Positions 1 to 64,000 of a stretch of DNA of 64,000 nucleotides are shown here, one piece after another. Where the stretch lies: assembly GCF_000427405.1 (NCBI RefSeq), contig NZ_KE386491.1:1905001-1969000 (forward strand), read 5' to 3'. Numbering within the stretch: position 1 is the first letter of the stretch; every line of letters starts with the position of its first letter. The notes beneath the pieces are model-generated. The model did no database searches, was not told where the DNA came from, and worked only from the letters and a program-made list of their open reading frames with translations. This DNA is from Flectobacillus major DSM 103. GTDB lineage: Bacteria; Bacteroidota; Bacteroidia; Cytophagales; Spirosomataceae. The position numbers were made by a program, and so were the translations under genes.

Positions 1-642
1 TCGTCGGTAAAGATTACCTCATCGTCTATATTCGTTATAAAGATTCATGACAATAGTGCCTTTGTTGGGCTTTCAGATGGAACAGTTGTGGTAATGGATG
101 TAGCTCTTTTTCTAGTAAAAAAACATATCAAGGCTTCTGATAAAAGTGTTCGGAGTATAGATATTAATCCTTTTACCAACGAATTGGCGGTAGCCTACAG
201 CGATTTTACTATCAAGATTTTTGATTTGAGTGATTTAACTTTAAAGCATATTATTCAAGCTCACCAAAATTCCGTTTTTACGGTAAAGTATTCTCCAGAT
301 TATCAATTTTTGCTGAGTGGTAGTCGAGATGCACACTTGAAGGTTTGGAAGGTAAGTGATAACTATACTATTCATCAAGATATAGTTGCACACTTGTTTG
401 CTATCAACGATATTTGTTATCGCTCAGATGGTAAATTATTTGCTACCTGTAGCATGGACAAATCTATTAAAGTTTGGGACGCTCAAACATTTAAGTTGCT
501 CAAAGTAATTGACCGAGCCAGACATGCAGGGCATGGAACATCTATCAATAAACTGCTATGGTCTGAATATGAAAATCTTTTAATATCTTCGTCCGACGAT
601 AAAAAGGTATCAGTATGGCAAATAAAAGAAAAAGTTTCATAA
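1..642 (+). CDS. WD40-repeat protein, 5'-truncated by window edge
   Basis: The reading frame is open from base 1, so the start lies upstream of the window and 213 residues are visible. The visible part carries at least five WD-type blade ends (GTVVVMD, FTIKIFD, AHLKVWK, KSIKVWD, KKVSVWQ), spaced about 40 residues apart and with typical SPDxxxLxSGSxD stretches between them. WD40 proteins form beta-propellers used as protein-interaction platforms; no catalytic domain is visible. The last blade sits at the very C-terminus, so the whole protein may be one propeller. Its partner cannot be told from this sequence. The stop is followed by about 125 bp before the DivIVA-domain gene. Confidence 0.85.
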   Translation, partial: SSVKITSSSIFVIKIHDNSAFVGLSDGTVVVMDVALFLVKKHIKASDKSVRSIDINPFTNELAVAYSDFTIKIFDLSDLTLKHIIQAHQNSVFTVKYSPDYQFLLSGSRDAHLKVWKVSDNYTIHQDIVAHLFAINDICYRSDGKLFATCSMDKSIKVWDAQTFKLLKVIDRARHAGHGTSINKLLWSEYENLLISSSDDKKVSVWQIKEKVS

Positions 643-691
643 AAAGACGGTTCGAGTGCATAAATAGCGAATAAATAACTATATTAATTGA

Positions 692-747
692 TACCTTTGT
701 AGAAGCAGACATCCTACGTGTTTTTGTCCTAAGTAAATTGCTTAGGA
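692..747 (+). promoter_or_regulatory. Candidate -7 box and leader hairpin before the DivIVA-domain gene
   Basis: TACCTTTG at 692-699 fits the Bacteroidota -7 consensus TAnnTTTG, but no TTG is seen at the right distance upstream. It is followed by a small hairpin, TCCTAAG at 727-733 and CTTAGGA at 741-747, then an AT-rich run, 20 nt before the ATG at 768. The hairpin could be a weak terminator for the WD40 gene or part of the leader. Confidence 0.35.
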
Positions 748-767
748 TTTATTAATAAAATACAGAT

Positions 768-1877
768 ATGAGAATTACTCCCTTAGAAATCAGACAGCAT
801 ACTTTTGATAAAAGTTTTAGAGGATATGATACCGAATCGGTTGACGCATTTTTATTATCCCTTTCGCAAGAATGGGAGCGTGTTGCCGAAGAAGTAAGAG
901 TGACCAAACAGCAATTAGACAAAGCTGAACAAGAGGTTAATCGTGTCAAAGAAATAGAGACAAGTTTGTTCAAAACCCTAAAAGTAGCCGAAGATGCTCA
1001 GAAAGAGATTAATGATAAAGCCTATGCCGAAGCTGCCAAGATTGTAGATGAAGCCAAGGTAGAAGCTACAAAAATTATCGAAAATGCTCGTATCGAAGCC
1101 GATGCTATTGCTAATGAAGCCCGCAGAAATGCCAATATTACCGTTACCGATGCTGAAAGCAAGGCCACTTACTTGGTAGAAGATGCCGATAATAAACTGA
1201 AAAGTTTTGAGCGTGATACCAAAGCTCTGGAACGTTACAAAGATTTGTTAGTTCAAGAATTGAAAAAATTTGCTACCGATACTCTCGATAAGGTAGCGAA
1301 GTTTGAAGAACGTACAAGCGTTGCGACTGTCGTAGAACCAAGCAGTATCGACGTACCTATCGAGCCGATTACTGAACCTGTTCCAGAACAAGCTCATGCT
1401 GTTCCATTAGCAACAGAAGTTGCTACCGACGAGTCACCTGCCGAAGAACTTCCTTTGGTAGAGTTTGAACCCGCCAATGATTTTGACGATGAGAATGACG
1501 AGCTTCCAACAGTTTCGGCTATTGTTCACAACGAAGAAAAGCATTTGGCCGAGCCTTCAGACAGAGATGATGAAGAAGCAGAGTTGCCAACGTTGTCGGC
1601 TATTTTACAGCAAGACTTTATGGAGACAACTACCCTCGAATATGAAACAACGCATGAAGAGGCTGAAGCAGAGGAGTCGTCTAAAGAGGAAACCTCAACG
1701 ATTCAAGACAATACCGAAAGTCTGATAAAAGAGGCTAAGTCCACAAAACGTCCTAAAAAATTGACAGATGGCAAAGACTTAGGCTTGCCAACGGTTTCGT
1801 CGGTAATGGAGGAATTTAAAAAAGACAATCCTGGTAGTATCAATAATGGGGGAGGTTCTTTTTTTGATTCGTTCTAA
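768..1877 (+). CDS. DivIVA-domain coiled-coil protein with acidic tail
   Basis: This 369-residue protein opens with a DivIVA-type N-terminus (MRITPLEIRQHTFDKSFRGY, then DTESVDAFL), the segment that in Gram-positive DivIVA/GpsB binds curved membrane. A long coiled coil rich in Ala/Glu/Lys follows (about 30-180). The rest is an acidic, probably disordered tail (about 185-350) ending in a Gly/Ser/Phe-rich tip. The tail holds three spaced copies of a short motif: ELPTVSAIV, ELPTLSAIL and GLPTVSSVM. DivIVA proteins organise cell poles, division or cell-wall synthesis in Firmicutes and Actinobacteria; the role in Bacteroidota is not established to my knowledge. The repeated motif looks like a docking peptide, which is inference. 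The gene is monocistronic, with a terminator at 1997-2026. Confidence 0.8.
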   Translation: MRITPLEIRQHTFDKSFRGYDTESVDAFLLSLSQEWERVAEEVRVTKQQLDKAEQEVNRVKEIETSLFKTLKVAEDAQKEINDKAYAEAAKIVDEAKVEATKIIENARIEADAIANEARRNANITVTDAESKATYLVEDADNKLKSFERDTKALERYKDLLVQELKKFATDTLDKVAKFEERTSVATVVEPSSIDVPIEPITEPVPEQAHAVPLATEVATDESPAEELPLVEFEPANDFDDENDELPTVSAIVHNEEKHLAEPSDRDDEEAELPTLSAILQQDFMETTTLEYETTHEEAEAEESSKEETSTIQDNTESLIKEAKSTKRPKKLTDGKDLGLPTVSSVMEEFKKDNPGSINNGGGSFFDSF

Positions 1878-1966
1878 TAACTGAGCGAATGAATAATAGA
1901 AATTTAACAGCCAATCAAGTTGATTTTGTAAAATTTACTATTGTCTAAGCCCCATAAAGTATTGCC

Positions 1967-1995
1967 TTGATACCCAAACAATATGTATAGTTTTG
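1967..1995 (+). promoter_or_regulatory. Candidate folB promoter
   Basis: TTG at 1967-1969, an 18-bp spacer, then TAGTTTTG at 1988-1995 matches the Bacteroidota TTG/TAnnTTTG promoter pattern. The expected start of transcription (around 2001) falls inside the 5' arm of the terminator hairpin at 1997-2026, so promoter and terminator overlap. Confidence 0.5.
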
Positions 1996-1996
1996 T

Positions 1997-2026
1997 GTCA
2001 GGTAGGAAACTACCTGACTTTTTTTT
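1997..2026 (+). terminator. Intrinsic terminator between the DivIVA-domain gene and folB
   Basis: A perfect 9-bp stem, GTCAGGTAG and CTACCTGAC, closed by a GAAA tetraloop and followed by eight T. It lies about 120 bp after the DivIVA-domain stop codon and 24 bp before the folB ATG at 2050. Upstream in-frame start codons for folB would lie inside this hairpin, which supports the later start. Confidence 0.8.
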
Positions 2027-2049
2027 GTACTTTTAAAAAGATAATTTCA

Positions 2050-2400
2050 ATGGGAACAATTTCATTAGAAGGTTTAGAGTTTTTTGCCTATCATGGTTTT
2101 TATGAAGAGGAAAGGAAAATGGGAAATAGATACCAAATCGATATTCAGATTACCACCGACTTTAGTGAAGCTGCCGAAAAAGACCAACTAAAAGCTACCG
2201 TAAACTATGTAGACCTTTATAATATTATAGCAGAAGTTATGAAAATAAAGGCAAAACTTCTTGAACACATCGGACAACTGATTATCGAAAAGGTTAGAGA
2301 GGTGTATCCTAATATCGACGAAGTTCAGGTAACTGTATCCAAGTTTAACCCACCAATAGGAGGGGTTTGTACTCGTGCAAAAGTTACGCTTCAAGGATAG
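2050..2400 (+). CDS. folB: Dihydroneopterin aldolase
   Basis: The 116-residue product begins MGTISLEGLEFFAYHGFYEEER, the conserved substrate-pocket segment of FolB (YHG followed by EE), and ends with the usual VTVSKFNPPIGG signature. FolB converts 7,8-dihydroneopterin to 6-hydroxymethyl-dihydropterin plus glycolaldehyde in folate synthesis, in the cytoplasm as a homo-octamer. The length is normal for the family. An in-frame start 57 nt upstream lies in the terminator hairpin and adds a non-family N-terminus, so I chose the ATG at 2050. The later folate gene folC is also in this window, at 20.5 kb, but is not linked. Confidence 0.92.
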   Translation: MGTISLEGLEFFAYHGFYEEERKMGNRYQIDIQITTDFSEAAEKDQLKATVNYVDLYNIIAEVMKIKAKLLEHIGQLIIEKVREVYPNIDEVQVTVSKFNPPIGGVCTRAKVTLQG

Positions 2401-2463
2401 AATCATACATAATCTTGTTTATATTTGTTTATTTATTGGTATCATTTTATACACAAATTTTCA

Positions 2464-3486
2464 ATGGCTCATCAAGTCACAATTAAAGATATAGCAAGGC
2501 AATTAAATATTTCTGTTGCAACGGTTTCCAGAGCTCTTCGAGATATGCCAGATATCAAGCCTGAAACCAGACAGGCCGTGCTTGACTTGGCAAAGGAGTG
2601 GGACTACCAGCCCAACGTGTTAGCTACGAGTTTGGTAAAAAGTAGAACCAAAACATTAGGTGTTATTGTACCTGACTTAGGCTACCATTTCTTTTCGGCG
2701 GTAGTAAAAGGTATAGAAGCAGAAGCCTTTCATCGTGGGTATAGCCTATTACTTACCCAAACTGGTGAATCTTACGAACGAGAATTAATCAACCTCCAAA
2801 CATTATCACGAGGGCAGGTAGAAGGGTTTATTATTTCGCTGTCGCAAGAAACTTCTAATTACGAACACCTCAAGCGTTTACAAAGAAAAGGTATTCCAAT
2901 GGTATTTTTCGACAGAGATGCTGTTGAAATAGATGTATCCAAAGTGATGGTTGATAATGTTGGAGCTGCCTACGAAGCCGTACAACATTTACTAGATAAT
3001 GGGTGTAAAAAAATTGCGATTTTGGCAGGGCCTAAAAATGTAACGGTAAGTAACCAACGATTAGAAGGGTACAAAAAAGCACTAAAAGATGCAGGTATTC
3101 AAGTAGATGAAGCATTGATTGTTCATGGTGAGTATAATTTAGAAAAAGCCATAGCTCTAACTACGCAGTTGGCCGAACTCAATGAAATCCCCGATGGACT
3201 TGTTGTAGTAAGCGACCGCCTAGCAGTAGGTTCAATCATGGCACTAAAAGCAAAAGGTATTAGAATTCCAGAAGATGTCGCTGTCGTAAGTTTCAACGAC
3301 GAACCTATCTGCTCACTAATCACACCAACCCTGAGTAGCGTGGCTCAGCCCACAGCCGAAATAGGTAGAATGGCTACTTCACTATTAATAAACCAAATAG
3401 AAGATGGCGAAGAGTTTTATAAACCACAAGTAAGGGTTTTGAAAACAGAACTCAAAATCAGAGAATCGTCTAAAAGATATAGCTAA
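2464..3486 (+). CDS. LacI/GalR-family transcriptional regulator
   Basis: The 340-residue protein starts MAHQVTIKDIARQLNISVA, the LacI-type helix-turn-helix with the hinge region around residues 45-60. A periplasmic-binding-protein-like sensor domain follows (TLGVIVPDLGYHFFSAVVKGIEAEA onward, then the D-R-D dimer region). LacI-family proteins in Bacteroidota usually repress sugar-uptake or degradation loci in response to a sugar or phosphorylated sugar. Here no sugar genes adjoin it; the next gene is a secreted peptidase, so the target is unknown. I chose the ATG at 2464 because it puts the HTH at the very N-terminus; an upstream alternative start at 2425 adds an untypical extension. A strong terminator follows at 3517. 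Confidence 0.9.
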   Translation: MAHQVTIKDIARQLNISVATVSRALRDMPDIKPETRQAVLDLAKEWDYQPNVLATSLVKSRTKTLGVIVPDLGYHFFSAVVKGIEAEAFHRGYSLLLTQTGESYERELINLQTLSRGQVEGFIISLSQETSNYEHLKRLQRKGIPMVFFDRDAVEIDVSKVMVDNVGAAYEAVQHLLDNGCKKIAILAGPKNVTVSNQRLEGYKKALKDAGIQVDEALIVHGEYNLEKAIALTTQLAELNEIPDGLVVVSDRLAVGSIMALKAKGIRIPEDVAVVSFNDEPICSLITPTLSSVAQPTAEIGRMATSLLINQIEDGEEFYKPQVRVLKTELKIRESSKRYS

Positions 3487-3516
3487 GCTAGTAGGCTTAC
3501 ATAGTATAACAGTAGC

Positions 3517-3544
3517 AATGTGACCCGATTTATCGGGTCACATT
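3517..3544 (+). terminator. Intrinsic terminator after the LacI-type gene
   Basis: A perfect 13-bp stem (AATGTGACCCGAT with its complement) closed by only two T and followed by TTTCTTTT. It lies 31 bp after the stop codon. Confidence 0.85.
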
Positions 3545-3639
3545 TTCTTTTATAAACACATTTGATTTTTGTTTGATAATGAGCCTTTAGCTATTATTTT
3601 CACTTGAATAATTACCAATAGTAATAATCAACAAATCGA

Positions 3640-3659
3640 AATGAGATAATTACCTCATT
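3640..3659. promoter_or_regulatory. Near-perfect palindrome upstream of the S9 peptidase
   Basis: AATGAG-A-TAATTA-C-CTCATT reads the same on both strands apart from one A/C pair. It sits 20-39 bp before the ATG at 3679, a place where a dimeric repressor could bind. The divergently placed LacI-type gene product is one candidate but the site does not resemble a classical LacI-family CG-centred operator. Confidence 0.4.
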
Positions 3660-3678
3660 CCTAAAAACCAATTCATCA

Positions 3679-6480
3679 ATGAAGAAACCCCTGTACGCCG
3701 CAGTGTTCCTGCTGGCATCGTTATCTGCGTATGCCCAACAGCCTCAAAGCTTGCCTCCCAATGCCAAGAAAAAATTAACTCATGATGTGTATGATGGATG
3801 GAAAGAAATTCCTGATAAACAAATTTCGCCCGACGGCAATCATATTGTTTATGCCTTGAACCCCCAAGAAGGTGATGGTCGTGTTGTAATTTATACTACC
3901 AAAACAGCCAAAGAGGATTCTGTAAGACGAGGTGCCGATATAACGCTTACCGACGATTCGCAATTTGCTGTTTTTAAGATAAAACCTCAACTAGCTTTGC
4001 TGAAAGACTTGAAACGCAAAAAGAAAAAAAAGGAGGATATGCCCAAAGACTCTTTGGCTATTTATGCTTTAAAGACGGGAGTCCTTACCAAAATCCCAAA
4101 TATTGTTTCGGTTAAATTACCAGAAAAACAAGCTTCATGGGTGGCTTACCAAACAGAATCTATTGTTGGAAAAAATGCTACTCCTAAAGGTAAAGCTAAG
4201 AAGGAATCGGAAACCAATGGTTATAAATTAGTTGTACAAAAACTTACTGGACAAACCAAAGTTGAGTTTGGCTTTGTAACAGAATATGATTTTTCTAAGT
4301 TTGGTCAAAAAATAGTTTTTAGCACCACTGGCAATGATTCTACTTTACTATCGGGCGTTTATGTTTATGATGTAGCCACAGGAAATCTCCAAAGTGTTTT
4401 TCAGGAAAAAGGAAAATTCAAAAAGCTAAGTCTTTCCCAAGATGCCAATCAGGTAGCGTTTATTGCCGACCTTGATACCAATGCCAAGACACTCGTTAGG
4501 TTACCAAAGCTCTTTTATTGGAAAAGTGGTATGACTACCGCTCAAAAGGTTGTCGATGAGTCTCAGAGCTTTGCACCAGCTGGATGGCTACTTAGCGAGA
4601 ATTATCAGCCTAAGTTTTCTAAAAATGGACAAAGGCTGTTTTTTGGAACAAATCCTCGTCCTATAGTACAAGACACGAGTTTGTTGGCCGAAGAGATTGT
4701 CAATGTAGAAGTTTGGCATTGGCAAGATAAAAAACTCCAAACCCAACAAAAGGTTACTTTGGAGGAAGATAAAAAACGCTCATATTTGGCATATCTCAAT
4801 TTGATAGATATGAAGGTGACTCAGATTGGAACAAAAGATATTCCACAGGTAAGTTTAGATAAAGAGATTGCTAATGATATATTATTGATGACCACCGATG
4901 TACCTTATTCACAAGAACATTGGGATTGGAATACCAAAAGAGATGTGTATCTCTTTAATTTGAATGATGGGTCTAAAAAACAAATTGCAAAGGCATTACA
5001 AGGAATGCCAAGTTTGTCTCCAAACGCAAATTTTGTCACTTGGTGGTCACTTTCTGATACAGCTTGGTTTAGTTACTCTGTTAAGATGGATAAATTAGTA
5101 AAACTAACTGATAATAAGGCGATTAAGTGGTACGAAGAGGACGACGACCACCCCGACCTACCACCGTCGTATGGTATGGCAGGATGGCTAAATGACCAAG
5201 AAAAGCCCCTTTTAGCCCTTTATGAACGCTTTGACATTTGGTTATTTGACCCTTTTCTAGCATCTAAACCCGTACAAGCGACTCTCGGGCGGTTGTCGAA
5301 GACTAGAATGAGAGCCGTAAATCTGGATACCGATAGCAAATTCGTCGACCTACGATTAGTTACTACTTTTAATGAAACTACCAAGTCGGAGGGATACGCC
5401 AAACTTGGAGTAAATGCTAAAGGTGTCTGGGAAACTAAAAAATTAGTTGAAGAGGCTTGTATGTTTTCAAACCCAATCAAAGCTAAGCAGTCGGATAAGA
5501 TAATCTTTACGAAACAAAACTTCCAACAATTCCCTAATATCTATTTATCGGATCTATCGTACAAAACCGTACAAAAGGTTTCAGAAGCTAACCCTCAACA
5601 AGCAGAATATTTATGGGGGACAGTTGAGTTGGTAAATTGGCAGTCTATCGACAACAAGCCATTGCAAGGATTATTGTATAAGCCCGAAAATTTTGATGCA
5701 AATAAAAAGTATCCAATGATTGTGTATTATTACGAACGCAATTCTGATAACCTTCACAATCATATTGTTCCTGCTCCAATTCGGTCGTATATCAACTATT
5801 CTTATTTTACATCAAATGGCTATATTGTATTTGTGCCTGATATAATTTATACAGTAGGAGAGCCTGGCAAAAATGCTTATAATTGTATTATTCCGGGAGT
5901 CGAAAAATTGACTAGTCAAGGATTTGTCAACAAAGACCGTATCGGAATTTCGGGGCATAGCTGGGGAGGCTATCAAACAGCCTACCTTGTAACACAAACA
6001 AATATCTTCAGAGCTGCCGAAGCTGGTGCTCCCGTTTCAAATATGACAAGTGCTTATGGTGGTATTCGTTGGGACTCAGGACTTTTACGCCAAGCTCAGT
6101 ACGAAAGAACACAGTCGAGAATAGGAGGGACACTTTGGGAAAAGTTTGATAAATATGTAGAAAACTCACCACTGTTTTTTGCACCTAAAGTACAAACCCC
6201 ATTATTGATGATGCATAACGACGATGACGGTGCTGTGCCATGGTATCAAGGTATTGAATATTATGCAGCCCTGAAGCGATTGAATAAACCTGTTTGGATG
6301 TTGAACTACAATGGCGAAAAGCATGGATTAACCCTTCGGAAAAATAGGAAGGATTTTGCCAAGCGGATGTATCAGTTCTTTGACCATTATTTGAAAGATG
6401 CACCTGCACCACTTTGGATGACAGAAGGTTTACCAATGATAGAAAAAGGAATAAATCAAAAATTAGAATTAAATAAATAG
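3679..6480 (+). CDS. Secreted prolyl-oligopeptidase family (S9) serine peptidase
   Basis: The 933-residue protein has a signal peptide (MKKPLYAAVFLLASLSAYAQ), a long N-terminal region that in this family is a beta-propeller, and a C-terminal alpha/beta-hydrolase domain. The catalytic triad is visible: nucleophile Ser761 in GHSWGGYQ, an Asp in the NDDDGAVPW stretch (848-850) and His882 in GEKHGL. S9 enzymes of this kind cleave peptides, often after proline or as dipeptidyl/acyl-aminoacyl peptidases, probably in the periplasm here. A lysine-rich insert lies near residues 113-120. The stop codon abuts a copy of the dispersed intergenic repeat (6481-6656), which brings a terminator. Confidence 0.9.
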   Translation: MKKPLYAAVFLLASLSAYAQQPQSLPPNAKKKLTHDVYDGWKEIPDKQISPDGNHIVYALNPQEGDGRVVIYTTKTAKEDSVRRGADITLTDDSQFAVFKIKPQLALLKDLKRKKKKKEDMPKDSLAIYALKTGVLTKIPNIVSVKLPEKQASWVAYQTESIVGKNATPKGKAKKESETNGYKLVVQKLTGQTKVEFGFVTEYDFSKFGQKIVFSTTGNDSTLLSGVYVYDVATGNLQSVFQEKGKFKKLSLSQDANQVAFIADLDTNAKTLVRLPKLFYWKSGMTTAQKVVDESQSFAPAGWLLSENYQPKFSKNGQRLFFGTNPRPIVQDTSLLAEEIVNVEVWHWQDKKLQTQQKVTLEEDKKRSYLAYLNLIDMKVTQIGTKDIPQVSLDKEIANDILLMTTDVPYSQEHWDWNTKRDVYLFNLNDGSKKQIAKALQGMPSLSPNANFVTWWSLSDTAWFSYSVKMDKLVKLTDNKAIKWYEEDDDHPDLPPSYGMAGWLNDQEKPLLALYERFDIWLFDPFLASKPVQATLGRLSKTRMRAVNLDTDSKFVDLRLVTTFNETTKSEGYAKLGVNAKGVWETKKLVEEACMFSNPIKAKQSDKIIFTKQNFQQFPNIYLSDLSYKTVQKVSEANPQQAEYLWGTVELVNWQSIDNKPLQGLLYKPENFDANKKYPMIVYYYERNSDNLHNHIVPAPIRSYINYSYFTSNGYIVFVPDIIYTVGEPGKNAYNCIIPGVEKLTSQGFVNKDRIGISGHSWGGYQTAYLVTQTNIFRAAEAGAPVSNMTSAYGGIRWDSGLLRQAQYERTQSRIGGTLWEKFDKYVENSPLFFAPKVQTPLLMMHNDDDGAVPWYQGIEYYAALKRLNKPVWMLNYNGEKHGLTLRKNRKDFAKRMYQFFDHYLKDAPAPLWMTEGLPMIEKGINQKLELNK

Positions 6481-6656
6481 TAAACATGAGTTATCCCGAA
6501 TTTTGGAACTAAGATTATTCTCCAACTATTTATCAAAAAAAGCGGTCGAAAATTTTTTTTCGACCGCTTTTTTTGATATTATTTTAGGCACACAATATTA
6601 CGTATCTAAGATAAGGTAATCACCCATTCACTCAATTAGGAATGACACATGTTTAT
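6481..6656. repeat. Dispersed intergenic repeat, copy A
   Basis: The left end TAAACATGAGTTATCCCGAA starts one base after the peptidase stop. The right end, read on the minus strand, is TAAACATGTGTCATTCCTAA followed by TGAGTGAATGGGTGATTACC, matching the left ends of copies at 41931, 53781 and 60310. The element therefore has inverted termini. A terminator-like hairpin fills its centre. The minus-strand TAA at 6655-6653 is the stop codon of the barstar-like gene. No coding sequence is visible inside. Confidence 0.75.
6531..6578. terminator. Bidirectional terminator in repeat copy A
   Basis: A 22-bp stem, with GCGGTCG and CGACCGC at its core, AAAA/TTTT inside and A7/T7 outside, closed by TTTT. 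It serves the convergent peptidase (+) and ribonuclease/inhibitor (-) transcripts. Confidence 0.85.
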
Positions 6657-7069
6657 GCTTCATCTTCGTAAGTAATACCAATTGTTTCTAAATCATCTAC
6701 CCCCAGCTCTGAAGGTTCAATCAATATCTTAATAGATTTAAGGTCATCATCTCGTCGCCATTCTTCGGCTGCATCATCCAGTATTGTCAAGATAATTTCA
6801 CGTAACTCATCATTCTCTTCTGATAAGAACTCATCATAATTTCTAAAAACCAAGAAAATATTTTTCTCGCTGAGCCATTCTAAGTCATTAATCATTTCGT
6901 CGAAAGCATCTAAGTTAGCCCCAAATTCTTCAGGAAATTTTAAGCTTGCTGCGATATTAGTATAAAACTCTTTAACAGTTGTGTTTAATTCGCCATCCAC
7001 CATTACAACTAAAGTTTTGTGGTCTGATATTTTTGTACACAAGTCACTGAGAATTTTGAAATTAGCCAT
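6653..7069 (-). CDS. Barstar-family ribonuclease inhibitor
   Basis: This 138-residue acidic protein carries the barstar core: LKFPEEFGANLDAFDEMI (43-60) aligns with the LALPEYYGENLDALWDCL helix of Bacillus barstar. Barstar plugs the active site of barnase with residues of that helix; its key Asp39 appears here as Glu58, a conservative change, and Asp35 is kept as Asp54. The protein is longer than barstar (about 90 residues) by an acidic C-terminal tail. It starts 7 bp after the stop of the ribonuclease gene, so the two are co-transcribed, toxin first. There is no signal peptide, so it acts in the cytoplasm. The stop codon TAA lies in the end of repeat copy A. Confidence 0.85.
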   Translation of the reverse strand: MANFKILSDLCTKISDHKTLVVMVDGELNTTVKEFYTNIAASLKFPEEFGANLDAFDEMINDLEWLSEKNIFLVFRNYDEFLSEENDELREIILTILDDAAEEWRRDDDLKSIKILIEPSELGVDDLETIGITYEDEA

Positions 7070-7076
7070 AGTATTT

Positions 7077-7571
7077 TTAGTGTTGTAACTGTTTTGCAGG
7101 AATTAATTGGAAAGTACGGTAGTGGTCAGATGTATAATAGGCTTTTCCATCTGAGCCTGTTACCATTCTTTCAGCACCACGATTTTTCCCTTGTATTTTG
7201 GGGTTTACGTCCCATTCTTGATATACGATTTTTTGACCTTTTTCGTCTTCTGTTGGAAGTAATTTTTCGTAATTACTAAACTTTCTGCCACCCACATAAC
7301 CTTCTTTGGCGCGGCCATTTTCTTTAACATATCGTAAAATATCAAAAGCTTTTTGAGGAATATCTCCAGTAGATTGGATACGTTGATTTTGAGCGTTTTG
7401 ACGACTTTTATAGTCATATAGCTCTTTATCGTGTTTGGCTCTATGTTTTTTCTTTTTACTTTGAAAGTCATACTGATGCTCTTGGACAGAAGCCGAGGTA
7501 ACAAAAGAAGAGCTTCCTAGTAAAAAAATGACAAGCAAGAAAAGGCCTTTTATATATTTGAGAATTGACAT
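7077..7571 (-). CDS. Secreted barnase-like ribonuclease (N1/T1/barnase fold)
   Basis: The 164-residue protein has an N-terminal signal peptide or anchor (hydrophobic 9-27), a basic linker (38-64) and a microbial-ribonuclease domain (about 70-160). Barnase landmarks line up: Glu119 in YQEWDVNP (general base, barnase Glu73), Arg131 and Arg135 in NRGAERM (Arg83, Arg87) and His150 in YTSDHYRTF (His102). The E-R-R-H spacing is 12, 4 and 15 against barnase 10, 4 and 15. All four catalytic positions are intact, so it is probably active RNA endonuclease, exported. The inhibitor gene follows by 7 bp. Roles could be phosphate/nucleotide scavenging or a toxin against neighbours; the sequence does not decide. 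Confidence 0.88.
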   Translation of the reverse strand: MSILKYIKGLFLLVIFLLGSSSFVTSASVQEHQYDFQSKKKKHRAKHDKELYDYKSRQNAQNQRIQSTGDIPQKAFDILRYVKENGRAKEGYVGGRKFSNYEKLLPTEDEKGQKIVYQEWDVNPKIQGKNRGAERMVTGSDGKAYYTSDHYRTFQLIPAKQLQH

Positions 7572-7960
7572 GAAATAGAATGGTTATATATTTTCGGTAA
7601 AGCTACAAAATTATCTAAACGAGATAACGTTATAGAGGTAATAAACCCCAAAAAAACAGTAATTACTTTAAAATGAGATACTCAATAACGCCCCAAATAT
7701 GTCAATTGTTGTACCAATAATTAGATTCCTATTAAAATGCTATAACAGGTAGGATACATTCTTCTCTGAGATTTGCAAACCCCCAAAAAATTCACGAAAT
7801 TTGTATAAATAGGCTAATTTTTGGTATTTAGTCCATTGATATGGAAGCGTAAATTTCCGTAATATTTACCTTGATTGAAAGGATGTGTAGGCATTTTTAT
7901 GCGTGAACAGATGTACTTTCAGGCCAGTGTCTAAATGTCCCAAATTCGTAATCAAATAAT
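7572..7960. other. Intergenic region between the ribonuclease gene and gyrA
   Basis: 389 bp without a supportable gene between divergent transcripts. A minus-strand -7 box TAATTTTG (plus coordinates 7606-7613) could drive the ribonuclease/inhibitor operon, though no TTG lies at the expected -33 position. I see no convincing promoter pair for gyrA and no riboswitch-like structure. Confidence 0.5.
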
Positions 7961-10501
7961 ATGTCAGAACAATTTAGTAACATTATCCCCATCAACATTG
8001 AAGACGAAATGCGGGGAGCGTACATTGACTATTCAATGTCCGTAATCGTTTCCCGTGCCCTACCTGATGTCCGCGACGGATTAAAACCTGTTCATCGAAG
8101 AGTACTCTATGGTATGGACGAATTGGGCGTTAATTATAATAAGTCCTATAAGAAATCAGCCCGTATCGTTGGTGAAGTTTTAGGTAAATATCACCCTCAT
8201 GGCGACTCATCTGTGTACGATACCATGGTTCGTATGGCTCAAGAGTGGTCTTTGCGTTATCCATTAGTGGATGGACAAGGAAACTTTGGTTCTATCGATG
8301 GTGATTTCCCGGCAGCAATGCGTTATACGGAAGCTCGCTTGAAAAGAATTGCGGAAGAATTACTGGGCGATATTAACAAAGAAACAGTTGATTTTCAACC
8401 CAACTTTGATGATTCCTTAGAAGAACCTACCGTACTTCCTGCCAAAATCCCCAACTTGCTATTGAATGGTACATCGGGTATTGCTGTAGGTATGGCTACC
8501 AATATGGCTCCTCATAATTTGAGCGAAGTTGTAGACGGTATCGAGGCTTATATCAATAACCGTGATATTACTATTCTTGAATTGATGGAGTATGTAAAAG
8601 CTCCCGATTTTCCAACAGGCGGTACTATTTATGGTGTTCAGGGTATCAAAAATGCTTTTGAAACAGGCCGTGGACGTATTGTGGTAAGAGGTAACGCTAC
8701 TTTTGAAACCTCAAAAACAGGGAAAGAGCAAATTATCGTTTCCGAAATTCCATATATGGTCAATAAGGCTTCCTTGATTAAGCAATGTGCCGACCTCGTA
8801 AACGATAAAAAAATTGAAGGTATTTCCGAAATTCGTGATGAGTCGGATCGTCAAGGTATGCGTGTGGTATTTGACCTCAAGCGCGATGCCGTTCCAAACG
8901 TAGTACTCAATAACTTGTATAAGTATTCGGCTTTACAATCTTCTTTCAGTGTCAATAATGTTGCCTTGGTGAAAGGTCGCCCAATGACATTGAATTTGAA
9001 AGACTTGATTCACTATTTTGTGGAACACCGCAACGAAGTAATCGTTCGTCGTACACAGTATGATTTGAGAGAAGCTCAAAAAAGAGCTCATATCTTAGAA
9101 GGTTTTATTATTGCCCTCGACAACCTCGATGCAGTGATAAAATTGATTCGTGAGTCAAGAGATCCAAATGCTGCTCAACAAGGTTTAACTTCTACCTTTG
9201 GTTTGTCGGATATTCAAGCAAAAGCAATTCTTGAAATGCGTCTCCAACGCTTAACTGGCATGGAACGTGACAAGATTATTGCTGAATACGAAGAAATCCA
9301 ACGACAAATCAAGGATTTAGAGGATATTTTGGCAAGACCAGAGCGTCAGCTAGAAATTATCAAAGCTGAATTGAAGGAAATCAAAGAACGTTATGGTGAC
9401 GAGCGTCGTACTCAAATCAACATGACCGACGATGAATTCTCGGTAGAAGATATGATTGCTGATGACGAAATGCTGATTACTGTTTCGGCTCAAGGCTATA
9501 TCAAACGAACCCCTCTTTCAGAGTACAAAGCACAAGGACGTGGTGGTGTAGGCTCACGTGCAGTAGCTACTAAAGACGACGATTATACCGAACACTTATT
9601 TACAGCAACCATGCACAACTGGTTGTTGTTCTTTACAGAAAGAGGTAAGTGTTTCTGGCTCAGAGTATATGCTGTGCCTGAAGGTTCAAAAAATGCTAAA
9701 GGTCGACCTATCCAAAACTTGATGAATATTGAAAGCGGCGATTCTATTCGCTCAGTAATCAATGTAAAATCAATTACTGATGCCGACTATATCAATAATA
9801 ATTTTATTGTGATGTGTACAGAAGACGGTACTATCAAGAAAACTTCACTTGAAGCGTACTCTCGTCCTCGTCAAAATGGTATCATTGCAGTAACAATTCG
9901 TGAAGGCGACAGACTATTGGATGTAGCCTTAACCAATGGTAACAACCATATTATTATTGCTACCAACTCAGGAAGAGCTGTACACTTTGAAGAAAGCCGT
10001 GTTCGTCCGATGGGGCGTTCGGCAGCTGGTGTAAAAGGTATCTGGCTCGACGAAGAAATACCAACAGAAAAAGTAATTGGTATGGTATGTATCGAAAATC
10101 CAGAAACTCAACAGCTTTTGGTAGTATCTGAAAAAGGTTTTGGTAAACGCTCAGATGTTGAAGATTATCGCCTAACCAACCGTGGTGGTAAAGGGGTAAA
10201 AGCCTTAAATATTACCGATAAAACAGGTAACTTGGTAGCTATCAAGGAAGTAAACGATAATAACGACCTGATGATTATTACTAAAGCAGGTATTTTGATT
10301 CGTATTGCAGTAGCTGATTTGCGTGTAATGGGCCGTAATACTCAGGGTGTTAAGTTAATTCGTTTGAAAAATGAGTCAGATGAAATTTCTTCTGTAACTA
10401 AAATTGTAAAAGATCCAGAAGAAGAAGTTACTGAAACAGACCCAGAAGTTATCGTAAAGCCTGAAAACACAGAGAATACAGAAGGAAATTCTGAAGCGTA
10501 G
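7961..10501 (+). CDS. gyrA: DNA gyrase subunit A
   Basis: The 846-residue protein starts [47 protein letters not shown] (conserved GyrA N-terminus). The active-site tyrosine is Tyr122 in [10 protein letters not shown], the same number as in E. coli. The C-terminal half shows six beta-pinwheel blades, with the GyrA box seen as QGRGGVG (about residue 525), which supports gyrase rather than topoisomerase IV. With GyrB it introduces negative supercoils using ATP and is the quinolone target. The extreme C-terminus is acidic. The gene stands alone with a terminator after it; gyrB is not in the window. Confidence 0.97.
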
Positions 10502-10510
10502 TCATGAGTA

Positions 10511-10550
10511 ATTTAGGCAGAATAGGGGATAAGCCTTTTTCTGCCTAAAT
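10511..10550 (+). terminator. Terminator after gyrA
   Basis: ATTTAGGCAGAA at 10511-10522 pairs with TTCTGCCTAAAT at 10539-10550 and is followed by TTTTATAAATTTTTTG. It lies 9 bp after the stop. Confidence 0.75.
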
Positions 10551-10587
10551 TTTTATAAATTTTTTGTCTTTTTATAGTACAACTAGA

Positions 10588-10628
10588 GGCAAATTTGCCA
10601 AAATAGCATTTTCTTTGATATGCTATTT
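10588..10628 (+). promoter_or_regulatory. Palindrome and hairpin upstream of the exported TPR gene
   Basis: GGCAAATTTGCC at 10588-10599 is a perfect 12-bp palindrome. Directly after it AAATAGCAT (10601-10609) pairs with ATGCTATTT (10620-10628), followed by TACTTTTTT. The second hairpin resembles a weak terminator or attenuator 32 bp ahead of the ATG at 10661. Confidence 0.45.
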
Positions 10629-10660
10629 TACTTTTTTAAAACCAAACCATTTACCAAACA

Positions 10661-12145
10661 ATGAGAAAACTAACATTTGCTCTTTTTACAGTTGTGATGA
10701 CAGGAGGAGCAACTTATGCACAAACAGACAAGTTGCTTTTGGAAGCTCAACGTAAAACGATTTTAGAAGCTAGAAAAAAAGCAGACGAGGCCATTACTAA
10801 AAAAGATTCAGTAAAAGCAAAAACATGGTTGACAAGAGCCGAAGCTTATTTAGATTTAGCTAACTCACAAGATGCCGAGTTGACCAATCAAGTACCTGAT
10901 GCAGCGTTTACGGCTGTTGCTTCTTTGAAAAAAGCTATTTCATTAGATGTTAAAGATGGCAAAGAGGGTTCTGTAGCTGCTGCTGCTAAAAAATTCTTAG
11001 ATGTTACTTATTCTAAAGAAGGTAAAGCAGAAGGAGATGGGCTGAAACTCTACGGTGCATTTATGAATGCAGGTATTGCTAAATACCAAGCCAAAGATTA
11101 TGTTGGAGCATTGAAAGACTTACAAATGGCTTCTCAAGTAAGTTCAAAAGATACTACTGCTGCCATGTATACAGGTATTATTGGACAAATGGCCAAAGAT
11201 GAAAGTGCTGCAAAAACTGGTTTTGAGAAATTCATCGCTTTAGGAGGTAAAGACCCAGGTATTTTCTACAGTTTGACTCAAATCTATAAAGATGAGAAAA
11301 ACGAAGAAAAAGCATTAGCCACATTAGAAAAAGGTATCCAATTGCACCCTGAAAACAAGGATTTGAAAAACGAGAAAATCAACTTGTACTTGGCGTTCAA
11401 AAAAATCGACCTTGCTATTGCAGATTTACAATCGGTTGTTAATAAAGACCCATCTAATGTTCAGACTGTACTTAACTTGGCAATTCTTTTTGACAATAAA
11501 GCTGAACAATACAATGCTGAGATTCGTGAAATCAAAGATAAGTTAGCTGAGAATGACACAGAAGGAGTGAAGAAGAAAATCGCTGCTCAAAAAGATAAAG
11601 TAGACGCTTTTGAATCAGAAATCAAAAGATTAACTGATAAAATCAAAAAAGACCCTAAATCGGCTGTAGCAACAAAAAAACAAATTGCTGAAATTACTAA
11701 GCAAAGAGATGCTGAAAAAGCTGAATTAGAAAATTTGAATGCTGAATTGGCTAAGAAAGCTTCTGCATCGGGTAATGTAGCTGAATTGACTGCTAAATTG
11801 AACGAATTGCAAGAAAAACAAAAAGCAGCCAAAGCTCAGGCTTTAGTAAACTACGACAAAGCTTTGAAAGCTGATCCAAATAACTACGATGTAAACTACA
11901 ACTTAGGTGTTATTGCTTTTAACGAAGCTGTTGTATTGAACAAGAAAGTAGGCGACATGGCAATGGATGAGTATAAGAAAGATGGTAAAGCCGCTGAAGC
12001 AACAAGAGATGCGAAATTTAAAGAGGCTTTAAATTTCTTTGAAAAAGCTTACTCAATCAAAAAAGAAGATGAAGTAAAAGAAAACTTGAAGCAATTGTAC
12101 CGAGTTTTGAAAATGGAAGATAAATTGAAGGAATTAGGAGAATAG
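10661..12145 (+). CDS. Exported tetratricopeptide-repeat protein with coiled-coil insert
   Basis: The 494-residue protein has a signal peptide (MRKLTFALFTVVMTGGATYA, cleavage likely before QTDK). TPR-type helices run from about 30 to 280 (for example KAISLDVKDG, ALATLEKGIQLHPENKDL, AIADLQSVVNKDPSNVQTVLNLA). A lysine/glutamate-rich coiled coil follows (about 285-385), then further TPRs to the end. TPR proteins are scaffolds; no enzyme domain is seen. Periplasmic location is inferred from the signal peptide. It is transcribed alone, with its own hairpin-bearing leader and a strong terminator. I do not recognise a specific characterised homologue. Confidence 0.8.
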   Translation: MRKLTFALFTVVMTGGATYAQTDKLLLEAQRKTILEARKKADEAITKKDSVKAKTWLTRAEAYLDLANSQDAELTNQVPDAAFTAVASLKKAISLDVKDGKEGSVAAAAKKFLDVTYSKEGKAEGDGLKLYGAFMNAGIAKYQAKDYVGALKDLQMASQVSSKDTTAAMYTGIIGQMAKDESAAKTGFEKFIALGGKDPGIFYSLTQIYKDEKNEEKALATLEKGIQLHPENKDLKNEKINLYLAFKKIDLAIADLQSVVNKDPSNVQTVLNLAILFDNKAEQYNAEIREIKDKLAENDTEGVKKKIAAQKDKVDAFESEIKRLTDKIKKDPKSAVATKKQIAEITKQRDAEKAELENLNAELAKKASASGNVAELTAKLNELQEKQKAAKAQALVNYDKALKADPNNYDVNYNLGVIAFNEAVVLNKKVGDMAMDEYKKDGKAAEATRDAKFKEALNFFEKAYSIKKEDEVKENLKQLYRVLKMEDKLKELGE

Positions 12146-12168
12146 TCTGTTCTGACAAATTATTAATT

Positions 12169-12205
12169 AAAAAATCCGTAAGCGTTACGCTTACGGATTT
12201 TTTTT
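12169..12205 (+). terminator. Terminator after the exported TPR gene
   Basis: A 15-bp perfect stem (AAAAATCCGTAAGCG with its complement) and a TTA loop, followed by a T run. Confidence 0.85.
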
Positions 12206-12470
12206 GTACATAAAAGTATTCTTTCAATCAAGGATTTACAGGAGAGTCTTATTTTTTCAAAGTTATATTTAACATAATATAAATTATAAAACATTTATAT
12301 TTTTATAGAAATGACCTTATTTACAGTACTTTACGGAGTAGTAGCTTGCATTAGTACTCTTCTTAATAACATTAAGTACTCTGCAAGTATCTCTACTTGA
12401 ATCCACTTAATAGTTATTGTATTTCATATAATTATATCAAAAATAGCCCAGAAATAGTAAAATTTTGAAT

Positions 12471-12530
12471 CGCCTGAGAATCGCGTATTTAAAATTATCA
12501 GTACTATTATCCAGAATATTCATTTCTGAG
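12471..12530. repeat. CTGAGAATCG palindromic repeat, copy 1
   Basis: About 60 bp starting CGCCTGAGAATCGCGTATTT and ending CAGAATATTC then ATTTCTGAG. It closely matches the segment at 33000-33060 in both ends and in length; the partly inverted ends (CTGAGAAT and ATTTCTGAG) allow a hairpin. Confidence 0.6.
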
Positions 12531-12562
12531 GAATGATGAATTTTGTCTAAAAAATCAAAAAA

Positions 12563-12588
12563 GCGTCCATGAATCAGTTCATGAACGC
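12563..12588 (-). terminator. Terminator after the MazG-like gene
   Basis: GCGTCCATGAA pairs with TTCATGAACGC (one mismatch) around a TCAG loop, with an A6 run on the plus strand, that is U6 in the minus-strand transcript. It starts 7 bp after the stop codon. Confidence 0.7.
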
Positions 12589-12594
12589 CCGGAG

Positions 12595-13062
12595 TTACTG
12601 GAGAATCGCTTCAAGATTCGCTGGTGAATAATTGACCGATTTTAGGATTTTATTATCGGCTCTACGGTATACCAAGTACTTGTCGCCATCCTCTTGAATA
12701 TAAGCTTCTGTACCATCTTTATCAAAATAGAATTTTATAGTCTGCTCGGCTTCTTCCAGAGTACTACAAGCCTTGCTCATATTAGAGCGTTGTACTTCGT
12801 TAAATAGTGCCACAAATTTATCGCCCAAGCCAAACTCTAATACTGCCCCCGAAAGTACATATTGAATATCGCACAAAGCATCTGCAATTTCGACAATATC
12901 ATTATTCTTAATACCTTCTTCTAGTTCTTTTAATTCTTCAGCAATAAGACTTACCCTAAGGCTTGTTCTCTCTGCAGCAGGTATTTGTGGGGTCGCTAAT
13001 ATAGGAGCTTTAAATGTTTTATGAAATAATGCAACCTGATTAAGTGAATCCAATTTTTCCAT
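12595..13062 (-). CDS. MazG-like (PRA-PH superfamily) nucleotide pyrophosphohydrolase
   Basis: This 155-residue protein carries the all-alpha NTP-pyrophosphohydrolase pattern: Glu42-Glu43 and Glu46 in AEELKELEEG, and Asp61/Asp65 in IADALCDIQYVL, which would hold Mg2+. Members of this superfamily hydrolyse the alpha-beta bond of (d)NTPs or phosphoribosyl-ATP and clean up non-canonical nucleotides. The C-terminal part (about 110-155) is a small extra domain with KFYFDKDGTEAYI and is less familiar. It is not hisE, since no histidine genes adjoin it and the motif context is MazG-like. It stands alone; the substrate is unknown. Confidence 0.75.
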   Translation of the reverse strand: MEKLDSLNQVALFHKTFKAPILATPQIPAAERTSLRVSLIAEELKELEEGIKNNDIVEIADALCDIQYVLSGAVLEFGLGDKFVALFNEVQRSNMSKACSTLEEAEQTIKFYFDKDGTEAYIQEDGDKYLVYRRADNKILKSVNYSPANLEAILQ

Positions 13063-14424
13063 GTATCTCAGTAATGAATGTTGTTTATCTAAAATAACTG
13101 CAAGTTAGCCTATTCTGAGCTATTGATAATTACCAAACAAGAATATTTCCCAATAAAATATTAAATCAATGTTTTTGTTATATTTATCACGGATATTTGT
13201 CGTTTAAATATATAATTTACCCAATATGTAACTAGTTGATATTCAGGTGTTTATATATCCACGTGGAACAGTTTACTGAATTGCTGTTTTTCACGATAAA
13301 AAAGAAGAATTTTGAGTGTAGTTATTAGTTAATAAAATAGGTTAAGTGCCTTATAGTCAGATTGTTGTATTGTTATGAGGGCGCTAAATAAGTATAAAGT
13401 GGTATGAGAGAGCTTAAAATAATATATAGCTCTATGATGATATGGGTAGGTAGGGCTTATAGATAAAGACCTAATTATTGGAAAGGGATAGAAGGTAAGC
13501 AAACTGGGAAAGAGATAAATGATAATGATAAAAAATATAAAATTAAATAATTATAATTTTATACTCCCCTATTATTATTCTTTTTTCCTCCTTCCCTAAC
13601 CTCTTATTTATTTATACAATTTTAGTTTTAAGCCTTTATTTATTTGTGGTTAAACGCTAGCATTGATTTGTGGTTTTTTGCACCTCTCCTGCCCTTAAAA
13701 TGACTAATACACCTCCTATTTGAGGGTATGCTTACTGGTAATAATTGGGATAATACTAAAGAGATAATCCCATAAGTATCAAAAGACATTGGAGTATAAG
13801 AGAGCAAATATGTAAACATAACCTCATTTATTTATCGTAAATAACTACTAACTATGGATATTATAAGTTTAAAAAGGCTTAGATAACTAGTTTTAGTAGG
13901 ATAAAAAGTAATCTTAAATTACAATATTTGAGGTTTCTGGATAGATTTTGGTACCAGAAAGCACTTATTAATACTTTTAAAAGAGCTAGAAATTTAGCTT
14001 AGGAGTCAGTAAAATTTACCTATTAGCTAGTGAATAGATTCGCCAATACCGAATGCTTTATCCATTCAAATTATCAATGCTACATTGTCTATTTATAAGC
14101 TAGCTAGGGATTTTTGGCATATAGCAAGGCCATTATTCTGTTGAAAATAATAATTGATATAAGCCTTAAATCTGTTGAATTAACCCTAATACTAGCAATG
14201 ATTTCTTTCTTGACACTGGATAAAATAATACTATAAAATAGAGTATAATAAATATTGGCCTTATGAGAAAAATACAATTTGCAAAAGCCATTTGATTAAT
14301 GAGTATACCCTTGTAAAATAGGTATAATAAGACAATGCCATTTATTCCTTTTATACAAATTGGAATAAATGGCATTGTTACCAAAATATGATATTATCTT
14401 GATTGTATTATAATACCGTTGATT
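13063..14424. other. Large gene-free AT-rich interval
   Basis: About 1.36 kb with no supportable coding region; the only longer minus-strand frame (14166-14384) is a hydrophobic translation of A/T-rich DNA with no family resemblance, and overlaps the hairpin at 14332-14378. Direct copies of ATTTGTGGTT occur at 13642 and 13665. I see no tRNA, transposase remnant or riboswitch. Confidence 0.5.
14332..14378 (-). terminator. Strong hairpin downstream of the XRE-type gene
   Basis: A perfect 17-bp inverted repeat (ACAATGCCATTTATTCC and its complement) around a 13-nt loop. It lies 47 bp after the XRE stop on the minus strand. There is no clear U tract, so it may be a processed or partial terminator. 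Confidence 0.6.
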
Positions 14425-14892
14425 TTAACCGATTGGTTTACTTTCCATAAAAGTTCCGTCAGTATAGAATATCACAATACGTTCTATCTGTTTTCCAGAA
14501 GGCTCTGGAGAATTTGATGGAGGAACCACGGGCCTTTCTATCTTTCTTCTTAAAGGATTCTGAGTAGGACGTTCATCAAGCTGCTGAGTTTTAAACGATT
14601 CTCGCGGTGTTGTATCTTGAGGTATATTGCTCGTAACTCTCTGATTATAAATTGATTGTGGCGAGTTTTGAGGCTGTTGGAAATTAGGTGTTTCAGTGTC
14701 AAAAAGTAGCCAATCTCTATTAATATCAGGGAAAATCTTCAATATTTTCTGGATAATATCCAAACTTGGCTTATTTCTCCCAGAAAGTATATGAGAAATA
14801 CTACTTCTTTGAACTCCGATAGCATCTGCAAAGAAACTAGGAGACATCCCTTTATCTACAATAATCTGTTCTATTTTTTTATTCAAGTCCAT
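14425..14892 (-). CDS. XRE-family HTH regulator with disordered tail
   Basis: The 155-residue protein has an N-terminal helix-turn-helix of the Cro/C1 type (IEQIIVDKGMSPSFFADAIG then QRSSISHILSGRNKPSLDII, residues about 6-55). The remainder is Pro/Gln/Ser/Arg-rich and probably disordered, ending in a short beta-like stretch (QIERIVIFYTDGTFMESKPIG). Small XRE proteins of this layout are frequent in Bacteroidota, but I cannot name a target. The upstream 110 bp holds several copies of ACAAATGTA-like sites, consistent with autoregulation. It is flanked by long non-coding stretches. Confidence 0.8.
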   Translation of the reverse strand: MDLNKKIEQIIVDKGMSPSFFADAIGVQRSSISHILSGRNKPSLDIIQKILKIFPDINRDWLLFDTETPNFQQPQNSPQSIYNQRVTSNIPQDTTPRESFKTQQLDERPTQNPLRRKIERPVVPPSNSPEPSGKQIERIVIFYTDGTFMESKPIG

Positions 14893-15000
14893 CTATTTAC
14901 ATTTGTTTCAATGTTGAATGCTTTTACAGTTGTAATTTATTTGTAACAATTATATATCACAAATGTATTTACAATAAAGATTAAATACAAATGTAATTCA
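14893..15000. promoter_or_regulatory. Cluster of ACAAATGTA-type sites before the XRE gene
   Basis: Exact ACAAATGTA occurs at 14959-14967 and 14987-14995 and its complement at 14898-14906; variants TTACAGTTGTAA (from 14924) and TTGTAACAA (from 14941) lie between. Such spacing suits repeated operator sites for the XRE-type protein, by inference. Confidence 0.4.
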
Positions 15001-15044
15001 CGAAATAGTAGTTTACACCTGTATCCTTTATGAGAAATGATAGT

Positions 15045-15887
15045 TTACAAAAGTGAAATACCCTCTTCTGTGATTTCAATAAGCTTTTCCTTTAACAATC
15101 CCCCAATAGCTTTCTTAAAATCTTTCTTTGACATTTCTAAATTATCATAAATGATACTTGCATCTGTCTTGTCATTGAATGGAAGTGTATTTTGATTTAG
15201 TTTAAGTTTGTTAATTATCGTTTGTTTACAAATGTGTATTCTGTCGTAACCCTGAATTTCCAATGTTAAATCAATTTTACTGTCTTCTCTAAGCTTTTTT
15301 ACATATGCTTTGGTTGGAGTACCCAGTTCAATCTTTTTAAAGACTTCTGATTTATAGATAACACCTATATATTTTTCGTTTATCAAAGCCTTAATTCCTA
15401 AATCTGTATATTCGTAAGGAATAATGTTTACTTCTTGTCCCACTTGTAAGTCAACCTCTTTGGCCAAGAATCTATCTATCTTCGCTGAAGCCACGATTCT
15501 TTCAGTTTGCTCATCTACATATATCTTTACTAAATACTTTCGTCCTACGGCCATTTTATGAGTTTGTTCACCAAACGGAAGTAATAAATCCTTTACCAAA
15601 CCCCAGTTAAGGAATACCCCAAGTTTGGTTACGTCTTTTACTTCTAAATAAGCGAAATCACCTACCTGAGCAAAAGGTTTCCAAGTGGTAGCAATAAGGC
15701 GGTCTTCAGAATCTCTATAAATAAATACATCTAGGAAATCTCCTATTTTAGTTCCTTCTGGTACATACGAACGAGGTATGAGGATTTCGTCTTCAAAGCC
15801 ATCTAAATATAAGCCAAAATCAAGTTCTTTAATAACTTCTAATCTGTTGTATTTGCCCAGTTGGACACGTTGTGTTTGTTCTTCCAT
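15045..15887 (-). CDS. CvfB-family S1-type RNA-binding protein
   Basis: The 280-residue protein resembles CvfB/YitL: an N-terminal S1-like beta-barrel (LGKYNRLEVIKELDFGLYLDG, then EILIPRSYVPEG), two further S1-like domains (GDFAYLEVKDVTKLGVFLNWGLVKDLLLPFGEQ and GIKALINEKYIGVIYKSEVF) and a C-terminal winged-helix (about 225-280: ASIIYDNLEMSKKDFKKAIGGLLKE). In Staphylococcus CvfB binds RNA and affects virulence gene expression; in Bacteroidota it is an uncharacterised conserved protein. Nothing in its surroundings points to a specific role. Length is normal for the family. Confidence 0.88.
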   Translation of the reverse strand: MEEQTQRVQLGKYNRLEVIKELDFGLYLDGFEDEILIPRSYVPEGTKIGDFLDVFIYRDSEDRLIATTWKPFAQVGDFAYLEVKDVTKLGVFLNWGLVKDLLLPFGEQTHKMAVGRKYLVKIYVDEQTERIVASAKIDRFLAKEVDLQVGQEVNIIPYEYTDLGIKALINEKYIGVIYKSEVFKKIELGTPTKAYVKKLREDSKIDLTLEIQGYDRIHICKQTIINKLKLNQNTLPFNDKTDASIIYDNLEMSKKDFKKAIGGLLKEKLIEITEEGISLL

Positions 15888-16610
15888 AAGTTGTTAATTT
15901 ATTTGAAATCGTATTTCTAAATACAAAAATGCAAGAAGAATATCACAAAGCCTAAAATAGCTTTAATTACCGAGCATCATACTTGTATTAGAAACAAAGT
16001 TAGATTGCTGATACTATCTAATTAGTTGCCTTACCTCCCTCCAGTCAAAACACTATTTAGAGCCTATTATATACTACTATCTTGTATATACATGATTTTT
16101 TCATAATGATACATCCTGTATATACAAGATGTATCTGGTTAATTATCAAGCATATAATCGTAGTAATATCTAGTATCATCTTGCTTGTTGAAGTTTTGTG
16201 CTTAGAATGGATAAAGTATGTGTTGGGAGCTGAACAAAACTATTTATAGGCTATAATTAGCATGAAATAGTAAGAATGGTACCAATACTCATACCAGTAA
16301 TAGATCGTTGCTAAAAACAAAGATTTGGCATATTATTTAGCTAAGGTATCCCCTATTGTATCATGCCCTGAAAGCCCGAGATATAATGATACTAGCTAAC
16401 TAAATACTGAAGCCTGTAAAAATGACCTAAAATATATTGTTGTATAGAATGAGAGAGATTTAAGTACAAAGATTAGCACTGACTAGTATGGTTATAGTGA
16501 TATTGGGAGTAAAGAAATCAATTAAACTCAATTGGAATTAAGTAAGGATTAGATTTTGAAAAAATTAGTGAGGTATTCGTTCACTCTGTAATGCTAGAAA
16601 GTCAATTAAA
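15888..16610. other. Gene-free interval upstream of the CvfB-like gene
   Basis: About 720 bp with no supportable coding region. Its one clear structure is a 14-bp inverted repeat: ATCTTGTATATACA at 16079-16092 and its complement at 16117-16130, 24 bp apart, each arm containing the palindrome GTATATAC. The rest is AT-rich and unremarkable to me. Confidence 0.5.
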
Positions 16611-16646
16611 AAAGGGATTCGCCGAGTTATTAGCGAATCCCTTTTA
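16611..16646 (-). terminator. Terminator after dapD
   Basis: AAAAGGGATTCGC pairs with GCGAATCCCTTTT around a 10-nt loop, 21 bp beyond the dapD stop; A run on the plus strand gives U run in the transcript. Confidence 0.8.
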
Positions 16647-16666
16647 GATTGTGGTATAAAGATAGC

Positions 16667-17485
16667 TTAGATAGCTACGTTGTTTTCTCTTAAAGCTTGA
16701 TTTAAAGATGTTTTTAAATCAGTACTTTCTTTTCTTTTACCAATAATCAAAGCACATGGAACATTGTATTCGCCTGCGGGGAATTTTTTAGTATATCCTC
16801 CAGGAATTACAACACAATTTTCAGGTACATAACCAATGTATTCTACAGGTTCTGGACCAGTAACATCAATGATTTTTGAACTACCAGTAATAGTCACACC
16901 AGCACCAAGAACGGCCCTCTTGCCTACCCTAGCACCTTCAACAACAATACATCTTGAGCCAATGAAGGCTCCATCTTCAATAATTACTGGAGCTGCCTGT
17001 GGTGGCTCTAGTACTCCTCCAATACCAACGCCGCCACTCAAGTGAACATCTTTACCGATTTGAGCACAGCTACCAACTGTAGCCCATGTATCGACCATAG
17101 TACCAGAATCTACATAAGCACCAATGTTGACATAAGAAGGCATCATAATAACACCTTTCGCAAGATATGCTCCATAACGGGCAACTGCTGGAGGAACAAC
17201 TCTTACTCCAAGGCCTGCATAATTTGTTTTGAGTTTCATTTTATCATGAAATTCAAATATACCTACCTCTTGTACTTCCATTTGACGAATTGGGAAATAC
17301 ATTACAATGGCTTTCTTCACCCAGTCATTTACTGTCCAAGAACCATCTTCATTGGGTTGAGCTGTTCTTAGAAGACCTTTATCAACTTGGTCTACTACCA
17401 ATTCAATAGCTTCTTTAGTTTCGGCATTAGAGCGGAGGCTGGTATCATCCCAAGCCTTTTCAATAATTTCTCTTAAATTTTCCAT
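16667..17485 (-). CDS. dapD: 2,3,4,5-tetrahydropyridine-2,6-dicarboxylate N-succinyltransferase
   Basis: The 272-residue protein has the DapD N-terminal helical domain and a left-handed beta-helix made of hexapeptide repeats (about 100-200: GVIMMPSYVNIGAYVDSGTM, VGSCAQIGKDVHLSGGVGIGGVLEP). It transfers succinyl from succinyl-CoA to tetrahydrodipicolinate in the lysine/meso-diaminopimelate pathway, feeding peptidoglycan. Length is standard (about 271-275). It is a solitary gene between two long non-coding regions; no other dap genes are nearby. Confidence 0.96.
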   Translation of the reverse strand: MENLREIIEKAWDDTSLRSNAETKEAIELVVDQVDKGLLRTAQPNEDGSWTVNDWVKKAIVMYFPIRQMEVQEVGIFEFHDKMKLKTNYAGLGVRVVPPAVARYGAYLAKGVIMMPSYVNIGAYVDSGTMVDTWATVGSCAQIGKDVHLSGGVGIGGVLEPPQAAPVIIEDGAFIGSRCIVVEGARVGKRAVLGAGVTITGSSKIIDVTGPEPVEYIGYVPENCVVIPGGYTKKFPAGEYNVPCALIIGKRKESTDLKTSLNQALRENNVAI

Positions 17486-18464
17486 TAGATAATGTTAACA
17501 CTTATTTTTTATTTGACTGCAAAGTAAGCATATTTCGAGGGTATATTTTACATTTTGTAGTGGTAAAATCAGAGTACAACCAGATATAAAGTGGAGGCTA
17601 AAGAAGCTTTTGTGACTAAAAAATGAAGATTTTCTGAAAAATAAGATATTAAATACATCTTAAAATATAACTTGAGGAGGATATATTTATGAGTTTGATT
17701 TTGAGAGAGTTATAGATTCTTAATTCCAGAGGGGATTGGGTATTCAAAATAAAATTTTGAATACGTTTTATGGAAATACCATTTGAAATGGTACTAGAAA
17801 AAAGGCATGAAAAAATACGAAGATATACAGATTAAGTGAAGCAAGGATATGCGGTGAATAAGGATTTATTCTTAAACAAAGTAAAGGATAAAAAATGAAA
17901 AATCCTAGTTTTTTCTAGCTTATTTGTGCAGTAATAAGAGGTTTTTATTCAATTATTTTGTTTAAAGAATGTTTTTTATGTCTAGGTTATCCATGTATTT
18001 CCTTATAAATGGCCTGTTTTTGGGCCAACACGAGCTTATTTTGGGTGTCGATGACCTCCTATTTGCTTTTTTGAATTAGCTCTTCTTAGGTTGAATATAT
18101 TCCTGTTTTGCCATCTATGTATTACTAGATTCATTTCAGCTTTTAATACTCCTTTATATTGTCTAACTCTTTACTATTTTATAATAGTGTATGTTTTTAT
18201 TTTCTAGGTTAATCGTGCTGTTTGGTTTTATATATCGTTTCGTACGATAGTATTGCATAGCATATACACTATTATTTTTAGTAATTTCACCTTATTTACT
18301 AAATTTATTAGCTATTTATTTTAGCATAATACTAATGATTGTAATGTATCTGCTAATTTAATTGACATATTCTACTAAATTTCATTTATCTATTTTTACG
18401 GGTATTACGGGTACTCAAATGGAATTTTTCTTTCTTTCTTCCTCTCAACTTCTTTGCTATATCC
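17486..18464. other. Gene-free interval between dapD and gapA
   Basis: About 980 bp of AT-rich DNA with no supportable gene. A short hairpin TGGCC-GGCCA lies near 18008-18025. The gapA promoter is at its right edge. An apparent small frame at 18362-18580 runs through the gapA promoter and start and is not believable. Confidence 0.5.
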
Positions 18465-18495
18465 TTGCAAATAGCCTCAATATCCACTACTTTTG
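18465..18495 (+). promoter_or_regulatory. gapA promoter
   Basis: TTG at 18465-18467, a 20-bp spacer and TACTTTTG at 18488-18495 match the Bacteroidota housekeeping promoter. The leader would be roughly 27 nt to the ATG at 18529. Confidence 0.65.
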
Positions 18496-18507
18496 TAGAG
18501 TGTTTAA

Positions 18508-19542
<1,035 letters not shown>

Positions 19543-19565
19543 TCATTTATTAATGATATAGTAAT

Positions 19566-19596
19566 AAAAAAAGGGGATATTGTATCCCCTTTTTTT
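19566..19596. terminator. Bidirectional terminator between gapA and trmB
   Basis: A7-GGGGATA pairs with TATCCCC-T7 around a TTG loop. It lies 23 bp after gapA stop and about 90 bp after the convergent trmB stop. Confidence 0.85.
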
Positions 19597-19688
19597 ATGC
19601 TTTTTTGACAATTGTACAACCTATTCAATACAAGAAAAGGCTTTGAGAATCTCACAAAAAAAATTATCCAATAATCATATCTGTTTAA

Positions 19689-20354
19689 TCAATTCTGAGT
19701 GGCAAATGCTGTTGCCAAATAGTTAATCTTAAACCCTTTTGCCGTAAAAATCTCTTCAAACCTCGTTTTAATCCCATGATGACGATCATTATATTCAGAG
19801 TTGTAGAGGTCTTTAGTACTAATAAAATTCTTTACACCCATTTGCTTGAGAGACTCTACAGAATAATCAAAAAATGGCTCGCTGTCTGTCTTTAGATGTA
19901 ACGTTCCTCCTTCAATTAATACATTTCTATACATTGCTAAAAATCGAGGGTTAGTAAGCCTTCTTTTGATACCTCCCTCCAATGGTTGTGGGTCGGGAAA
20001 GGTAATCCATATTTCTGAAACCTCATTGGCTCCAAAAAAATCTTCGAGGTTATGAATCTTTGTTCGCAGAAATGCTACATTAGTAAGACCCTCATCTGTT
20101 GCGGTCTTTGCCCCTACCGCAATTCTATCGCCTTTTATATCTATTCCGATAAAATTAAAATCGGGAAATATTCTAGCCAAGCCAACAGTATATTCTCCCT
20201 TACCACACCCTAACTCTAATACTAACGGATTTGGTTTCTTAAATACTAATTCATTCCATTTCCCCTTGATAATATCATAAAGAGGCTTTTTCTCCTCTAA
20301 AACATTGTCTAATACTTGATTTAATACAAATCTCTTCTCTTTTTTTCTTGCCAC
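19689..20354 (-). CDS. trmB: tRNA (guanine-N7-)-methyltransferase
   Basis: The 221-residue protein shows the TrmB SAM-binding loop (LVLELGCGKGEYTVGLA), FIGIDIKGDRI, and the TrmB signature EIWITFPDPQPLEGGIKRRL with the C-terminal FEEIFTAKGFKINYL. It methylates G46 in the variable loop of tRNA. The best start is a GTG at 20354 (product MARKKEKRF); no ATG gives a better N-terminus. It lies downstream of folC on the same strand, 157 bp away with a repeat element between, so co-transcription is uncertain. Confidence 0.93.
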   Translation of the reverse strand: MARKKEKRFVLNQVLDNVLEEKKPLYDIIKGKWNELVFKKPNPLVLELGCGKGEYTVGLARIFPDFNFIGIDIKGDRIAVGAKTATDEGLTNVAFLRTKIHNLEDFFGANEVSEIWITFPDPQPLEGGIKRRLTNPRFLAMYRNVLIEGGTLHLKTDSEPFFDYSVESLKQMGVKNFISTKDLYNSEYNDRHHGIKTRFEEIFTAKGFKINYLATAFATQN

Positions 20355-20434
20355 TGCTTAATTTTTTTTGGTAAAAAATGGTATTTAAAATTCTGATTAT
20401 CAAGGCTCAAAACGTTCTTTTAATATATATGAGT

Positions 20435-20490
20435 CGTCTGAGAATCGATTATTTGTTTTTACTGGTACATATTACCTGCTTATTCTATTG
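20435..20490. repeat. CTGAGAATCG palindromic repeat, partial copy 2
   Basis: CGTCTGAGAATCGATTATTT at 20435-20454 matches the left end of the copies at 12471 and 33000. The right half is not recognisable. Like the others it lies just after the stop of a minus-strand gene (folC). Confidence 0.45.
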
Positions 20491-20511
20491 AAAAAGCCTT
20501 TATTTCGTCCA

Positions 20512-21804
20512 TTAAAGCTCGTCGAGGTCGGCTACAACGAAAGTACTTCCTCCAATATATACTAAGTCTGACGTTTTACAATTTTGTCGAACAAAATTTA
20601 AAGCATCATTCACATCAGTAATGACTTGCCCTTTCAAACCAAACTCATTCGCCAAGTCGGAAAGTGCCTGAGCTTGAAAGGCTCTAGGTACTTTGGCTTG
20701 ACAAAAAATAAAATTGGCTTCTTTGGGAAGTAATTGCAAAATACCTGTAATATCTTTGTCACTTACAAAGCCTAGTATCATCCATAATTGTCGATATTCC
20801 ATCTTACGAAGGGTTTCGACAATTTCGCTTATTCCTGCTATATTGTGACCCGTATCACAGATAGTCGTGGGTGATTCGCTTAGTTTTTGCCAACGACCCT
20901 TCAAACCGGTATTGGTGACCACTCTTTGAATCCCTCTTGATAGGGCTTCATCTGAAATGGCATAGCCTTGCTCACGAAGCGTATCCACAGCTCTTAATAC
21001 TCCGATTATATTATGAAACTGGTAATGACCTACTAGCTCCGACTTATATGGCGTTATTTGCCCACTTTCTTTGTTTTTAATGTCAATAGTAAGACACTTA
21101 CCATCAAATGAATAGTCATTCATTTGATATTTATCTGTAGCATAGGCAATTATAGTATTTTCTTGTTGAGCTTTATTATTAAAGACTTGTGAGGTAATAG
21201 GATGTTTTTCTGAGATTACCACAGGTATATTGGGCTTAATAATACCTGCTTTTTCTGCGGCAATAAGCTCTAGGGTATCGCCAAGGATATCTGTATGGTC
21301 TAAACTAATATTGGTTATTAAACTTAATTCGGGTGTAATAACATTGGTAGAATCTAAACGTCCTCCTAAACCTACCTCTATTACTGCAATATCGACACGC
21401 TGTTGAGCGAAATACTGGAAAGCCAACCCAACAGTGCATTCAAAAAAAGAAGGTCTTAAATCTAAAATAAAGGGATTATTTTGTTCGACAAAGTTAATCA
21501 CTTCCTGCTCTGGAATAGCATTCCCATTGATTCTGATACGTTCTGTAAATGATTTAAGGTGTGGCGAGGTATACAAACCTGTTTTGTAGCCTGATTCTTG
21601 TAATATAGAAGATAGAAAATGAGAGGTACTCCCTTTTCCATTTGTACCAGCTATATGAATGCTTTTGAATTGCTGTTGTGGATTTCCTAAATGCTCACAA
21701 ATCTTAATGGTATTGGTCAAATTGGCTTTAAATGCCTTTTTTCCTTCTCGATGAAATACTGGAAGGAGTTGATACAGGTAATCGATGGTTTCTTGGTACG
21801 TCAT
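20512..21804 (-). CDS. folC: Bifunctional folylpolyglutamate/dihydrofolate synthase
   Basis: The 430-residue protein carries the Mur-ligase-type P-loop HIAGTNGKGSTSHFLSSIL, the folate-binding TSPHLKSFTERIRING segment and the conserved DHTDILG and GHNIAGI motifs. It adds dihydropteroate to glutamate and extends the polyglutamate tail, using ATP. I chose the ATG at 21804 (MTYQETIDYLYQLLP), the family N-terminus; an upstream ATG at 21837 adds a hydrophobic stretch and would abut the preceding gene. It follows the TonB-like gene closely, likely in one operon. Confidence 0.93.
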   Translation of the reverse strand: MTYQETIDYLYQLLPVFHREGKKAFKANLTNTIKICEHLGNPQQQFKSIHIAGTNGKGSTSHFLSSILQESGYKTGLYTSPHLKSFTERIRINGNAIPEQEVINFVEQNNPFILDLRPSFFECTVGLAFQYFAQQRVDIAVIEVGLGGRLDSTNVITPELSLITNISLDHTDILGDTLELIAAEKAGIIKPNIPVVISEKHPITSQVFNNKAQQENTIIAYATDKYQMNDYSFDGKCLTIDIKNKESGQITPYKSELVGHYQFHNIIGVLRAVDTLREQGYAISDEALSRGIQRVVTNTGLKGRWQKLSESPTTICDTGHNIAGISEIVETLRKMEYRQLWMILGFVSDKDITGILQLLPKEANFIFCQAKVPRAFQAQALSDLANEFGLKGQVITDVNDALNFVRQNCKTSDLVYIGGSTFVVADLDEL

Positions 21805-21838
21805 AATAAACAAAAAAATAAAGTAGTATGTTGCCACA

Positions 21839-22807
21839 CTACTTTGAGTTAATTCTAAATGTTATTGTTCCTACTGATAAGTCTGGGCGTTCTCCGCTAG
21901 ATGTTGGCCTAAAGGTAAGTCGCTGTACTGACTTTTTGTAACGCTGTGCTACACTAGGACTTACCGTACTTTCTATTAATTCTACAACTTGTACTATACC
22001 ATCGGAATCCACTTTTATTCTAAATCTGATAACACCTGTTTCGTCTGAGTCATCATCTACTTGTGGTTTGCTATTCCATGTCCAGCCTGAAAGGCTAAAA
22101 GAAGACCCTCCACCTGAACCTCCATTGCCTGATCCACCTGTACCTGGTGGGCGACGTTCGTAAGTACCTCCTTCCACAACATTTCCATTGGATTGTCCTT
22201 GATTGCCAGTGCCTTTTCCTGTTCCATCAGAACCACCTCCTGGACGACTGTTGGTACCTGTTGTGCCATTTGAGCTTGTATTTCCTCGTCTTGACGGAAG
22301 GGTTGAACCTTCTATAATTTGTGGTTCTACAGGCTTTGCTGGTGCAGGTGTTGTTTTCGTTTCAACAGGTGGACGCTTTGTCGGCTCTACTTTTGTATTA
22401 GGTTGTTCTTTTACTTTTACAGGACTTGGCCTGTTACTCGTAACTACTGGAGCCTCTGGCGTTGGTTTGGGTTTGGTAGGCTTTGCTTTTTCAACGACTG
22501 GAGCTTCTACAGGCTTTTTGATAACTTTTTTGACTGCTTCAGGTTCTACTGAGGGCTTTGAGTCTATTTCTTCTTTTAACTTACTACCTCTATTTTTGGT
22601 ATAAACCGAACCACTACCTGTTTTGTCTGTTCCAAAATTGACAATAAAACCACTCCCTCCAATTTGTTCTACTTTTCTGTTTTCTTCAACATTCCATATT
22701 GTTACATACCAAAATAAAAAAAGCATTATTGCATTGAATACGGAGGTAACCATGAATGCAATTTGCCGATTTTGGCTTTCTTCTTTCTCTAAATTAAAAC
22801 TAGCCAT
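21839..22807 (-). CDS. TonB-like energy transducer
   Basis: The 322-residue protein has a cytoplasmic start, one membrane helix (about 16-38), a long Pro/Lys/Glu-rich then Gly/Ser/Asn-rich periplasmic region (about 75-235) and a C-terminal TonB-type domain (about 250-322: GVIRFRIKVDSDGIVQVVELIESTVSPSVAQRYKKSVQRLTFRP). TonB couples the proton-motive force from ExbB/ExbD to outer-membrane receptors. No exbB/exbD is adjacent. The C-terminal end (GTITFRINSK) matches TonB-family members used in Bacteroidota. The gene lies 22 bp downstream of the HU-CCDC81/SPOR gene and before folC. Confidence 0.85.
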   Translation of the reverse strand: MASFNLEKEESQNRQIAFMVTSVFNAIMLFLFWYVTIWNVEENRKVEQIGGSGFIVNFGTDKTGSGSVYTKNRGSKLKEEIDSKPSVEPEAVKKVIKKPVEAPVVEKAKPTKPKPTPEAPVVTSNRPSPVKVKEQPNTKVEPTKRPPVETKTTPAPAKPVEPQIIEGSTLPSRRGNTSSNGTTGTNSRPGGGSDGTGKGTGNQGQSNGNVVEGGTYERRPPGTGGSGNGGSGGGSSFSLSGWTWNSKPQVDDDSDETGVIRFRIKVDSDGIVQVVELIESTVSPSVAQRYKKSVQRLTFRPTSSGERPDLSVGTITFRINSK

Positions 22808-22829
22808 TCTTTTTTCTTTTTAAATAGAT

Positions 22830-23846
22830 TTAATTAAAGCTCTTGTAAATCCATGCAGATGATTTAAGCTTTGTTTTTATTTCGCTGGCCTTACTGTATG
22901 CCTGCGATTCGTAAGGGCATCCTGTGGCTGATACTTTGATAAGCTTGTTGGATGTATTGGGTTCGATTATACTTGCTTCTGTAAAACCTTGTTGCTTTAA
23001 TGCTTTTAACAATTTGTTGGCATTTTTTTTACTACCAAAACTCCCTACAATAACGTAATACTGATTTTCTTTAGTATGACTATCTTGGGTTTCTTCTGGT
23101 TGTATTACTACCGATGCTGTATCTATATTGGTAGGTTGAATTTCCTCCTTTTCTGCTGTAGGCGTTGCTGGTGCACTAACGGTATTTGATTGCTTCTCTA
23201 AATTGGCAAAGGGGTTTAGGGTACTAAGGCTGCTGTGAGTATGTTCATAAAAAAACATGGCAAATCCAAGCAACAATGCCGTACCTATACCCGCAACAGT
23301 AGGTAATACCTTTTTACGACGTTTTTGAATGACTCCTCCTGATAATACTTCTGCCTGGGTTTCTCTATCAACGATACTCAATGGTCTATTACTTTGCGAA
23401 ACAACTATACTTAGCTCTTGATCATTGACAAGTGGATAGATATTCAAGGAATCTAAACCAAAACTATCAGTAAAAAAGTTTTGCATTGTATCTGGCGTAA
23501 ATACTACTTTTTGCTCTTCGTTTAAGCTAAAAAAACCTAGGTGCTCAAAATGAACCCTTGGCTTCATTTTTAAGTCTTTTTTTAAGTCATCAACAAATAT
23601 TTTTACTTTCTGAACAGCTTCTTCTCTTGAAATATGCTCGATTTTGGCAATATAATTCACCAATAGACCGTCGTCGGATTTTAATAATCCGTTAAAGGCA
23701 AACCACTTGGTTGATGGGGTAATATAATGTAATGACTTTTCAATACTTGAACTCTTAAAATTGGCAATAAACCCTCCAAATTCAGGAATGACTACACAAT
23801 CTTGTTCAAAAAGCAATTCATGAATATAATTCTGTACTGTTGCCAT
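22830..23846 (-). CDS. HU-CCDC81 / SPOR domain membrane protein
   Basis: The 338-residue protein has two HU-CCDC81-type domains in the N-terminal half (YIHELLFEQDCVVIPEFGGFIANF and the FEHLGFFSLNEEQKVVFTPD segment), a single membrane helix at about 181-201 and a C-terminal SPOR domain (about 262-338: YYVIVGSFGSKKNANKLLKALKQQGF). SPOR domains bind denuded peptidoglycan at the division site; HU-CCDC81 domains are HU-like and thought to bind DNA or act inside the cell. The topology therefore links a cytoplasmic HU-like part to septal wall. This architecture is common in Bacteroidota and its function is not settled. It starts a unit with tonB-like and folC. Confidence 0.85.
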   Translation of the reverse strand: MATVQNYIHELLFEQDCVVIPEFGGFIANFKSSSIEKSLHYITPSTKWFAFNGLLKSDDGLLVNYIAKIEHISREEAVQKVKIFVDDLKKDLKMKPRVHFEHLGFFSLNEEQKVVFTPDTMQNFFTDSFGLDSLNIYPLVNDQELSIVVSQSNRPLSIVDRETQAEVLSGGVIQKRRKKVLPTVAGIGTALLLGFAMFFYEHTHSSLSTLNPFANLEKQSNTVSAPATPTAEKEEIQPTNIDTASVVIQPEETQDSHTKENQYYVIVGSFGSKKNANKLLKALKQQGFTEASIIEPNTSNKLIKVSATGCPYESQAYSKASEIKTKLKSSAWIYKSFN

Positions 23847-23875
23847 GGTTGAAAGTCTGGTTGAGTCTAAGACAT

Positions 23876-23940
23876 AAAAAAATCGTGTAATTATCTTAAA
23901 ATCAATAACTTATATTATTGAAATGAAAAATTACACGATT
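23876..23940 (-). terminator. Terminator after the outer-membrane barrel gene
   Basis: A 12-bp inverted repeat (AATCGTGTAATT at 23881-23892 and its complement at 23929-23940) with an inner CAATAA/TTATTG stem and an A7 run on the plus side (U7 in the minus transcript). It separates the TPR/barrel unit from the HU-CCDC81 unit. Confidence 0.7.
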
Positions 23941-23961
23941 CTAAGAAAATAGTATCACAAT

Positions 23962-25647
23962 TTAAAAAGAAAATGACAATCCTGCAAGGAAGTTTACTCC
24001 TTGAACAGGATAATATGCATATCTTTCGTATTTTTTGTTCAAAATATTATTAACAGAAATAAAGGCATCAAATCTATCGCTGATGAAATAAGTAAACTTG
24101 AGGTTTAAATCTACGATAGGGTCAAGTTTGATTTCTTTGTTGCTTTGGTAGTTCATGGCTTTTAATCCTGTCATAAAATAAAAGTCTGAGGTTACTAAAA
24201 GTTTTTCACGAATAGTAAAGCTATTTGACCACGTGGCTTTGAACGTTGGACGATTCCAAGCATGAACCAAATTACCTAAATTGCTGTAAATCATGGCATC
24301 GGCTGTTAATTGTGAACGCCACATTTGTGGAATTTCATACATCAATTGTCCTGAAAAACTGGTTACTCGTACCTTAGTGGTATCGTTTGAATAGGTAACA
24401 TCAAATCTTGTAGAGTCATTTTGGGCATTGTTGATGACATAGAAGTTTTTGTAATTAGCATAACTTGCTTTTAACTCTGCCGTAAATCCATTGTCTAAAT
24501 TTGCCTTTGCTCCTACATAAATATCAGAAATCTTTCGGGTAGGTCTTAGTTCAATAAATCGCCCTAACCATTGGTTTTCTTGTAATAAGTGGGTAAGGTT
24601 ATTGGCAGAGATATCGCCTTCAAAGCCTGCAAATATTTTCAAGCCTTCCATTAATTGATAGTCTGCTTTAAGCACTGGAAATACGTAACTATCGTTTTGA
24701 GAACTTTTCTCTTTGCTATTCACCAACAATAAGCCCAATGAAACGCTAAAATTATCGCCTCTATACTTAAAACTAGGGGTCAATTTATACAAATTACGAT
24801 AAGTCGTAAGCGAATCTTGTGTTTGAGCCACAATCATATTTCCATCAAAATTAGCCGATAACTGGTCGGTTAAGGGGAAAGAGGCATTTAGGCCACTATT
24901 CCATACCAATTCGTTGGCTTTGAGGTGCGTAAATAAATACGAAAGATTTGATTTGAATGAATAGTCTACCTTTGAGTTTTTACTGGCATTGGCTATGATT
25001 CCTTCAAAGTTAAACTTGTTCCAAGAATTGTATATGGTTTCTTTATCGAAATCATATACGGGTGGTTGAAACCCATAAAAGTAAAATCCTCGTCGCTGCC
25101 AGCCCAAAGCTCCTTCTAATCGAACAGTATTTAATAGTGTTCGGCTATGTACTTTAATTTGGTTGTCGGACTGCCCCGAGTAGTTTGACCCTACTGGCCC
25201 TAAGCGAAAGGCATTGTGTTTTACATAAACCCCATGGTAGTTTTCCTCGCCTACTGATATGCCCGCGTGGCCTTCCAGATAGGTATGACCATAATTACCA
25301 ATTCCTGCCCGTACAACATTGTTGTATTTACCTAATTTGTCATTTTCTACATTGGTATTGGACGGCATGGTTACTTGTGGACTAAACTCTGGGGCTTGTA
25401 CACCCATCCGAATTTCGGAGTAGTTGTAGTTGAGGGGTGGCCGTGTATTGGTATTAGGTGCTACAAAGACTTTCTCGAAAATACGGTTGGCACCTGATAT
25501 ATCAATTTTTTTCTGTTTTACAATATCTATTTCTTCAGGAGTAAGTACCCCTTCTTTTTTTCCTTGGGCAAAACCTTCTTGTGCCGCCAATAACATTTGA
25601 ACGAATACAAGCGATGCTGCTGAATATCTTAAAATATGATTTTTCAT
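23962..25647 (-). CDS. Outer-membrane beta-barrel protein (TonB-receptor-like, no plug)
   Basis: The 561-residue protein has a signal peptide (MKNHILRYSAASLVFVQMLLAAQEGFAQG) and alternating beta-strand sequence up to a C-terminal aromatic end (FLAGLSFSF), as in outer-membrane barrels. The last strands (VDLNLKFTYFISDRFDAFISVNNILNKKYERYAYYPVQG) resemble the end of TonB-dependent receptors, but no plug domain or TonB box is visible and the length is short. It follows the large TPR gene by 60 bp, so the two are probably co-transcribed and may work together at the outer membrane. The ligand is unknown. Confidence 0.75.
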   Translation of the reverse strand: MKNHILRYSAASLVFVQMLLAAQEGFAQGKKEGVLTPEEIDIVKQKKIDISGANRIFEKVFVAPNTNTRPPLNYNYSEIRMGVQAPEFSPQVTMPSNTNVENDKLGKYNNVVRAGIGNYGHTYLEGHAGISVGEENYHGVYVKHNAFRLGPVGSNYSGQSDNQIKVHSRTLLNTVRLEGALGWQRRGFYFYGFQPPVYDFDKETIYNSWNKFNFEGIIANASKNSKVDYSFKSNLSYLFTHLKANELVWNSGLNASFPLTDQLSANFDGNMIVAQTQDSLTTYRNLYKLTPSFKYRGDNFSVSLGLLLVNSKEKSSQNDSYVFPVLKADYQLMEGLKIFAGFEGDISANNLTHLLQENQWLGRFIELRPTRKISDIYVGAKANLDNGFTAELKASYANYKNFYVINNAQNDSTRFDVTYSNDTTKVRVTSFSGQLMYEIPQMWRSQLTADAMIYSNLGNLVHAWNRPTFKATWSNSFTIREKLLVTSDFYFMTGLKAMNYQSNKEIKLDPIVDLNLKFTYFISDRFDAFISVNNILNKKYERYAYYPVQGVNFLAGLSFSF

Positions 25648-25707
25648 TAATTATCTTGCTTAAATAGATTATTTATCCTTTACTAAACTACGCTGTTTAT
25701 CGTTTGC

Positions 25708-28700
25708 CTAACGTCGTTCGATTGAACGGAGTTTCAAACGAGCTTGTTCTACGCTTTGTTCGTCTGGCAAATTATTGATAATAGAATTAAGGGTAGTTCG
25801 TGCTTGGACAATATTGTCCATAGCAATAAAGTTGTCGGCTAGTAACAAATAGGCTTTGCCAATTACGGGGTCTGACACCGCCGCAAAGTCGGTTCTGAAT
25901 TTGTTCATAATCATGTCGCTCGATTCTTTATATTTCTTTTCATTGTAAAGCATTTTGGCTAACATGATTTGAGCTTCTCCTCCTAAGTCGTCTTTAGCAA
26001 TAGCAATGGTTTGATTAAAGGCTTCGGTGGCACGGACAAGATCTCCTTGTTGCATATAAATACGACCAATGTAAAGATTGGCTTTACTTTTTGCCCCTAA
26101 AATAACATCGCCATTATTGATAATCTGACGAGCAAAATATAAGGTAGAATCTGACTTAGGAGTATTATAATACGATTCCATTAAGCCAATCAACGAGGTT
26201 TGAACATCTTTTTTGTCGATAGCCAATGACAATAGGGTTTTATAATTGGTAATGGCTCTTACATAATTCGTTCCTTCAAATTCTATTTGAGCGGCCTTTG
26301 CTACGGCTTTATTAACATTTTTAAATTTGTTTTCAGCAATAACAATATAATAGTAACGTAAGGCTTCCTGTTTGTTGTTGAGCTTGATATATGCCTCCGC
26401 TATCAGATAATTGGCTTCATACACATCGTTGGCATTTGGGTATTTACGTACATATTCTTTCAAAGCAGGAATCGCTTTGTCGAAGGCATCTTTATAAAAC
26501 AAGTTTTTCGCTAATTCGTACTCACGGCTAATCACTGAGGTATCGAGTGGGTTAGCTTTTTGATAATCGGCCAATATAACGCCAAACTCTTCTGGTCTAT
26601 CAAGGGTTGTTAGGGCTTCTTGTAATCCATTCAAAGCATCTTTGCTTTCTGGCTCGGTTGGATAATATTTCAGGATGTACTTATAATCCAAAACGGCATT
26701 CTCTAATTTATTCAAACTTACGAAGGCACTTGCTCGTTTGATAAGAGCCAGTGGTACAAGCGAGCTCTTGGGTCTTTCCATAATCAGGCGTGAATACGCT
26801 GATATAGCCTGAGAATAGCGTTGGTTTTGTAATTCGTTTTCGGCTGTTTGGAACAACGACTTATCCAAGTAAATAGACTCTGGAAATTGCTTAGTAACGT
26901 CATCTAGGGTTTTCTTTCCGCCAGCTTCGTCTTTCAACAAAATCTGTATCATCCCTTTTTGGTAGAGGGCATAGTCACGATCAGATTTATTGCTTCGATA
27001 TGCCAAATCATAGTATTTTAAGGCTTGTTCATAATTACGTTTAGCATAATACGTATCTGCCAAACGAACGATAGCATCTTGATACGTTTGTGAATCTTTG
27101 GTTGCTTGGCGGTCAGTAAATTCTTTAAAGTAAATATTGGCTTTGTCGTAATCCTTGAGGTTATAATACGCATAGGCTACTGAGTAGCGACTTTTTTGCT
27201 GTAGTTCGGCCAGATTTACGGTACGAACATCGTTGGTATTAATCAAACTCTGGTAATAGTTGACAGCTTCCTGAAAACGCTTTTCAGCCGAAAGTGCCTC
27301 CGCTTTCCAGAAAGTAGCCGAATATCTTAATTCTGGATTTTCGGGCATACGCAACGATTTGTCAAAAAAAGTAATGGATTCGAGATACGCCTCCTCGTTG
27401 TATCTTTTTACGCCTTGATTATACGCAATACGTTGATAAGCTAGGTTGGTTCTGGTGGTTCTTTTCTTCAAACCTTCGATATAAGCCAATGCTGCCAAAT
27501 AATTATTGGAAGCCAAATAGGCTTCACTAATAAGTTCGTTAGCTTCGTCTTCAAGTCTTGAACCAGGGTATTGTGCCAAAAATGTTTCAAAGGCTTTTAC
27601 GCTCTCGCCTCCTCTACCCAAATCCAAAAGCACTTTAGCATAATTAAAAGTAGCTTCTTCCTTTACAGTTTTATTAAAGGTTAGTTTGCTGGCTTGGTCA
27701 AAAGCTCCTAGTGCGTAATTAAGATTGTTGGATTTTTGATAGCAAATTCCCAACACAAAGGCTGAATACTGACCTAGGGTGTCTTTTACTGCAGCTACAT
27801 TACGAAGCTGTTCGGTCGCAGGCACAAATTGATTGGTTTTATACAAACTATAACCATAACGATATGCCACAGCAGGAAGCATACCTTGCGACTTGTAGTT
27901 TTTATAAACACCATAATAATAAGAGGCTTTTTCAAAATTGCCTTGTTGAAAATACACTTCTGCCGTAAGTAATGCTACGTCTTCTAGCTTTCGACCTGAA
28001 TTCTTTTCTCGAAGAATTGGCTCGGTATAAGCTAACATTTCGGTAAGCTTGCCTTGGCGATAATACGCATTGGCAATCCATGAAGGCATTTCGCTGCGAT
28101 ACATCGACGACTGTTCGGCTCTTTTAAAATCGGGGATAGCCTCCTCGTAATGTTTGGCACGAAATTGAATAACACCTGCATAATAAGCAGCCGATGGGCC
28201 AAACTCTGGATTTGAACTTTCTTTCAGTCGATTAAAGATACTTAGAGCATTTGAATAGTTTTGTAAGGTAAAGTGAGCAATACCTAAGCGATACTGAGCA
28301 GCTTCATCCGACTTGGAGCTTTTCGACAAATAATCGATGGCTCGGGCATAATCGCCATTATCAAAAAAGTAATTGCCTATTTCACGAAACAAGGTAGACG
28401 ATACCGTATGCTCGGGGTGTTCTCGAACAAAGCGGTCGGCCAAAAGTTCTGTTTCGGCTCGATTCATATACAAACTACACATAATGATGTAGTACTGAGC
28501 CCATGCGGTATTAGGATCGTTTTTGTCCAAAAAATTTCTATCGCTAGACAAATACAGCTGAAACTCTGCTCGGGCAGCCTCATAACTCTTAGATTCAAAG
28601 TATTCTTGCCCATTCCGAAAATGTATGTTCACTTCAGAATAATTCAGTGTACTTTGAGCATACAACTGGCTATTGGAAATACTACAAGATGCGGCTAAAG

Positions 28701-28731
28701 ACAAAAATACAATCGAAGGTAATTTTTTCAT
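25708..28731 (-). CDS. Large exported tetratricopeptide-repeat protein
   Basis: About 1007 residues consisting almost wholly of TPR units (for example YARAIDYLSKSSKSDEAAQYRLG, YEQALKYYDLAYRSNKSDRDYALY, YSQAISAYSRLIMERPKSS), covering roughly residues 30-1000. The start I chose (ATG at 28731, MKKLPSIVFLSLAASCSIS) gives a signal peptide; an upstream ATG at 28758 adds nine residues. A Cys-Ser pair in the signal region could be a lipobox but is not canonical. TPR arrays of this size form superhelical scaffolds, and some repeats resemble YbgF/BamD-type envelope proteins. It heads a unit with the outer-membrane barrel gene. Confidence 0.85.
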   Translation of the reverse strand: MKKLPSIVFLSLAASCSISNSQLYAQSTLNYSEVNIHFRNGQEYFESKSYEAARAEFQLYLSSDRNFLDKNDPNTAWAQYYIIMCSLYMNRAETELLADRFVREHPEHTVSSTLFREIGNYFFDNGDYARAIDYLSKSSKSDEAAQYRLGIAHFTLQNYSNALSIFNRLKESSNPEFGPSAAYYAGVIQFRAKHYEEAIPDFKRAEQSSMYRSEMPSWIANAYYRQGKLTEMLAYTEPILREKNSGRKLEDVALLTAEVYFQQGNFEKASYYYGVYKNYKSQGMLPAVAYRYGYSLYKTNQFVPATEQLRNVAAVKDTLGQYSAFVLGICYQKSNNLNYALGAFDQASKLTFNKTVKEEATFNYAKVLLDLGRGGESVKAFETFLAQYPGSRLEDEANELISEAYLASNNYLAALAYIEGLKKRTTRTNLAYQRIAYNQGVKRYNEEAYLESITFFDKSLRMPENPELRYSATFWKAEALSAEKRFQEAVNYYQSLINTNDVRTVNLAELQQKSRYSVAYAYYNLKDYDKANIYFKEFTDRQATKDSQTYQDAIVRLADTYYAKRNYEQALKYYDLAYRSNKSDRDYALYQKGMIQILLKDEAGGKKTLDDVTKQFPESIYLDKSLFQTAENELQNQRYSQAISAYSRLIMERPKSSLVPLALIKRASAFVSLNKLENAVLDYKYILKYYPTEPESKDALNGLQEALTTLDRPEEFGVILADYQKANPLDTSVISREYELAKNLFYKDAFDKAIPALKEYVRKYPNANDVYEANYLIAEAYIKLNNKQEALRYYYIVIAENKFKNVNKAVAKAAQIEFEGTNYVRAITNYKTLLSLAIDKKDVQTSLIGLMESYYNTPKSDSTLYFARQIINNGDVILGAKSKANLYIGRIYMQQGDLVRATEAFNQTIAIAKDDLGGEAQIMLAKMLYNEKKYKESSDMIMNKFRTDFAAVSDPVIGKAYLLLADNFIAMDNIVQARTTLNSIINNLPDEQSVEQARLKLRSIERR

Positions 28732-28791
28732 TAGAAATATTTTTTGGGATATTGTCAACTTATAAGATATGCGTTATAAGCCGAAATTTTA

Positions 28792-28823
28792 TTTGTTTAA
28801 CAAGTGAGGCTTTACTACTTTCA
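28792..28823 (+). promoter_or_regulatory. Candidate promoter of the M61 peptidase gene
   Basis: TTTG at 28792-28795, a 20-bp spacer, then TACTTTCA at 28816-28823, one change in the TTTG half of the -7 box. The leader would be about 27 nt. Confidence 0.35.
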
Positions 28824-28856
28824 CGTTTTAAAAACGCAAAATGTAAACGTTAAATT

Positions 28857-30656
28857 ATGAAAAAAATCTCATTTTTCGCTATTTGCTTACTGCTTAGCTT
28901 CATTTCATCAGCACAAACTAACAAACAACAACCCAAGATTGAGTATTTCTTATCGATGGAAAAACCTCAGTCTCATTACTTTGATGTAGTGGTACAAGTT
29001 TCAAACATCGATGCAAAAACTAAACAACAGGGTTTTGTCGATTTTAAGATGGCCGTATGGACACCGGGTTCGTACTTGGTGCGTGAATATGCCAAAAACG
29101 TAGAATCGGTGTCTGCCTCTAGTGGTAATTTACCAGTAAATGCCGAAAAAATCAACAAAAATACTTGGCGTGTCAAAATTCAATCTTCTACTCAAGAATT
29201 GCGACTAAAATACAAAGTTTATGCTTATGAACTGTCCGTTCGTACCTCGTTTTTGGACGATTCTCATGGTTATTTAAACCCTGCGAGTGTTTTTGTTTAT
29301 GTTAATGATTGGAAAAACCTTCCTTCTACCTTAAAAATCAACCCTTACCAAGGATGGAACACGATTTCAACAGGGTTGAAAAGCCTTGGTAATAATACCT
29401 TCCAAGCTGAAAACCTCGATATTCTTATTGACTCTCCTATAGAGATTGGTACACAAAAAGTTCTTTCTTTCGACTTAAATGGTATTCCTCACAAAATAGC
29501 CATGTATGGCGAGGCCAAATACGATGCTGCCAAAGTAACCGATGATATTAAAAAGGTGTGTGCTTCGGCTACTTCGGTGGTTGGCGAACACCCTTGCAAA
29601 GATTATACTTTCTTGATTCATAATTTGGCCGCTGGTGGTGGTGGTTTAGAACACCTTAATTCTACAACTTGCCAAACGTCGAGAACTAGTTACGAAAATG
29701 AAAAAGCTTATAAAGGCTTTCTTAGCTTGATTGCTCATGAATATTTTCACCTTTGGAATGTAAAAAGAATCAGACCTAAAGCTCTTGGGCCTTTCGATTA
29801 TGAAAACGAAAATTACACACATATGCTTTGGTTTTCGGAAGGTTGTACAAGTTTTTACCAAAACTATATTTTAAGAAGAGCTTCGGTTTTCTCGCCAGAA
29901 GAATACATCAATTCGTATGTCGGTGAAATCAACGTTATCGAAAACCAACCAGGCAATGCCGTTCAGTCGGTAGCTGAGTCTAGCTGGGATGCGTGGATTA
30001 AGTATTACCGTCCAAACGAAAACTCAAGAAATAGCACAGTTTCGTATTATGACAAAGGTGCTGTCTTAGGGGGTATTCTAAATCTCGAAATACTGGCTTC
30101 TACAAAAGGTGCTAAAAACCTCGACGATGTTATGAGATACCTTTACCAAACCTATTACAAAAAATTAGGTCGTGGCTTTACTGACGAAGAGTTCAAGGCT
30201 GCTGTTAATTTGGTTTCGGGTAAAGACCTAAAAGATTTCTTCCAGAAATATATTTTTGGTACTGAAGAAATTCCTTATAATGATTACTTAAAAGCAGTAG
30301 GTATGCAATTGATAGATGCCAATGCCAATAATAACAGTGCTTTTTTAGGTGCAGACGTTCGTGCGGGTTCGCCTCGTATTACAGCGGTAAGAAAAGATTC
30401 TCCAGCCTATAACGATGGTCTAAATGTTGGTGACGAAATCCTCTCAATCGATGACAATAAAGTTGACGATTTGAATAAGTTTGTAGCAACCAAAAAAATT
30501 GGTGATGTTATTCAGGTAAAAGTAAAAAGAGATGGTTTAGAAAAAACCTATTCGGTTACTTTAAGCAAAAGCCCTATTAAAAACTATAAGATTGAGGCTC
30601 TTCCTAATAGCACCGAAAGCCAACAGGCTCTTTACAAAAAATGGTTGTTTATTTAA
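28857..30656 (+). CDS. M61 glycyl-aminopeptidase-family peptidase with PDZ domain
   Basis: The 599-residue protein has a signal peptide (MKKISFFAICLLLSFISSAQ), an N-terminal beta domain and an M61 catalytic domain with the zinc motif HEYFH at 294-298 in AHEYFHLWNVKRIRP and the downstream Glu in WFSEGCTSFYQ. A PDZ domain follows (about 480-575: SPAYNDGLNVGDEILSIDDNKVDDL). M61 enzymes are related to leukotriene A4 hydrolase-type metallopeptidases; substrates in Bacteroidota are unknown. Likely periplasmic. It is transcribed divergently from the TPR/barrel unit. Confidence 0.93.
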   Translation: MKKISFFAICLLLSFISSAQTNKQQPKIEYFLSMEKPQSHYFDVVVQVSNIDAKTKQQGFVDFKMAVWTPGSYLVREYAKNVESVSASSGNLPVNAEKINKNTWRVKIQSSTQELRLKYKVYAYELSVRTSFLDDSHGYLNPASVFVYVNDWKNLPSTLKINPYQGWNTISTGLKSLGNNTFQAENLDILIDSPIEIGTQKVLSFDLNGIPHKIAMYGEAKYDAAKVTDDIKKVCASATSVVGEHPCKDYTFLIHNLAAGGGGLEHLNSTTCQTSRTSYENEKAYKGFLSLIAHEYFHLWNVKRIRPKALGPFDYENENYTHMLWFSEGCTSFYQNYILRRASVFSPEEYINSYVGEINVIENQPGNAVQSVAESSWDAWIKYYRPNENSRNSTVSYYDKGAVLGGILNLEILASTKGAKNLDDVMRYLYQTYYKKLGRGFTDEEFKAAVNLVSGKDLKDFFQKYIFGTEEIPYNDYLKAVGMQLIDANANNNSAFLGADVRAGSPRITAVRKDSPAYNDGLNVGDEILSIDDNKVDDLNKFVATKKIGDVIQVKVKRDGLEKTYSVTLSKSPIKNYKIEALPNSTESQQALYKKWLFI

Positions 30657-30671
30657 CAATCGTATTTTTTT

Positions 30672-30713
30672 AACAAAAATCCCGAGAAACTTATTCCTCG
30701 GGATTTTTTTGTT
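30672..30713. terminator. Bidirectional terminator between the M61 gene and the 79-residue gene
   Basis: AAAAATCCCGAG pairs with CTCGGGATTTTTTT around a 10-nt loop; the far end touches the stop codon of the convergent small gene. Confidence 0.85.
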
Positions 30714-30951
30714 AAAAAGGATTCAATGCTTCATTGAGGTCGTCGTACATAGCATGGAAACGGGCTATCACACGCTCCACAAACTCGTCGGTAATCAAAC
30801 TTCTCACTTCGTCTTCTCCTCCTACTTCTGTTTCTGCAATTTTGAAGGTCTGTTCTAAATCAGGCGTTTCAAACTTTACAAAGAACTTCCCATTCCATTT
30901 ATACAAAGAGACTTTACATTTTGGATTCGGAATATCGCCAATAAAATACAT
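30712..30951 (-). CDS. Conserved-looking hypothetical protein (79 aa)
   Basis: A small acidic soluble protein (MYFIGDIPNPKCKVSLYKWNGKF..., then FKIAETEVGGEDEVRSLITDEFVERVI). No signal peptide, membrane segment or known motif is visible. Coding is supported by its position: it starts 11 bp after the cyclophilin stop on the same strand and ends at a terminator, so it is probably translated from the same transcript. Function unknown. Confidence 0.7.
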   Translation of the reverse strand: MYFIGDIPNPKCKVSLYKWNGKFFVKFETPDLEQTFKIAETEVGGEDEVRSLITDEFVERVIARFHAMYDDLNEALNPF

Positions 30952-30962
30952 ATCTGATTGTA

Positions 30963-31409
30963 TTAAGCTTGTTCGTCTTCAATAATAGTAACGCTGATAA
31001 TCTTATCACCTTGTCTGATTTGGTCAATTACATCTAAGCCATCAATCACTCTGCCAAAACAAGTATGGTTACGGTCTAGGTGGGCGGTATTGCGACGGCT
31101 GTGACAAATAAAGAATTGTGAGCCTCCTGTATTTCTACCACGGTGAGCCATTGACAATACGCCACGGTCGTGGTACTGGTTATTGCCTGTCAATTCGCAG
31201 GGAATCGTATAACCTGGGCCACCAGCTCCTGTGCCTGTTGGGTCGCCACCTTGAATCATAAAATCTGGAATAACTCGGTGAAAAGTAACGCCATCATAAA
31301 ATCCTTTTTTCGATAAATCAACGAAATTTTTTACGTGGATTGGTGCATCCTCCTCATAAAAAGTTATGGTCATTAGACCTTTATCGGTCAACATTTCAGC
31401 TTTTAACAT
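30963..31409 (-). CDS. Peptidyl-prolyl cis-trans isomerase, cyclophilin type
   Basis: The 148-residue protein is a compact cyclophilin: FHRVIPDFMIQGGDPTGTGAGGPGY and RGVLSMAHRGRNTGGSQFFICHSRRNTAHLDRNHTCFGRVIDGLDVID hold the usual active-site Arg (FHRVI), Gln-Gly-Gly and Phe-Phe-Ile-Cys stretches; the usual tryptophan is His in this bacterial type. It isomerises Xaa-Pro bonds and helps protein folding. There is no signal peptide, so it is cytoplasmic. It is followed by a 79-residue hypothetical gene in an apparent operon. Confidence 0.93.
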   Translation of the reverse strand: MLKAEMLTDKGLMTITFYEEDAPIHVKNFVDLSKKGFYDGVTFHRVIPDFMIQGGDPTGTGAGGPGYTIPCELTGNNQYHDRGVLSMAHRGRNTGGSQFFICHSRRNTAHLDRNHTCFGRVIDGLDVIDQIRQGDKIISVTIIEDEQA

Positions 31410-31487
31410 ACTTATTTAATATTAAAGATTGTTATACAATTGGGTTGCAAAGTTAAAACATCTCGTTTACTTTTCATGATATTCTGG

Positions 31488-31811
31488 CTATATCTTTACC
31501 TTTCCTCGAATAATGTCAAAAAACATCAGAAAGTCACTAGCCAGGCTATACAAGGGGTATTGAAAAGTAGCAGGGCGATTCTTTTCAAAAAAGAAATGAC
31601 CCACCCAAGCAAACCCATAACCCACCACAGGTATCGCCCAAAGCAATTGCCAAGCACCCAACAAACAAATTCCTAAGAGAAACAGTATTACTAAGGCTGT
31701 TCCAATAAAATGCAGTAATTTTGAGATAGGGTTTTGATGCTCGCTCAAATAAAAAACATAAAACTCTTTCAATCGTTTATATCTTATTATACCATCAACT
31801 TTATTTTCCAT
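31488..31811 (-). CDS. DUF962 / Mpo1-like membrane protein
   Basis: The 107-residue protein matches the DUF962 family: FYVFYLSEHQNPISKLLHFIGT, two membrane helices (about 38-70) and the signature GYGFAWVGHFFFEKNRPATFQYPLYSLASDFLMF. Yeast Mpo1 of this family is an Fe2+-dependent dioxygenase acting on 2-hydroxy fatty acids; conserved histidines are present here. The bacterial substrate is not known. It is divergent from the TPR lipoprotein gene, with only 17 bp between start codons. Confidence 0.85.
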   Translation of the reverse strand: MENKVDGIIRYKRLKEFYVFYLSEHQNPISKLLHFIGTALVILFLLGICLLGAWQLLWAIPVVGYGFAWVGHFFFEKNRPATFQYPLYSLASDFLMFFDIIRGKVKI

Positions 31812-31828
31812 TTTATTACTTTTTAAAG

Positions 31829-32755
31829 ATGAAACATAATATTACCAGCAATTTAGCTAAAATTATCATTATATTCCCTCTTTTATTGTTGTTAGGGTGT
31901 GGTACCGACAAAAAAGAAGAAGCTATCAAATTTTTTAAAAGAGGAAACTACAAACTAAAAGACCGAGAGTACGAAGAAGCGATTCATTGGTATGGAGAAG
32001 CTATTATCAAAAACCCAGATTTTGCCGATATTTATAACAATCGTGGGTTAGCTTATCAGAAAAGTGACAAACTTGAAAAGGCATTAGAAGATTATAACAA
32101 AGCACTGGAGGTTGATGCAAAATTTTGGGAAGCCTATTACAATCGTGCAGAATTGTTTTTTGCCTTAGGCAATTTTAAAGCCAGTCTTCAGGACTTAACC
32201 AAAATTGCTAAAGTTTATAAAGACTCTAGTTTTTATTTCGTAAGCTTGGGTAATACCAAAACCCAACTCAACGACCTGTCGGGTGCTACAGCCGACTACG
32301 AGCGAGCCATATTACTCAACCCCAAAAATGCCGACGCTTATACCAATCATGGCTATTTGTATTTTCAACAAAACAATTATCCTTTGGCTCAAATCGACTT
32401 TGAAAAAGCTTTGGCTATCAACCCAAAACAAGATTTTGCGCTCAATAACCTAGCTTTTATTTTAGGTGAAAAAGGTCAATATAAAGAAGCACTGGTTTTG
32501 GTAGACAAAGCTATTTTCTTAAAACCTGCTCAGCCTTATTATCTCAACAACAAAGGTTATATCCTTTTACAACTTGGGCAGCTAGAGCCAGCCAAGGAGG
32601 CTATTGAACACTCGCTCAGAATTGAAGGTAACAATGCTTTTGCTTTACGCAACCTAGGATTATATTATACAAAAAAAGGGGATACTCAAAAAGCTCAAGA
32701 ATTGTTAACCAAAGCAAAAGCAATTAATCCAGCGATTAGTTTTGGGCAAAAATAG
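31829..32755 (+). CDS. TPR lipoprotein
   Basis: The 308-residue protein has a lipoprotein signal (KIIIIFPLLLLLGCGTDKK; lipobox LLGC, Cys24 as the likely lipidated residue). It is followed by about eight TPR units (for example YEEAIHWYGEAIIKNPDFADIYNNRGLAY, AKEAIEHSLRIEGNNAFALRNLGL). TPR lipoproteins act as envelope scaffolds; no partner is evident. The start lies 18 bp from the divergent DUF962 start, so both share one promoter region. Terminator at 32888-32931. Confidence 0.88.
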   Translation: MKHNITSNLAKIIIIFPLLLLLGCGTDKKEEAIKFFKRGNYKLKDREYEEAIHWYGEAIIKNPDFADIYNNRGLAYQKSDKLEKALEDYNKALEVDAKFWEAYYNRAELFFALGNFKASLQDLTKIAKVYKDSSFYFVSLGNTKTQLNDLSGATADYERAILLNPKNADAYTNHGYLYFQQNNYPLAQIDFEKALAINPKQDFALNNLAFILGEKGQYKEALVLVDKAIFLKPAQPYYLNNKGYILLQLGQLEPAKEAIEHSLRIEGNNAFALRNLGLYYTKKGDTQKAQELLTKAKAINPAISFGQK

Positions 32756-32887
32756 ACTATTATTTGTAGACAAATGCAGTTTGGTTGAGGCGTATTGAAC
32801 ACAAAATGTAATATCTCAAAATAATACAACAAAACACAAGTGTTTTCTCGGCAATTATCGATACATGACTTAGAATAATTATATTTT

Positions 32888-32931
32888 CCAATAAAAAAAG
32901 GAACTGATTTTTCAGTTCCTTTTTTTATTGG
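32888..32931. terminator. Terminator after the TPR lipoprotein gene
   Basis: A perfect 20-bp stem (GGAACTGA core with A7/T7 and CCAAT/ATTGG outside) around TTTT. It is about 130 bp after the stop; both strands have a T run, so it can also stop minus-strand transcripts. Confidence 0.85.
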
Positions 32932-32999
32932 AATAGCCTATTAATCATTTTTGGAGGGTTATTTTTCTCGAATTTCACCTTAAAAATGCTTTTCCGAAC

Positions 33000-33060
33000 C
33001 GCCTGAGAATCGTGTATTTGAAGGTATTCTAGGTATTTGTACAGAATATTCGATTCTCAG
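33000..33060. repeat. CTGAGAATCG palindromic repeat, copy 3 (complete)
   Basis: CTGAGAATCG at 33003-33012 and its exact complement CGATTCTCAG at 33051-33060 bound a 38-bp middle containing CAGAATATTC. The copy at 12471 shares both ends and the middle motif. It starts 21 bp beyond the menD stop on the minus strand. Confidence 0.65.
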
Positions 33061-33081
33061 AAAACTGTATTTTAGGCATAT

Positions 33082-34800
33082 TTACCTCGCAGGCATCACA
33101 AACGAACGTTTATATTGCTTAAACATTTCGGCATTAACTTTGGCATCGGTTTGTACCTCAAGCAACTGGGGCGAATCAGTAATCTGCATGATTCTGCTAA
33201 CGGCTTCGGTAAGTTGACCAAAATTAGTAGCCAGAAAATAATCAAGTCCCGACTCCTTAGCAGTAAGTTCTGCGGTAAAATTTTGTTGGGTTTCAAAGTA
33301 ACCCTCTAGCTCAGGCTGCTTACTTGGCCCATCAATCATTCTAAAAATAACACCTCCATGATTATTCATCAAAATAATTTTGAGATTGGCGGGCAGGTAA
33401 ATATTCCAAAGAGCATTTCGGTCGTAGAAAAAAGCAACATCCCCCACCAACAAATATACGGGTTGGTCTGTAGCAAGGGCTGCCCCTACCGCAGTACTTA
33501 CACAGCCATCTATACCACTTGTACCCCTGTTAGCAAACACTTCAATATTTTTATGGGTATCTATTCCAATATGATTGGTATAGCGTACTGCCATAGAGTT
33601 GGCAACGTGTAATTGACAGTTATGAGGTAAACTATCAATGATTTGCTTATAAGCATATAACTCGTGCCAAGTACCTATATCAGTCAAAAACTGTTCGCAA
33701 TGTTGTTGAGCTTTCCATTGGTATTTTTGCCAAGCAGCCAAATACGACCCATCTCGTTCGTCGGAATCACCATTTTTAAAGGCTTCAAAATCTAAATCCT
33801 CCAATAGCCTATCAAAAAACACTTCTGGCTTCAGTGGAATACTATGTGTCAAAGATTGAAAAGTATCAATCAAATGCTCGTCGAGTTGCAAATGCCAATG
33901 CTCAACAGGTTTATTATTTCTAATAAACCCTTTAAAAGCTTTTGATATAAACGATTTACCAAATGTAATCAGAAGTTCGGGGGCAAGCTCGTCGAGTTCA
34001 TTATTGATAAACAAATCTTGCTTTGTGATAAAATCGCCCTGTAGGTTAGTAATCACATCGCCCAAGACTACTACATTAAATTCTTCTTGAAGCTTCTGTA
34101 AGGTTTTTGATAAAGCTTCGTTAGGTTTATCTTGTCCACCAGCTATCAGAATTTTGTCATATTGCTGAAAACGCTCTAACAGCTCAAACCAAACCGATTT
34201 AGGTAATTGAGTTTCAGTAGCAAATCGTTCAATAATTCGCTGAGGCTCAAACCTAATTGTTTCATCGGCAGTAGGGTAAAAAGGCTCTCGTAAGGGTACA
34301 TTAATATGTACAGGCCCTTTAGGGAAAGCATTAGCCAAATTAACGGCCTCATTCACGACTCGTTGGATATGCCACTGAGCATCGGGGTGAGTATAATCGG
34401 TGCCGAGGCTCCATGAGGCCTTCACATGTTTGCCAAAGATAGTATCCTGAAAAATTGTTTGGCCATCATGCTGATGAATCCATTCTGCGGGGCGATCGGC
34501 AGTAAGAATGATAAGAGGAATTTCCTGAAAAAAAGCTTCAGCTACCGCTGGGGCATAATTGTATGCCGCCGAGCCAGAGGTACAGCAAATAGCCACGGGC
34601 CGCTCAGACACCTGAGCCATACCCATAGCGATAAAAGCAGCCGATCGTTCATCCGAAATTGAGCGAGTCCGAATTTTGGGATGCCTAACTAGTGCAATTG
34701 TAAGAGGGGCATTTCTTGAACCAGGTGAAATAACCGCTTCGGTTACGCCTTTCTGAGCAAGTATTTCGGCAATATTGATAATGGGTTGTAAAATCGCCAT
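33082..34800 (-). CDS. menD: 2-succinyl-5-enolpyruvyl-6-hydroxy-3-cyclohexene-1-carboxylate synthase
   Basis: The 572-residue protein is a ThDP-dependent MenD: ISPGSRNAPLTIAL, the activating Glu in the DERSAAFIAMGMAQ stretch, GSAAYNYAPAVAEAF and the C-terminal ThDP/Mg2+ region (FANRGTSGIDGCVSTAVGAAL, LVGDVAFFYDRNALWN). It joins 2-oxoglutarate to isochorismate in menaquinone synthesis, fitting a menaquinone-using Bacteroidota. Other men genes are not in the window. The start is at 34800; rpoD lies downstream-adjacent upstream in transcription order and has its own terminator. Confidence 0.96.
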   Translation of the reverse strand: MAILQPIINIAEILAQKGVTEAVISPGSRNAPLTIALVRHPKIRTRSISDERSAAFIAMGMAQVSERPVAICCTSGSAAYNYAPAVAEAFFQEIPLIILTADRPAEWIHQHDGQTIFQDTIFGKHVKASWSLGTDYTHPDAQWHIQRVVNEAVNLANAFPKGPVHINVPLREPFYPTADETIRFEPQRIIERFATETQLPKSVWFELLERFQQYDKILIAGGQDKPNEALSKTLQKLQEEFNVVVLGDVITNLQGDFITKQDLFINNELDELAPELLITFGKSFISKAFKGFIRNNKPVEHWHLQLDEHLIDTFQSLTHSIPLKPEVFFDRLLEDLDFEAFKNGDSDERDGSYLAAWQKYQWKAQQHCEQFLTDIGTWHELYAYKQIIDSLPHNCQLHVANSMAVRYTNHIGIDTHKNIEVFANRGTSGIDGCVSTAVGAALATDQPVYLLVGDVAFFYDRNALWNIYLPANLKIILMNNHGGVIFRMIDGPSKQPELEGYFETQQNFTAELTAKESGLDYFLATNFGQLTEAVSRIMQITDSPQLLEVQTDAKVNAEMFKQYKRSFVMPAR

Positions 34801-34835
34801 GATGATATATGCTAAAGATGGGTAAGTCTTATCAT

Positions 34836-34857
34836 AAAAAAAGCCTCTAAAAGAGGC
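34836..34857 (-). terminator. Terminator after rpoD
   Basis: GCCTCT-AAA-AGAGGC with A7 on the plus side, giving U7 in the minus transcript, 26 bp after the rpoD stop and upstream of menD. Confidence 0.8.
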
Positions 34858-34882
34858 TCAAAAATGCAATCTATAAAGCATC

Positions 34883-35746
34883 TTATCCTAAATAGGTTTT
34901 GAGTGCTTTACTACGTGAAGTATGTCTTAAACGACGAATCGCTTTTTCTTTGATTTGACGAACACGTTCGCGAGTCAAGTTAAATTTCTCACCGATTTCT
35001 TCCAGAGTCATGGCATGCTCACCATTCAATCCGAAATACAAAGTTACGACATCAGCCTCACGCTGAGTAAGGGTAGATAAAGCACGTTGTACCTCACGAC
35101 GAAGCGAGTCATTAATTAAGCCGCTGTCAGGTTTGTCTTCACCGTCATTTTCCAAAACGTCCAAAAGAGAGTTTTCTTCACCTTGTACAAATGGGGCATC
35201 CATAGATACATGACGGCCAGAGATTTTTAGGGTATCTACAACTTCGCCAGTTGTGATTTCTAATACTTCGGCCAATTCTTCTGGCGTAGGCTCACGTTCA
35301 AACTTTTGTTCAAGTTCAGAAAACGTTTTAGAAATTTTATTCAATGAACCAACCCTGTTCAATGGCAAACGAACAATACGAGACTGCTCGGCCAAAGCCT
35401 GAAGGATTGATTGACGAATCCACCATACTGCGTAAGATATAAATTTAAAACCACGAGTCTCATCGAAACGTTGTGCAGCCTTAATCAAACCTAAATTACC
35501 TTCATTGATAAGGTCACCTAAGCTTAGACCTTGGTTTTGATATTGTTTAGCAACGGACACTACAAAACGAAGGTTGGCCTTCGTTAGTCTTTCCAAAGAA
35601 AGTTGGTCTCCTTCACGAATCTTCTGAGCTAAAATAACCTCCTCCTCTGGCGTTAGCAAATCTACCTTGCCAATTTCTTGCAAATACTTGTCGAGCGACT
35701 GACTTTCTCGGTTGGTAATCTGCTTACTAATTTTTAGCTGTCTCAT
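34883..35746 (-). CDS. rpoD: Primary RNA polymerase sigma factor (sigma-70, short Bacteroidota type)
   Basis: The 287-residue protein has regions 1.2 ([21 protein letters not shown]), 2 ([47 protein letters not shown]), 3 and 4.2 ([30 protein letters not shown]). Region 1.1 is absent, as known for the Bacteroidota primary sigma, which reads the TTG/TAnnTTTG promoters seen across this window. It is the housekeeping sigma rather than an ECF factor because regions 1.2 and 3 are present. Transcribed alone. Confidence 0.95.
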
Positions 35747-35992
35747 ATTAGTTACTACCTCTTGATGTTCTTAGTAGGTTAACAATTATATTAATATTAC
35801 GAAATTGAGGAGTAAAAGATTGTTGTTAACCACGACAATGTTTTAATTCCCAAAAACAGTTTCCTGAAAAACCAGATACCAAACAGTTATATAAAGATGT
35901 ATTTTATCAAAATATAACTGTTTGGTAAGAAACAATTTTTATAATATGGTTTAATCTGTCTTCAGGATAACGTTAATATCTTTAACTTTGTT

Positions 35993-38122
35993 CTATTTCT
36001 TTTCTGGTTTTGGCAACAAAGCTTTTCTTGACAAACGATACTTACCTGTTTTCTTATCTACTTCAATCAATTTCACTTTTACTTCCTCTCCAATTTGAAG
36101 TACACCGTCCATTGTTTCGAGGCGTTCCCATTTAATTTCAGAAATATGCAATAAACCATCTTTTCCTGGCAAGAACTCAACAAATGCACCGAAAGGCATA
36201 ATTGATTTTACAACACCATCATAAATTTCGCCTTCTTCAGGAATTGTTACGATTCCTTTTACCATTTTCACAGCAATATCCATTGATGTTTTGTTGGCCG
36301 AGAAAATCGAAACATAACCACCATCTTCTTTTTCTTCGATAGTAACCGTTGCACCAGATTGTTTTTGAATATCTTGTACAATTTTACCACCTGGCCCAAT
36401 TACAGAACCAATTTGGTCTTTGAAGATTTTGATAACTGTAGCACGAGGAGTTTGTGGTTTGTAATCTTGTCTTGGTTCAGCGATAGCCTCCTTCATTTTT
36501 CCTAAGATATGAAGACGACCTCTTTTAGCTTGTTCTAAGGCTTCTACCAATACATCGTACGACAAACCATCCACTTTAATATCCATCTGACAAGCTGTGA
36601 TACCATTTTCAGTACCTGTAACTTTGAAGTCCATATCACCAAGGTGGTCTTCATCGCCCAAGATGTCCGATAAAACGGCATATTTACCTGTTTTCGGGTC
36701 ACTAATCAAACCCATAGCAATACCCGACACAGGAGCTTTGATAGGTACACCGGCATCCATCAACGCCAAAGTTCCAGCACAAACTGTCGCCATAGACGAA
36801 GAACCATTTGACTCTAAGATGTCAGAAACAACACGGATTGTATAAGGATTGTCAGCATCGGGAGGAAGCACTTTTTTCAAAGCACGCATCGCCAAGTTAC
36901 CATGACCAATTTCACGGCGACCAGGAGCACGGTTTGGTTTTACTTCGCCCGTAGAATAACCTGGGAAATTATAGTGCAACAAAAATCTGTTATAACCAGA
37001 AACCATTGCTTGGTCTACAATTTGTTCATCTAATTTTGTACCTAAAGTAACCGTTGTCAAAGATTGAGTTTCGCCACGAGTAAATACAGCCGAACCGTGT
37101 GGTGTTGGCAAATAATCTACTTCGCAAGTAATTTGACGAATTTCATCTAACTGACGGCCGTCAAGTCTGAAACGCTCGTTCAATACTAATTGACGGGCAG
37201 CTTCCTTTTCAATATCGTGGAAATACCACTTTGCCAAACTTTTGTTGACAGTAGTATCTTCTGGTAAAGAAGCAAAATATTCTTCTTCAATCGCTTTAAA
37301 AGATTCTTTTCTTCCGTTTTTGCTAGGGTTAGCCAATTTAGCTACTTCATAATAACGTTGGAAATAAGTATCCCAAAGGAAAGTTCTTAATTCTTCATCG
37401 TGTGTTTCGTGGCTATATACACGTTTTTCTGTTTTACCAGTCGCTGCTTCTAGTTCTTTCAAGCCAGCACATTGCACTTGGATAGCTTCATGAGCCAAAC
37501 GCAAAGCTTGCAACATATCGCTTTCCGAAACCTCGTTAGCTTCACCTTCTACCATCAAGATGTCGTTTGTATTAGCCGCTACGATAAGCTCTAATTCAGC
37601 ACCTTTTAATTCAGAAGTAGTTGGATTGACAATGTATTCGCCATTGATTTTGGCAACACGAACCTCCGAAATAGGGCCGTTGAAAGGAATATCTGAAACA
37701 GCTAAAGCAGCAGCAGCAGCCAAACCTACATAAGCATCTGGCAAAATCTCGGTATCAGCAGAAATCAAGTTAATCATTACTTGAGTATCTGCATGGAAGT
37801 CTGAAGGGAAAGTTGGACGCAAAGCACGGTCAACAAGACGGCTTACTAATACTTCATAATCAGACAACTTTGATTCTCTTCTAAGGAATCCACCAGGGAT
37901 TTTTCCTGCAGAAGCAAATTTTTCTTGGTAATCAACAGAAAGAGGTAAGAAATCTACTCCTTCCTTAGGTGTTTGGTTGGCAACCACTGTTGCCAAAAGC
38001 ATCATGTTTCCGCTTCTCACTACCACAGACCCATCTGCCTGCTTTGCGAGTTTGCCTGTTTCAATGGTAATTTCCTTACCATCGGGCATTGTGATTTTTT
38101 TCGTAATTACGTTAAACGACAT
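35993..38122 (-). CDS. pnp: Polyribonucleotide nucleotidyltransferase (PNPase)
   Basis: The 709-residue protein has two RNase PH domains (the first from [33 protein letters not shown], the catalytic second with [16 protein letters not shown]), then a KH domain (about 555-615: [22 protein letters not shown]) and an S1 domain (about 620-700: [33 protein letters not shown]). It degrades RNA phosphorolytically from the 3' end. It lies downstream of rpsO on the same strand, the same neighbour order as in many bacteria, but hairpins in between suggest partial separation. Confidence 0.97.
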
Positions 38123-38154
38123 AAATAGTTTGCTTAGTACCTTTTACTTATATA

Positions 38155-38174
38155 TTTACAAAACGTTTTGTAAA
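38155..38174 (-). promoter_or_regulatory. Perfect 20-bp palindrome in the pnp leader
   Basis: TTTACAAAACGTTTTGTAAA is a perfect palindrome 33 nt upstream of the pnp start. As RNA it gives an 8-bp stem-loop; as DNA it could be an operator. In E. coli the pnp leader folds into a hairpin used in autoregulation, but this one is far shorter, so the parallel is only suggestive. Confidence 0.5.
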
Positions 38175-38302
38175 AGGATTTTGTTGGATTTGCAGTCATC
38201 AATAGTTAATCGTCAATTGCCAATAGTGTAGTTTGATTGTTCAGGCGTCTTCACGATTAACAAAACCATCAACTATTAACGAAGACCCAAGGGAAAGAAG
38301 AG

Positions 38303-38361
38303 AAGACGATTTTCGTCTTATGGCAACAGGGAATCCTAAACCAATAGAATTCCCTGTCGTT
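38303..38361 (-). terminator. Two hairpins after rpsO
   Basis: CAACAGGGAATcC pairs with GaATTCCCTGTcGTTG (38323-38361, minor mismatches), and AAGACGA-TTT-TCGTCTT (38303-38319) follows in the minus-strand transcript. Together they are likely a terminator or a processing site between rpsO and pnp. Confidence 0.6.
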
Positions 38362-38370
38362 GAAAGTATA

Positions 38371-38646
38371 TTACTTTCTGATACCAAGTTCAGCAATGAT
38401 AGCTCTGTAACGAGTAATATCTTTTTTGATAAGATAATCCAATAAGCTTCTACGCTTACCTACCAATTTCAAAAGACCCAAACGAGTTGAGTGGTCTTTT
38501 TTGTTCTTTTTCAAGTGTTCAGTCAAGTGATTGATTCTGTAAGTGAAAAGTGCAATTTGCGACTCAGCAGAACCAGTATCGATTTTAGACTTCGCGTTTC
38601 CTCGAGATTCGAAAATCTCATGCTTTTTTTCTGAAGTTAAGTACAT
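38371..38646 (-). CDS. rpsO: 30S ribosomal protein S15
   Basis: The 91-residue protein (from the ATG at 38646, [45 protein letters not shown]...) has the S15 signature [20 protein letters not shown]. It binds 16S rRNA early in small-subunit assembly. Frames extending to 38715 begin inside the promoter and are not used. Own promoter at 38685-38716, within the end of the lptF/G gene. Confidence 0.97.
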
Positions 38647-38684
38647 CTTCAACCAGTTTAAATGTGATAATTTTTGTAAACACG

Positions 38685-38716
38685 CAAAAATAGCTTTTTC
38701 TTTAGTTATTTGCAAA
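38685..38716 (-). promoter_or_regulatory. rpsO promoter
   Basis: On the minus strand TTTG (38716-38713), 20 bp, then TATTTTTG (38692-38685) is a good Bacteroidota promoter, with a leader of about 30-40 nt. It overlaps the last codons of the LptF/G permease gene. Confidence 0.6.
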
Positions 38717-40198
38717 TTTAAAGCCTAGTTTACGCAATATTTTTTCAATGAGTGTAGACTTTGACAAACGTTCTTTTATCTTAGCTATAGCCATTGTATA
38801 TACGTCTGACTCGAATAACCTTGAATCATTACGAGCTTTGGTAAAGAAATATACACCTATGCTAAACAATATCACATTCGATATCCATGCCCCTAACTGT
38901 ACTATCAACTTACCTTCTTTGGCTAGTTTATCGCCCTGCTGGGTCATTACATACATCAAAATAAAAAAGGATATTGCTACAACTACAGGCATACCAAAAC
39001 CTCCTTTTTTGATGATAGCCCCCAATGGTGCCCCTATCAGAAACATGACAAAAATGGCAAAGGCATTCGTAAACTTATGATGCCATTCTAAATTAGTTTT
39101 TTGAAGGTCTTCTAGTTTAGAACTTACCGTATAAGCATTGCTCTCAGCAAAAGAAATCATATTTTTCGACTGTGATATAGCAAAATCCAGATGTTGATAC
39201 GGATTTGGCTTGATTTGAGTCTTGATTTTTTTTCCAACCCAATCGCCTTCGTTTGCCATAACTTTCTTTTGTTCTGGCAATAACGGCGTCGGCAATGTCT
39301 TTAAACTATATAAGTAATATGATTTGGCAGCCTCGTAAAAGTTTTTGCGATAATCTTGTGTAAGTGTTTTCAAAGAATCGGCATCTTGGCTCAACTCCAC
39401 TACATTTCGCATAATCTGGTGGTGCTTAAACTGGTCTTCTTCGGTTTTGTGCATATCAAATGCAGCCAGACTCATCACAATTTTACTTTTGGTAAACCCA
39501 TGCGATGCGTGGTCGGTAGCATCCGAGCTTGATGTACGGTCGGCATCTTCTACGTAGTCATGGCCATTGTATAGTTCAAAAACCAAATATTGCTTGTCCA
39601 TCATCGTGTACATCAAAGCCGAATCAGCCAAGGTTACGTGTTTGTTGCCATCGTTTTTAGAATGGTCATAAATAATCACGCCCTTGAGCGTTTTGTTATC
39701 GGGATATTTCTTCATAACCTTGATACTATAGCCAGGTAAGTCATTATAAAAAATCCCTTCTTTGATATTAAGCGTCGTTTTGGTGGTTTTGATATCATAA
39801 AGCAGGCGGTATCCTTTCAAATTAGCCCAAGGCAATGCTACGTTGTTGAACCAAAAAGCAAAAACAGTGATTAAAGATGCTACCACAAAAATAGGTCGCA
39901 TGGCTCGCCCAATAGAAATACCGGCACTTTTGATGGCTGTCAATTCAAAAAACTCACCCAATTTACCAAATGTCATCAAGGTAGAAAGCAACATGGCCAA
40001 TGGCAAGGCAATCGGAATAGTAATTAAACCAAAGTAGAAGAATAATTCAAAGTAAAGGTCTATGCCAAGGTCTTTGCCAAATAGGTCGACAAAATACACC
40101 AGTATTAAACGCATTAAGAAAATAAATATAACAACAGCAAGGGTTAAGAAGAATGGCCCCCAAAAGGCATTGAGTACTAATTTATCTATTTTTTTCAT
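38702..40198 (-). CDS. LptF/LptG-family lipopolysaccharide export permease
   Basis: The 498-residue protein starts [30 protein letters not shown], with three N-terminal and three C-terminal membrane helices flanking a large periplasmic beta-jellyroll-type region (about 130-390), as in LptF/YjgP and LptG/YjgQ. These form the inner-membrane part of the LPS transporter LptB2FG. Bacteroidota members are often longer in the periplasmic region, as here. The partner permease and LptB are not in the window. Which of LptF or LptG it is cannot be said. Confidence 0.88.
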
Positions 40199-40385
40199 AT
40201 AGTAACTTTACAAATTCGCTACAAAGTTATCACTATTGTATGACTAATAAAGTTAAAGTTATTTAAAAGCAAGATTTTCGTGAAGCCTCGTGAATAGAAA
40301 TTCCTGATGTCTATCTGATTAGATAGGCATACAAATGTGTAGCATAAAAATGCCATGTACACTCCATCCCTCAATGGAGTGACAT

Positions 40386-40432
40386 AAAAACGCTAGTTGG
40401 CAGATATTTGACTCAGTACCCATCAACTAGCT
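40386..40432 (-). terminator. Hairpin after the START-like gene
   Basis: GCTAGTTG at 40392-40399 pairs with CAACTAGC at 40424-40431 around a 24-nt loop, with A5 beyond it on the plus side (U5 in the minus transcript). Confidence 0.5.
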
Positions 40433-40440
40433 TGTGAAAC

Positions 40441-40833
40441 TTAATTACCTACGATTTCTTTCAATTTGTAAATTAAATCTTCCCACAGTTCTGTCAACTC
40501 CTCCTCATCCGAATTACCTGAATAATCTATTATTTTTAAATAGGTAGACCCAGTCAAATCACTCACATCCATTTTAAACTCGATGTAGTTATGGTCACGG
40601 TCATCGGAGTTAGTCGGAATAAAATCAAACTTTGCGGACTTATTTAATCGTAATTGAGACAATTTGGCAATATGGCTCTCGCCATCCCAAACGAAATCAA
40701 ATGTAGAGCTATCTTTCAGGGTAACTTTCTCCGCAAACCACTGTTGCAAGCCAGAGGCTGAACTGATATACGGGAATAACACCTTTGGCGATGCTCTTAA
40801 TTCAAACTCAACAACAAATTTGTGCTTACTCAT
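40441..40833 (-). CDS. START-like / AHSA1-type domain protein
   Basis: The 130-residue protein (ATG at 40833, MSKHKFVVEFELRASPKVLFPYISSASGLQQWFAEKVTLKDSSTFDFVWDGESHIAKL) reads as a SRPBCC-fold (START/AHSA1) protein. This fold makes a hydrophobic cavity for a ligand or a binding face for Hsp90-type clients. Bacteroidota carry a conserved member of this size whose role is unknown. A TTG two codons upstream is a less likely start. No operon partner is obvious. Confidence 0.8.
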   Translation of the reverse strand: MSKHKFVVEFELRASPKVLFPYISSASGLQQWFAEKVTLKDSSTFDFVWDGESHIAKLSQLRLNKSAKFDFIPTNSDDRDHNYIEFKMDVSDLTGSTYLKIIDYSGNSDEEELTELWEDLIYKLKEIVGN

Positions 40834-41084
40834 ACGCAAGAATTTAAAATTACCTTTTTGGCAAAGGTATAATTCTCTGATTAATATGCAAGTTTTTATA
40901 TCATCTTTCCGAAAATAATATGCAAAACAACTTCCAAATGTCTACATATCAGATACTTATACCTAAACACCACATATTTAACAATATTCTAAAAATATAT
41001 TTTTTTTAGATGTCATAATTAATTGACAACCAACTAGTAATCCTATACGTTACAAATTATTTTCATAATTTTCCATCAAAGCAC

Positions 41085-41115
41085 TTGCCTCCCATATATT
41101 AATTGCCTAATTTTG
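41085..41115 (+). promoter_or_regulatory. Promoter of the tRNA-Met pair
   Basis: TTG at 41085-41087, 20 bp, TAATTTTG at 41108-41115 is a good match to the Bacteroidota promoter; the first tRNA begins 17 bp downstream. Confidence 0.65.
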
Positions 41116-41131
41116 CATCACAAAAAAATAA

Positions 41132-41205
41132 GGCGGGGTAGCTCAGATGGTTAGAGCGTAGGATTCATAACCCTAAGGTCGGCAGTTCGATCCTGCTCCC
41201 CGCTA
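41132..41205 (+). tRNA. tRNA-Met(CAT), copy 1
   Basis: A 74-nt cloverleaf: acceptor GGCGGGG pairs with CCCCGCT (G-U at the end), D-arm GCTCAGATGGTTAGAGC, anticodon loop TTCATAA with CAT, T-arm GGCAGTTCGATCCTGCT. The anticodon-stem lacks the three G-C pairs of initiator tRNA, so it is elongator Met; tRNA-Ile2 (lysidine type) cannot be excluded. CCA is not encoded. Confidence 0.93.
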
Positions 41206-41250
41206 CTATAATCACTCTTTGATTAGTCTTTATTTTTTTATTTTTCGCAT

Positions 41251-41324
41251 GGCGGGGTAGCTCAGATGGTTAGAGCGTAGGATTCATAACCCTAAGGTCG
41301 GCAGTTCGATCCTGCTCCCCGCTA
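41251..41324 (+). tRNA. tRNA-Met(CAT), copy 2
   Basis: Identical in sequence to the copy at 41132-41205, 45 bp downstream on the same strand, in one likely transcript ended by the terminator at 41329. Confidence 0.93.
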
Positions 41325-41328
41325 CTAT

Positions 41329-41359
41329 AAAAGCCTTTCAGCAATGAAAGGCTTTTTTT
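41329..41359 (+). terminator. Terminator of the tRNA-Met pair
   Basis: AAAAGCCTTTCA and TGAAAGGCTTTTTTT around GCAA, 4 bp beyond the second tRNA. Confidence 0.85.
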
Positions 41360-41448
41360 ATACGCATCAAGTCCCTTATTTAAGTTGTATTCCTTTCTAG
41401 AATCCTTTAATTTAGTACTATTCTCAAGATTAAACATATTTGATTAAT

Positions 41449-41925
41449 ATGGCAAGACCAGCATTTGAAGATATTTATATGGAATTGGCAATCAACCTTT
41501 CCAAGCGCTCGCACTGTATCAAGGCTCATGTGGGTGCAGTACTAACAAAAGATACAAGAATTATTTCGATTGGTTATAATGGTCCTCCTTCTGGTACTCA
41601 TAACTGTGACGAGGAATTTCCAGAACATGGCTGCGAGCGTGACTCAAAGGGTAGCTGTTCGTTGGCTTTGCATGCCGAACAAAACGCTATCTTGTTTGCA
41701 GTAAAAAATGGGTCGGAAGTAGAAGGTGCTACTTTATATGTTACGCTGTCGCCATGTATTGCCTGTGCCAGAATTATTTATTCTATGAAAATTAGTAAAG
41801 TTATATTCCTTGACTCTTATGCCCAATACAAAGGTTTGCCCAAAGATGAAGGCGTTGAATTTCTGAGAAAATTTGGGGTTGAGGTTGTACAATACGACAA
41901 AACGAAATTACAAAAAACAGTATAA
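41449..41925 (+). CDS. dCMP / cytidine-type deaminase
   Basis: The 158-residue protein (ATG at 41449, MARPAFEDIYMELAINLSKRSHCIKAHVGAVLTKDTRIISIGYNG) has the zinc-deaminase motifs: LHAEQNAI (His, Glu) and LSPCIACARII (two Cys), plus the CDEEFPEHGCERDSKGSC insertion typical of deoxycytidylate deaminases of the ComEB type. It would turn dCMP to dUMP for thymidylate synthesis. Length is normal. A TTG three codons upstream is an unlikely start. It is followed by repeat copy B. Confidence 0.9.
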   Translation: MARPAFEDIYMELAINLSKRSHCIKAHVGAVLTKDTRIISIGYNGPPSGTHNCDEEFPEHGCERDSKGSCSLALHAEQNAILFAVKNGSEVEGATLYVTLSPCIACARIIYSMKISKVIFLDSYAQYKGLPKDEGVEFLRKFGVEVVQYDKTKLQKTV

Positions 41926-41930
41926 CAAAT

Positions 41931-42060
41931 ATAAGTCATCCCAATGTGAGTGAATGAGTAATTATTTTTGACTATAATTTTCACCAGTAGTGATGCAATG
42001 CTTTGATGTTGAACATAAAAAAGGCGTTCGAAATTAGTTTTCCGAACGCCTTTTTTATGT
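41931..42060. repeat. Dispersed intergenic repeat, copy B (right end missing)
   Basis: ATAAGTCATCCCAATGTGAG and then TGAATGAGTAATTATTTTTG match the left end of the family, and the middle (CACCAGTAGTGATGCAATGC) nearly equals copy C at 53832. The centre holds the terminator hairpin. No inverted right terminus is recognisable before the slyD-like gene end at 42074. Confidence 0.7.
42014..42059. terminator. Bidirectional terminator in repeat copy B
   Basis: A 17-bp perfect stem, CATAAAAAAGGCGTTCG and its complement, around a 12-nt loop; it separates the convergent deaminase (+) and FKBP (-) genes. Confidence 0.88.
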
Positions 42061-42073
42061 TAAATATCAATTA

Positions 42074-42586
42074 TTAATGATGTACACCACCATCGCCATG
42101 AACATGACCATGTTCTAATTCAGACACAGTAGCTTCTCTTACTTTCAAGATAGTTCCTTTAAAGAACATCTCTTTGTCGGCTAATGGGTGGTTAAAATCC
42201 ATACGAACAATTTCGTCTGTTACTTCCAAAATTTTACCCTGTAGTCTATTACCTCGGTCATCGGTCATAGGCAAGAAATTGCCCACTTCAAGCATTTCGT
42301 CTACCACTTCGCCATCTACTTTGAAAATTTCCTTTGGCAATGCTACTACTGCATCATGGTCGTATTCGCCATAACCTTCTTCTGCGGGTACAGCAAATTC
42401 AAAGCTATCTCCTTCTTGAAGACCAGCGATATTATCTTCAAAAGCTTCAGGCAAACCACTCATTCCGTGGATAAAGACCATCGGCTCATCTTGTTCTACC
42501 GTTTCTACTAACTCTTTTTCACCATTTTTATCAGTCACTGTCAACTCATAAGTCAATGACACAACTTTTGCATTTGAAATTTGCAT
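42074..42586 (-). CDS. FKBP-type peptidyl-prolyl isomerase, SlyD-like
   Basis: The 170-residue protein has the SlyD architecture: an FKBP domain split by an insert-in-flap (FIHGMSGLPEAFEDNIAGLQEGDSFEFAVPAEEGYGEYDHDAVVALP...) and a short histidine-rich C-terminus (LEHGHVHGDGGVHH) that can bind Ni2+ or Zn2+. SlyD folds proteins as a chaperone/isomerase and in some bacteria supplies nickel. The His-rich tail is shorter than in E. coli. Cytoplasmic; divergent from acpH across a 49-bp inverted-repeat region. Confidence 0.92.
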   Translation of the reverse strand: MQISNAKVVSLTYELTVTDKNGEKELVETVEQDEPMVFIHGMSGLPEAFEDNIAGLQEGDSFEFAVPAEEGYGEYDHDAVVALPKEIFKVDGEVVDEMLEVGNFLPMTDDRGNRLQGKILEVTDEIVRMDFNHPLADKEMFFKGTILKVREATVSELEHGHVHGDGGVHH

Positions 42587-42608
42587 TATCTTAAATATGT
42601 TTTATCTG

Positions 42609-42657
42609 TCGACAACTTGACACAAAACAGGATAACCTACCCAGAGAAGTTGTCGAC
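42609..42657. promoter_or_regulatory. Inverted repeat between the slyD-like gene and acpH
   Basis: GTCGACAACTT at 42609-42619 and its exact complement AAGTTGTCGAC at 42647-42657, 27 bp apart. It lies 23-71 bp upstream of the FKBP start, in the shared divergent region, and may be a regulator-binding pair of half-sites. Confidence 0.45.
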
Positions 42658-42772
42658 TATAACTCTAAGTAACTTCAAACAGACATCTCTCATATAGTTT
42701 GTCCATTTTTTTACAAACGTAAGGTTTTTTCCTTAACTTTATGGAGAGACAACATCAAATTTCTATAAAAAG

Positions 42773-43375
42773 TTGAATTACTTATCACATATTTACTTGT
42801 CGGGTCAAGATGAAGACATTATCATTGGCAACTTCCTAGGCGATTATGTCAAAGGGCATTTGAGTAAACTCGAAAAAAGTCCTTATAACAAAAGAGTCTT
42901 GACTGGTATTGCTCTGCACCGACAAATCGACTCCTATACCGACGCTCATCCGACTGTACGCAAAAGTACCGAAAGGCTCAAATCCAAATACCATAAGTTT
43001 TCGGGCATTATTGTGGATATGTACTACGACCATATTTTGGCCAAAAACTTTCATCAATTTTCAGATATTCCTCTTACACAATTTAGTCAGCAATTCTATG
43101 AGCTTTTGGCTCGACGCAGCGATGATATTCCAGCGGCACTCGACCGCATGGTGGTATCTATGACTACTCGTGACTGGCTGAGTAATTACGCTACCTTGGA
43201 AGGCTTATCGTGGGCATTGCGGGGTATTGCTTCTCGCCTCAAGTTTGTTTCGGGTATAGAAAATGCTACCGACGATTTGGTGGCCGACTATCATCGTTTT
43301 GAAGAAGACTTTATGGCTTTCTTTCCTGAAGTACAAGCACATAGCGTCCGCTTTTTAGAACAGCCTTCTTTTTGA
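42773..43375 (+). CDS. acpH: Acyl carrier protein phosphodiesterase family
   Basis: The 200-residue protein begins (from a TTG codon) MNYLSHIYLSGQDEDIIIGNFLGDYVKG, the AcpH signature with the metal-binding Asp/His residues, and shows a compact alpha-helical fold (HRQIDSYTDAHPTVRKS, VDMYYDHILAKNF). AcpH removes the 4'-phosphopantetheine group from acyl carrier protein. The TTG start is the only one giving the conserved N-terminus. It is followed by holA, 94 bp downstream. Confidence 0.85.
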   Translation: MNYLSHIYLSGQDEDIIIGNFLGDYVKGHLSKLEKSPYNKRVLTGIALHRQIDSYTDAHPTVRKSTERLKSKYHKFSGIIVDMYYDHILAKNFHQFSDIPLTQFSQQFYELLARRSDDIPAALDRMVVSMTTRDWLSNYATLEGLSWALRGIASRLKFVSGIENATDDLVADYHRFEEDFMAFFPEVQAHSVRFLEQPSF

Positions 43376-43469
43376 GTTCTTAAAAAACAAGCCTGATTCG
43401 CTTTTCTGTCAATAATCATGCTTAATTTTAGGTTGTTTTATCAAAGAATACCTTTAACAGATTCCGATA

Positions 43470-44489
43470 ATGCCCAAATTAGTACAAGACGTTTTAAAAG
43501 AATTAAAAAAAAAACATTTCGCACCGCTTTACCTTCTTCATGGCGATGAACCTTTCTTTATTGATAAAGTTACTGACTTTATTGAAGAAAACGCTTTGCC
43601 TGTAGCCGACCGCAGTTTTAATCAATATATATTATATGGTAAGGATTTGACCGTACCAAGCTTGCTTTCGTATGCCAAACGCTTTCCGATGATGTCAGAA
43701 CGACAATTGATTTTGGTAAAAGAAGCTCAAGGAATACAGGGTATAGAACAAAAAGAGATGCAAGCAGCCCTAGAAGCTTATGCCAAAAACCCTCTTCCTT
43801 CTACTGTATTGGTGCTTGCCTTTAAAGATAGCGTTGACGAACGACGCACTTGGGTGAAAGCTTTTGACCAACAGGGTATTTTGATGAGTTCCAAAAAAAT
43901 GTACGACAATAAGATTCCAGACTGGATTATCGACTATTGTCATGAGTCGGGCGTAAAGATTAGCCCAAAGGCTGTACAAATGATTTTGGAAAACGTAGGA
44001 AACGATTTAAAACGTATTGCTTCTGAAATCGATAAGATTATTATTAATCTTAAAGTCAACGAAGAAATCAATGCCAGTGTTGTCGAACGATTTGTGGGTA
44101 TTAGCAAAGAATATAATTATTTTGAATTTCAAAAATCCCTAATCCAGAAAGATGTATTGAAGGCTAATCAGATTGTCAATTTTTTTGCCTCTAATCCCAA
44201 AGACAACCCTTTAGCTCCTATTATTCTGCTGCTATTCAACTTTTTTAGCAAAGTCCTATTAGCCTATACCACTAGCGACAAATCCGAAAAAAATCTGGCT
44301 GCGGTTTTGGGTGTTAATCCCTTTTTTGTCAAAGACTACATCCAAACGCTTCGTCATTATAGTTTACCCAAAGTGGTACAAATCATTCATGAAATCAAGG
44401 AAATAGAATTACAAGCCAAAGGTATCGACTCCGTTTCGAGCCCCGATAGCGAAAAACTAAAAGAGCTTACTTTCAAAATCTTGCATTAA
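43470..44489 (+). CDS. holA: DNA polymerase III delta subunit
   Basis: The 339-residue protein has the HolA N-terminal pattern (LLHGDEPFFIDKVTDFIEENAL then DLTVPSLLSYAKRFPMMSERQLILVKEA) and the C-terminal helical domain (KDNPLAPIILLLFNFFSKVLLAYT). Delta belongs to the clamp-loader complex that opens the beta clamp. It is in the usual size range. A terminator follows at 44532. Confidence 0.9.
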   Translation: MPKLVQDVLKELKKKHFAPLYLLHGDEPFFIDKVTDFIEENALPVADRSFNQYILYGKDLTVPSLLSYAKRFPMMSERQLILVKEAQGIQGIEQKEMQAALEAYAKNPLPSTVLVLAFKDSVDERRTWVKAFDQQGILMSSKKMYDNKIPDWIIDYCHESGVKISPKAVQMILENVGNDLKRIASEIDKIIINLKVNEEINASVVERFVGISKEYNYFEFQKSLIQKDVLKANQIVNFFASNPKDNPLAPIILLLFNFFSKVLLAYTTSDKSEKNLAAVLGVNPFFVKDYIQTLRHYSLPKVVQIIHEIKEIELQAKGIDSVSSPDSEKLKELTFKILH

Positions 44490-44531
44490 AATACCTAGAT
44501 CTTGTATCCTCCGACAGTTTCGTCAGAATAG

Positions 44532-44559
44532 CCATCTTTCATAAGGTGGTTTTTTTTTG
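44532..44559 (+). terminator. Terminator after holA
   Basis: CCATCTT-TCAT-AAGGTGG (one U-G pair) followed by T10, 43 bp after the stop. Confidence 0.8.
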
Positions 44560-44717
44560 CCATCGCCTCTCAATTTCAATGATATAGTCTGATTTATCTA
44601 ACAGCATTAACTTTTGCCCAGCAATATTCTATTATTTTACTGATACTTATCTATCATTTAAACTATTTTTATAATACAAGTTTAAGTAAGACCTTTGTAT
44701 CAGTTAAAACAAACTAT

Positions 44718-45836
44718 ATGAATATGTTATTTGAATCTTTTCAACTAGAACATAACTATCTAAAAAATAAAATAGTTATGCCACCCATGACCCGCTCAAG
44801 AGCGGCAAAGGGAGAAGTACCAACTGCGTTAATGGCAGAATACTATGCACAAAGGGCTTCGGCTGGTCTTATTATTACAGAAGGCACACCCATTAGTACT
44901 CAGGGAAGAGGCTATGCTTGGACACCCGGAATTTATACACAAGCACAAATTGAAGGCTGGAAAAAAGTAACTCAGGCTGTACATGCCAAAGGAGGAAAAA
45001 TATTTGTACAACTTTGGCATGTGGGTAGAGTTTCACATACTTCTTTACAAGAAAACGGAAATAGCCCTGTTGCCCCATCAGCTATTCTGGCAGAAGGCGT
45101 AAAGGTATTTTTGGCCAAAAACGGGCAAGAAGCTAGTAGTGGGCAAGGCGAAATGGTACAACATTCGATGCCTCGCTCTCTCTCAATTCCAGAAATTCAT
45201 CAAATTATTCAGGATTTTGTACAGGCTGCTCGCAATGCCATAGAAGCAGGCTTTGATGGCGTAGAACTCCACGGAGCCAATGGTTATCTGATAGAGCAAT
45301 TTATAGATTCACAAACCAATAAGCGTACCGACGAATACGGTGGCTCGTTGGAAGGACGTTTACGATTTCTGAAAGAAGTTACTACTGCCGTTGCAGATGC
45401 CATCGGAGCCAACAAAGTAGGCGTACGTCAAGCTCCACTTACTACATTAATGGGTGCAATCGACGACACGCCTGAAGAAACCTATATTGCCGCCGCCAAA
45501 ATACTCAACGAAATTGGTGTTGCTTATATCCATATTGCCGAAGCCGATTGGGACAATGCCCCCGAAATGGCCGTCGACTTTAAGGCAGCCTATCGCAAGA
45601 CTTTTAAGGGAGCATTGATTTACTCTGGAAAATATACCGTACAACGAGCTGAAGAAGCTCTACAAAGTGGCTGGGCAGATTTAATCGGGTTTGGTCGTCC
45701 ATTTATAGCCAACCCCGATTTGCCTTACCGCCTTCAATATGGCTTGCCACTCAACGAACCCATCCGTGAAAAATTCTTTGGGGGAGGTGCCGAAGGCTAT
45801 ACCGATTATCCTTTTGCTGAAAACAAACAACTTTAA
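44718..45836 (+). CDS. Old Yellow Enzyme-family NADH:flavin oxidoreductase (1)
   Basis: The 372-residue protein is an OYE: KNKIVMPPMTRSRA at the N-terminus, RASAGLIITEGTPIS, QLWHVGRVSH, and the substrate-binding pair HGANGYLIEQFIDSQTNKRTDEYGGS. FMN-dependent ene-reductases of this class (NemA/XenB-like) reduce activated C=C bonds and nitro-compounds using NAD(P)H. A second OYE and an aldo/keto reductase follow at 14- and 12-bp spacings, so the three are one transcription unit. No regulator gene is adjacent. Confidence 0.93.
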   Translation: MNMLFESFQLEHNYLKNKIVMPPMTRSRAAKGEVPTALMAEYYAQRASAGLIITEGTPISTQGRGYAWTPGIYTQAQIEGWKKVTQAVHAKGGKIFVQLWHVGRVSHTSLQENGNSPVAPSAILAEGVKVFLAKNGQEASSGQGEMVQHSMPRSLSIPEIHQIIQDFVQAARNAIEAGFDGVELHGANGYLIEQFIDSQTNKRTDEYGGSLEGRLRFLKEVTTAVADAIGANKVGVRQAPLTTLMGAIDDTPEETYIAAAKILNEIGVAYIHIAEADWDNAPEMAVDFKAAYRKTFKGALIYSGKYTVQRAEEALQSGWADLIGFGRPFIANPDLPYRLQYGLPLNEPIREKFFGGGAEGYTDYPFAENKQL

Positions 45837-45850
45837 TCATCAACATTATC

Positions 45851-46819
45851 ATGAAAAGACCCTTAGGTACAAGTCCTATCCATGTTTCACCACTTACCCT
45901 TGGCACATTTGCTATTGGCGGATTGATGTGGGGAGGCAACCAACAACAAGATTCTATCGAAGCAATACAAACAGCCATCGAAAATGGTATTACCTCTATA
46001 GATACCGCTCCATTTTATGGTTTTGGATTAAGCGAAAAAATGGTGGGGAAAGCCATCAAAAAATATGACCGCTCGAAAGTAGAGATTTTGACCAAATTTG
46101 GCTTGGTTTGGGAAGACGACGTTAAAGGAACACCAGCCTTCGAGATTCAGTCGGACGGAAAAAATATTCCTATTTATAAAAATGGTAAAAAAGAAAATGT
46201 TGTCAGAGAAGTAGAGAATAGCCTACAACGACTTCAAACAGATTATATCGACCTTATTCAGTTACATTGGCCAGATGCTGGTACGCCTATTGCTGAAACA
46301 ATAGAAGCAATGCTGTTACTTCAAGAACAAGGAAAAATAAGAGCCTTCGGAGTATCTAATTACAGCACAGAACAAGTACAGGAAGCTCTACAAACAACCC
46401 AAATACACTCTAATCAGGTTTGGTACAGCATGTTACACCGAGCTATCGAGCAGGATTTAGTCCCATTCTCGGTACAAAATAACATTGGTATTATTGCTTA
46501 TAGCCCACTAGAACGTGGCTTACTTACAGGCAAATACCTCAACAATCCACAAGGGTTGAGCAGCCAAGACCACCGTAATGGGTATTTCCAACAGTTTGAT
46601 ATACCTCAACTTACCTTACTTCTAACAGTATTACAAGATTTGGCCTCTGCCAAAAATTGTAGCGTCGCTCAATTGGTGTTAGCATGGACAATCTCCCAAC
46701 CCGGTATTACCACCGTATTGGGAGGAGCAAGAAACGGTCAACAGGCTGCTCATAATGCAGAAGCTTTACAAATAACACTTACCCAAGACGACATCAAGCT
46801 CATAGCTCAATACATTTAA
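45851..46819 (+). CDS. Aldo/keto reductase
   Basis: The 322-residue protein has the AKR catalytic set: Asp in SIDTAPFYGFG with its Tyr, Lys in EILTKFGLV and His in DLIQLHWPD, and NADPH-binding residues in the C-terminal part (VSNYSTEQVQEAL, GIIAYSPLERGLLTGKYL). It reduces aldehydes or ketones with NADPH. Its location between two OYE genes suggests it acts on the carbonyl of the same enones or reactive aldehydes. Distances to neighbours are 14 and 12 bp. Confidence 0.93.
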   Translation: MKRPLGTSPIHVSPLTLGTFAIGGLMWGGNQQQDSIEAIQTAIENGITSIDTAPFYGFGLSEKMVGKAIKKYDRSKVEILTKFGLVWEDDVKGTPAFEIQSDGKNIPIYKNGKKENVVREVENSLQRLQTDYIDLIQLHWPDAGTPIAETIEAMLLLQEQGKIRAFGVSNYSTEQVQEALQTTQIHSNQVWYSMLHRAIEQDLVPFSVQNNIGIIAYSPLERGLLTGKYLNNPQGLSSQDHRNGYFQQFDIPQLTLLLTVLQDLASAKNCSVAQLVLAWTISQPGITTVLGGARNGQQAAHNAEALQITLTQDDIKLIAQYI

Positions 46820-46831
46820 TCAACCATCATT

Positions 46832-47953
46832 ATGGCTATCAATATGTTTGAACCTGCTAACTGGGGTTCTTTTTCTATCAAAAATCGTATTGCTATGGCT
46901 CCCATGACAAGAGCCCGCAATGCCAACGGTATCCCAAACGCCAGTAATGCCTTATATTATGCTCAACGCACTGGAGCAGGCCTGATTATTACAGAGGGTA
47001 CAGCTATTTCTGAGACATCGAAAGGAGTACTCCATATTCCTGGCTTATACCAACAAGCACAAGTAGAGGGCTGGGCCAAAGTAACCAATGCCGTACACCA
47101 ACAAGGAACACGCATATTTACCCAACTTTGGCATGTAGGGAGGGTTTCTCATATTTCTATTCAACCCAACCAACAACCTCCCGTTGGGGCTTCAGATATT
47201 CAGGCGGCAAACTCTACTGCTTGGGGGTATGACGAAAATGGGAAAGAAGGTTTTGTTACTTGCTCAAAACCCCGTGCTTTGACAACAAAAGAAGTAAAAG
47301 CTGTTAGCCTAGATTTTGCGAATGCGGCCCAAAATGCCATAAAGGCTGGTTTTGATGGCATAGAATTACACGGAGCCAATGGTTATTTAATCGAACAGTT
47401 TTTAAACCCGTATATCAATAATAGGTCAGATGAATATGGAGGAACACTCGAAAATCGTTGCCGATTTTTATTAGAAACGATTGATGCTTGTATTGATGCC
47501 ATTGGAGCTGATAAAGTTGCCATTCGCTTAACACCCTATGGTGGATTGCACGAACTGCCTCATTATGACGAAATCGAGAAGACTTATCAATATTTGGCGA
47601 AAAATCTTTCGGAAAGAAAAATTGCCTATATTCACCTTATGGACCAAAAATCACGAGGCAGTTTTGCTTTACCCGACGGCTTTTTAGAGCGTTTTCGTAG
47701 TTGGTACAATGGCATTATTATTCTTGCTGGTGGTATGACCAGAGAAAAATCCGAAAGCCTCATCAACCAAGGGCTTATTGATATTGCTGCTTTTGGAGAA
47801 GATTTTATTGCTAATCCTGATTTGGTTGAACGCCTACAAAACCGTTGGCCGTTTACGCCGCCCAAAAGGGAACTCCATTATGGCCTCACTATGGAAGGCT
47901 ATATTGATTGGAAAACCTACAGCGAAGCACAAGTTGAAAGTGTAAACTTGTAA
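46832..47953 (+). CDS. Old Yellow Enzyme-family NADH:flavin oxidoreductase (2)
   Basis: The 373-residue protein is a paralogue of the first OYE (APMTRARNANGIPNA, QLWHVGRVSH, HGANGYLIEQFLNPYINNRSDEYGGT). It diverges in the active-site loops and in the C-terminal third, so a gene duplication with substrate change is likely. It closes the OYE-AKR-OYE unit; an MFS exporter follows at 108 bp. Confidence 0.93.
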   Translation: MAINMFEPANWGSFSIKNRIAMAPMTRARNANGIPNASNALYYAQRTGAGLIITEGTAISETSKGVLHIPGLYQQAQVEGWAKVTNAVHQQGTRIFTQLWHVGRVSHISIQPNQQPPVGASDIQAANSTAWGYDENGKEGFVTCSKPRALTTKEVKAVSLDFANAAQNAIKAGFDGIELHGANGYLIEQFLNPYINNRSDEYGGTLENRCRFLLETIDACIDAIGADKVAIRLTPYGGLHELPHYDEIEKTYQYLAKNLSERKIAYIHLMDQKSRGSFALPDGFLERFRSWYNGIIILAGGMTREKSESLINQGLIDIAAFGEDFIANPDLVERLQNRWPFTPPKRELHYGLTMEGYIDWKTYSEAQVESVNL

Positions 47954-48061
47954 TATCATACTCTTAATGAATCGCTATTGGATTGTTCTTCTATAAAATT
48001 TAGATTTTTTCAACAAATACCAAACGAGTACAACATTCAGCAACATTGATAAAATAGTATA

Positions 48062-49228
48062 ATGATAGACAAACGAGTATTACCATTAGCAATAGGTGGT
48101 TTAGGAATAGGCACTACCGAGTTTTCAATCATGGGACTTTTACCCGACATTGCTCGCTCTATGAACGTCACTATTCCAGAAGCAGGACATTTTATTTCGG
48201 CCTATGCTTTGGGCGTAGTAGTTGGGGCTCCTTTACTTATTGGCTATTCGGTCAAATATCCCCCCAAAAAAGTATTATTGGCATTAATGATACTTTTCAC
48301 CCTGTTTAATGGGCTTTCAGCTATTACATCCAACTATACCAATATGATGATAGCAAGGTTTTTGTCGGGGTTACCTCATGGAGCTTTTTTTGGAGTCGGA
48401 ACAGTCGTAGCCTCGCAGCTAGCAGGAAAAGGGAAAGAGGCAAGGTATATTTCATTGATGTTTTCGGGACTAACCATAGCTAATTTGGCTATGGTTCCTT
48501 TAGTAACCTTTGTTGGACATACATTTGGCTGGCGGTGGTATTTTATTATCGTAACATTGATAGGATTAATTACTTTGTTATCGCTATATTGGTGGCTACC
48601 CAATATCAAAAGTCAGCAAAAAGCTAGTATCCAAGAAGAACTACGGTTTCTTAAAAATGGGCAATTCTGGTATGTATTCTTATTAGCCTCTATTGGCTTT
48701 GGCGGACTATTTGCGTGGTTCAGCTATATCACACCATTGATGACCATCGTAGCAGGGTTCTCACCTCAAACAATGGCCTATATCATGGTATTGGCGGGTA
48801 GTGGTATGGTAGTTGGTAATCTCATAGGAGGTTTTCTTGCCGATAATATGGGTGCAACCAAAACAACAGCTTGGCTATTATTTGCAATGATGATTGCTTT
48901 AACCTGTGTATTCTTGTTCTCCTCCTATAAAATCCCTGCATTATTTCTCACATTTGTCTGTGGAGGGTTGTCAATGTCAACGGCCGCCCCTGTCAATATT
49001 ATGATGATGAAAGCCTCTCCTGGTTCTGAAATGATGGGAGCTGCATTTATGCAAGCAGCTTTTAACATAGCTAATTCGGCGGGAGCTTTTTTGGGAGGAA
49101 TTCCTTTAGAATATGGATACTCCTATAATTATCCTTCGCTTGTTGGTGTAGGAATGACTCTGATAGGATTAGCCATTTGTACAAGTTTCTTTCTGAAATA
49201 TAATTCTCCCAAACTGATCAAAACATAA
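48062..49228 (+). CDS. MFS transporter, AraJ/drug-efflux type
   Basis: The 388-residue protein has twelve predicted membrane helices and the DHA1-type N-terminus (GIGTTEFSIMGLLPDIARSM). Motifs include GLPHGAFFGVGTVVASQLAGKGKEAR. Members export drugs, sugars or metabolites. Its place after the OYE/AKR genes suggests removal of toxic or reduced products, by inference. A hairpin (TTTTATTAGCAG and CTGCTAATAAAA, 49251-49292) lies just after the stop. Confidence 0.88.
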   Translation: MIDKRVLPLAIGGLGIGTTEFSIMGLLPDIARSMNVTIPEAGHFISAYALGVVVGAPLLIGYSVKYPPKKVLLALMILFTLFNGLSAITSNYTNMMIARFLSGLPHGAFFGVGTVVASQLAGKGKEARYISLMFSGLTIANLAMVPLVTFVGHTFGWRWYFIIVTLIGLITLLSLYWWLPNIKSQQKASIQEELRFLKNGQFWYVFLLASIGFGGLFAWFSYITPLMTIVAGFSPQTMAYIMVLAGSGMVVGNLIGGFLADNMGATKTTAWLLFAMMIALTCVFLFSSYKIPALFLTFVCGGLSMSTAAPVNIMMMKASPGSEMMGAAFMQAAFNIANSAGAFLGGIPLEYGYSYNYPSLVGVGMTLIGLAICTSFFLKYNSPKLIKT

Positions 49229-49436
49229 CGCTCTATAAGGTTAATGTCTTTTTTATTAGCAGCCGAATCTACTAATCCGTCTGCTAATAAAACCCTTCAG
49301 GTTACCAGTTTTTTTAGATTAATAGATTTTCAAGGTTATTGAGAATATGTAATAGCTTCCACTATGTCGTATTTTCTTATTAGTTGGCAAATATAAAAAC
49401 AACTTTCCGTGTAATTATTGTAGGATATATAAAAGC

Positions 49437-49471
49437 AAAAGGCATCAAAATCATTGATTTTGATGCCTTTT
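49437..49471 (-). terminator. Terminator of the tRNA-Lys array
   Basis: AAAAGGCATCAAAATCA and its complement (17 bp, a tight loop), 7 bp from the last tRNA's 3' end on the minus strand. Confidence 0.8.
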
Positions 49472-49477
49472 ATTTTG

Positions 49478-49550
49478 TGATCCCGCTGGGATTCGAACCC
49501 AGGACCCATACATTAAAAGTGTATTGCTCTACCAGCTGAGCTACGGAATC
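49478..49550 (-). tRNA. tRNA-Lys(TTT), copy 1 (most downstream in transcript)
   Basis: On the minus strand a 73-nt cloverleaf: acceptor GATTCCG pairs with CGGGATC, D-arm GCTCAGCTGGTAGAGC, anticodon loop CTTTTAA with TTT, T-arm CTGGGTTCGAATCCCAG. CCA is not encoded. Confidence 0.95.
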
Positions 49551-49635
49551 GTGTGATTAGGCATATTGCCTTTTCACTATATATAAAGTGGTTCACGCTG
49601 GAACCGAAGGGAAAATTTGCCACTGGCAATCTTCG

Positions 49636-49708
49636 TGATCCCGCTGGGATTCGAACCCAGGACCCATACATTAAAAGTGTATTGCTCTACCAGCTGAGCT
49701 ACGGAATC
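49636..49708 (-). tRNA. tRNA-Lys(TTT), copy 2
   Basis: Sequence identical to copy 1; separated from it by 85 bp of unrelated DNA. Confidence 0.95.
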
Positions 49709-49798
49709 TTAACCTACTCTAATAATCTTGTATCTCACAAAAATAACGCCTTATTTCTGCTACTGTTTGTCAACCCTAAAGTCGATAACCTTTTTTTG

Positions 49799-49871
49799 TG
49801 ATCCCGCTGGGATTCGAACCCAGGACCCATACATTAAAAGTGTATTGCTCTACCAGCTGAGCTACGGAATC
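49799..49871 (-). tRNA. tRNA-Lys(TTT), copy 3
   Basis: Sequence identical to copy 1; separated from copy 2 by a 90-bp spacer that recurs between copies 3-4 and 4-5. Confidence 0.95.
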
Positions 49872-49961
49872 TTAACCTACTCTAATAATCTTGTATCCCA
49901 CAAAAATAACGCCTTATTTCTGCTACTATTTATCAACCCTAAAAGTCGACAACCTTTTTTG

Positions 49962-50034
49962 TGATCCCGCTGGGATTCGAACCCAGGACCCATACATTAA
50001 AAGTGTATTGCTCTACCAGCTGAGCTACGGAATC
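49962..50034 (-). tRNA. tRNA-Lys(TTT), copy 4
   Basis: Sequence identical to copy 1, same spacer type on both sides. Confidence 0.95.
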
Positions 50035-50123
50035 TTAACCTACTCTAATAATCTTATATCCCACAAAAATAACGCCTTATTTCTGCTACTGTTTATCAAC
50101 CCTAAAGCCGACAACCTTTTTTG

Positions 50124-50196
50124 TGATCCCGCTGGGATTCGAACCCAGGACCCATACATTAAAAGTGTATTGCTCTACCAGCTGAGCTACGGAATC
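50124..50196 (-). tRNA. tRNA-Lys(TTT), copy 5
   Basis: Sequence identical to copy 1. The spacer to copy 6 is 109 bp and unrelated to the repeated spacer. Confidence 0.95.
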
Positions 50197-50305
50197 TTAA
50201 CCTATGCTATTATTTTCTTTGCGATTGGAATTATGAAGACAAATGAACCTAAACTCTTTTATCACTTTCGCTATTCTAATCTATTTGTATCGTTAGATAC
50301 TTTTG

Positions 50306-50378
50306 TGATCCCGCTGGGATTCGAACCCAGGACCCATACATTAAAAGTGTATTGCTCTACCAGCTGAGCTACGGAATC
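50306..50378 (-). tRNA. tRNA-Lys(TTT), copy 6 (promoter-proximal)
   Basis: Sequence identical to copy 1, first in transcription order, with a promoter at 50442-50472. Confidence 0.95.
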
Positions 50379-50379
50379 G

Positions 50380-50410
50380 TTGCGTTTAAGGCTGCGTTTT
50401 ACTATTTTTG
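50380..50410 (+). promoter_or_regulatory. Promoter of the TPR/SH3 membrane-protein gene
   Basis: TTG at 50380-50382, 20 bp, TATTTTTG at 50403-50410 fits the Bacteroidota pattern; leader about 50 nt to the ATG at 50467. Confidence 0.55.
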
Positions 50411-50441
50411 TATTCCCGCTTTGTTTTCCTTAATTGCGGTG

Positions 50442-50472
50442 CAAAACTACTATTTATAGAAACATAATGCAA
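50442..50472 (-). promoter_or_regulatory. Promoter of the tRNA-Lys array
   Basis: On the minus strand TTG (50472-50470), 20 bp, TAGTTTTG (50449-50442). It overlaps the ATG of the divergent TPR/SH3 gene, so the two promoters are arranged with overlapping transcribed 5' ends. Confidence 0.6.
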
Positions 50473-51204
50473 GCACTCCATCTAAAAAAAGTTATATTTT
50501 TTTTCGTTTTTTTGTTTTGTTTACCGCAACTTTCTAAGTGTCTGAGTGATACCTACTCACTTAAAAAGGCGGATTCACTTTACAAAATTCAAAATTTTTC
50601 TGCTTCAGAAGTCATTTTTGAGCGAGAATTACCCAAAATAGAAAAACCGTCTCACATAATTTTTTTAAAATTAGCCAACATTAATGAGAAAAAAGGAGAC
50701 TATTTACGCTCTCTTTATTACCTCAATAAGGCTTATGAAATAAAACCCAATGAGAAAATTTTGGCAAAACTCAGTGATATTGCTCAAAAATATGAACTGA
50801 AAGGTTACGAAATGAACGACTTCAACTTCCTGATTTTACTCTATAAGCAGTACTCAGGCTTTCTGATTGGGTTGATGTTGGTTATTGCTATTTATATTTT
50901 CGTTGTACTTTTTATTAAAAAATATAAAAATCAATATACACCATTCTCTCAAAAAGTCATTTTGGCTATTTACCTTATTGGGATAGCAACGCTCTTAAAT
51001 CTTCCCGACAAGTACCACCAAGGCATTATCAATTCGGATGGAGTTTTGTTACGTACCGAGCCTTCAGCTGCCTCTGGCGTAGAGGTGTCTATCAACAAAG
51101 GGCATCGACTCAATATTATTGGCGGAGAAGATATTTGGAGAAGAGTATTCTGGAATGATAAACTTTTGTATGTAAAACAAAGTGACATTTGGATGGTAGA
51201 ATAA
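50467..51204 (+). CDS. TPR and SH3-domain membrane protein (BatE-like)
   Basis: The 245-residue protein (ATG at 50467, MQALHLKKVIFFFVFLFCLP, a signal peptide) has a small TPR section (about 25-105: ADSLYKIQNFSASEVIFERELPKIE, GDYLRSLYYLNKAYEIKPNEK), two membrane helices (about 128-150 and 164-180) and a C-terminal SH3-like domain (GVLLRTEPSAASGVEVSINKGHRLNIIG). This TPR-TM-SH3 layout resembles BatE of the aerotolerance (bat) operon in Bacteroides, but no bat neighbours (moxR, batA-D) are here, so the name is tentative. A starting codon at 50434 lies upstream of the signal peptide and is less likely. Confidence 0.8.
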   Translation: MQALHLKKVIFFFVFLFCLPQLSKCLSDTYSLKKADSLYKIQNFSASEVIFERELPKIEKPSHIIFLKLANINEKKGDYLRSLYYLNKAYEIKPNEKILAKLSDIAQKYELKGYEMNDFNFLILLYKQYSGFLIGLMLVIAIYIFVVLFIKKYKNQYTPFSQKVILAIYLIGIATLLNLPDKYHQGIINSDGVLLRTEPSAASGVEVSINKGHRLNIIGGEDIWRRVFWNDKLLYVKQSDIWMVE

Positions 51205-51223
51205 ATCCATAAGTTGTATAAAT

Positions 51224-51260
51224 AAAAAAGAGGTTATCTTACAAAGACAACCTCTTTTTT
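51224..51260. terminator. Bidirectional terminator between the TPR/SH3 and SDR genes
   Basis: AAAAAAGAGGTT pairs with AACCTCTTTTTT around a 13-nt loop. The last base touches the SDR stop codon. Confidence 0.85.
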
Positions 51261-52072
51261 TATTTTTTCTTCAAAGGCGAATCCTTCTCTTTGGCCAATG
51301 TATTATATACCAACTTGTCGGTAAGGCTAGGAAGCCATTTATTCAAAAATACAGTTAATTTGCCTTGCGAAGTCATAATAAGTTCTCTTTTTCTTGTTTT
51401 TACTGCTTTGAGAATACGTTGAGCTACCTCTTCGGCCAACATCATACCCGATTCATCACGCATGGTTTCTCCTTTGGTATTGCCATCGCCACCCAAAGAG
51501 GCTACCCTGATATTGGAAGCCGTAAATCCTGGGCAAGCTGTAAGTACATGAACACCCTCGTGCAGGAGTTCTGTTCGTAATGATTCTAAAAAGCCATTCA
51601 TAGCAAATTTTGAAGCCGAATAACCAATTCTTACTGGTAGCCCTCGATAGCCCGCAATCGACGAAATACCAACAATCGACCCTTTGCTTGCTTTGATATA
51701 AGGCAAAGCATATTTGGTAGCGTACACCGTACCATAAAAATTAATATCCATTACCTTCTTAATAACATCGGTATCGCACGATTCAAACATCGATCTCATA
51801 CTAATTCCTGCATTATTAATCAAAACATCTATTTTGCCAAAATGAGCAACCGTTTTTTCAACCACCTTTTTATTATCTTCCTCCACACTAACATCAGCAA
51901 CCAAGGCTAGGTTATCAATACCCGCTGCACTTAGCTCTTGACTGGCCTGCTCCAAAGCATCCGCTTTTCGTCCTGTAATAACAATTTTTCCACCTTCTTG
52001 TCCAAATGCAAAGGCCATTGCTTTGCCAATTCCAGAAGAAGCACCTGTAATGATAATAACTTTATCCTTCAT
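51260..52072 (-). CDS. Short-chain dehydrogenase/reductase
   Basis: The 270-residue protein (ATG at 52072, MKDKVIIITGASSGIGKAMAF) has the NAD(P)-binding TGASSGIG motif, NNAG (LINNAGISMRSM), the catalytic Ser and the YSASK motif (Tyr-x-x-x-Lys). The C-terminal region (KAVKTRKRELIMTSQGKLTVFLNKWLPSLTDKLVYNTLAK) is of the DltE/YqjQ-type classical SDR. It reduces an unknown carbonyl substrate, probably membrane- or lipid-related. An upstream ATG at 52114 gives an unusual extension. Alone in its transcript. Confidence 0.88.
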   Translation of the reverse strand: MKDKVIIITGASSGIGKAMAFAFGQEGGKIVITGRKADALEQASQELSAAGIDNLALVADVSVEEDNKKVVEKTVAHFGKIDVLINNAGISMRSMFESCDTDVIKKVMDINFYGTVYATKYALPYIKASKGSIVGISSIAGYRGLPVRIGYSASKFAMNGFLESLRTELLHEGVHVLTACPGFTASNIRVASLGGDGNTKGETMRDESGMMLAEEVAQRILKAVKTRKRELIMTSQGKLTVFLNKWLPSLTDKLVYNTLAKEKDSPLKKK

Positions 52073-52330
52073 AAGTTTTACTTCTATATAATATCTATAT
52101 TTTAAGTTTCCCAAAATTATGGATAAATTCAGAAAATAACGAATTCGTACCGACTTTGTACAATATACAACTCACTTGATTTTACCTATCACCGAGATTC
52201 TATCATAATCGTAGTATCCATGTTGTCAAATCTTGGCCTAACTCTTGACTTCGGGTTTAACATTCTAGGTTTATTTCTAAGAATGCCCAACTATGTCGAG
52301 CCAAAAGGTAGTACGTGTTAAGCTTTTTTG

Positions 52331-52338
52331 TAATTTTG
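52331..52338 (+). promoter_or_regulatory. Candidate -7 box close to the rlmD start
   Basis: TAATTTTG ends 7 bp before the rlmD ATG at 52346. If functional, the transcript would have almost no leader. No TTG is found at -33, so it is weak. Confidence 0.3.
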
Positions 52339-52345
52339 CATCCTT

Positions 52346-53764
52346 ATGAAAAAGAAGAATAAAGAAAATATCATTTTTGAAAATGTACTTGTCGAGGATT
52401 TTGCCTCAGAAGCTAAGTGTATTAGCCGAATAGACGATAAAGTAATATTTATAGACGGTCCTGTAGCTCCCGGCGACACTGCCGATTTGAGAGTAACCAA
52501 ATCAAAGAAAAGCTTTTATGAAGCTACGGCCTTTAATATAAAGCCTAATTCTACTTTTAGAACTAATACTATTTGCTCGCACTTTGGTACTTGTGGTGGC
52601 TGTAAGTGGCAACATATTGATTATGCAACCCAATTGGCCTTTAAAACCAAACAGGTTACTGATTCACTCGAAAGAATTGCCAAGGTAGACTTACCTCCTA
52701 TTTTGCCAATTCTTGGCTCTAGCGAAACATTTTATTATCGTAACAAATTAGAATTTACTTTTTCGCAAAACCGTTGGTTAACGATTGAAGAAATTAATTC
52801 TGGCAAGGAGTTTTCGAGAAACGCACTTGGCTTTCACGTACCCAAAAGATATGATAAGATTTTACAGGTAGACCACTGTTATTTACAGCCAGACCCTTCT
52901 AACAAAATTAGAACGGCCTTGCACGAGCTAGCTCAAAAACACAATATTGACTACTACGAGCAAGTAAAACAAGAAAAAGGAGCTTTAAGAAACCTCATTA
53001 TTAGAAATGCTTCTTCGGGCGACTTGATGGTTATTGTGCAGTTTGCCTATTGTACCGAAGAACAAATCGACTTGGTCATGAATTTCTTGGCCGAAAATTT
53101 CCCAGAAATCACTTCTCTCAATTATATTATCAATACCAAAGGAAACGATACATTTTTTGATTTGGAGGTGGTTAATTTTAAGGGGCTTCCTTATATTACC
53201 GAAGAAATGGAGGGCTTAAAGTTTAGGGTTGGGCCAAAATCTTTTTACCAAACCAACTCTAAGCAGGCTTTTGAATTATACAAAATTACGCGTGAATATG
53301 CTGGCCTAACTGGCGAAGAATTTGTGTATGACTTGTACACAGGTACTGGTACCATTGCCAACTTTGTAGCTCGACAAGCCAAAAAAGTAATTGGTTTAGA
53401 GTATGTAGAAATGGCCGTCGAAGATGCCAAAGTCAATTCCCAAATTAATGGCATTAGCAATACAGAATTTTATGCAGGCGATATGCGTAAGTTGCTCGAC
53501 AACGAATTTATTAACCAGAAAGGTCGCCCTGATGTAGTAATCACCGACCCTCCTCGTGCAGGTATGGACGAGCCTGTGGTTCAAACGCTACTCAATGCCG
53601 AGCCTCATACGATTGTATATGTAAGCTGCAATCCAGCAACTCAAGCTCGTGACTTGGCTTTACTCGACCTCAAATACCAAGTTACAGCGGTACAACCTGT
53701 AGATATGTTCCCACAAACCCACCATGTTGAGAATGTGGTAAAATTGGTAAAACGAAACAATTAA
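52346..53764 (+). CDS. rlmD: 23S rRNA (uracil-5-)-methyltransferase, RumA/RlmD family
   Basis: The 472-residue protein has an N-terminal TRAM-type beta-barrel (FENVLVEDFASEAKCISRIDDKVIFIDGPVAPGDTADLRVTKS), the iron-sulfur Cys set (CSHFGTCGGCKW with an upstream Cys) and a C-terminal SAM domain (FVYDLYTGTGTIANFVA). The catalytic Cys is in YVSCNPATQARDL. It makes m5U in 23S rRNA (U1939 in E. coli) or an equivalent site. In Bacteroidota several paralogues exist, so the exact target is uncertain. Terminated by repeat copy C. Confidence 0.93.
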   Translation: MKKKNKENIIFENVLVEDFASEAKCISRIDDKVIFIDGPVAPGDTADLRVTKSKKSFYEATAFNIKPNSTFRTNTICSHFGTCGGCKWQHIDYATQLAFKTKQVTDSLERIAKVDLPPILPILGSSETFYYRNKLEFTFSQNRWLTIEEINSGKEFSRNALGFHVPKRYDKILQVDHCYLQPDPSNKIRTALHELAQKHNIDYYEQVKQEKGALRNLIIRNASSGDLMVIVQFAYCTEEQIDLVMNFLAENFPEITSLNYIINTKGNDTFFDLEVVNFKGLPYITEEMEGLKFRVGPKSFYQTNSKQAFELYKITREYAGLTGEEFVYDLYTGTGTIANFVARQAKKVIGLEYVEMAVEDAKVNSQINGISNTEFYAGDMRKLLDNEFINQKGRPDVVITDPPRAGMDEPVVQTLLNAEPHTIVYVSCNPATQARDLALLDLKYQVTAVQPVDMFPQTHHVENVVKLVKRNN

Positions 53765-53780
53765 GGTTTCTTGATATACC

Positions 53781-54053
53781 AACATAAGTCATCCCTAATT
53801 TAGTGAATGGTGATTATTTTGAATATGATTTTCACCCGTAGAGATGCAATGCTTTGAAATTTAACATGCAAAAGGCGTTCGAAATTAGTTTTTCGAACGC
53901 CTTTTGCGTGAATAGCTTCTCAATCCCTATCATTTGAGCAATTGATAAGCCTCTTCAATGTTCACTTGGCTACCTGATGAATATCAACAAACACAAAGAG
54001 ATAATCTAATCTCTTTTAATATTACCCAAAATTCGGGATGACTCATGTTTATA
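53781..54053. repeat. Dispersed intergenic repeat, copy C (complete)
   Basis: The 273-bp element starts AACATAAGTCATCCCTAATT and ends with the inverted form: on the minus strand TATAAACATGAGTCATCCCG then AATTTTGGG. It includes the CACCCGTAGAGATGCAATGC segment shared with copy B and the terminator hairpin. It fills the whole rlmD-dnaB gap (convergent genes), 17 bp after one stop and 11 bp after the other. No coding sequence. Confidence 0.8.
53868..53907. terminator. Bidirectional terminator in repeat copy C
   Basis: A 17-bp stem, GCAAAAGGCGTTCGAAA and its complement, around 6 nt. It serves the convergent rlmD and dnaB. Confidence 0.88.
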
Positions 54054-54063
54054 GCATATATAT

Positions 54064-55671
54064 CTAAAATGGGACATCCTGATTAGGAGGTGTTGCACCA
54101 AATGGCATATTGCCATTCGACGGAAGGTTATTCATTTTACTACCTACAGTTCTGGCACCACCTTCAAACGCCGCCAATGAATCGTTGACAGCAGCAAACG
54201 ATTGTAAATTATCGCTTCCAGCAAAGCCCGAGTAGTCTGTAGCGTCGAGGTCGCAGTATTTGGTATACTTACCGATAAAGCGAAGCTGAACGGTATCTAA
54301 TGACCCCGCACGGTTTTTAGCAATAATTAATTCCCCTACCCCAGCAATCGAATTTCCATTTTCGTCTTGAGTTATACCGTAATATTCTGGACGATAAATA
54401 AACATTACCATATCGGCATCTTGCTCAATAGACCCCGACTCCCTCAAATCGGAAAGTTGTGGTTTTTTGTCTCCTCCACGGGTTTCTACGGCACGGCTCA
54501 ACTGCGATAGGGCAATCACAGGTACATCTAATTCTTTGGCAAGTTGTTTTAATGAACGTGAAATATTGGCAATTTCTTGTTCACGGTTTCCTCCCCCTTT
54601 TCCGCCCGACTCGCCTGACATCAATTGGAGGTAATCAATCACGATCATTTGAATATCGTGCTGAGCCTTCAAACGACGAGCCTTGGCACGAAGTTCCAAG
54701 ATAGAAAGGGCTGGCGTATCGTCAATAAATATAGGGGCGTTGGTAAGTTTACCAATTTTGGCATGAAGCTGAGCCCATTCGTGAGGGGCAAGATTACCTT
54801 TTCTAAGCTTTTCAGATTCGAGTTCGGCCTCAGACGAAATAAGACGATTTACTAACTGTACCGACGACATCTCTAGCGAGAAAATAGCCACAGCTTGTCC
54901 AAAATCGACAGCAGCATTACGACAAGCCGACAAAATGAGGGCTGTTTTACCCATACCCGGACGAGCTGCAATAATCACAAGTTCGGTTTTTTGAAAACCC
55001 GACGTAATTCTATCTAAAGCACTAAAACCAGTAGGTACACCTGTAAGGCCGTCTTTCTGATTTTTTTTCATTTCTAATTCCAACAACGCCGTTCGCATAA
55101 TTTGCGACATATCAGCATAGTTTTTACGGATATTAGCCTCCGAAATTCTAAAAAGTTCTTGCTCAACCTTGTCCAACAACTGGAATACATCGGTGGTATC
55201 TTCGTAGGCCATTTTCTGGATTTCTGAAGAAACCGTAATCAATTGTCTTTTCAACGAATGTTCCACTACAATCCTAGCATGAAACTCGATATTGGCTGCC
55301 GAGTTGACCCTTTGGGTTAATTCGGCCAAATACGACACCCCACCAGCCATTTCCAATTCGCCATTCATTCTTAGCTGATTGGTAACTGTCAATAAGTCGA
55401 TAGGTTCTGATGCTGCAAATAATTGTGTGATAGCACCATATATTCTTTGGTGAGCCTCTTTATAAAATGAATCTGTTTTTAAAATATCAACAACTGCAGT
55501 CAGTGCATCCTTTTCTATCATCAAAGCACCCAGCACCGCCTCCTCCAAGTCGAGGGCCTGAGGAGGGATTTTTCCTAATCCTGTATCCAGCCAACGATTG
55601 GTTGCAGAGATTCTTCCCCCAGCAAAATTTGAGGGCTTTTTGAAGGTATTATTTCTATTAGACTGTTCCAT
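54064..55671 (-). CDS. dnaB: Replicative DNA helicase
   Basis: The 535-residue protein has the DnaB N-terminal domain (QALDLEEAVLGALMIEKDAL, then HQRIYGAI) and RecA-type ATPase with Walker A RPGMGKTAL and the Walker B-like MIVIDYLQLMSG plus ALSQLSRAVETRGGDKKPQLSDLRESGSIEQDADMVMFIYR. It unwinds DNA at the fork as a hexamer. A Gly/Pro/Asn tail follows the helicase core, the usual Bacteroidota extension. Single gene, convergent with rlmD. Confidence 0.96.
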   Translation of the reverse strand: MEQSNRNNTFKKPSNFAGGRISATNRWLDTGLGKIPPQALDLEEAVLGALMIEKDALTAVVDILKTDSFYKEAHQRIYGAITQLFAASEPIDLLTVTNQLRMNGELEMAGGVSYLAELTQRVNSAANIEFHARIVVEHSLKRQLITVSSEIQKMAYEDTTDVFQLLDKVEQELFRISEANIRKNYADMSQIMRTALLELEMKKNQKDGLTGVPTGFSALDRITSGFQKTELVIIAARPGMGKTALILSACRNAAVDFGQAVAIFSLEMSSVQLVNRLISSEAELESEKLRKGNLAPHEWAQLHAKIGKLTNAPIFIDDTPALSILELRAKARRLKAQHDIQMIVIDYLQLMSGESGGKGGGNREQEIANISRSLKQLAKELDVPVIALSQLSRAVETRGGDKKPQLSDLRESGSIEQDADMVMFIYRPEYYGITQDENGNSIAGVGELIIAKNRAGSLDTVQLRFIGKYTKYCDLDATDYSGFAGSDNLQSFAAVNDSLAAFEGGARTVGSKMNNLPSNGNMPFGATPPNQDVPF

Positions 55672-55865
55672 TAGTACAATTTTACAAATATTTTCTCAGA
55701 TTTCCGAAAACAAAAAACGCCTACACCTCCTAATGATTTGATTTACAGCCATTAAAAAAAACTTAGTATTTATGTTGTAAGAATAGAACACAAACTACCG
55801 TTATTTTTGTTAGTTTAGTATTCAATATTTTTTATTTCCTAAAAAACCTTTATTCATTCTTAGAT

Positions 55866-56864
55866 TTGACAGAAAAAGTAATCACCTTAGAAGACGTTGA
55901 GTTAGTAGGATTTCTCGGCGTGGAGAACAGCAACATCAAAGAAGTTGCTAAAGCCTTTCCTCAAAGTAAAATTATTTCGAGGGGAAACGAAATAACTATT
56001 CGTGGGTCAATTCCTGAGATAGTTAAAATTAACGAAATTTTAGATGCTCTTGTTGTTCACTATCAAAAGTATGGTAAAATTACTACCGAACAGGTAAAAA
56101 CATACGTTACTCTTGATAAAAATCCAACAGAAGAACCCCAAGTTCATTTAAAAGAAGAAGAGGATGTGTTATTGTACGGTACAAAAGGGGTTGTGATTCG
56201 GGTAAAATCGCCAAACCAGAAAAAACTGGTAGAAGCCGCCAACAATAACGATATTGTTTTTGCGATTGGCCCCGCTGGTACTGGTAAAACCTACACTGCC
56301 GTAGCTTTGGCTGTAAAAGCCCTCAAAAATAAAGAAGTCAAAAAAATCATTATTACTCGCCCAGCCGTAGAAGCAGGTGAAAACTTAGGTTTTTTGCCCG
56401 GGGATTTGAAAGAAAAAATTGACCCTTATCTTCGCCCTATTTACGATGCTCTCGACGATATGATTCAGCCCGAAAAGCTTAAATTCTTTATCGAAAACCG
56501 TGTCATAGAAATCGCTCCGCTGGCCTATATGCGTGGCCGTACCCTCAACAACGCCTTTATTTTGCTTGACGAAGCCCAAAACACTACGCCAATGCAAATG
56601 AAAATGTTTTTGACTCGTATGGGTATCAACTCGAAAGTAATTATCACGGGCGATAAGTCACAAATAGATTTACCAACAAAAGTAAAGTCGGGGTTGGTAG
56701 AAGCCAGCAAAATTTTGCAGGGTATCAAAGGTATTTCGTTTATCGAACTCGACGGTAAAGATGTTGTTCGTCACCGCTTGGTACGTGATATTATTATGGC
56801 TTACGACAAGGCTGATGCCGAAAAAGCAGAACACAAAACAACAAGCTCTTTTAATCACAGATGA
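55866..56864 (+). CDS. phoH: PhoH-family ATPase
   Basis: The 332-residue protein (TTG start at 55866, MTEKVITLEDVELVGFLG) has an N-terminal KH-like region, Walker A GPAGTGKTYTAVALAV and Walker B AFILLDEAQNTTPMQMKMFLTRMG. PhoH-like proteins (PhoH/PhoL) are predicted RNA-linked ATPases/helicases, often near ybeY. A -7 box TATTTTTG at 55802-55809 has no well-spaced TTG (24 bp). Its stop overlaps the ATG of the M43 protease gene by four bases (ATGA). Confidence 0.93.
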   Translation: MTEKVITLEDVELVGFLGVENSNIKEVAKAFPQSKIISRGNEITIRGSIPEIVKINEILDALVVHYQKYGKITTEQVKTYVTLDKNPTEEPQVHLKEEEDVLLYGTKGVVIRVKSPNQKKLVEAANNNDIVFAIGPAGTGKTYTAVALAVKALKNKEVKKIIITRPAVEAGENLGFLPGDLKEKIDPYLRPIYDALDDMIQPEKLKFFIENRVIEIAPLAYMRGRTLNNAFILLDEAQNTTPMQMKMFLTRMGINSKVIITGDKSQIDLPTKVKSGLVEASKILQGIKGISFIELDGKDVVRHRLVRDIIMAYDKADAEKAEHKTTSSFNHR

Positions 56865-58144
56865 GATTTATCACTTTAACATTCATCTTTTTGGTTACAT
56901 ACACCACATTTGCTCAAAACAAATGTGGTGTTGTTTTATACGATTCTTTGCAAGCTACCAAAATTGCTAATTGGCAAAGCCGTAAATCACAGTTTGAAAG
57001 CCAAATAAAGCAATTTTCCCAAACCACCAGCCAACTGAGAATAATGGCTTTTTCTACCATTCGGATTCCTGTTGTGGTGCATATTGTTCATAACAATAGC
57101 TCTGGAACTATTGGGGGCAGCAACAATAATAATATTTCGGACGAACAAATTGCGTCTCAAATCGAAGCTCTAAATGACGACTATCGCCGCAAATCGGGTA
57201 CTGCTGGTTATAATACCAATCCAGTAGGTGCCGATATGCAACTGGAGTTTTACTTGGCCGATTCACTAGCCCAAGGCCAGACAACCAAAGGTATTACTCG
57301 CCACTATGTCAACCATCAGAGCTTCGATTTTATTGCAGAGAATACCACTTTGGCTCAAATATCCACTTGGAATCCGCTCAAATACCTAAATATCTATGTA
57401 ACTCGTTCCAATGGTCGAGCCATTGGCTATTCGGGCTTTCCGTATGATAGCTTCTTGGAAGGGCTCAATCCTAATGCCTCCGACTTGTCTACTCAGCAAA
57501 TTTTTGATGGGGTTATTATCGACTATCGGTATTTTGGGCGTTGTTGTGGTAATATTTCGCAAGTTTATAACCTTGGCCGAACTACCACACACGAAATAGG
57601 CCACTGGCTAGGCTTACTACACCCCAATGGCGATACAAGTTGTGGCAACGATTATTGTGATGATACCCCTACTATCGAAAAGCTCAATTTAGAAACCAAT
57701 TGTAATCCTCTTACGTCTACCTGCAATGGTATTACGGTAAGCAACCAAATTCAAAATTATATGGACTATTCACCCGATGCCTGTATGAATCTGTTTACCA
57801 ACGACCAAAAAAATAGAACTCGTGCAGCCTTAGAACTTAGCTACCGACGAAAAAGCCTAATCAACAATGCTATTCACTTACCCGAAAGCAATACCCTTCA
57901 GGTAAGTATAGAACCCAACCCTGTTCAAAACAATGCCAATATAAAGGTATTGCTAGAAGGTAGCCAAAATATTACGGTACAAATTTATAATCTGGCGGGG
58001 GTACTTGTTTGGGAAGAAACACACAACAACCAAAGTTCAACCTACTTTGTTATCAAAACAACCTATTGGTCCAATGGCCTGTATTTTGTGAAGGTATCAA
58101 CACCCCAACAAACCGCCACTCAAAAAATGTTGATTAGCCGCTAA
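56861..58144 (+). CDS. Secreted M43 (pappalysin/cytophagalysin) zinc protease with T9SS sorting domain
   Basis: The 427-residue protein has a signal peptide (MRFITLTFIFLVTYTTFAQ), a catalytic domain with HEIGHWLGLLH at 244-254 (zinc His244, His248, His254; Glu245) and the Met-turn YMDYSPDACM. Cys-rich stretches (CGNDYCDDTPTIEKL, CNPLTSTCN) resemble cytophagalysin. The C-terminal 80 residues (SIEPNPVQNNANIKVLL ... QIYNLAGVLVW ... STPQQTATQKMLISR) are a type-A sorting domain for type IX secretion. It starts with ATGA overlapping phoH, so it is co-translated with a housekeeping gene, an odd partner. Confidence 0.92.
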   Translation: MRFITLTFIFLVTYTTFAQNKCGVVLYDSLQATKIANWQSRKSQFESQIKQFSQTTSQLRIMAFSTIRIPVVVHIVHNNSSGTIGGSNNNNISDEQIASQIEALNDDYRRKSGTAGYNTNPVGADMQLEFYLADSLAQGQTTKGITRHYVNHQSFDFIAENTTLAQISTWNPLKYLNIYVTRSNGRAIGYSGFPYDSFLEGLNPNASDLSTQQIFDGVIIDYRYFGRCCGNISQVYNLGRTTTHEIGHWLGLLHPNGDTSCGNDYCDDTPTIEKLNLETNCNPLTSTCNGITVSNQIQNYMDYSPDACMNLFTNDQKNRTRAALELSYRRKSLINNAIHLPESNTLQVSIEPNPVQNNANIKVLLEGSQNITVQIYNLAGVLVWEETHNNQSSTYFVIKTTYWSNGLYFVKVSTPQQTATQKMLISR

Positions 58145-58269
58145 AACAGCAGCTAAACCACAGACAATCAGCCAGATTATTGGTTATTCTAGGGTTTGCC
58201 TATTACCTTTACCGTTGGTTAATAATTAAATATTTATGTCGTTTTCTCAAAAAAACAGCATTCAGTAAA

Positions 58270-58289
58270 ACATTGTTTTTTTACAATGT
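58270..58289. promoter_or_regulatory. Inverted repeat upstream of the TetR-fold gene
   Basis: ACATTG and CAATGT 8 bp apart (58270-58275, 58284-58289), 26 bp before the ATG, a TetR-operator-like arrangement. Six-base arms in an AT-rich region can occur by chance. Confidence 0.35.
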
Positions 58290-58315
58290 GTTATCTGATT
58301 AAACAACATAATTTT

Positions 58316-58948
58316 ATGGAAAAAGCAGATAAAATAAAGCAGGCTTATATGGAATACTTTTTGGAAAATGGGACACAGCCTCAATCAGTGTATTCGTTTA
58401 CCAAAAAACTCAAAATAAAAGAATCTGAATTCTACGATTATTATAATTCTTTTGAATTACTAGAAAGTAGTATTTGGTTGGATTTCTTTAAAGAAACTAT
58501 TCAAAAAATAGAAGCAGAGCCTGTTTATGCCACTTATAGTGTAAGAGAAAAACTTTTGGCATTTTATTATACATGGATTGAGGTACTAAAACAAAACCGA
58601 AGTTATGCTTCTCAAACATGGCGTTTAATCGACAAACGTAAACTCAAAACACCTACGTTTTTGGTTGACCTCAAAAATGCTTTCAAAGAGTATTCACGTG
58701 ATTTGGTCATGGAAGGCAAAGAAAGCCGTGAAGTACAACCTCGCAAATACTTGGACGAACGTTATCCCGATGCTTTTTGGCTTCAGTTATTGATGGTACT
58801 CGACTTTTGGGTAAAAGACAAATCTAAAGGCTTTGAACAAACCGATGCCATGATTGAAAAGGCCGTAAATACCTCATTCGACCTCATGGCCAGTTCTGCT
58901 CTTGATTCGGTCCTTGATTTTGCCAAATTTTTATATCAAAATCGCTAA
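58316..58948 (+). CDS. TetR-fold protein paired with an ABC1 kinase
   Basis: The 210-residue protein (ATG at 58316, MEKADKIKQAYMEYFLENGTQPQSVYSFTKKLKIKESEFYDYYNSFELLESSIW) has a TetR-like N-terminal helix-turn-helix and a long helical C-terminal domain with a WIEVLKQNRSYASQTWRL stretch. The DNA-recognition helix (KESEFYDYYNSFELL) lacks the typical YxxFxxKExL pattern in part. The next gene, 36 bp downstream, is an ABC1/UbiB atypical kinase; in mitochondria the TetR-fold lipid-binding protein COQ9 and ABC1 kinase COQ8 act together in quinone synthesis. Whether this is a regulator or a lipid-binding partner is open. Confidence 0.8.
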   Translation: MEKADKIKQAYMEYFLENGTQPQSVYSFTKKLKIKESEFYDYYNSFELLESSIWLDFFKETIQKIEAEPVYATYSVREKLLAFYYTWIEVLKQNRSYASQTWRLIDKRKLKTPTFLVDLKNAFKEYSRDLVMEGKESREVQPRKYLDERYPDAFWLQLLMVLDFWVKDKSKGFEQTDAMIEKAVNTSFDLMASSALDSVLDFAKFLYQNR

Positions 58949-58984
58949 AAATAGTTCGTTGTTTTGCAACGAATATGCTATAAT

Positions 58985-60313
58985 ATGAAAGAACAAAATT
59001 CGATTCCCACCTCAAAAGTGGCACGAGCTACACAGTTTGTCAAAACAGGTGTTAAAATTGGAGGCAATTATTTGAAACATAATGTTAAAAAAATGATTGA
59101 CCCAAGTACCACCAAAGAGCAGCTACACCAAGAGAACGCTGAAGATATTTATTCATCGTTGAGCGAATTAAAAGGTTCGGCCTTGAAGGTTACGCAAATG
59201 CTCAGTATGGACAAAGGCTTATTGCCTAGGGCTTACCGCGAAAAATTTGCGATGTCTCAATATTCAGCCCCTCCACTTTCTGGGCCATTGGTTATCAAAA
59301 CTTTCAAAAAAAACTTGGGCAAATCTCCTTCCGAGATTTTTGATAACTTTGAAATGAATGCTAGCAATGCGGCCTCTATTGGACAAGTACACAAAGCAAG
59401 CCTCAATGGCAAAAAGCTAGCCGTCAAGATTCAATACCCTGGTGTTTCGGATAGTATTAGTGCCGACCTCAAAATGGTAAAACCTATTGCTATTGCGATG
59501 TTTGGCTTAAATGACAAAGACGTTGAACGGTACATGGGCGAGGTACAAGAACGCCTTTTGGAAGAAACTAATTACCGTTTAGAACTTCAACGCTCGGTAG
59601 AAATCTCGGAGGCTTGTGCTCATATCAAAGACATCTTTTTCCCGTCGTATTATCCCGAATTTTCATCCGATAAAATCTTAACGATGGACTGGCTCGACGG
59701 CTTGCACATGAAGGAGTTTTTGGAAACAAACCCTAGCCAAGAGGTAAGAAACCGTATCGGACAAGCCCTTTGGGATTTTTATGATTACCAAATACATACC
59801 CTCAAGCAAGTACACGCCGACCCACACCCAGGCAACTTTTTGTTACAACAAGACGGTACATTAGGTATTATCGACTTTGGTTGTATTAAAGTGATTCCTG
59901 AGGTTTTTTACGAAAATTATTTTGCTCTTATTAATTTTGATACGCTCGAAGATAATGACAAAATCAGCAAAATCTTTAATACCTTAGAGTTTATTGTACC
60001 GCAAGATTCGGCCGAAGAAGCTAAATTCTTTACAGAATTGTTCAAAGAAATGATTTTTTTATTAGGAAAACCTTTTGGTGAAGAACTGTTTGATTTCTCG
60101 GACGACGCTTATTTTGAGCAAGTATATGTTTTTGCCGAAAAACTTCAACATTTAGAAGAACTCCGAAACTCGAAAGTAGCCAGAGGTTCGCAACACGGTT
60201 TGTATATCAACCGAACCTATTTTGGGCTTTATTCTTTATTGAATGAGCTTCGAGCCAAAATTACAGTAACTAAACCCGAATGGTTACGTTCTAAAAAGCT
60301 ACAAGATGTATAA
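58985..60313 (+). CDS. ABC1/AarF/UbiB-family atypical kinase
   Basis: The 442-residue protein (ATG at 58985) has the ABC1 motifs: the KxGQ-type segment LKGSALKVTQMLSM (Gly replaced by Thr), the alanine loop NAASIGQVHKASL, Lys in LAVKIQYPG, EETNYRLELQRS, HADPHPGNFLL and the metal Asp in GIIDFGCI. These proteins are ATPases/kinases that assist quinone biosynthesis (UbiB, COQ8). This organism probably makes menaquinone rather than ubiquinone (menD present), so the lipid handled may be a menaquinone precursor. The TAA stop at 60311 is also the start of repeat copy D. Confidence 0.9.
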   Translation: MKEQNSIPTSKVARATQFVKTGVKIGGNYLKHNVKKMIDPSTTKEQLHQENAEDIYSSLSELKGSALKVTQMLSMDKGLLPRAYREKFAMSQYSAPPLSGPLVIKTFKKNLGKSPSEIFDNFEMNASNAASIGQVHKASLNGKKLAVKIQYPGVSDSISADLKMVKPIAIAMFGLNDKDVERYMGEVQERLLEETNYRLELQRSVEISEACAHIKDIFFPSYYPEFSSDKILTMDWLDGLHMKEFLETNPSQEVRNRIGQALWDFYDYQIHTLKQVHADPHPGNFLLQQDGTLGIIDFGCIKVIPEVFYENYFALINFDTLEDNDKISKIFNTLEFIVPQDSAEEAKFFTELFKEMIFLLGKPFGEELFDFSDDAYFEQVYVFAEKLQHLEELRNSKVARGSQHGLYINRTYFGLYSLLNELRAKITVTKPEWLRSKKLQDV

Positions 60314-60471
60314 ACATGAGTTATCCCAAATTTAGTGAATAAGTGATTATTTTTGAAGATACTTTGTAGCTAAAGATGTGTCATACTGACATTTAACATG
60401 CAAAAGGCGGTCGAAAAACTAATTTCGACCGCCTTTTTGATTTAAAAATTTGGAATGACTCATTGTTTATA
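60310..60471. repeat. Dispersed intergenic repeat, copy D (complete)
   Basis: A 162-bp element: left end ATAAACATGAGTTATCCCAA then ATTTAGTGAATAAGTGATT; right end on the minus strand ATAAACAATGAGTCATTCCA. The TAA of the left end is the stop of the ABC1 kinase gene. The central segment holds AAAGATGTGTCATACTGACA, then the terminator hairpin. Confidence 0.8.
60402..60438. terminator. Bidirectional terminator in repeat copy D
   Basis: AAAAGGCGGTCGAAA pairs with its complement around 6 nt, ending in T5, between the convergent ABC1 kinase and DUF3127 genes. Confidence 0.88.
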
Positions 60472-60484
60472 ATACCACCTGTCT

Positions 60485-60877
60485 TTAGAAAGGTAAGTCC
60501 TGGTCATCTTCACTAAATGATGGCAACGATGCCGTAGATGGCCCAGCAGCAGGACGTACCGCCGATGGTGCAGCAGGAGCTTGATACGAAGCCGCTCCGC
60601 CTTCCGAAGCCAATTCAATACGATATGCACGCAAATCTGTGTACCAACGTTCGTTGTATTCACGAGACTCTACACTAAAAGTTAATTTTAATTTATCTCC
60701 TAAAGCAAATTGTTTTAAATCATTTGCACGGTCGCCCCAAGCTGAAAAACAAGCTTTTTTTGGATATTGCTCTTGCGTTTCAATCACGAAATCTTGTTTT
60801 ACCCATTGACCATTCTTACTGCTTCCTGTCTGTTCTGGTAATACTTTAATCAAAGTACCTTCTAATTCTAATGCCAT
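60485..60877 (-). CDS. DUF3127 single-strand-DNA-binding-like protein
   Basis: The 130-residue protein begins MALELEGTLIKVLPEQTGSSKNGQWVKQDFVIETQEQYPKKACFSAWGDRAND, the DUF3127 signature, an OB-fold predicted to resemble SSB. A Pro/Ala-rich linker (about 95-115) ends in the acidic tip SEDDQDLPF, like the C-terminal tip by which SSB recruits repair and replication proteins. DUF3127 is typical of Bacteroidota; whether it binds single-stranded DNA is inference. Convergent with the ABC1 kinase gene. Confidence 0.9.
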   Translation of the reverse strand: MALELEGTLIKVLPEQTGSSKNGQWVKQDFVIETQEQYPKKACFSAWGDRANDLKQFALGDKLKLTFSVESREYNERWYTDLRAYRIELASEGGAASYQAPAAPSAVRPAAGPSTASLPSFSEDDQDLPF

Positions 60878-60975
60878 TTAAAAAAAGTTTATAATTGTAA
60901 TGCGAAGTTAATTTCTGATTTTCAAATACTTAAAAAAAATGTTGATTTTTTATTTCCGAAAGGTATAAAAAGTAT

Positions 60976-61006
60976 TTTGCAATTCCATTTTATCTTAATA
61001 CTTTTG
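60976..61006 (+). promoter_or_regulatory. tRNA-Leu promoter
   Basis: TTTG at 60976-60979, 19 bp, TACTTTTG at 60999-61006 is a textbook Bacteroidota promoter, 13 bp before the tRNA. Confidence 0.7.
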
Positions 61007-61019
61007 CACCACCTAAAAG

Positions 61020-61103
61020 GGCGATGTGGTGGAATTGGTAGACACGCTACTTTGAGGTGGTAGTGGGAGTAATCCTGTAGGAGTTCGAGTCTCCTCATCG
61101 TCA
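61020..61103 (+). tRNA. tRNA-Leu(GAG)
   Basis: An 84-nt class II tRNA: acceptor GGCGATG pairs with CATCGTC (one G-U), D-arm with GTGGAATTGGTAGACAC, anticodon loop TTGAGGT with GAG (stem CTACT/GGTAG), a long variable arm (GGAGTAATCC) and T-arm GGAGTTCGAGTCTCC. CCA is not encoded. Confidence 0.95.
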
Positions 61104-61104
61104 C

Positions 61105-61136
61105 AAGGCGTTTTGAATGTATTTTCAAAACGCCTT
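61105..61136 (+). terminator. Terminator of tRNA-Leu overlapping the patatin gene end
   Basis: AAGGCGTTTTGAA pairs with TTCAAAACGCCTT around TGTATT, followed by a T run, directly after the tRNA. Its 3' arm covers the last codons of the convergent patatin gene. Confidence 0.8.
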
Positions 61137-62168
61137 TTTGTTGTTGGTGGCTACATCCAAAAAAGCCAGTATTTTCATTTTTTCACTCCTAAATCTTGAT
61201 ATAGCCAATGCTCTCATTTGTTGAATTACCTTATCATCTTTATTGTCGAGGGCTATCACTTTATCGTCAGAAATAGCCCGTAGATTATGTTGAATACGAA
61301 AATAATTAAGCTCAGAGTTCGGCAATAGGTTTTTTACATAATACTCCGAGGCTTGCATATTAGATTCTACTAACAAATCGGGCAAGTATTTTATCCATTG
61401 GTAATTTCCCCAATCGCCATCACCCAATTTTTCTTTGTGAAACTTATTCATGTTGGATGTACCTGTACCTAACGACAAAATCTTGATGCTGTCGATGTCC
61501 CAGCCTAATCCTTTCCGAATACCATTTTCTATCGATTTATTGACAGCAAGAGCTAATGCCGAAATAGCAGGATGGTTAATAGCAACCCCTCCGTCGATAT
61601 AAGCTCCTGGCAGATTCTCTGATATATAAATAGGGAAGTACGTAGGCCCTGCCGAAGTAGCACAACCTATATCGTACAAATAATATGCGGTATCCAATGG
61701 ATTTATTGAACTGAAAACCTTTGGGCGGTAATTGAGGTCGACAGTAGCTACGTCAAAGTTTTCGGGGGCTAAATCAAATGACGGAACCATCAAAGCAAAA
61801 TCTTTGGCTTGTGACTTTGCCCATTGGTCTATATCGCCTAATGTTGCGTTTTTAAATAGCTTTTTTAAAATCTTCTTGAGATTATTTTGCGAATAATCTG
61901 CTCCAAAAGTCTTTCCAAAGTCTTTAAAATTATCGATATTGTTATCTGCAAAAATAGCTTTAGATTTTTTAAGGTAAAGTTCTTCAATGTCTTTCGCTGC
62001 AATACCCATAGCTAATCCTATGGCAATAATGCCACCTGTGGATGTTCCAGCAATGAGGTCAAACTGTTCTCGGATCGGTATTCCTGTATGTTCTTCTATA
62101 GCACTTAAGATTGTTGCAGGAATGATACCTCTTGTACCACCACCATCAATAGTAAGAATCTTTTTCAT
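61125..62168 (-). CDS. Patatin-like phospholipase
   Basis: The 347-residue protein has the complete patatin set: oxyanion motif DGGGTRG (8-14), nucleophile Ser43 in GTSTGG and the Asp192-Gly-Gly dyad in AYIDGGVAINHPA. Patatins hydrolyse fatty-acyl chains of membrane lipids. Length and layout also resemble CapV-type effectors (about 350 residues), but no cyclase or other defence gene is in view, so a lipid housekeeping role is equally possible. It follows the alpha/beta-hydrolase-like gene by 36 bp on the same strand and is convergent with tRNA-Leu. Confidence 0.9.
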   Translation of the reverse strand: MKKILTIDGGGTRGIIPATILSAIEEHTGIPIREQFDLIAGTSTGGIIAIGLAMGIAAKDIEELYLKKSKAIFADNNIDNFKDFGKTFGADYSQNNLKKILKKLFKNATLGDIDQWAKSQAKDFALMVPSFDLAPENFDVATVDLNYRPKVFSSINPLDTAYYLYDIGCATSAGPTYFPIYISENLPGAYIDGGVAINHPAISALALAVNKSIENGIRKGLGWDIDSIKILSLGTGTSNMNKFHKEKLGDGDWGNYQWIKYLPDLLVESNMQASEYYVKNLLPNSELNYFRIQHNLRAISDDKVIALDNKDDKVIQQMRALAISRFRSEKMKILAFLDVATNNKKAF

Positions 62169-62204
62169 CGTTTGAAATTTTAGAAAATATAAAATTGCAG
62201 TTAT

Positions 62205-63425
62205 TTAATTGCCTGAGAAGTATTGTTTTTCCTCAAATACCTCATAAACATAGCACAAACAACTCTTGCCTTGACTACTACGACTGTCCCAGTATGTTCC
62301 ATGTACCCTAATACTATAAAGAAAAAGAAAATCTATTAGCCTGTCTGTTTTTACTGGATTTGCTTCATAATTGAAATTAATGGGCCTATTACTCGATAAG
62401 CCCATTCCAAACTGAGCCTCTCCTACTTGGGCATCTGTTCTGAAATTGGTAGCAAGGGCATCTACAATAGAATAAATATTGACCCATAAGATTATGTTAC
62501 CTAAGTCTATCTTACGTTCTTTATAAAAATCGGGATAATATGACTGTATAAACTCAAAAGGTGTACCTATTGTAATTAATGCTTCGATATGATTTTTGGC
62601 ATTATTTGAGTGATTAGCCCCAAATGGAAAAATATAATCTAAAGCAAGAATACTTCCAAAGCTATAGGTATGAAAATGGATAGAAGGATTATCCTCGTTT
62701 TCTGAAATATAATCTACCAGCTTTTCAAGATTACCTTGGATTTCTTGGCGTTGTAAACCAAACTCTAAATAATTGTTGGCACACACAAATTCAGTAGCCA
62801 AGGTAGTTACTAAAGTATTGGCATTGGGAATTACTAATACAATCAAAGAGGTAATAATGCCACAAGTAGTCATAGTCTTCTTTAGTCCCAAGACGCTAAT
62901 AAAGGGTATGTCGTAGCTCTGAAGACTGAAGAGGTTCTTGAATGTTATAATACCTTGCTGAAAGGTGTTATCATTTTGGAGGGATACTATCAGATTGGGA
63001 ATCATAAAAACCGTAGCGAGGGCTATAATTCCGAAAATACCAAATATGTACAGGGTTTGTCCCGGACGATTATAATAGTTTTTGATAAATACTCGCTCTA
63101 CCAAAATAGGTACTTTAGTGATCACCAGCACTAAAAGATAAAAGCTTTTTAGCAACAAAGCATAGCTAATAAACTTCTCTGTAAGGATTTCGTGGTAATT
63201 GAAGCTGTATAATTTATAAATTACTTGGGGGTTTTGCTGTTCTTTTAGAATACTCACAACAGTACAAAACCTATCTTTTCGATAAGAAATCTTTTCAGAC
63301 TTAATACTATACTTCATTCTGTTAGTATTGTATTCCATCTCATTGACCAAACGAGCCGCATATTTTTCTACCGATTCATTTTCAAACGATTGTCCAAGTC
63401 CTGATATGTAAATCCCGATTTTCAT
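62205..63425 (-). CDS. Membrane-anchored alpha/beta-hydrolase-like protein
   Basis: The 406-residue protein (ATG at 63425, MKIGIYISGLGQSFENESVEKYAARL) has a Gly-Gly-Gln-Ser-Phe oxyanion-type loop at 9-14, about four membrane helices between 85 and 215, then HFHTYSFGSILALDYIFP with a nucleophile-elbow-like Ser255, GTPFEF, an Asp in NIYSIVDALATNF and a C-terminal His in RVHGTYWD. These positions make a plausible Ser-Asp-His triad. I do not recognise a named family. Membrane helices placed between the N-terminal strand and the nucleophile are unusual. Co-transcribed with the patatin, so a paired role in lipid hydrolysis is suggested. Confidence 0.65.
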   Translation of the reverse strand: MKIGIYISGLGQSFENESVEKYAARLVNEMEYNTNRMKYSIKSEKISYRKDRFCTVVSILKEQQNPQVIYKLYSFNYHEILTEKFISYALLLKSFYLLVLVITKVPILVERVFIKNYYNRPGQTLYIFGIFGIIALATVFMIPNLIVSLQNDNTFQQGIITFKNLFSLQSYDIPFISVLGLKKTMTTCGIITSLIVLVIPNANTLVTTLATEFVCANNYLEFGLQRQEIQGNLEKLVDYISENEDNPSIHFHTYSFGSILALDYIFPFGANHSNNAKNHIEALITIGTPFEFIQSYYPDFYKERKIDLGNIILWVNIYSIVDALATNFRTDAQVGEAQFGMGLSSNRPINFNYEANPVKTDRLIDFLFLYSIRVHGTYWDSRSSQGKSCLCYVYEVFEEKQYFSGN

Positions 63426-63535
63426 GATAAAGAGTCTCATAAATACTGTTTACAAGAATCAGAAGAATACATAACAAAACCTATTTTTTATATTACAAAT
63501 CAGGCTTTTTTTTATTATACGTAATATCATTCCAT

Positions 63536-63571
63536 AAAAAAATCCCATTGAGTTGTTCAATGGGATTTTTT
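63536..63571 (-). terminator. Terminator after the HTH gene
   Basis: AAAAATCCCATTGA and its complement with a short loop; A7 on the plus side gives U in the minus transcript, 17 bp after the stop codon. Confidence 0.8.
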
Positions 63572-63587
63572 ACTAAATAAAAGTAGT

Positions 63588-63815
63588 TTAGCTTATTTTT
63601 GTTCTGGAAGATAGCCCTGTATAAGCACCCCTTAATCGTCTGAACGATTCTTTTTGGTGTTCTAAATTGGTATAATAATCCAAATTTTGCTGTTTCCAGT
63701 TATAAATAGTAGAAATGGGAATTCCCTTTTCTTTTGATACTGAGTTCATGCTTTTCCCTGTAATCATCAGATTAAGCACCTCGATAATCATGTCTTGTGT
63801 ATATTTAACTTTCAT
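63588..63815 (-). CDS. Short HTH protein of transposase OrfA type
   Basis: The 75-residue protein (ATG at 63815, MKVKYTQDMIIEVLNLMITGKSMNSVSKEKGIPISTIYNWKQ) has the helix-turn-helix of IS3-type OrfA or Tnp_1 proteins. It is shorter than usual OrfA (about 90-110, with a leucine-zipper tail), and no OrfB follows, a terminator stands instead. Either it is a remnant of an insertion sequence or a small standalone regulator. An upstream start at 63845 adds ten residues without a motif. Confidence 0.65.
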   Translation of the reverse strand: MKVKYTQDMIIEVLNLMITGKSMNSVSKEKGIPISTIYNWKQQNLDYYTNLEHQKESFRRLRGAYTGLSSRTKIS

Positions 63816-64000
63816 TATTAGTGGGTATTTTGGTTGACAATGCAAATATCATATCCTTTCTTAAAAAAATCTGTAACCAAAAAGATAATTACCTGTCAAA
63901 ATAGATATTCAGGCTCAATTTATACTTAGTCTTAACAAAAGAAAAATAAGTATAAACACTCAAATACAACGATTAATGAATACAAAATACCAACCCATTG

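Follow-up and report, generated by a model that had tools for sequence, protein, structure and literature searches.

Short terminator-carrying elements of Flectobacillus major probably replace intrinsic terminators, mobilized by a same-ended insertion sequence of related genomes

Why should copies of one small repeat lie at gene ends at four places in the 64,000-nucleotide stretch of Flectobacillus major DSM 103 DNA analyzed here (the window)? An initial annotation proposed a four-copy family with a shared left end, inverted ends and internal bidirectional terminators, located between convergent genes at the stop codons, and suggested either MITE-like or REP-type elements. All four copies (A, B, C and D; Table 1) were found, with limits set from matches to the terminal inverted repeat (TIR) common to the copies, AAACATGAGTCATCCC. 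The inverted ends hold for the full elements A, C and D, but not for copy B, whose right TIR is missing. Each copy does lie between convergent genes, and A and D overlap the stop codons of their neighbors. The genes flanking copy C resemble RumA and DnaB. An Rfam scan of the window detected only tRNAs at gathering scores.

Table 1. Positions of the repeat copies and their parts in the window
Feature	Position	Strand	Remarks
Copy A, full element	6482..6654	.	both TIRs; spans stop codon to stop codon
Copy A, left TIR	6482..6497	+	
Copy A, terminator hairpin	6537..6572	.	from hairpin covariation set
Copy A, right TIR, inverted	6639..6654	-	
Copy B	41927..42070	.	left TIR, arm and hairpin; right limit approximate
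Copy B, left TIR	41927-41942		
Copy B, terminator hairpin	42014..42059	.	
Copy C, full element	53780..54050	.	
Copy C, terminator hairpin	53870..53905	.	from hairpin covariation set
Copy D, full element	60312..60467	.	right TIR with 1-base insertion; end at 60467 or 60468
Copy D, terminator hairpin	60402..60437	.	from hairpin covariation set

The genome-wide count of the terminal consensus that the initial annotation called for gave 196 TIR ends (93+103) at up to 2 mismatches in the 6.22-Mb genome, compared with 0+1 for the same pattern read backwards. Paired copies (n=66) are 62-367 bp long, have long arms in addition to TIRs and are too small to encode a transposase, as is typical of MITEs. 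The target site duplication usual for MITEs, which was also to be checked, is absent: none of at least 5 bp was found in the 66 paired elements at boundary offsets of -6 to +6, and direct matches shorter than 5 bp between their flanks occur at roughly the rate found for shuffled pairs. A second shared motif, TTAGTGAATGAGTGATTA, is real, yet it also belongs to a separate, wider repeat set; at 2 mismatches it occurs at 49 places in this genome (control, 9), at 139-146 places in each of three other genomes, G001-G003 (control, 2-7), and at 223 places in G030, from another genus (control, 33). Plasmid records gave no match.

Most of the short elements carry a predicted bidirectional terminator of their own, in agreement with the initial proposal: a covarying hairpin is predicted in 53 of the 66 paired elements, with two-sided pair changes at 7 of its 12 positions. 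A simple terminator scan misses the hairpins of the window elements, probably because the T-tract pairs inside the stem, and was left out of the counting. According to our home-made gene calls, the 79 occupied gene gaps comprise 58 convergent, 21 tandem and no divergent gaps, compared with 142, 495 and 142, respectively, in contiguous sequence. The suspected clustering at convergent gene ends is evident genome-wide.

An enzyme that could move such elements is encoded elsewhere. Congeners hold an insertion sequence (IS) of about 1.45 kb with an IS4-like DDE transposase and with the same ends as the short elements (AAACATGAGTCATCCC...GGGATGACTCATGTTT). The transposase was found in 11 of the 119 genomes searched, and the F. 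major genome has no match at E 1e-10. The MITE-like reading, and with it the matching transposase that had been sought, is thus borne out by an autonomous IS in relatives and not in the same genome. The IS4 family is characterized by a DDE domain with a Y-(2)-R-(3)-E-(6)-K motif and by target duplications of about 10-13 bp. Here, D128, D230, Y353, R356, E360 and K367 are invariant in six transposase sequences, one of which has a 5-residue insertion inside the Y-R-E-K motif, and duplications of the IS4 type are lacking. Matches to the IS4, IS701 and IS1634 models are weak (best score 50.9 bits, below the NCBIfam IS4 cut-off of 160), and no IS1182 model, which we presume to be in the library, appears among the matches at E 0.1. 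A structure prediction was set aside as too poor (mean pLDDT 48.9).

The target of the IS became apparent on comparison with homologous sites that lack it. We examined 20 IS ends, of which 11 have an informative homologue without the IS. At all 11, one with an extra G, the boundary lies on the A- or T-tract of a predicted intrinsic terminator. For two insertions, the only ones aligned to an empty orthologue on both sides, a 32-34 bp hairpin is missing, the swap is base-exact, and the flanks match the empty site at 85-95% identity. One is in G003, where G001 and G002 have ttcaat[AAAAAAAGGCCAGCGAACGCTGGCCTTTTTTT]attctac and the IS stands directly between ttcaat and attctac; the other is at G001:C5, where the IS occupies the place of the bracketed part of the G003 site, GATATT[AAAAAAGGCAAAGTCCACGGACTTTGCCTTTTTT]tgttat. 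We infer a third swap (L163) from its right side. Orthologues of five ends still without a verdict were sought after the target hypothesis had been set; four of these fit to the base, and one stayed without a verdict. Every exact case is from one of two congeners, G001 or G003. In these congeners, the alignments show the IS in place of predicted bidirectional intrinsic terminators from A-tract to T-tract, with the hairpin gone and no duplication, which is the mode of IS1272. Rfam searches at five empty-site loci gave nothing at gathering scores.

The other nine IS ends give no verdict: five have no homologue, two have weak matches only, and two (L170 and L164 left) adjoin other repeats. The repeat beside L170 has further copies, and these lack a hairpin after them. 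Hairpins can remain beside the IS. In G068, the palindrome that adjoins its right end is long, and in G104 a terminator-like hairpin lies about 35 nt beyond the right end of one copy; neither has an empty site for comparison.

The short elements give a similar picture. The predicted hairpin of relatives is absent at all six comparable sites counted, two of them in the window, although two of the six have one comparator and some boundaries fit only to about 10 nt. G001-G003 have an ordinary terminator at the position of copy B and, instead of the element, at that of copy D. At G003:C99 88474, another congener has an element, so the change could have gone in either direction. Several sites were not counted: copy C, where G001-G003 carry another repeat and G004 a bare hairpin; three sites in G000 (2044291, 617142 and 2065178), with other repeats in congeners or a non-orthologous neighbor; the second element of G002:C152, where G001 has a hairpin and G003 a decayed repeat; and G001:C5 177392 together with the corresponding sites in G002 and G003, which are old copies in all three. 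A further candidate, G001:C5 232909, was rejected as an element, because its 16-mer match is conserved in G003 without a gap. That the elements stand where relatives have a putative terminator was hidden from the first reading, which had the sequence alone.

We consider it very probable that the short elements are non-autonomous MITEs that replace terminators and are mobilized in trans by the same-ended IS4-like IS. The best-surviving alternative, which we regard as improbable, is that elements inserted close to gene ends in the ordinary way and that the native terminator, by then redundant, was lost through decay and deletion. Insertions are tolerated at convergent gene ends, and the native terminator would be free to decay because the element brings its own. 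Some short-element boundaries are inexact, and inverted flank remnants scoring at least 9 occur at 3 of the 66 elements (1.0 expected; permutation p 0.03). Against decay stand the two base-exact, two-sided IS swaps, in flanks that are 85-95% identical to those of the empty site, and the boundaries on the tract at 11 of 11 informative IS ends. The same inverted-flank signal (p 0.03; 3 of 66 strong) was too weak for a separate candidate that we rejected, in which the element enters the loop of the hairpin and leaves the arms in place.

Insertion at random, without any choice of target and with survival limited to gene ends, is less credible still. Selection alone would also clear genes and promoters of copies, as the 0 of 79 divergent gaps would suggest, but the base-exact fit to terminator tracts and the lack of target duplications would be left unexplained. 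Movement of a REP-type family by a RAYT (Y1) enzyme, to which palindromic short units at gene ends might point, is most improbable and also unnecessary because a cognate DDE IS exists, its copies being bounded by the same ends, and the elements have TIRs and long arms.

Under terminator-replacing transposition, the transposase would recognize the terminator hairpin, perhaps as an extruded cruciform; the element ends would be joined at the hairpin foot, and the hairpin arms then trimmed. Short elements would move as the IS does. Convergent gene ends would be enriched because bidirectional terminators lie there. The internal terminator of a short element would make insertion nearly harmless, and it appears that host genes would still end properly with the element's hairpin in place of the native one. 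This passenger terminator would itself be a target, leading to nested copies. On the broader scale, it is likely that a transposase not belonging to the IS1182 family has come to recognize terminators by their structure and swaps them for its element, while its passengers repair the damage, nest, and have rewritten an estimated one-tenth or so of the convergent gene ends in this genome. This suggests a strategy of insertion made harmless by design and, possibly, a tool for swapping terminators.

Several known systems share parts of this behavior. Group IIC introns are retroelements that also target intrinsic terminators, but they insert beside the hairpin, whereas the elements described here probably take its place. 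REP elements likewise serve as IS targets: the IS inserts into palindromes, many of them located between convergent genes; there, however, the target palindrome is itself a repeat family, and the main text of the report lacks the word stems "replac" and "duplication" (PMC1525189). SPRITE of Streptococcus pneumoniae is a small terminator-like repeat that ends in AAAA/TTTT and is enriched where 3' ends converge, for which the published account gives 30 copies in one genome, with no similar IS ends found and no empty site available (PMC3049150). Our elements differ in that their TIRs are longer and that a cognate IS and empty sites exist, and they offer a simple reason why terminator-bearing small repeats such as SPRITE collect at convergent ends. 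Among open-licence PMC papers, we found no terminator-replacing MITE family, but we did find the mechanism of IS1272. Inverted-repeat replacement is already published for this member of the IS1182 family (Wan et al. 2017, PMC5678879), which also has about 16-bp TIRs and replaces a hairpin, an inverted repeat of varied sequence, without duplication; the main text of that paper does not use the words terminator or MITE. Unlike IS1272, the IS described here has a transposase without an IS1182 model match at E 0.1, its informative targets are A/T-tract terminators, and it is accompanied, in Bacteroidota, by a large family of terminator-carrying short elements. What is new here is the other transposase group, terminators as targets and terminator-carrying passengers, which together point to transposition by hairpin replacement beyond the IS1182 family, with the intrinsic terminator as its natural target.

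The four intergenic repeats proposed in the initial annotation (copies A to D) were located at the positions it reported. Their terminal inverted repeat (TIR) is AAACATGAGTCATCCC, in most cases followed by RAATTT. When the genome of Flectobacillus major DSM 103 (6.22 Mb, 7 contigs) was searched with a 16-mer of this terminal consensus, allowing at most two mismatches, 93 forward and 103 reverse places were found; the pattern read backwards, used as a control, gave 0 and 1. Elements were drawn from the best 100 of these 196 places, and the sample is therefore biased toward better-kept ends. Thirty listed places were read as 3-kb loci (27 were used and 3 overlapped others), and 44 further stretches and the window were added. 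From 90 called rows, which included single ends and overlapping alternatives, 66 non-overlapping two-ended elements of 62 to 367 bp were retained.

Most of these short, MITE-like elements carry a hairpin of the type AAGGCGGTCGAAA...TTTCGACCGCCTT (53 of 66). Compensatory two-sided changes that preserve pairing occur at 7 of its 12 outer pairs, a count conditional on the finder's demand for a perfect stem of at least 8. Runs of A and T border the best stem in 50 of 66 elements, so that the stem reads as a bidirectional intrinsic terminator, as was initially suggested. A second repeat, TTAGTGAATGAGTGATTA, lies inside many DSM 103 elements and at loci L227 to L231 of another searched genome, G030, which has 223 places at two mismatches (control, 33). 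The five pairs read are inverted and span about 57 to 167 nt, and they possibly represent a related family located at gene ends.

The clustering at convergent gene ends, which the initial annotation suggested checking, is pronounced. After removal of gaps longer than 1200 bp and of ends without a called neighbor, the 79 occupied gaps comprise 58 convergent, 21 tandem and 0 divergent; background gaps of 20 to 1200 bp number 142, 495 and 142, respectively, in 1.23 Mb of contiguous, mostly congener sequence to which DSM 103 contributes only 64 kb (binomial p ~1e-26 for the convergent excess). Genes were called by our own codon-usage script. For 17 full elements in tandem gaps, the upstream stop codon lies a median of 20 nt away and the downstream start a median of 165 nt. 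In 48 convergent gaps that hold a full element, the median length of sequence outside it is 28 nt; the median is 72 nt for 21 element-free convergent gaps from these loci, which were picked around elements, so that the latter figure is not a fair sample. Scaling from gap counts, we estimate that one in ten convergent ends in DSM 103 carries an element, or roughly 70 among some 700 gaps.

Comparison with congeners (G001 to G004) shows what occupies the element sites in relatives. At the site of copy D, the same gene pair is separated in G001 to G003 by an ordinary bidirectional terminator, TAT (CAT in G003) followed by AAA...TAGCGTTGA..TCAACGCTA...TTT; G004 has a different hairpin, and DSM 103 has only the element. 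At the site of copy B, AAC is followed by AAAAAAGTCGCATAG..CTATGCGACTTTTTT in G001 to G003 versus AAATATAAGTC in DSM 103. The relative's hairpin is absent at the element position in all six counted sites (B, D and four in congener contigs). One element end falls on an A- or T-tract at four of them, namely 230845, 88474, and B and D, where the fit depends on few flanking bases. At 88474 an element is also present in G002, so the direction of change there could be either way. A palindrome at this place may have arisen from palindrome growth by template switching.

The target duplications that the initial annotation suggested seeking did not appear: the flanks of the 66 elements contain no direct match of at least 5 bp at boundary offsets from -6 to +6. 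By contrast, a G001 insertion sequence (IS) is adjoined by an unrelated ~166-bp repeat that has, by eye, an 11-bp target duplication, ACATTTTCGAT; G003 holds this site once, as ACAGTTTCGAT. A query containing that repeat matched 41 times in G002, 20 times in G003 and 5 times in DSM 103, counting partial matches and the gene itself.

A matching transposase was found in relatives. In G001, G021 and G104, TIR pairs 1.47 to 1.74 kb apart flank a transposase gene. The Pfam match is DDE_Tnp_1, over the cut-off in one of three proteins; NCBIfam IS4, IS701 and IS1634 models match under their cut-offs, and no IS1182 model matches at E 0.1. Six aligned transposases share D128, D230, Y353, R356, E360 and K367 (Y-2-R-3-E-6-K), with an insertion inside the latter motif in one. 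The G001 transposase has matches in 11 of 119 genomes, including 15 in G003, many ending at contig ends, and none in DSM 103 at E 1e-10. The TIR at one mismatch is present in 32 of 119 genomes (DSM 103 among them), with 112 places in DSM 103, 80 to 96 each in G001 to G003, 0 in G004, 105 in G039 (another genus), and 38 and 42 in a pair of genomes from a different family; many remaining positive genomes have few places, near the control level (up to 2). One window protein has its closest named record in Arcicella aurantiaca (82% identity), own-genome records perhaps being excluded.

Twenty IS ends from G001 and G003 were compared with congener contigs totaling 1.15 Mb and with eight stretches of 8 kb each. 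An IS between convergent genes in G001:C5 occupies the exact position of AAAAAAGGCAAAGTCCACGGACTTTGCCTTTTTT between GATATT and tgttat in G003, from which the fit of the L226 left end is taken. At six other ends, the homologue continues from the IS position directly into an A-tract and hairpin. Four of these have short-element copies as comparators, so that the IS sits on the short element's own terminator; these G003 copies are nested. Orthologues of five further ends with usable-looking flanks were sought after the target idea was recorded, and four, all but L170, fit base-exactly. Between ttcaat and attctac, G001 has AAAAAAAGGCCAGCGAACGCTGGCCTTTTTTT whereas G003 has the IS; G002 has a 34-bp variant. 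All 11 informative ends fit, representing eight or nine insertions, because L168 and L299 are possibly two sides of one. Among the others, L163 left, L169, L296, L297 and L164 right have no homologue in the sequences compared, L173 and L301 have weak matches, and other repeats without a clear hairpin adjoin L170 and L164 left. A search with the flank to the left of L163 yielded a single partial match, located in DSM 103. A query covering the 83-bp repeat beside the L170 IS copy matched 34 times in G001 and 14 times in G002, mostly to the 83-bp unit.

Coordinates and comparators of the repeats, IS ends and other features
Feature	Location	Position	Detail
Copy A	window	6482-6654	
Copy B	window	from 41927	
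Copy C	window	53780-54050	
Copy D	window	60312 to ~60467	
Six tandem tRNA genes	window, minus strand	49478-50378	equal Rfam score
Short-element site	G001:C5	195407	compared with G003; native hairpin with weak T-tract
Short-element site	G001:C5	230845	one TIR; compared with G003
Short-element site	G002:C152	right-hand element	one TIR; compared with G001 and G003
Short-element site	G003:C99	88474	compared with G001
31-bp palindrome	G003:C99	~88474-88504	two back-to-back TIRs; 13-nt perfect inverted flanks
IS end	L163	right	short-element copy
IS end	L168		short-element copy
IS end	L304		short-element copy; one extra G
IS end	L299		short-element copy
IS end	L174		G002 stretch, 97.5% identity
IS end	L226	right	
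Further IS ends	L298, L302		two sides of a single insertion
Further IS end	L300		fits G001, G002, G004; junction within T-tract
Further IS end	L303		fits G002
~166-bp repeat	L226 (G001:C5)	~3835-4001	
83-bp repeat	L170 (G003:C81)	311-393	

Two cases count against terminator replacement: a long palindrome adjoins the IS in G068, and in G104 a hairpin lies some 35 nt beyond the end of one copy. Both lower our confidence slightly. Judging from these alignments, we nonetheless regard it as likely that the IS and the short elements replace intrinsic terminators.

The IS ends, AAA...TTT, match the target A/T-tracts, and the joint could therefore fall anywhere within those bases. A path of the IS1272 type would suit this picture. 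As proposed by Wan et al. (PMC5678879), the 3' ends of the element join the 3' feet of both cruciform hairpins, which are then trimmed off. Such a path would account for the replacement, the missing duplications and the varied target sequence. The transposase would presumably also act on the short elements and recognize a cruciform as target; their hairpins, if they terminate transcription, would render the swap nearly neutral.

Our search of open-licence PMC papers turned up neither an IS4-like transposase nor a MITE family described as replacing terminators. Replacement of hairpins is itself a published mode for IS1272 (PMC5678879), and a 2024 review of MITEs treats terminators made by MITEs as conceivable and cites SPRITE (PMC10969869). 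As described in PMC3049150, SPRITE resembles the present family in being terminator-like, in its AAAA/TTTT ends and in gathering at convergent gene ends; it is presented there without a cognate IS or an empty site, whereas the family described here has both.
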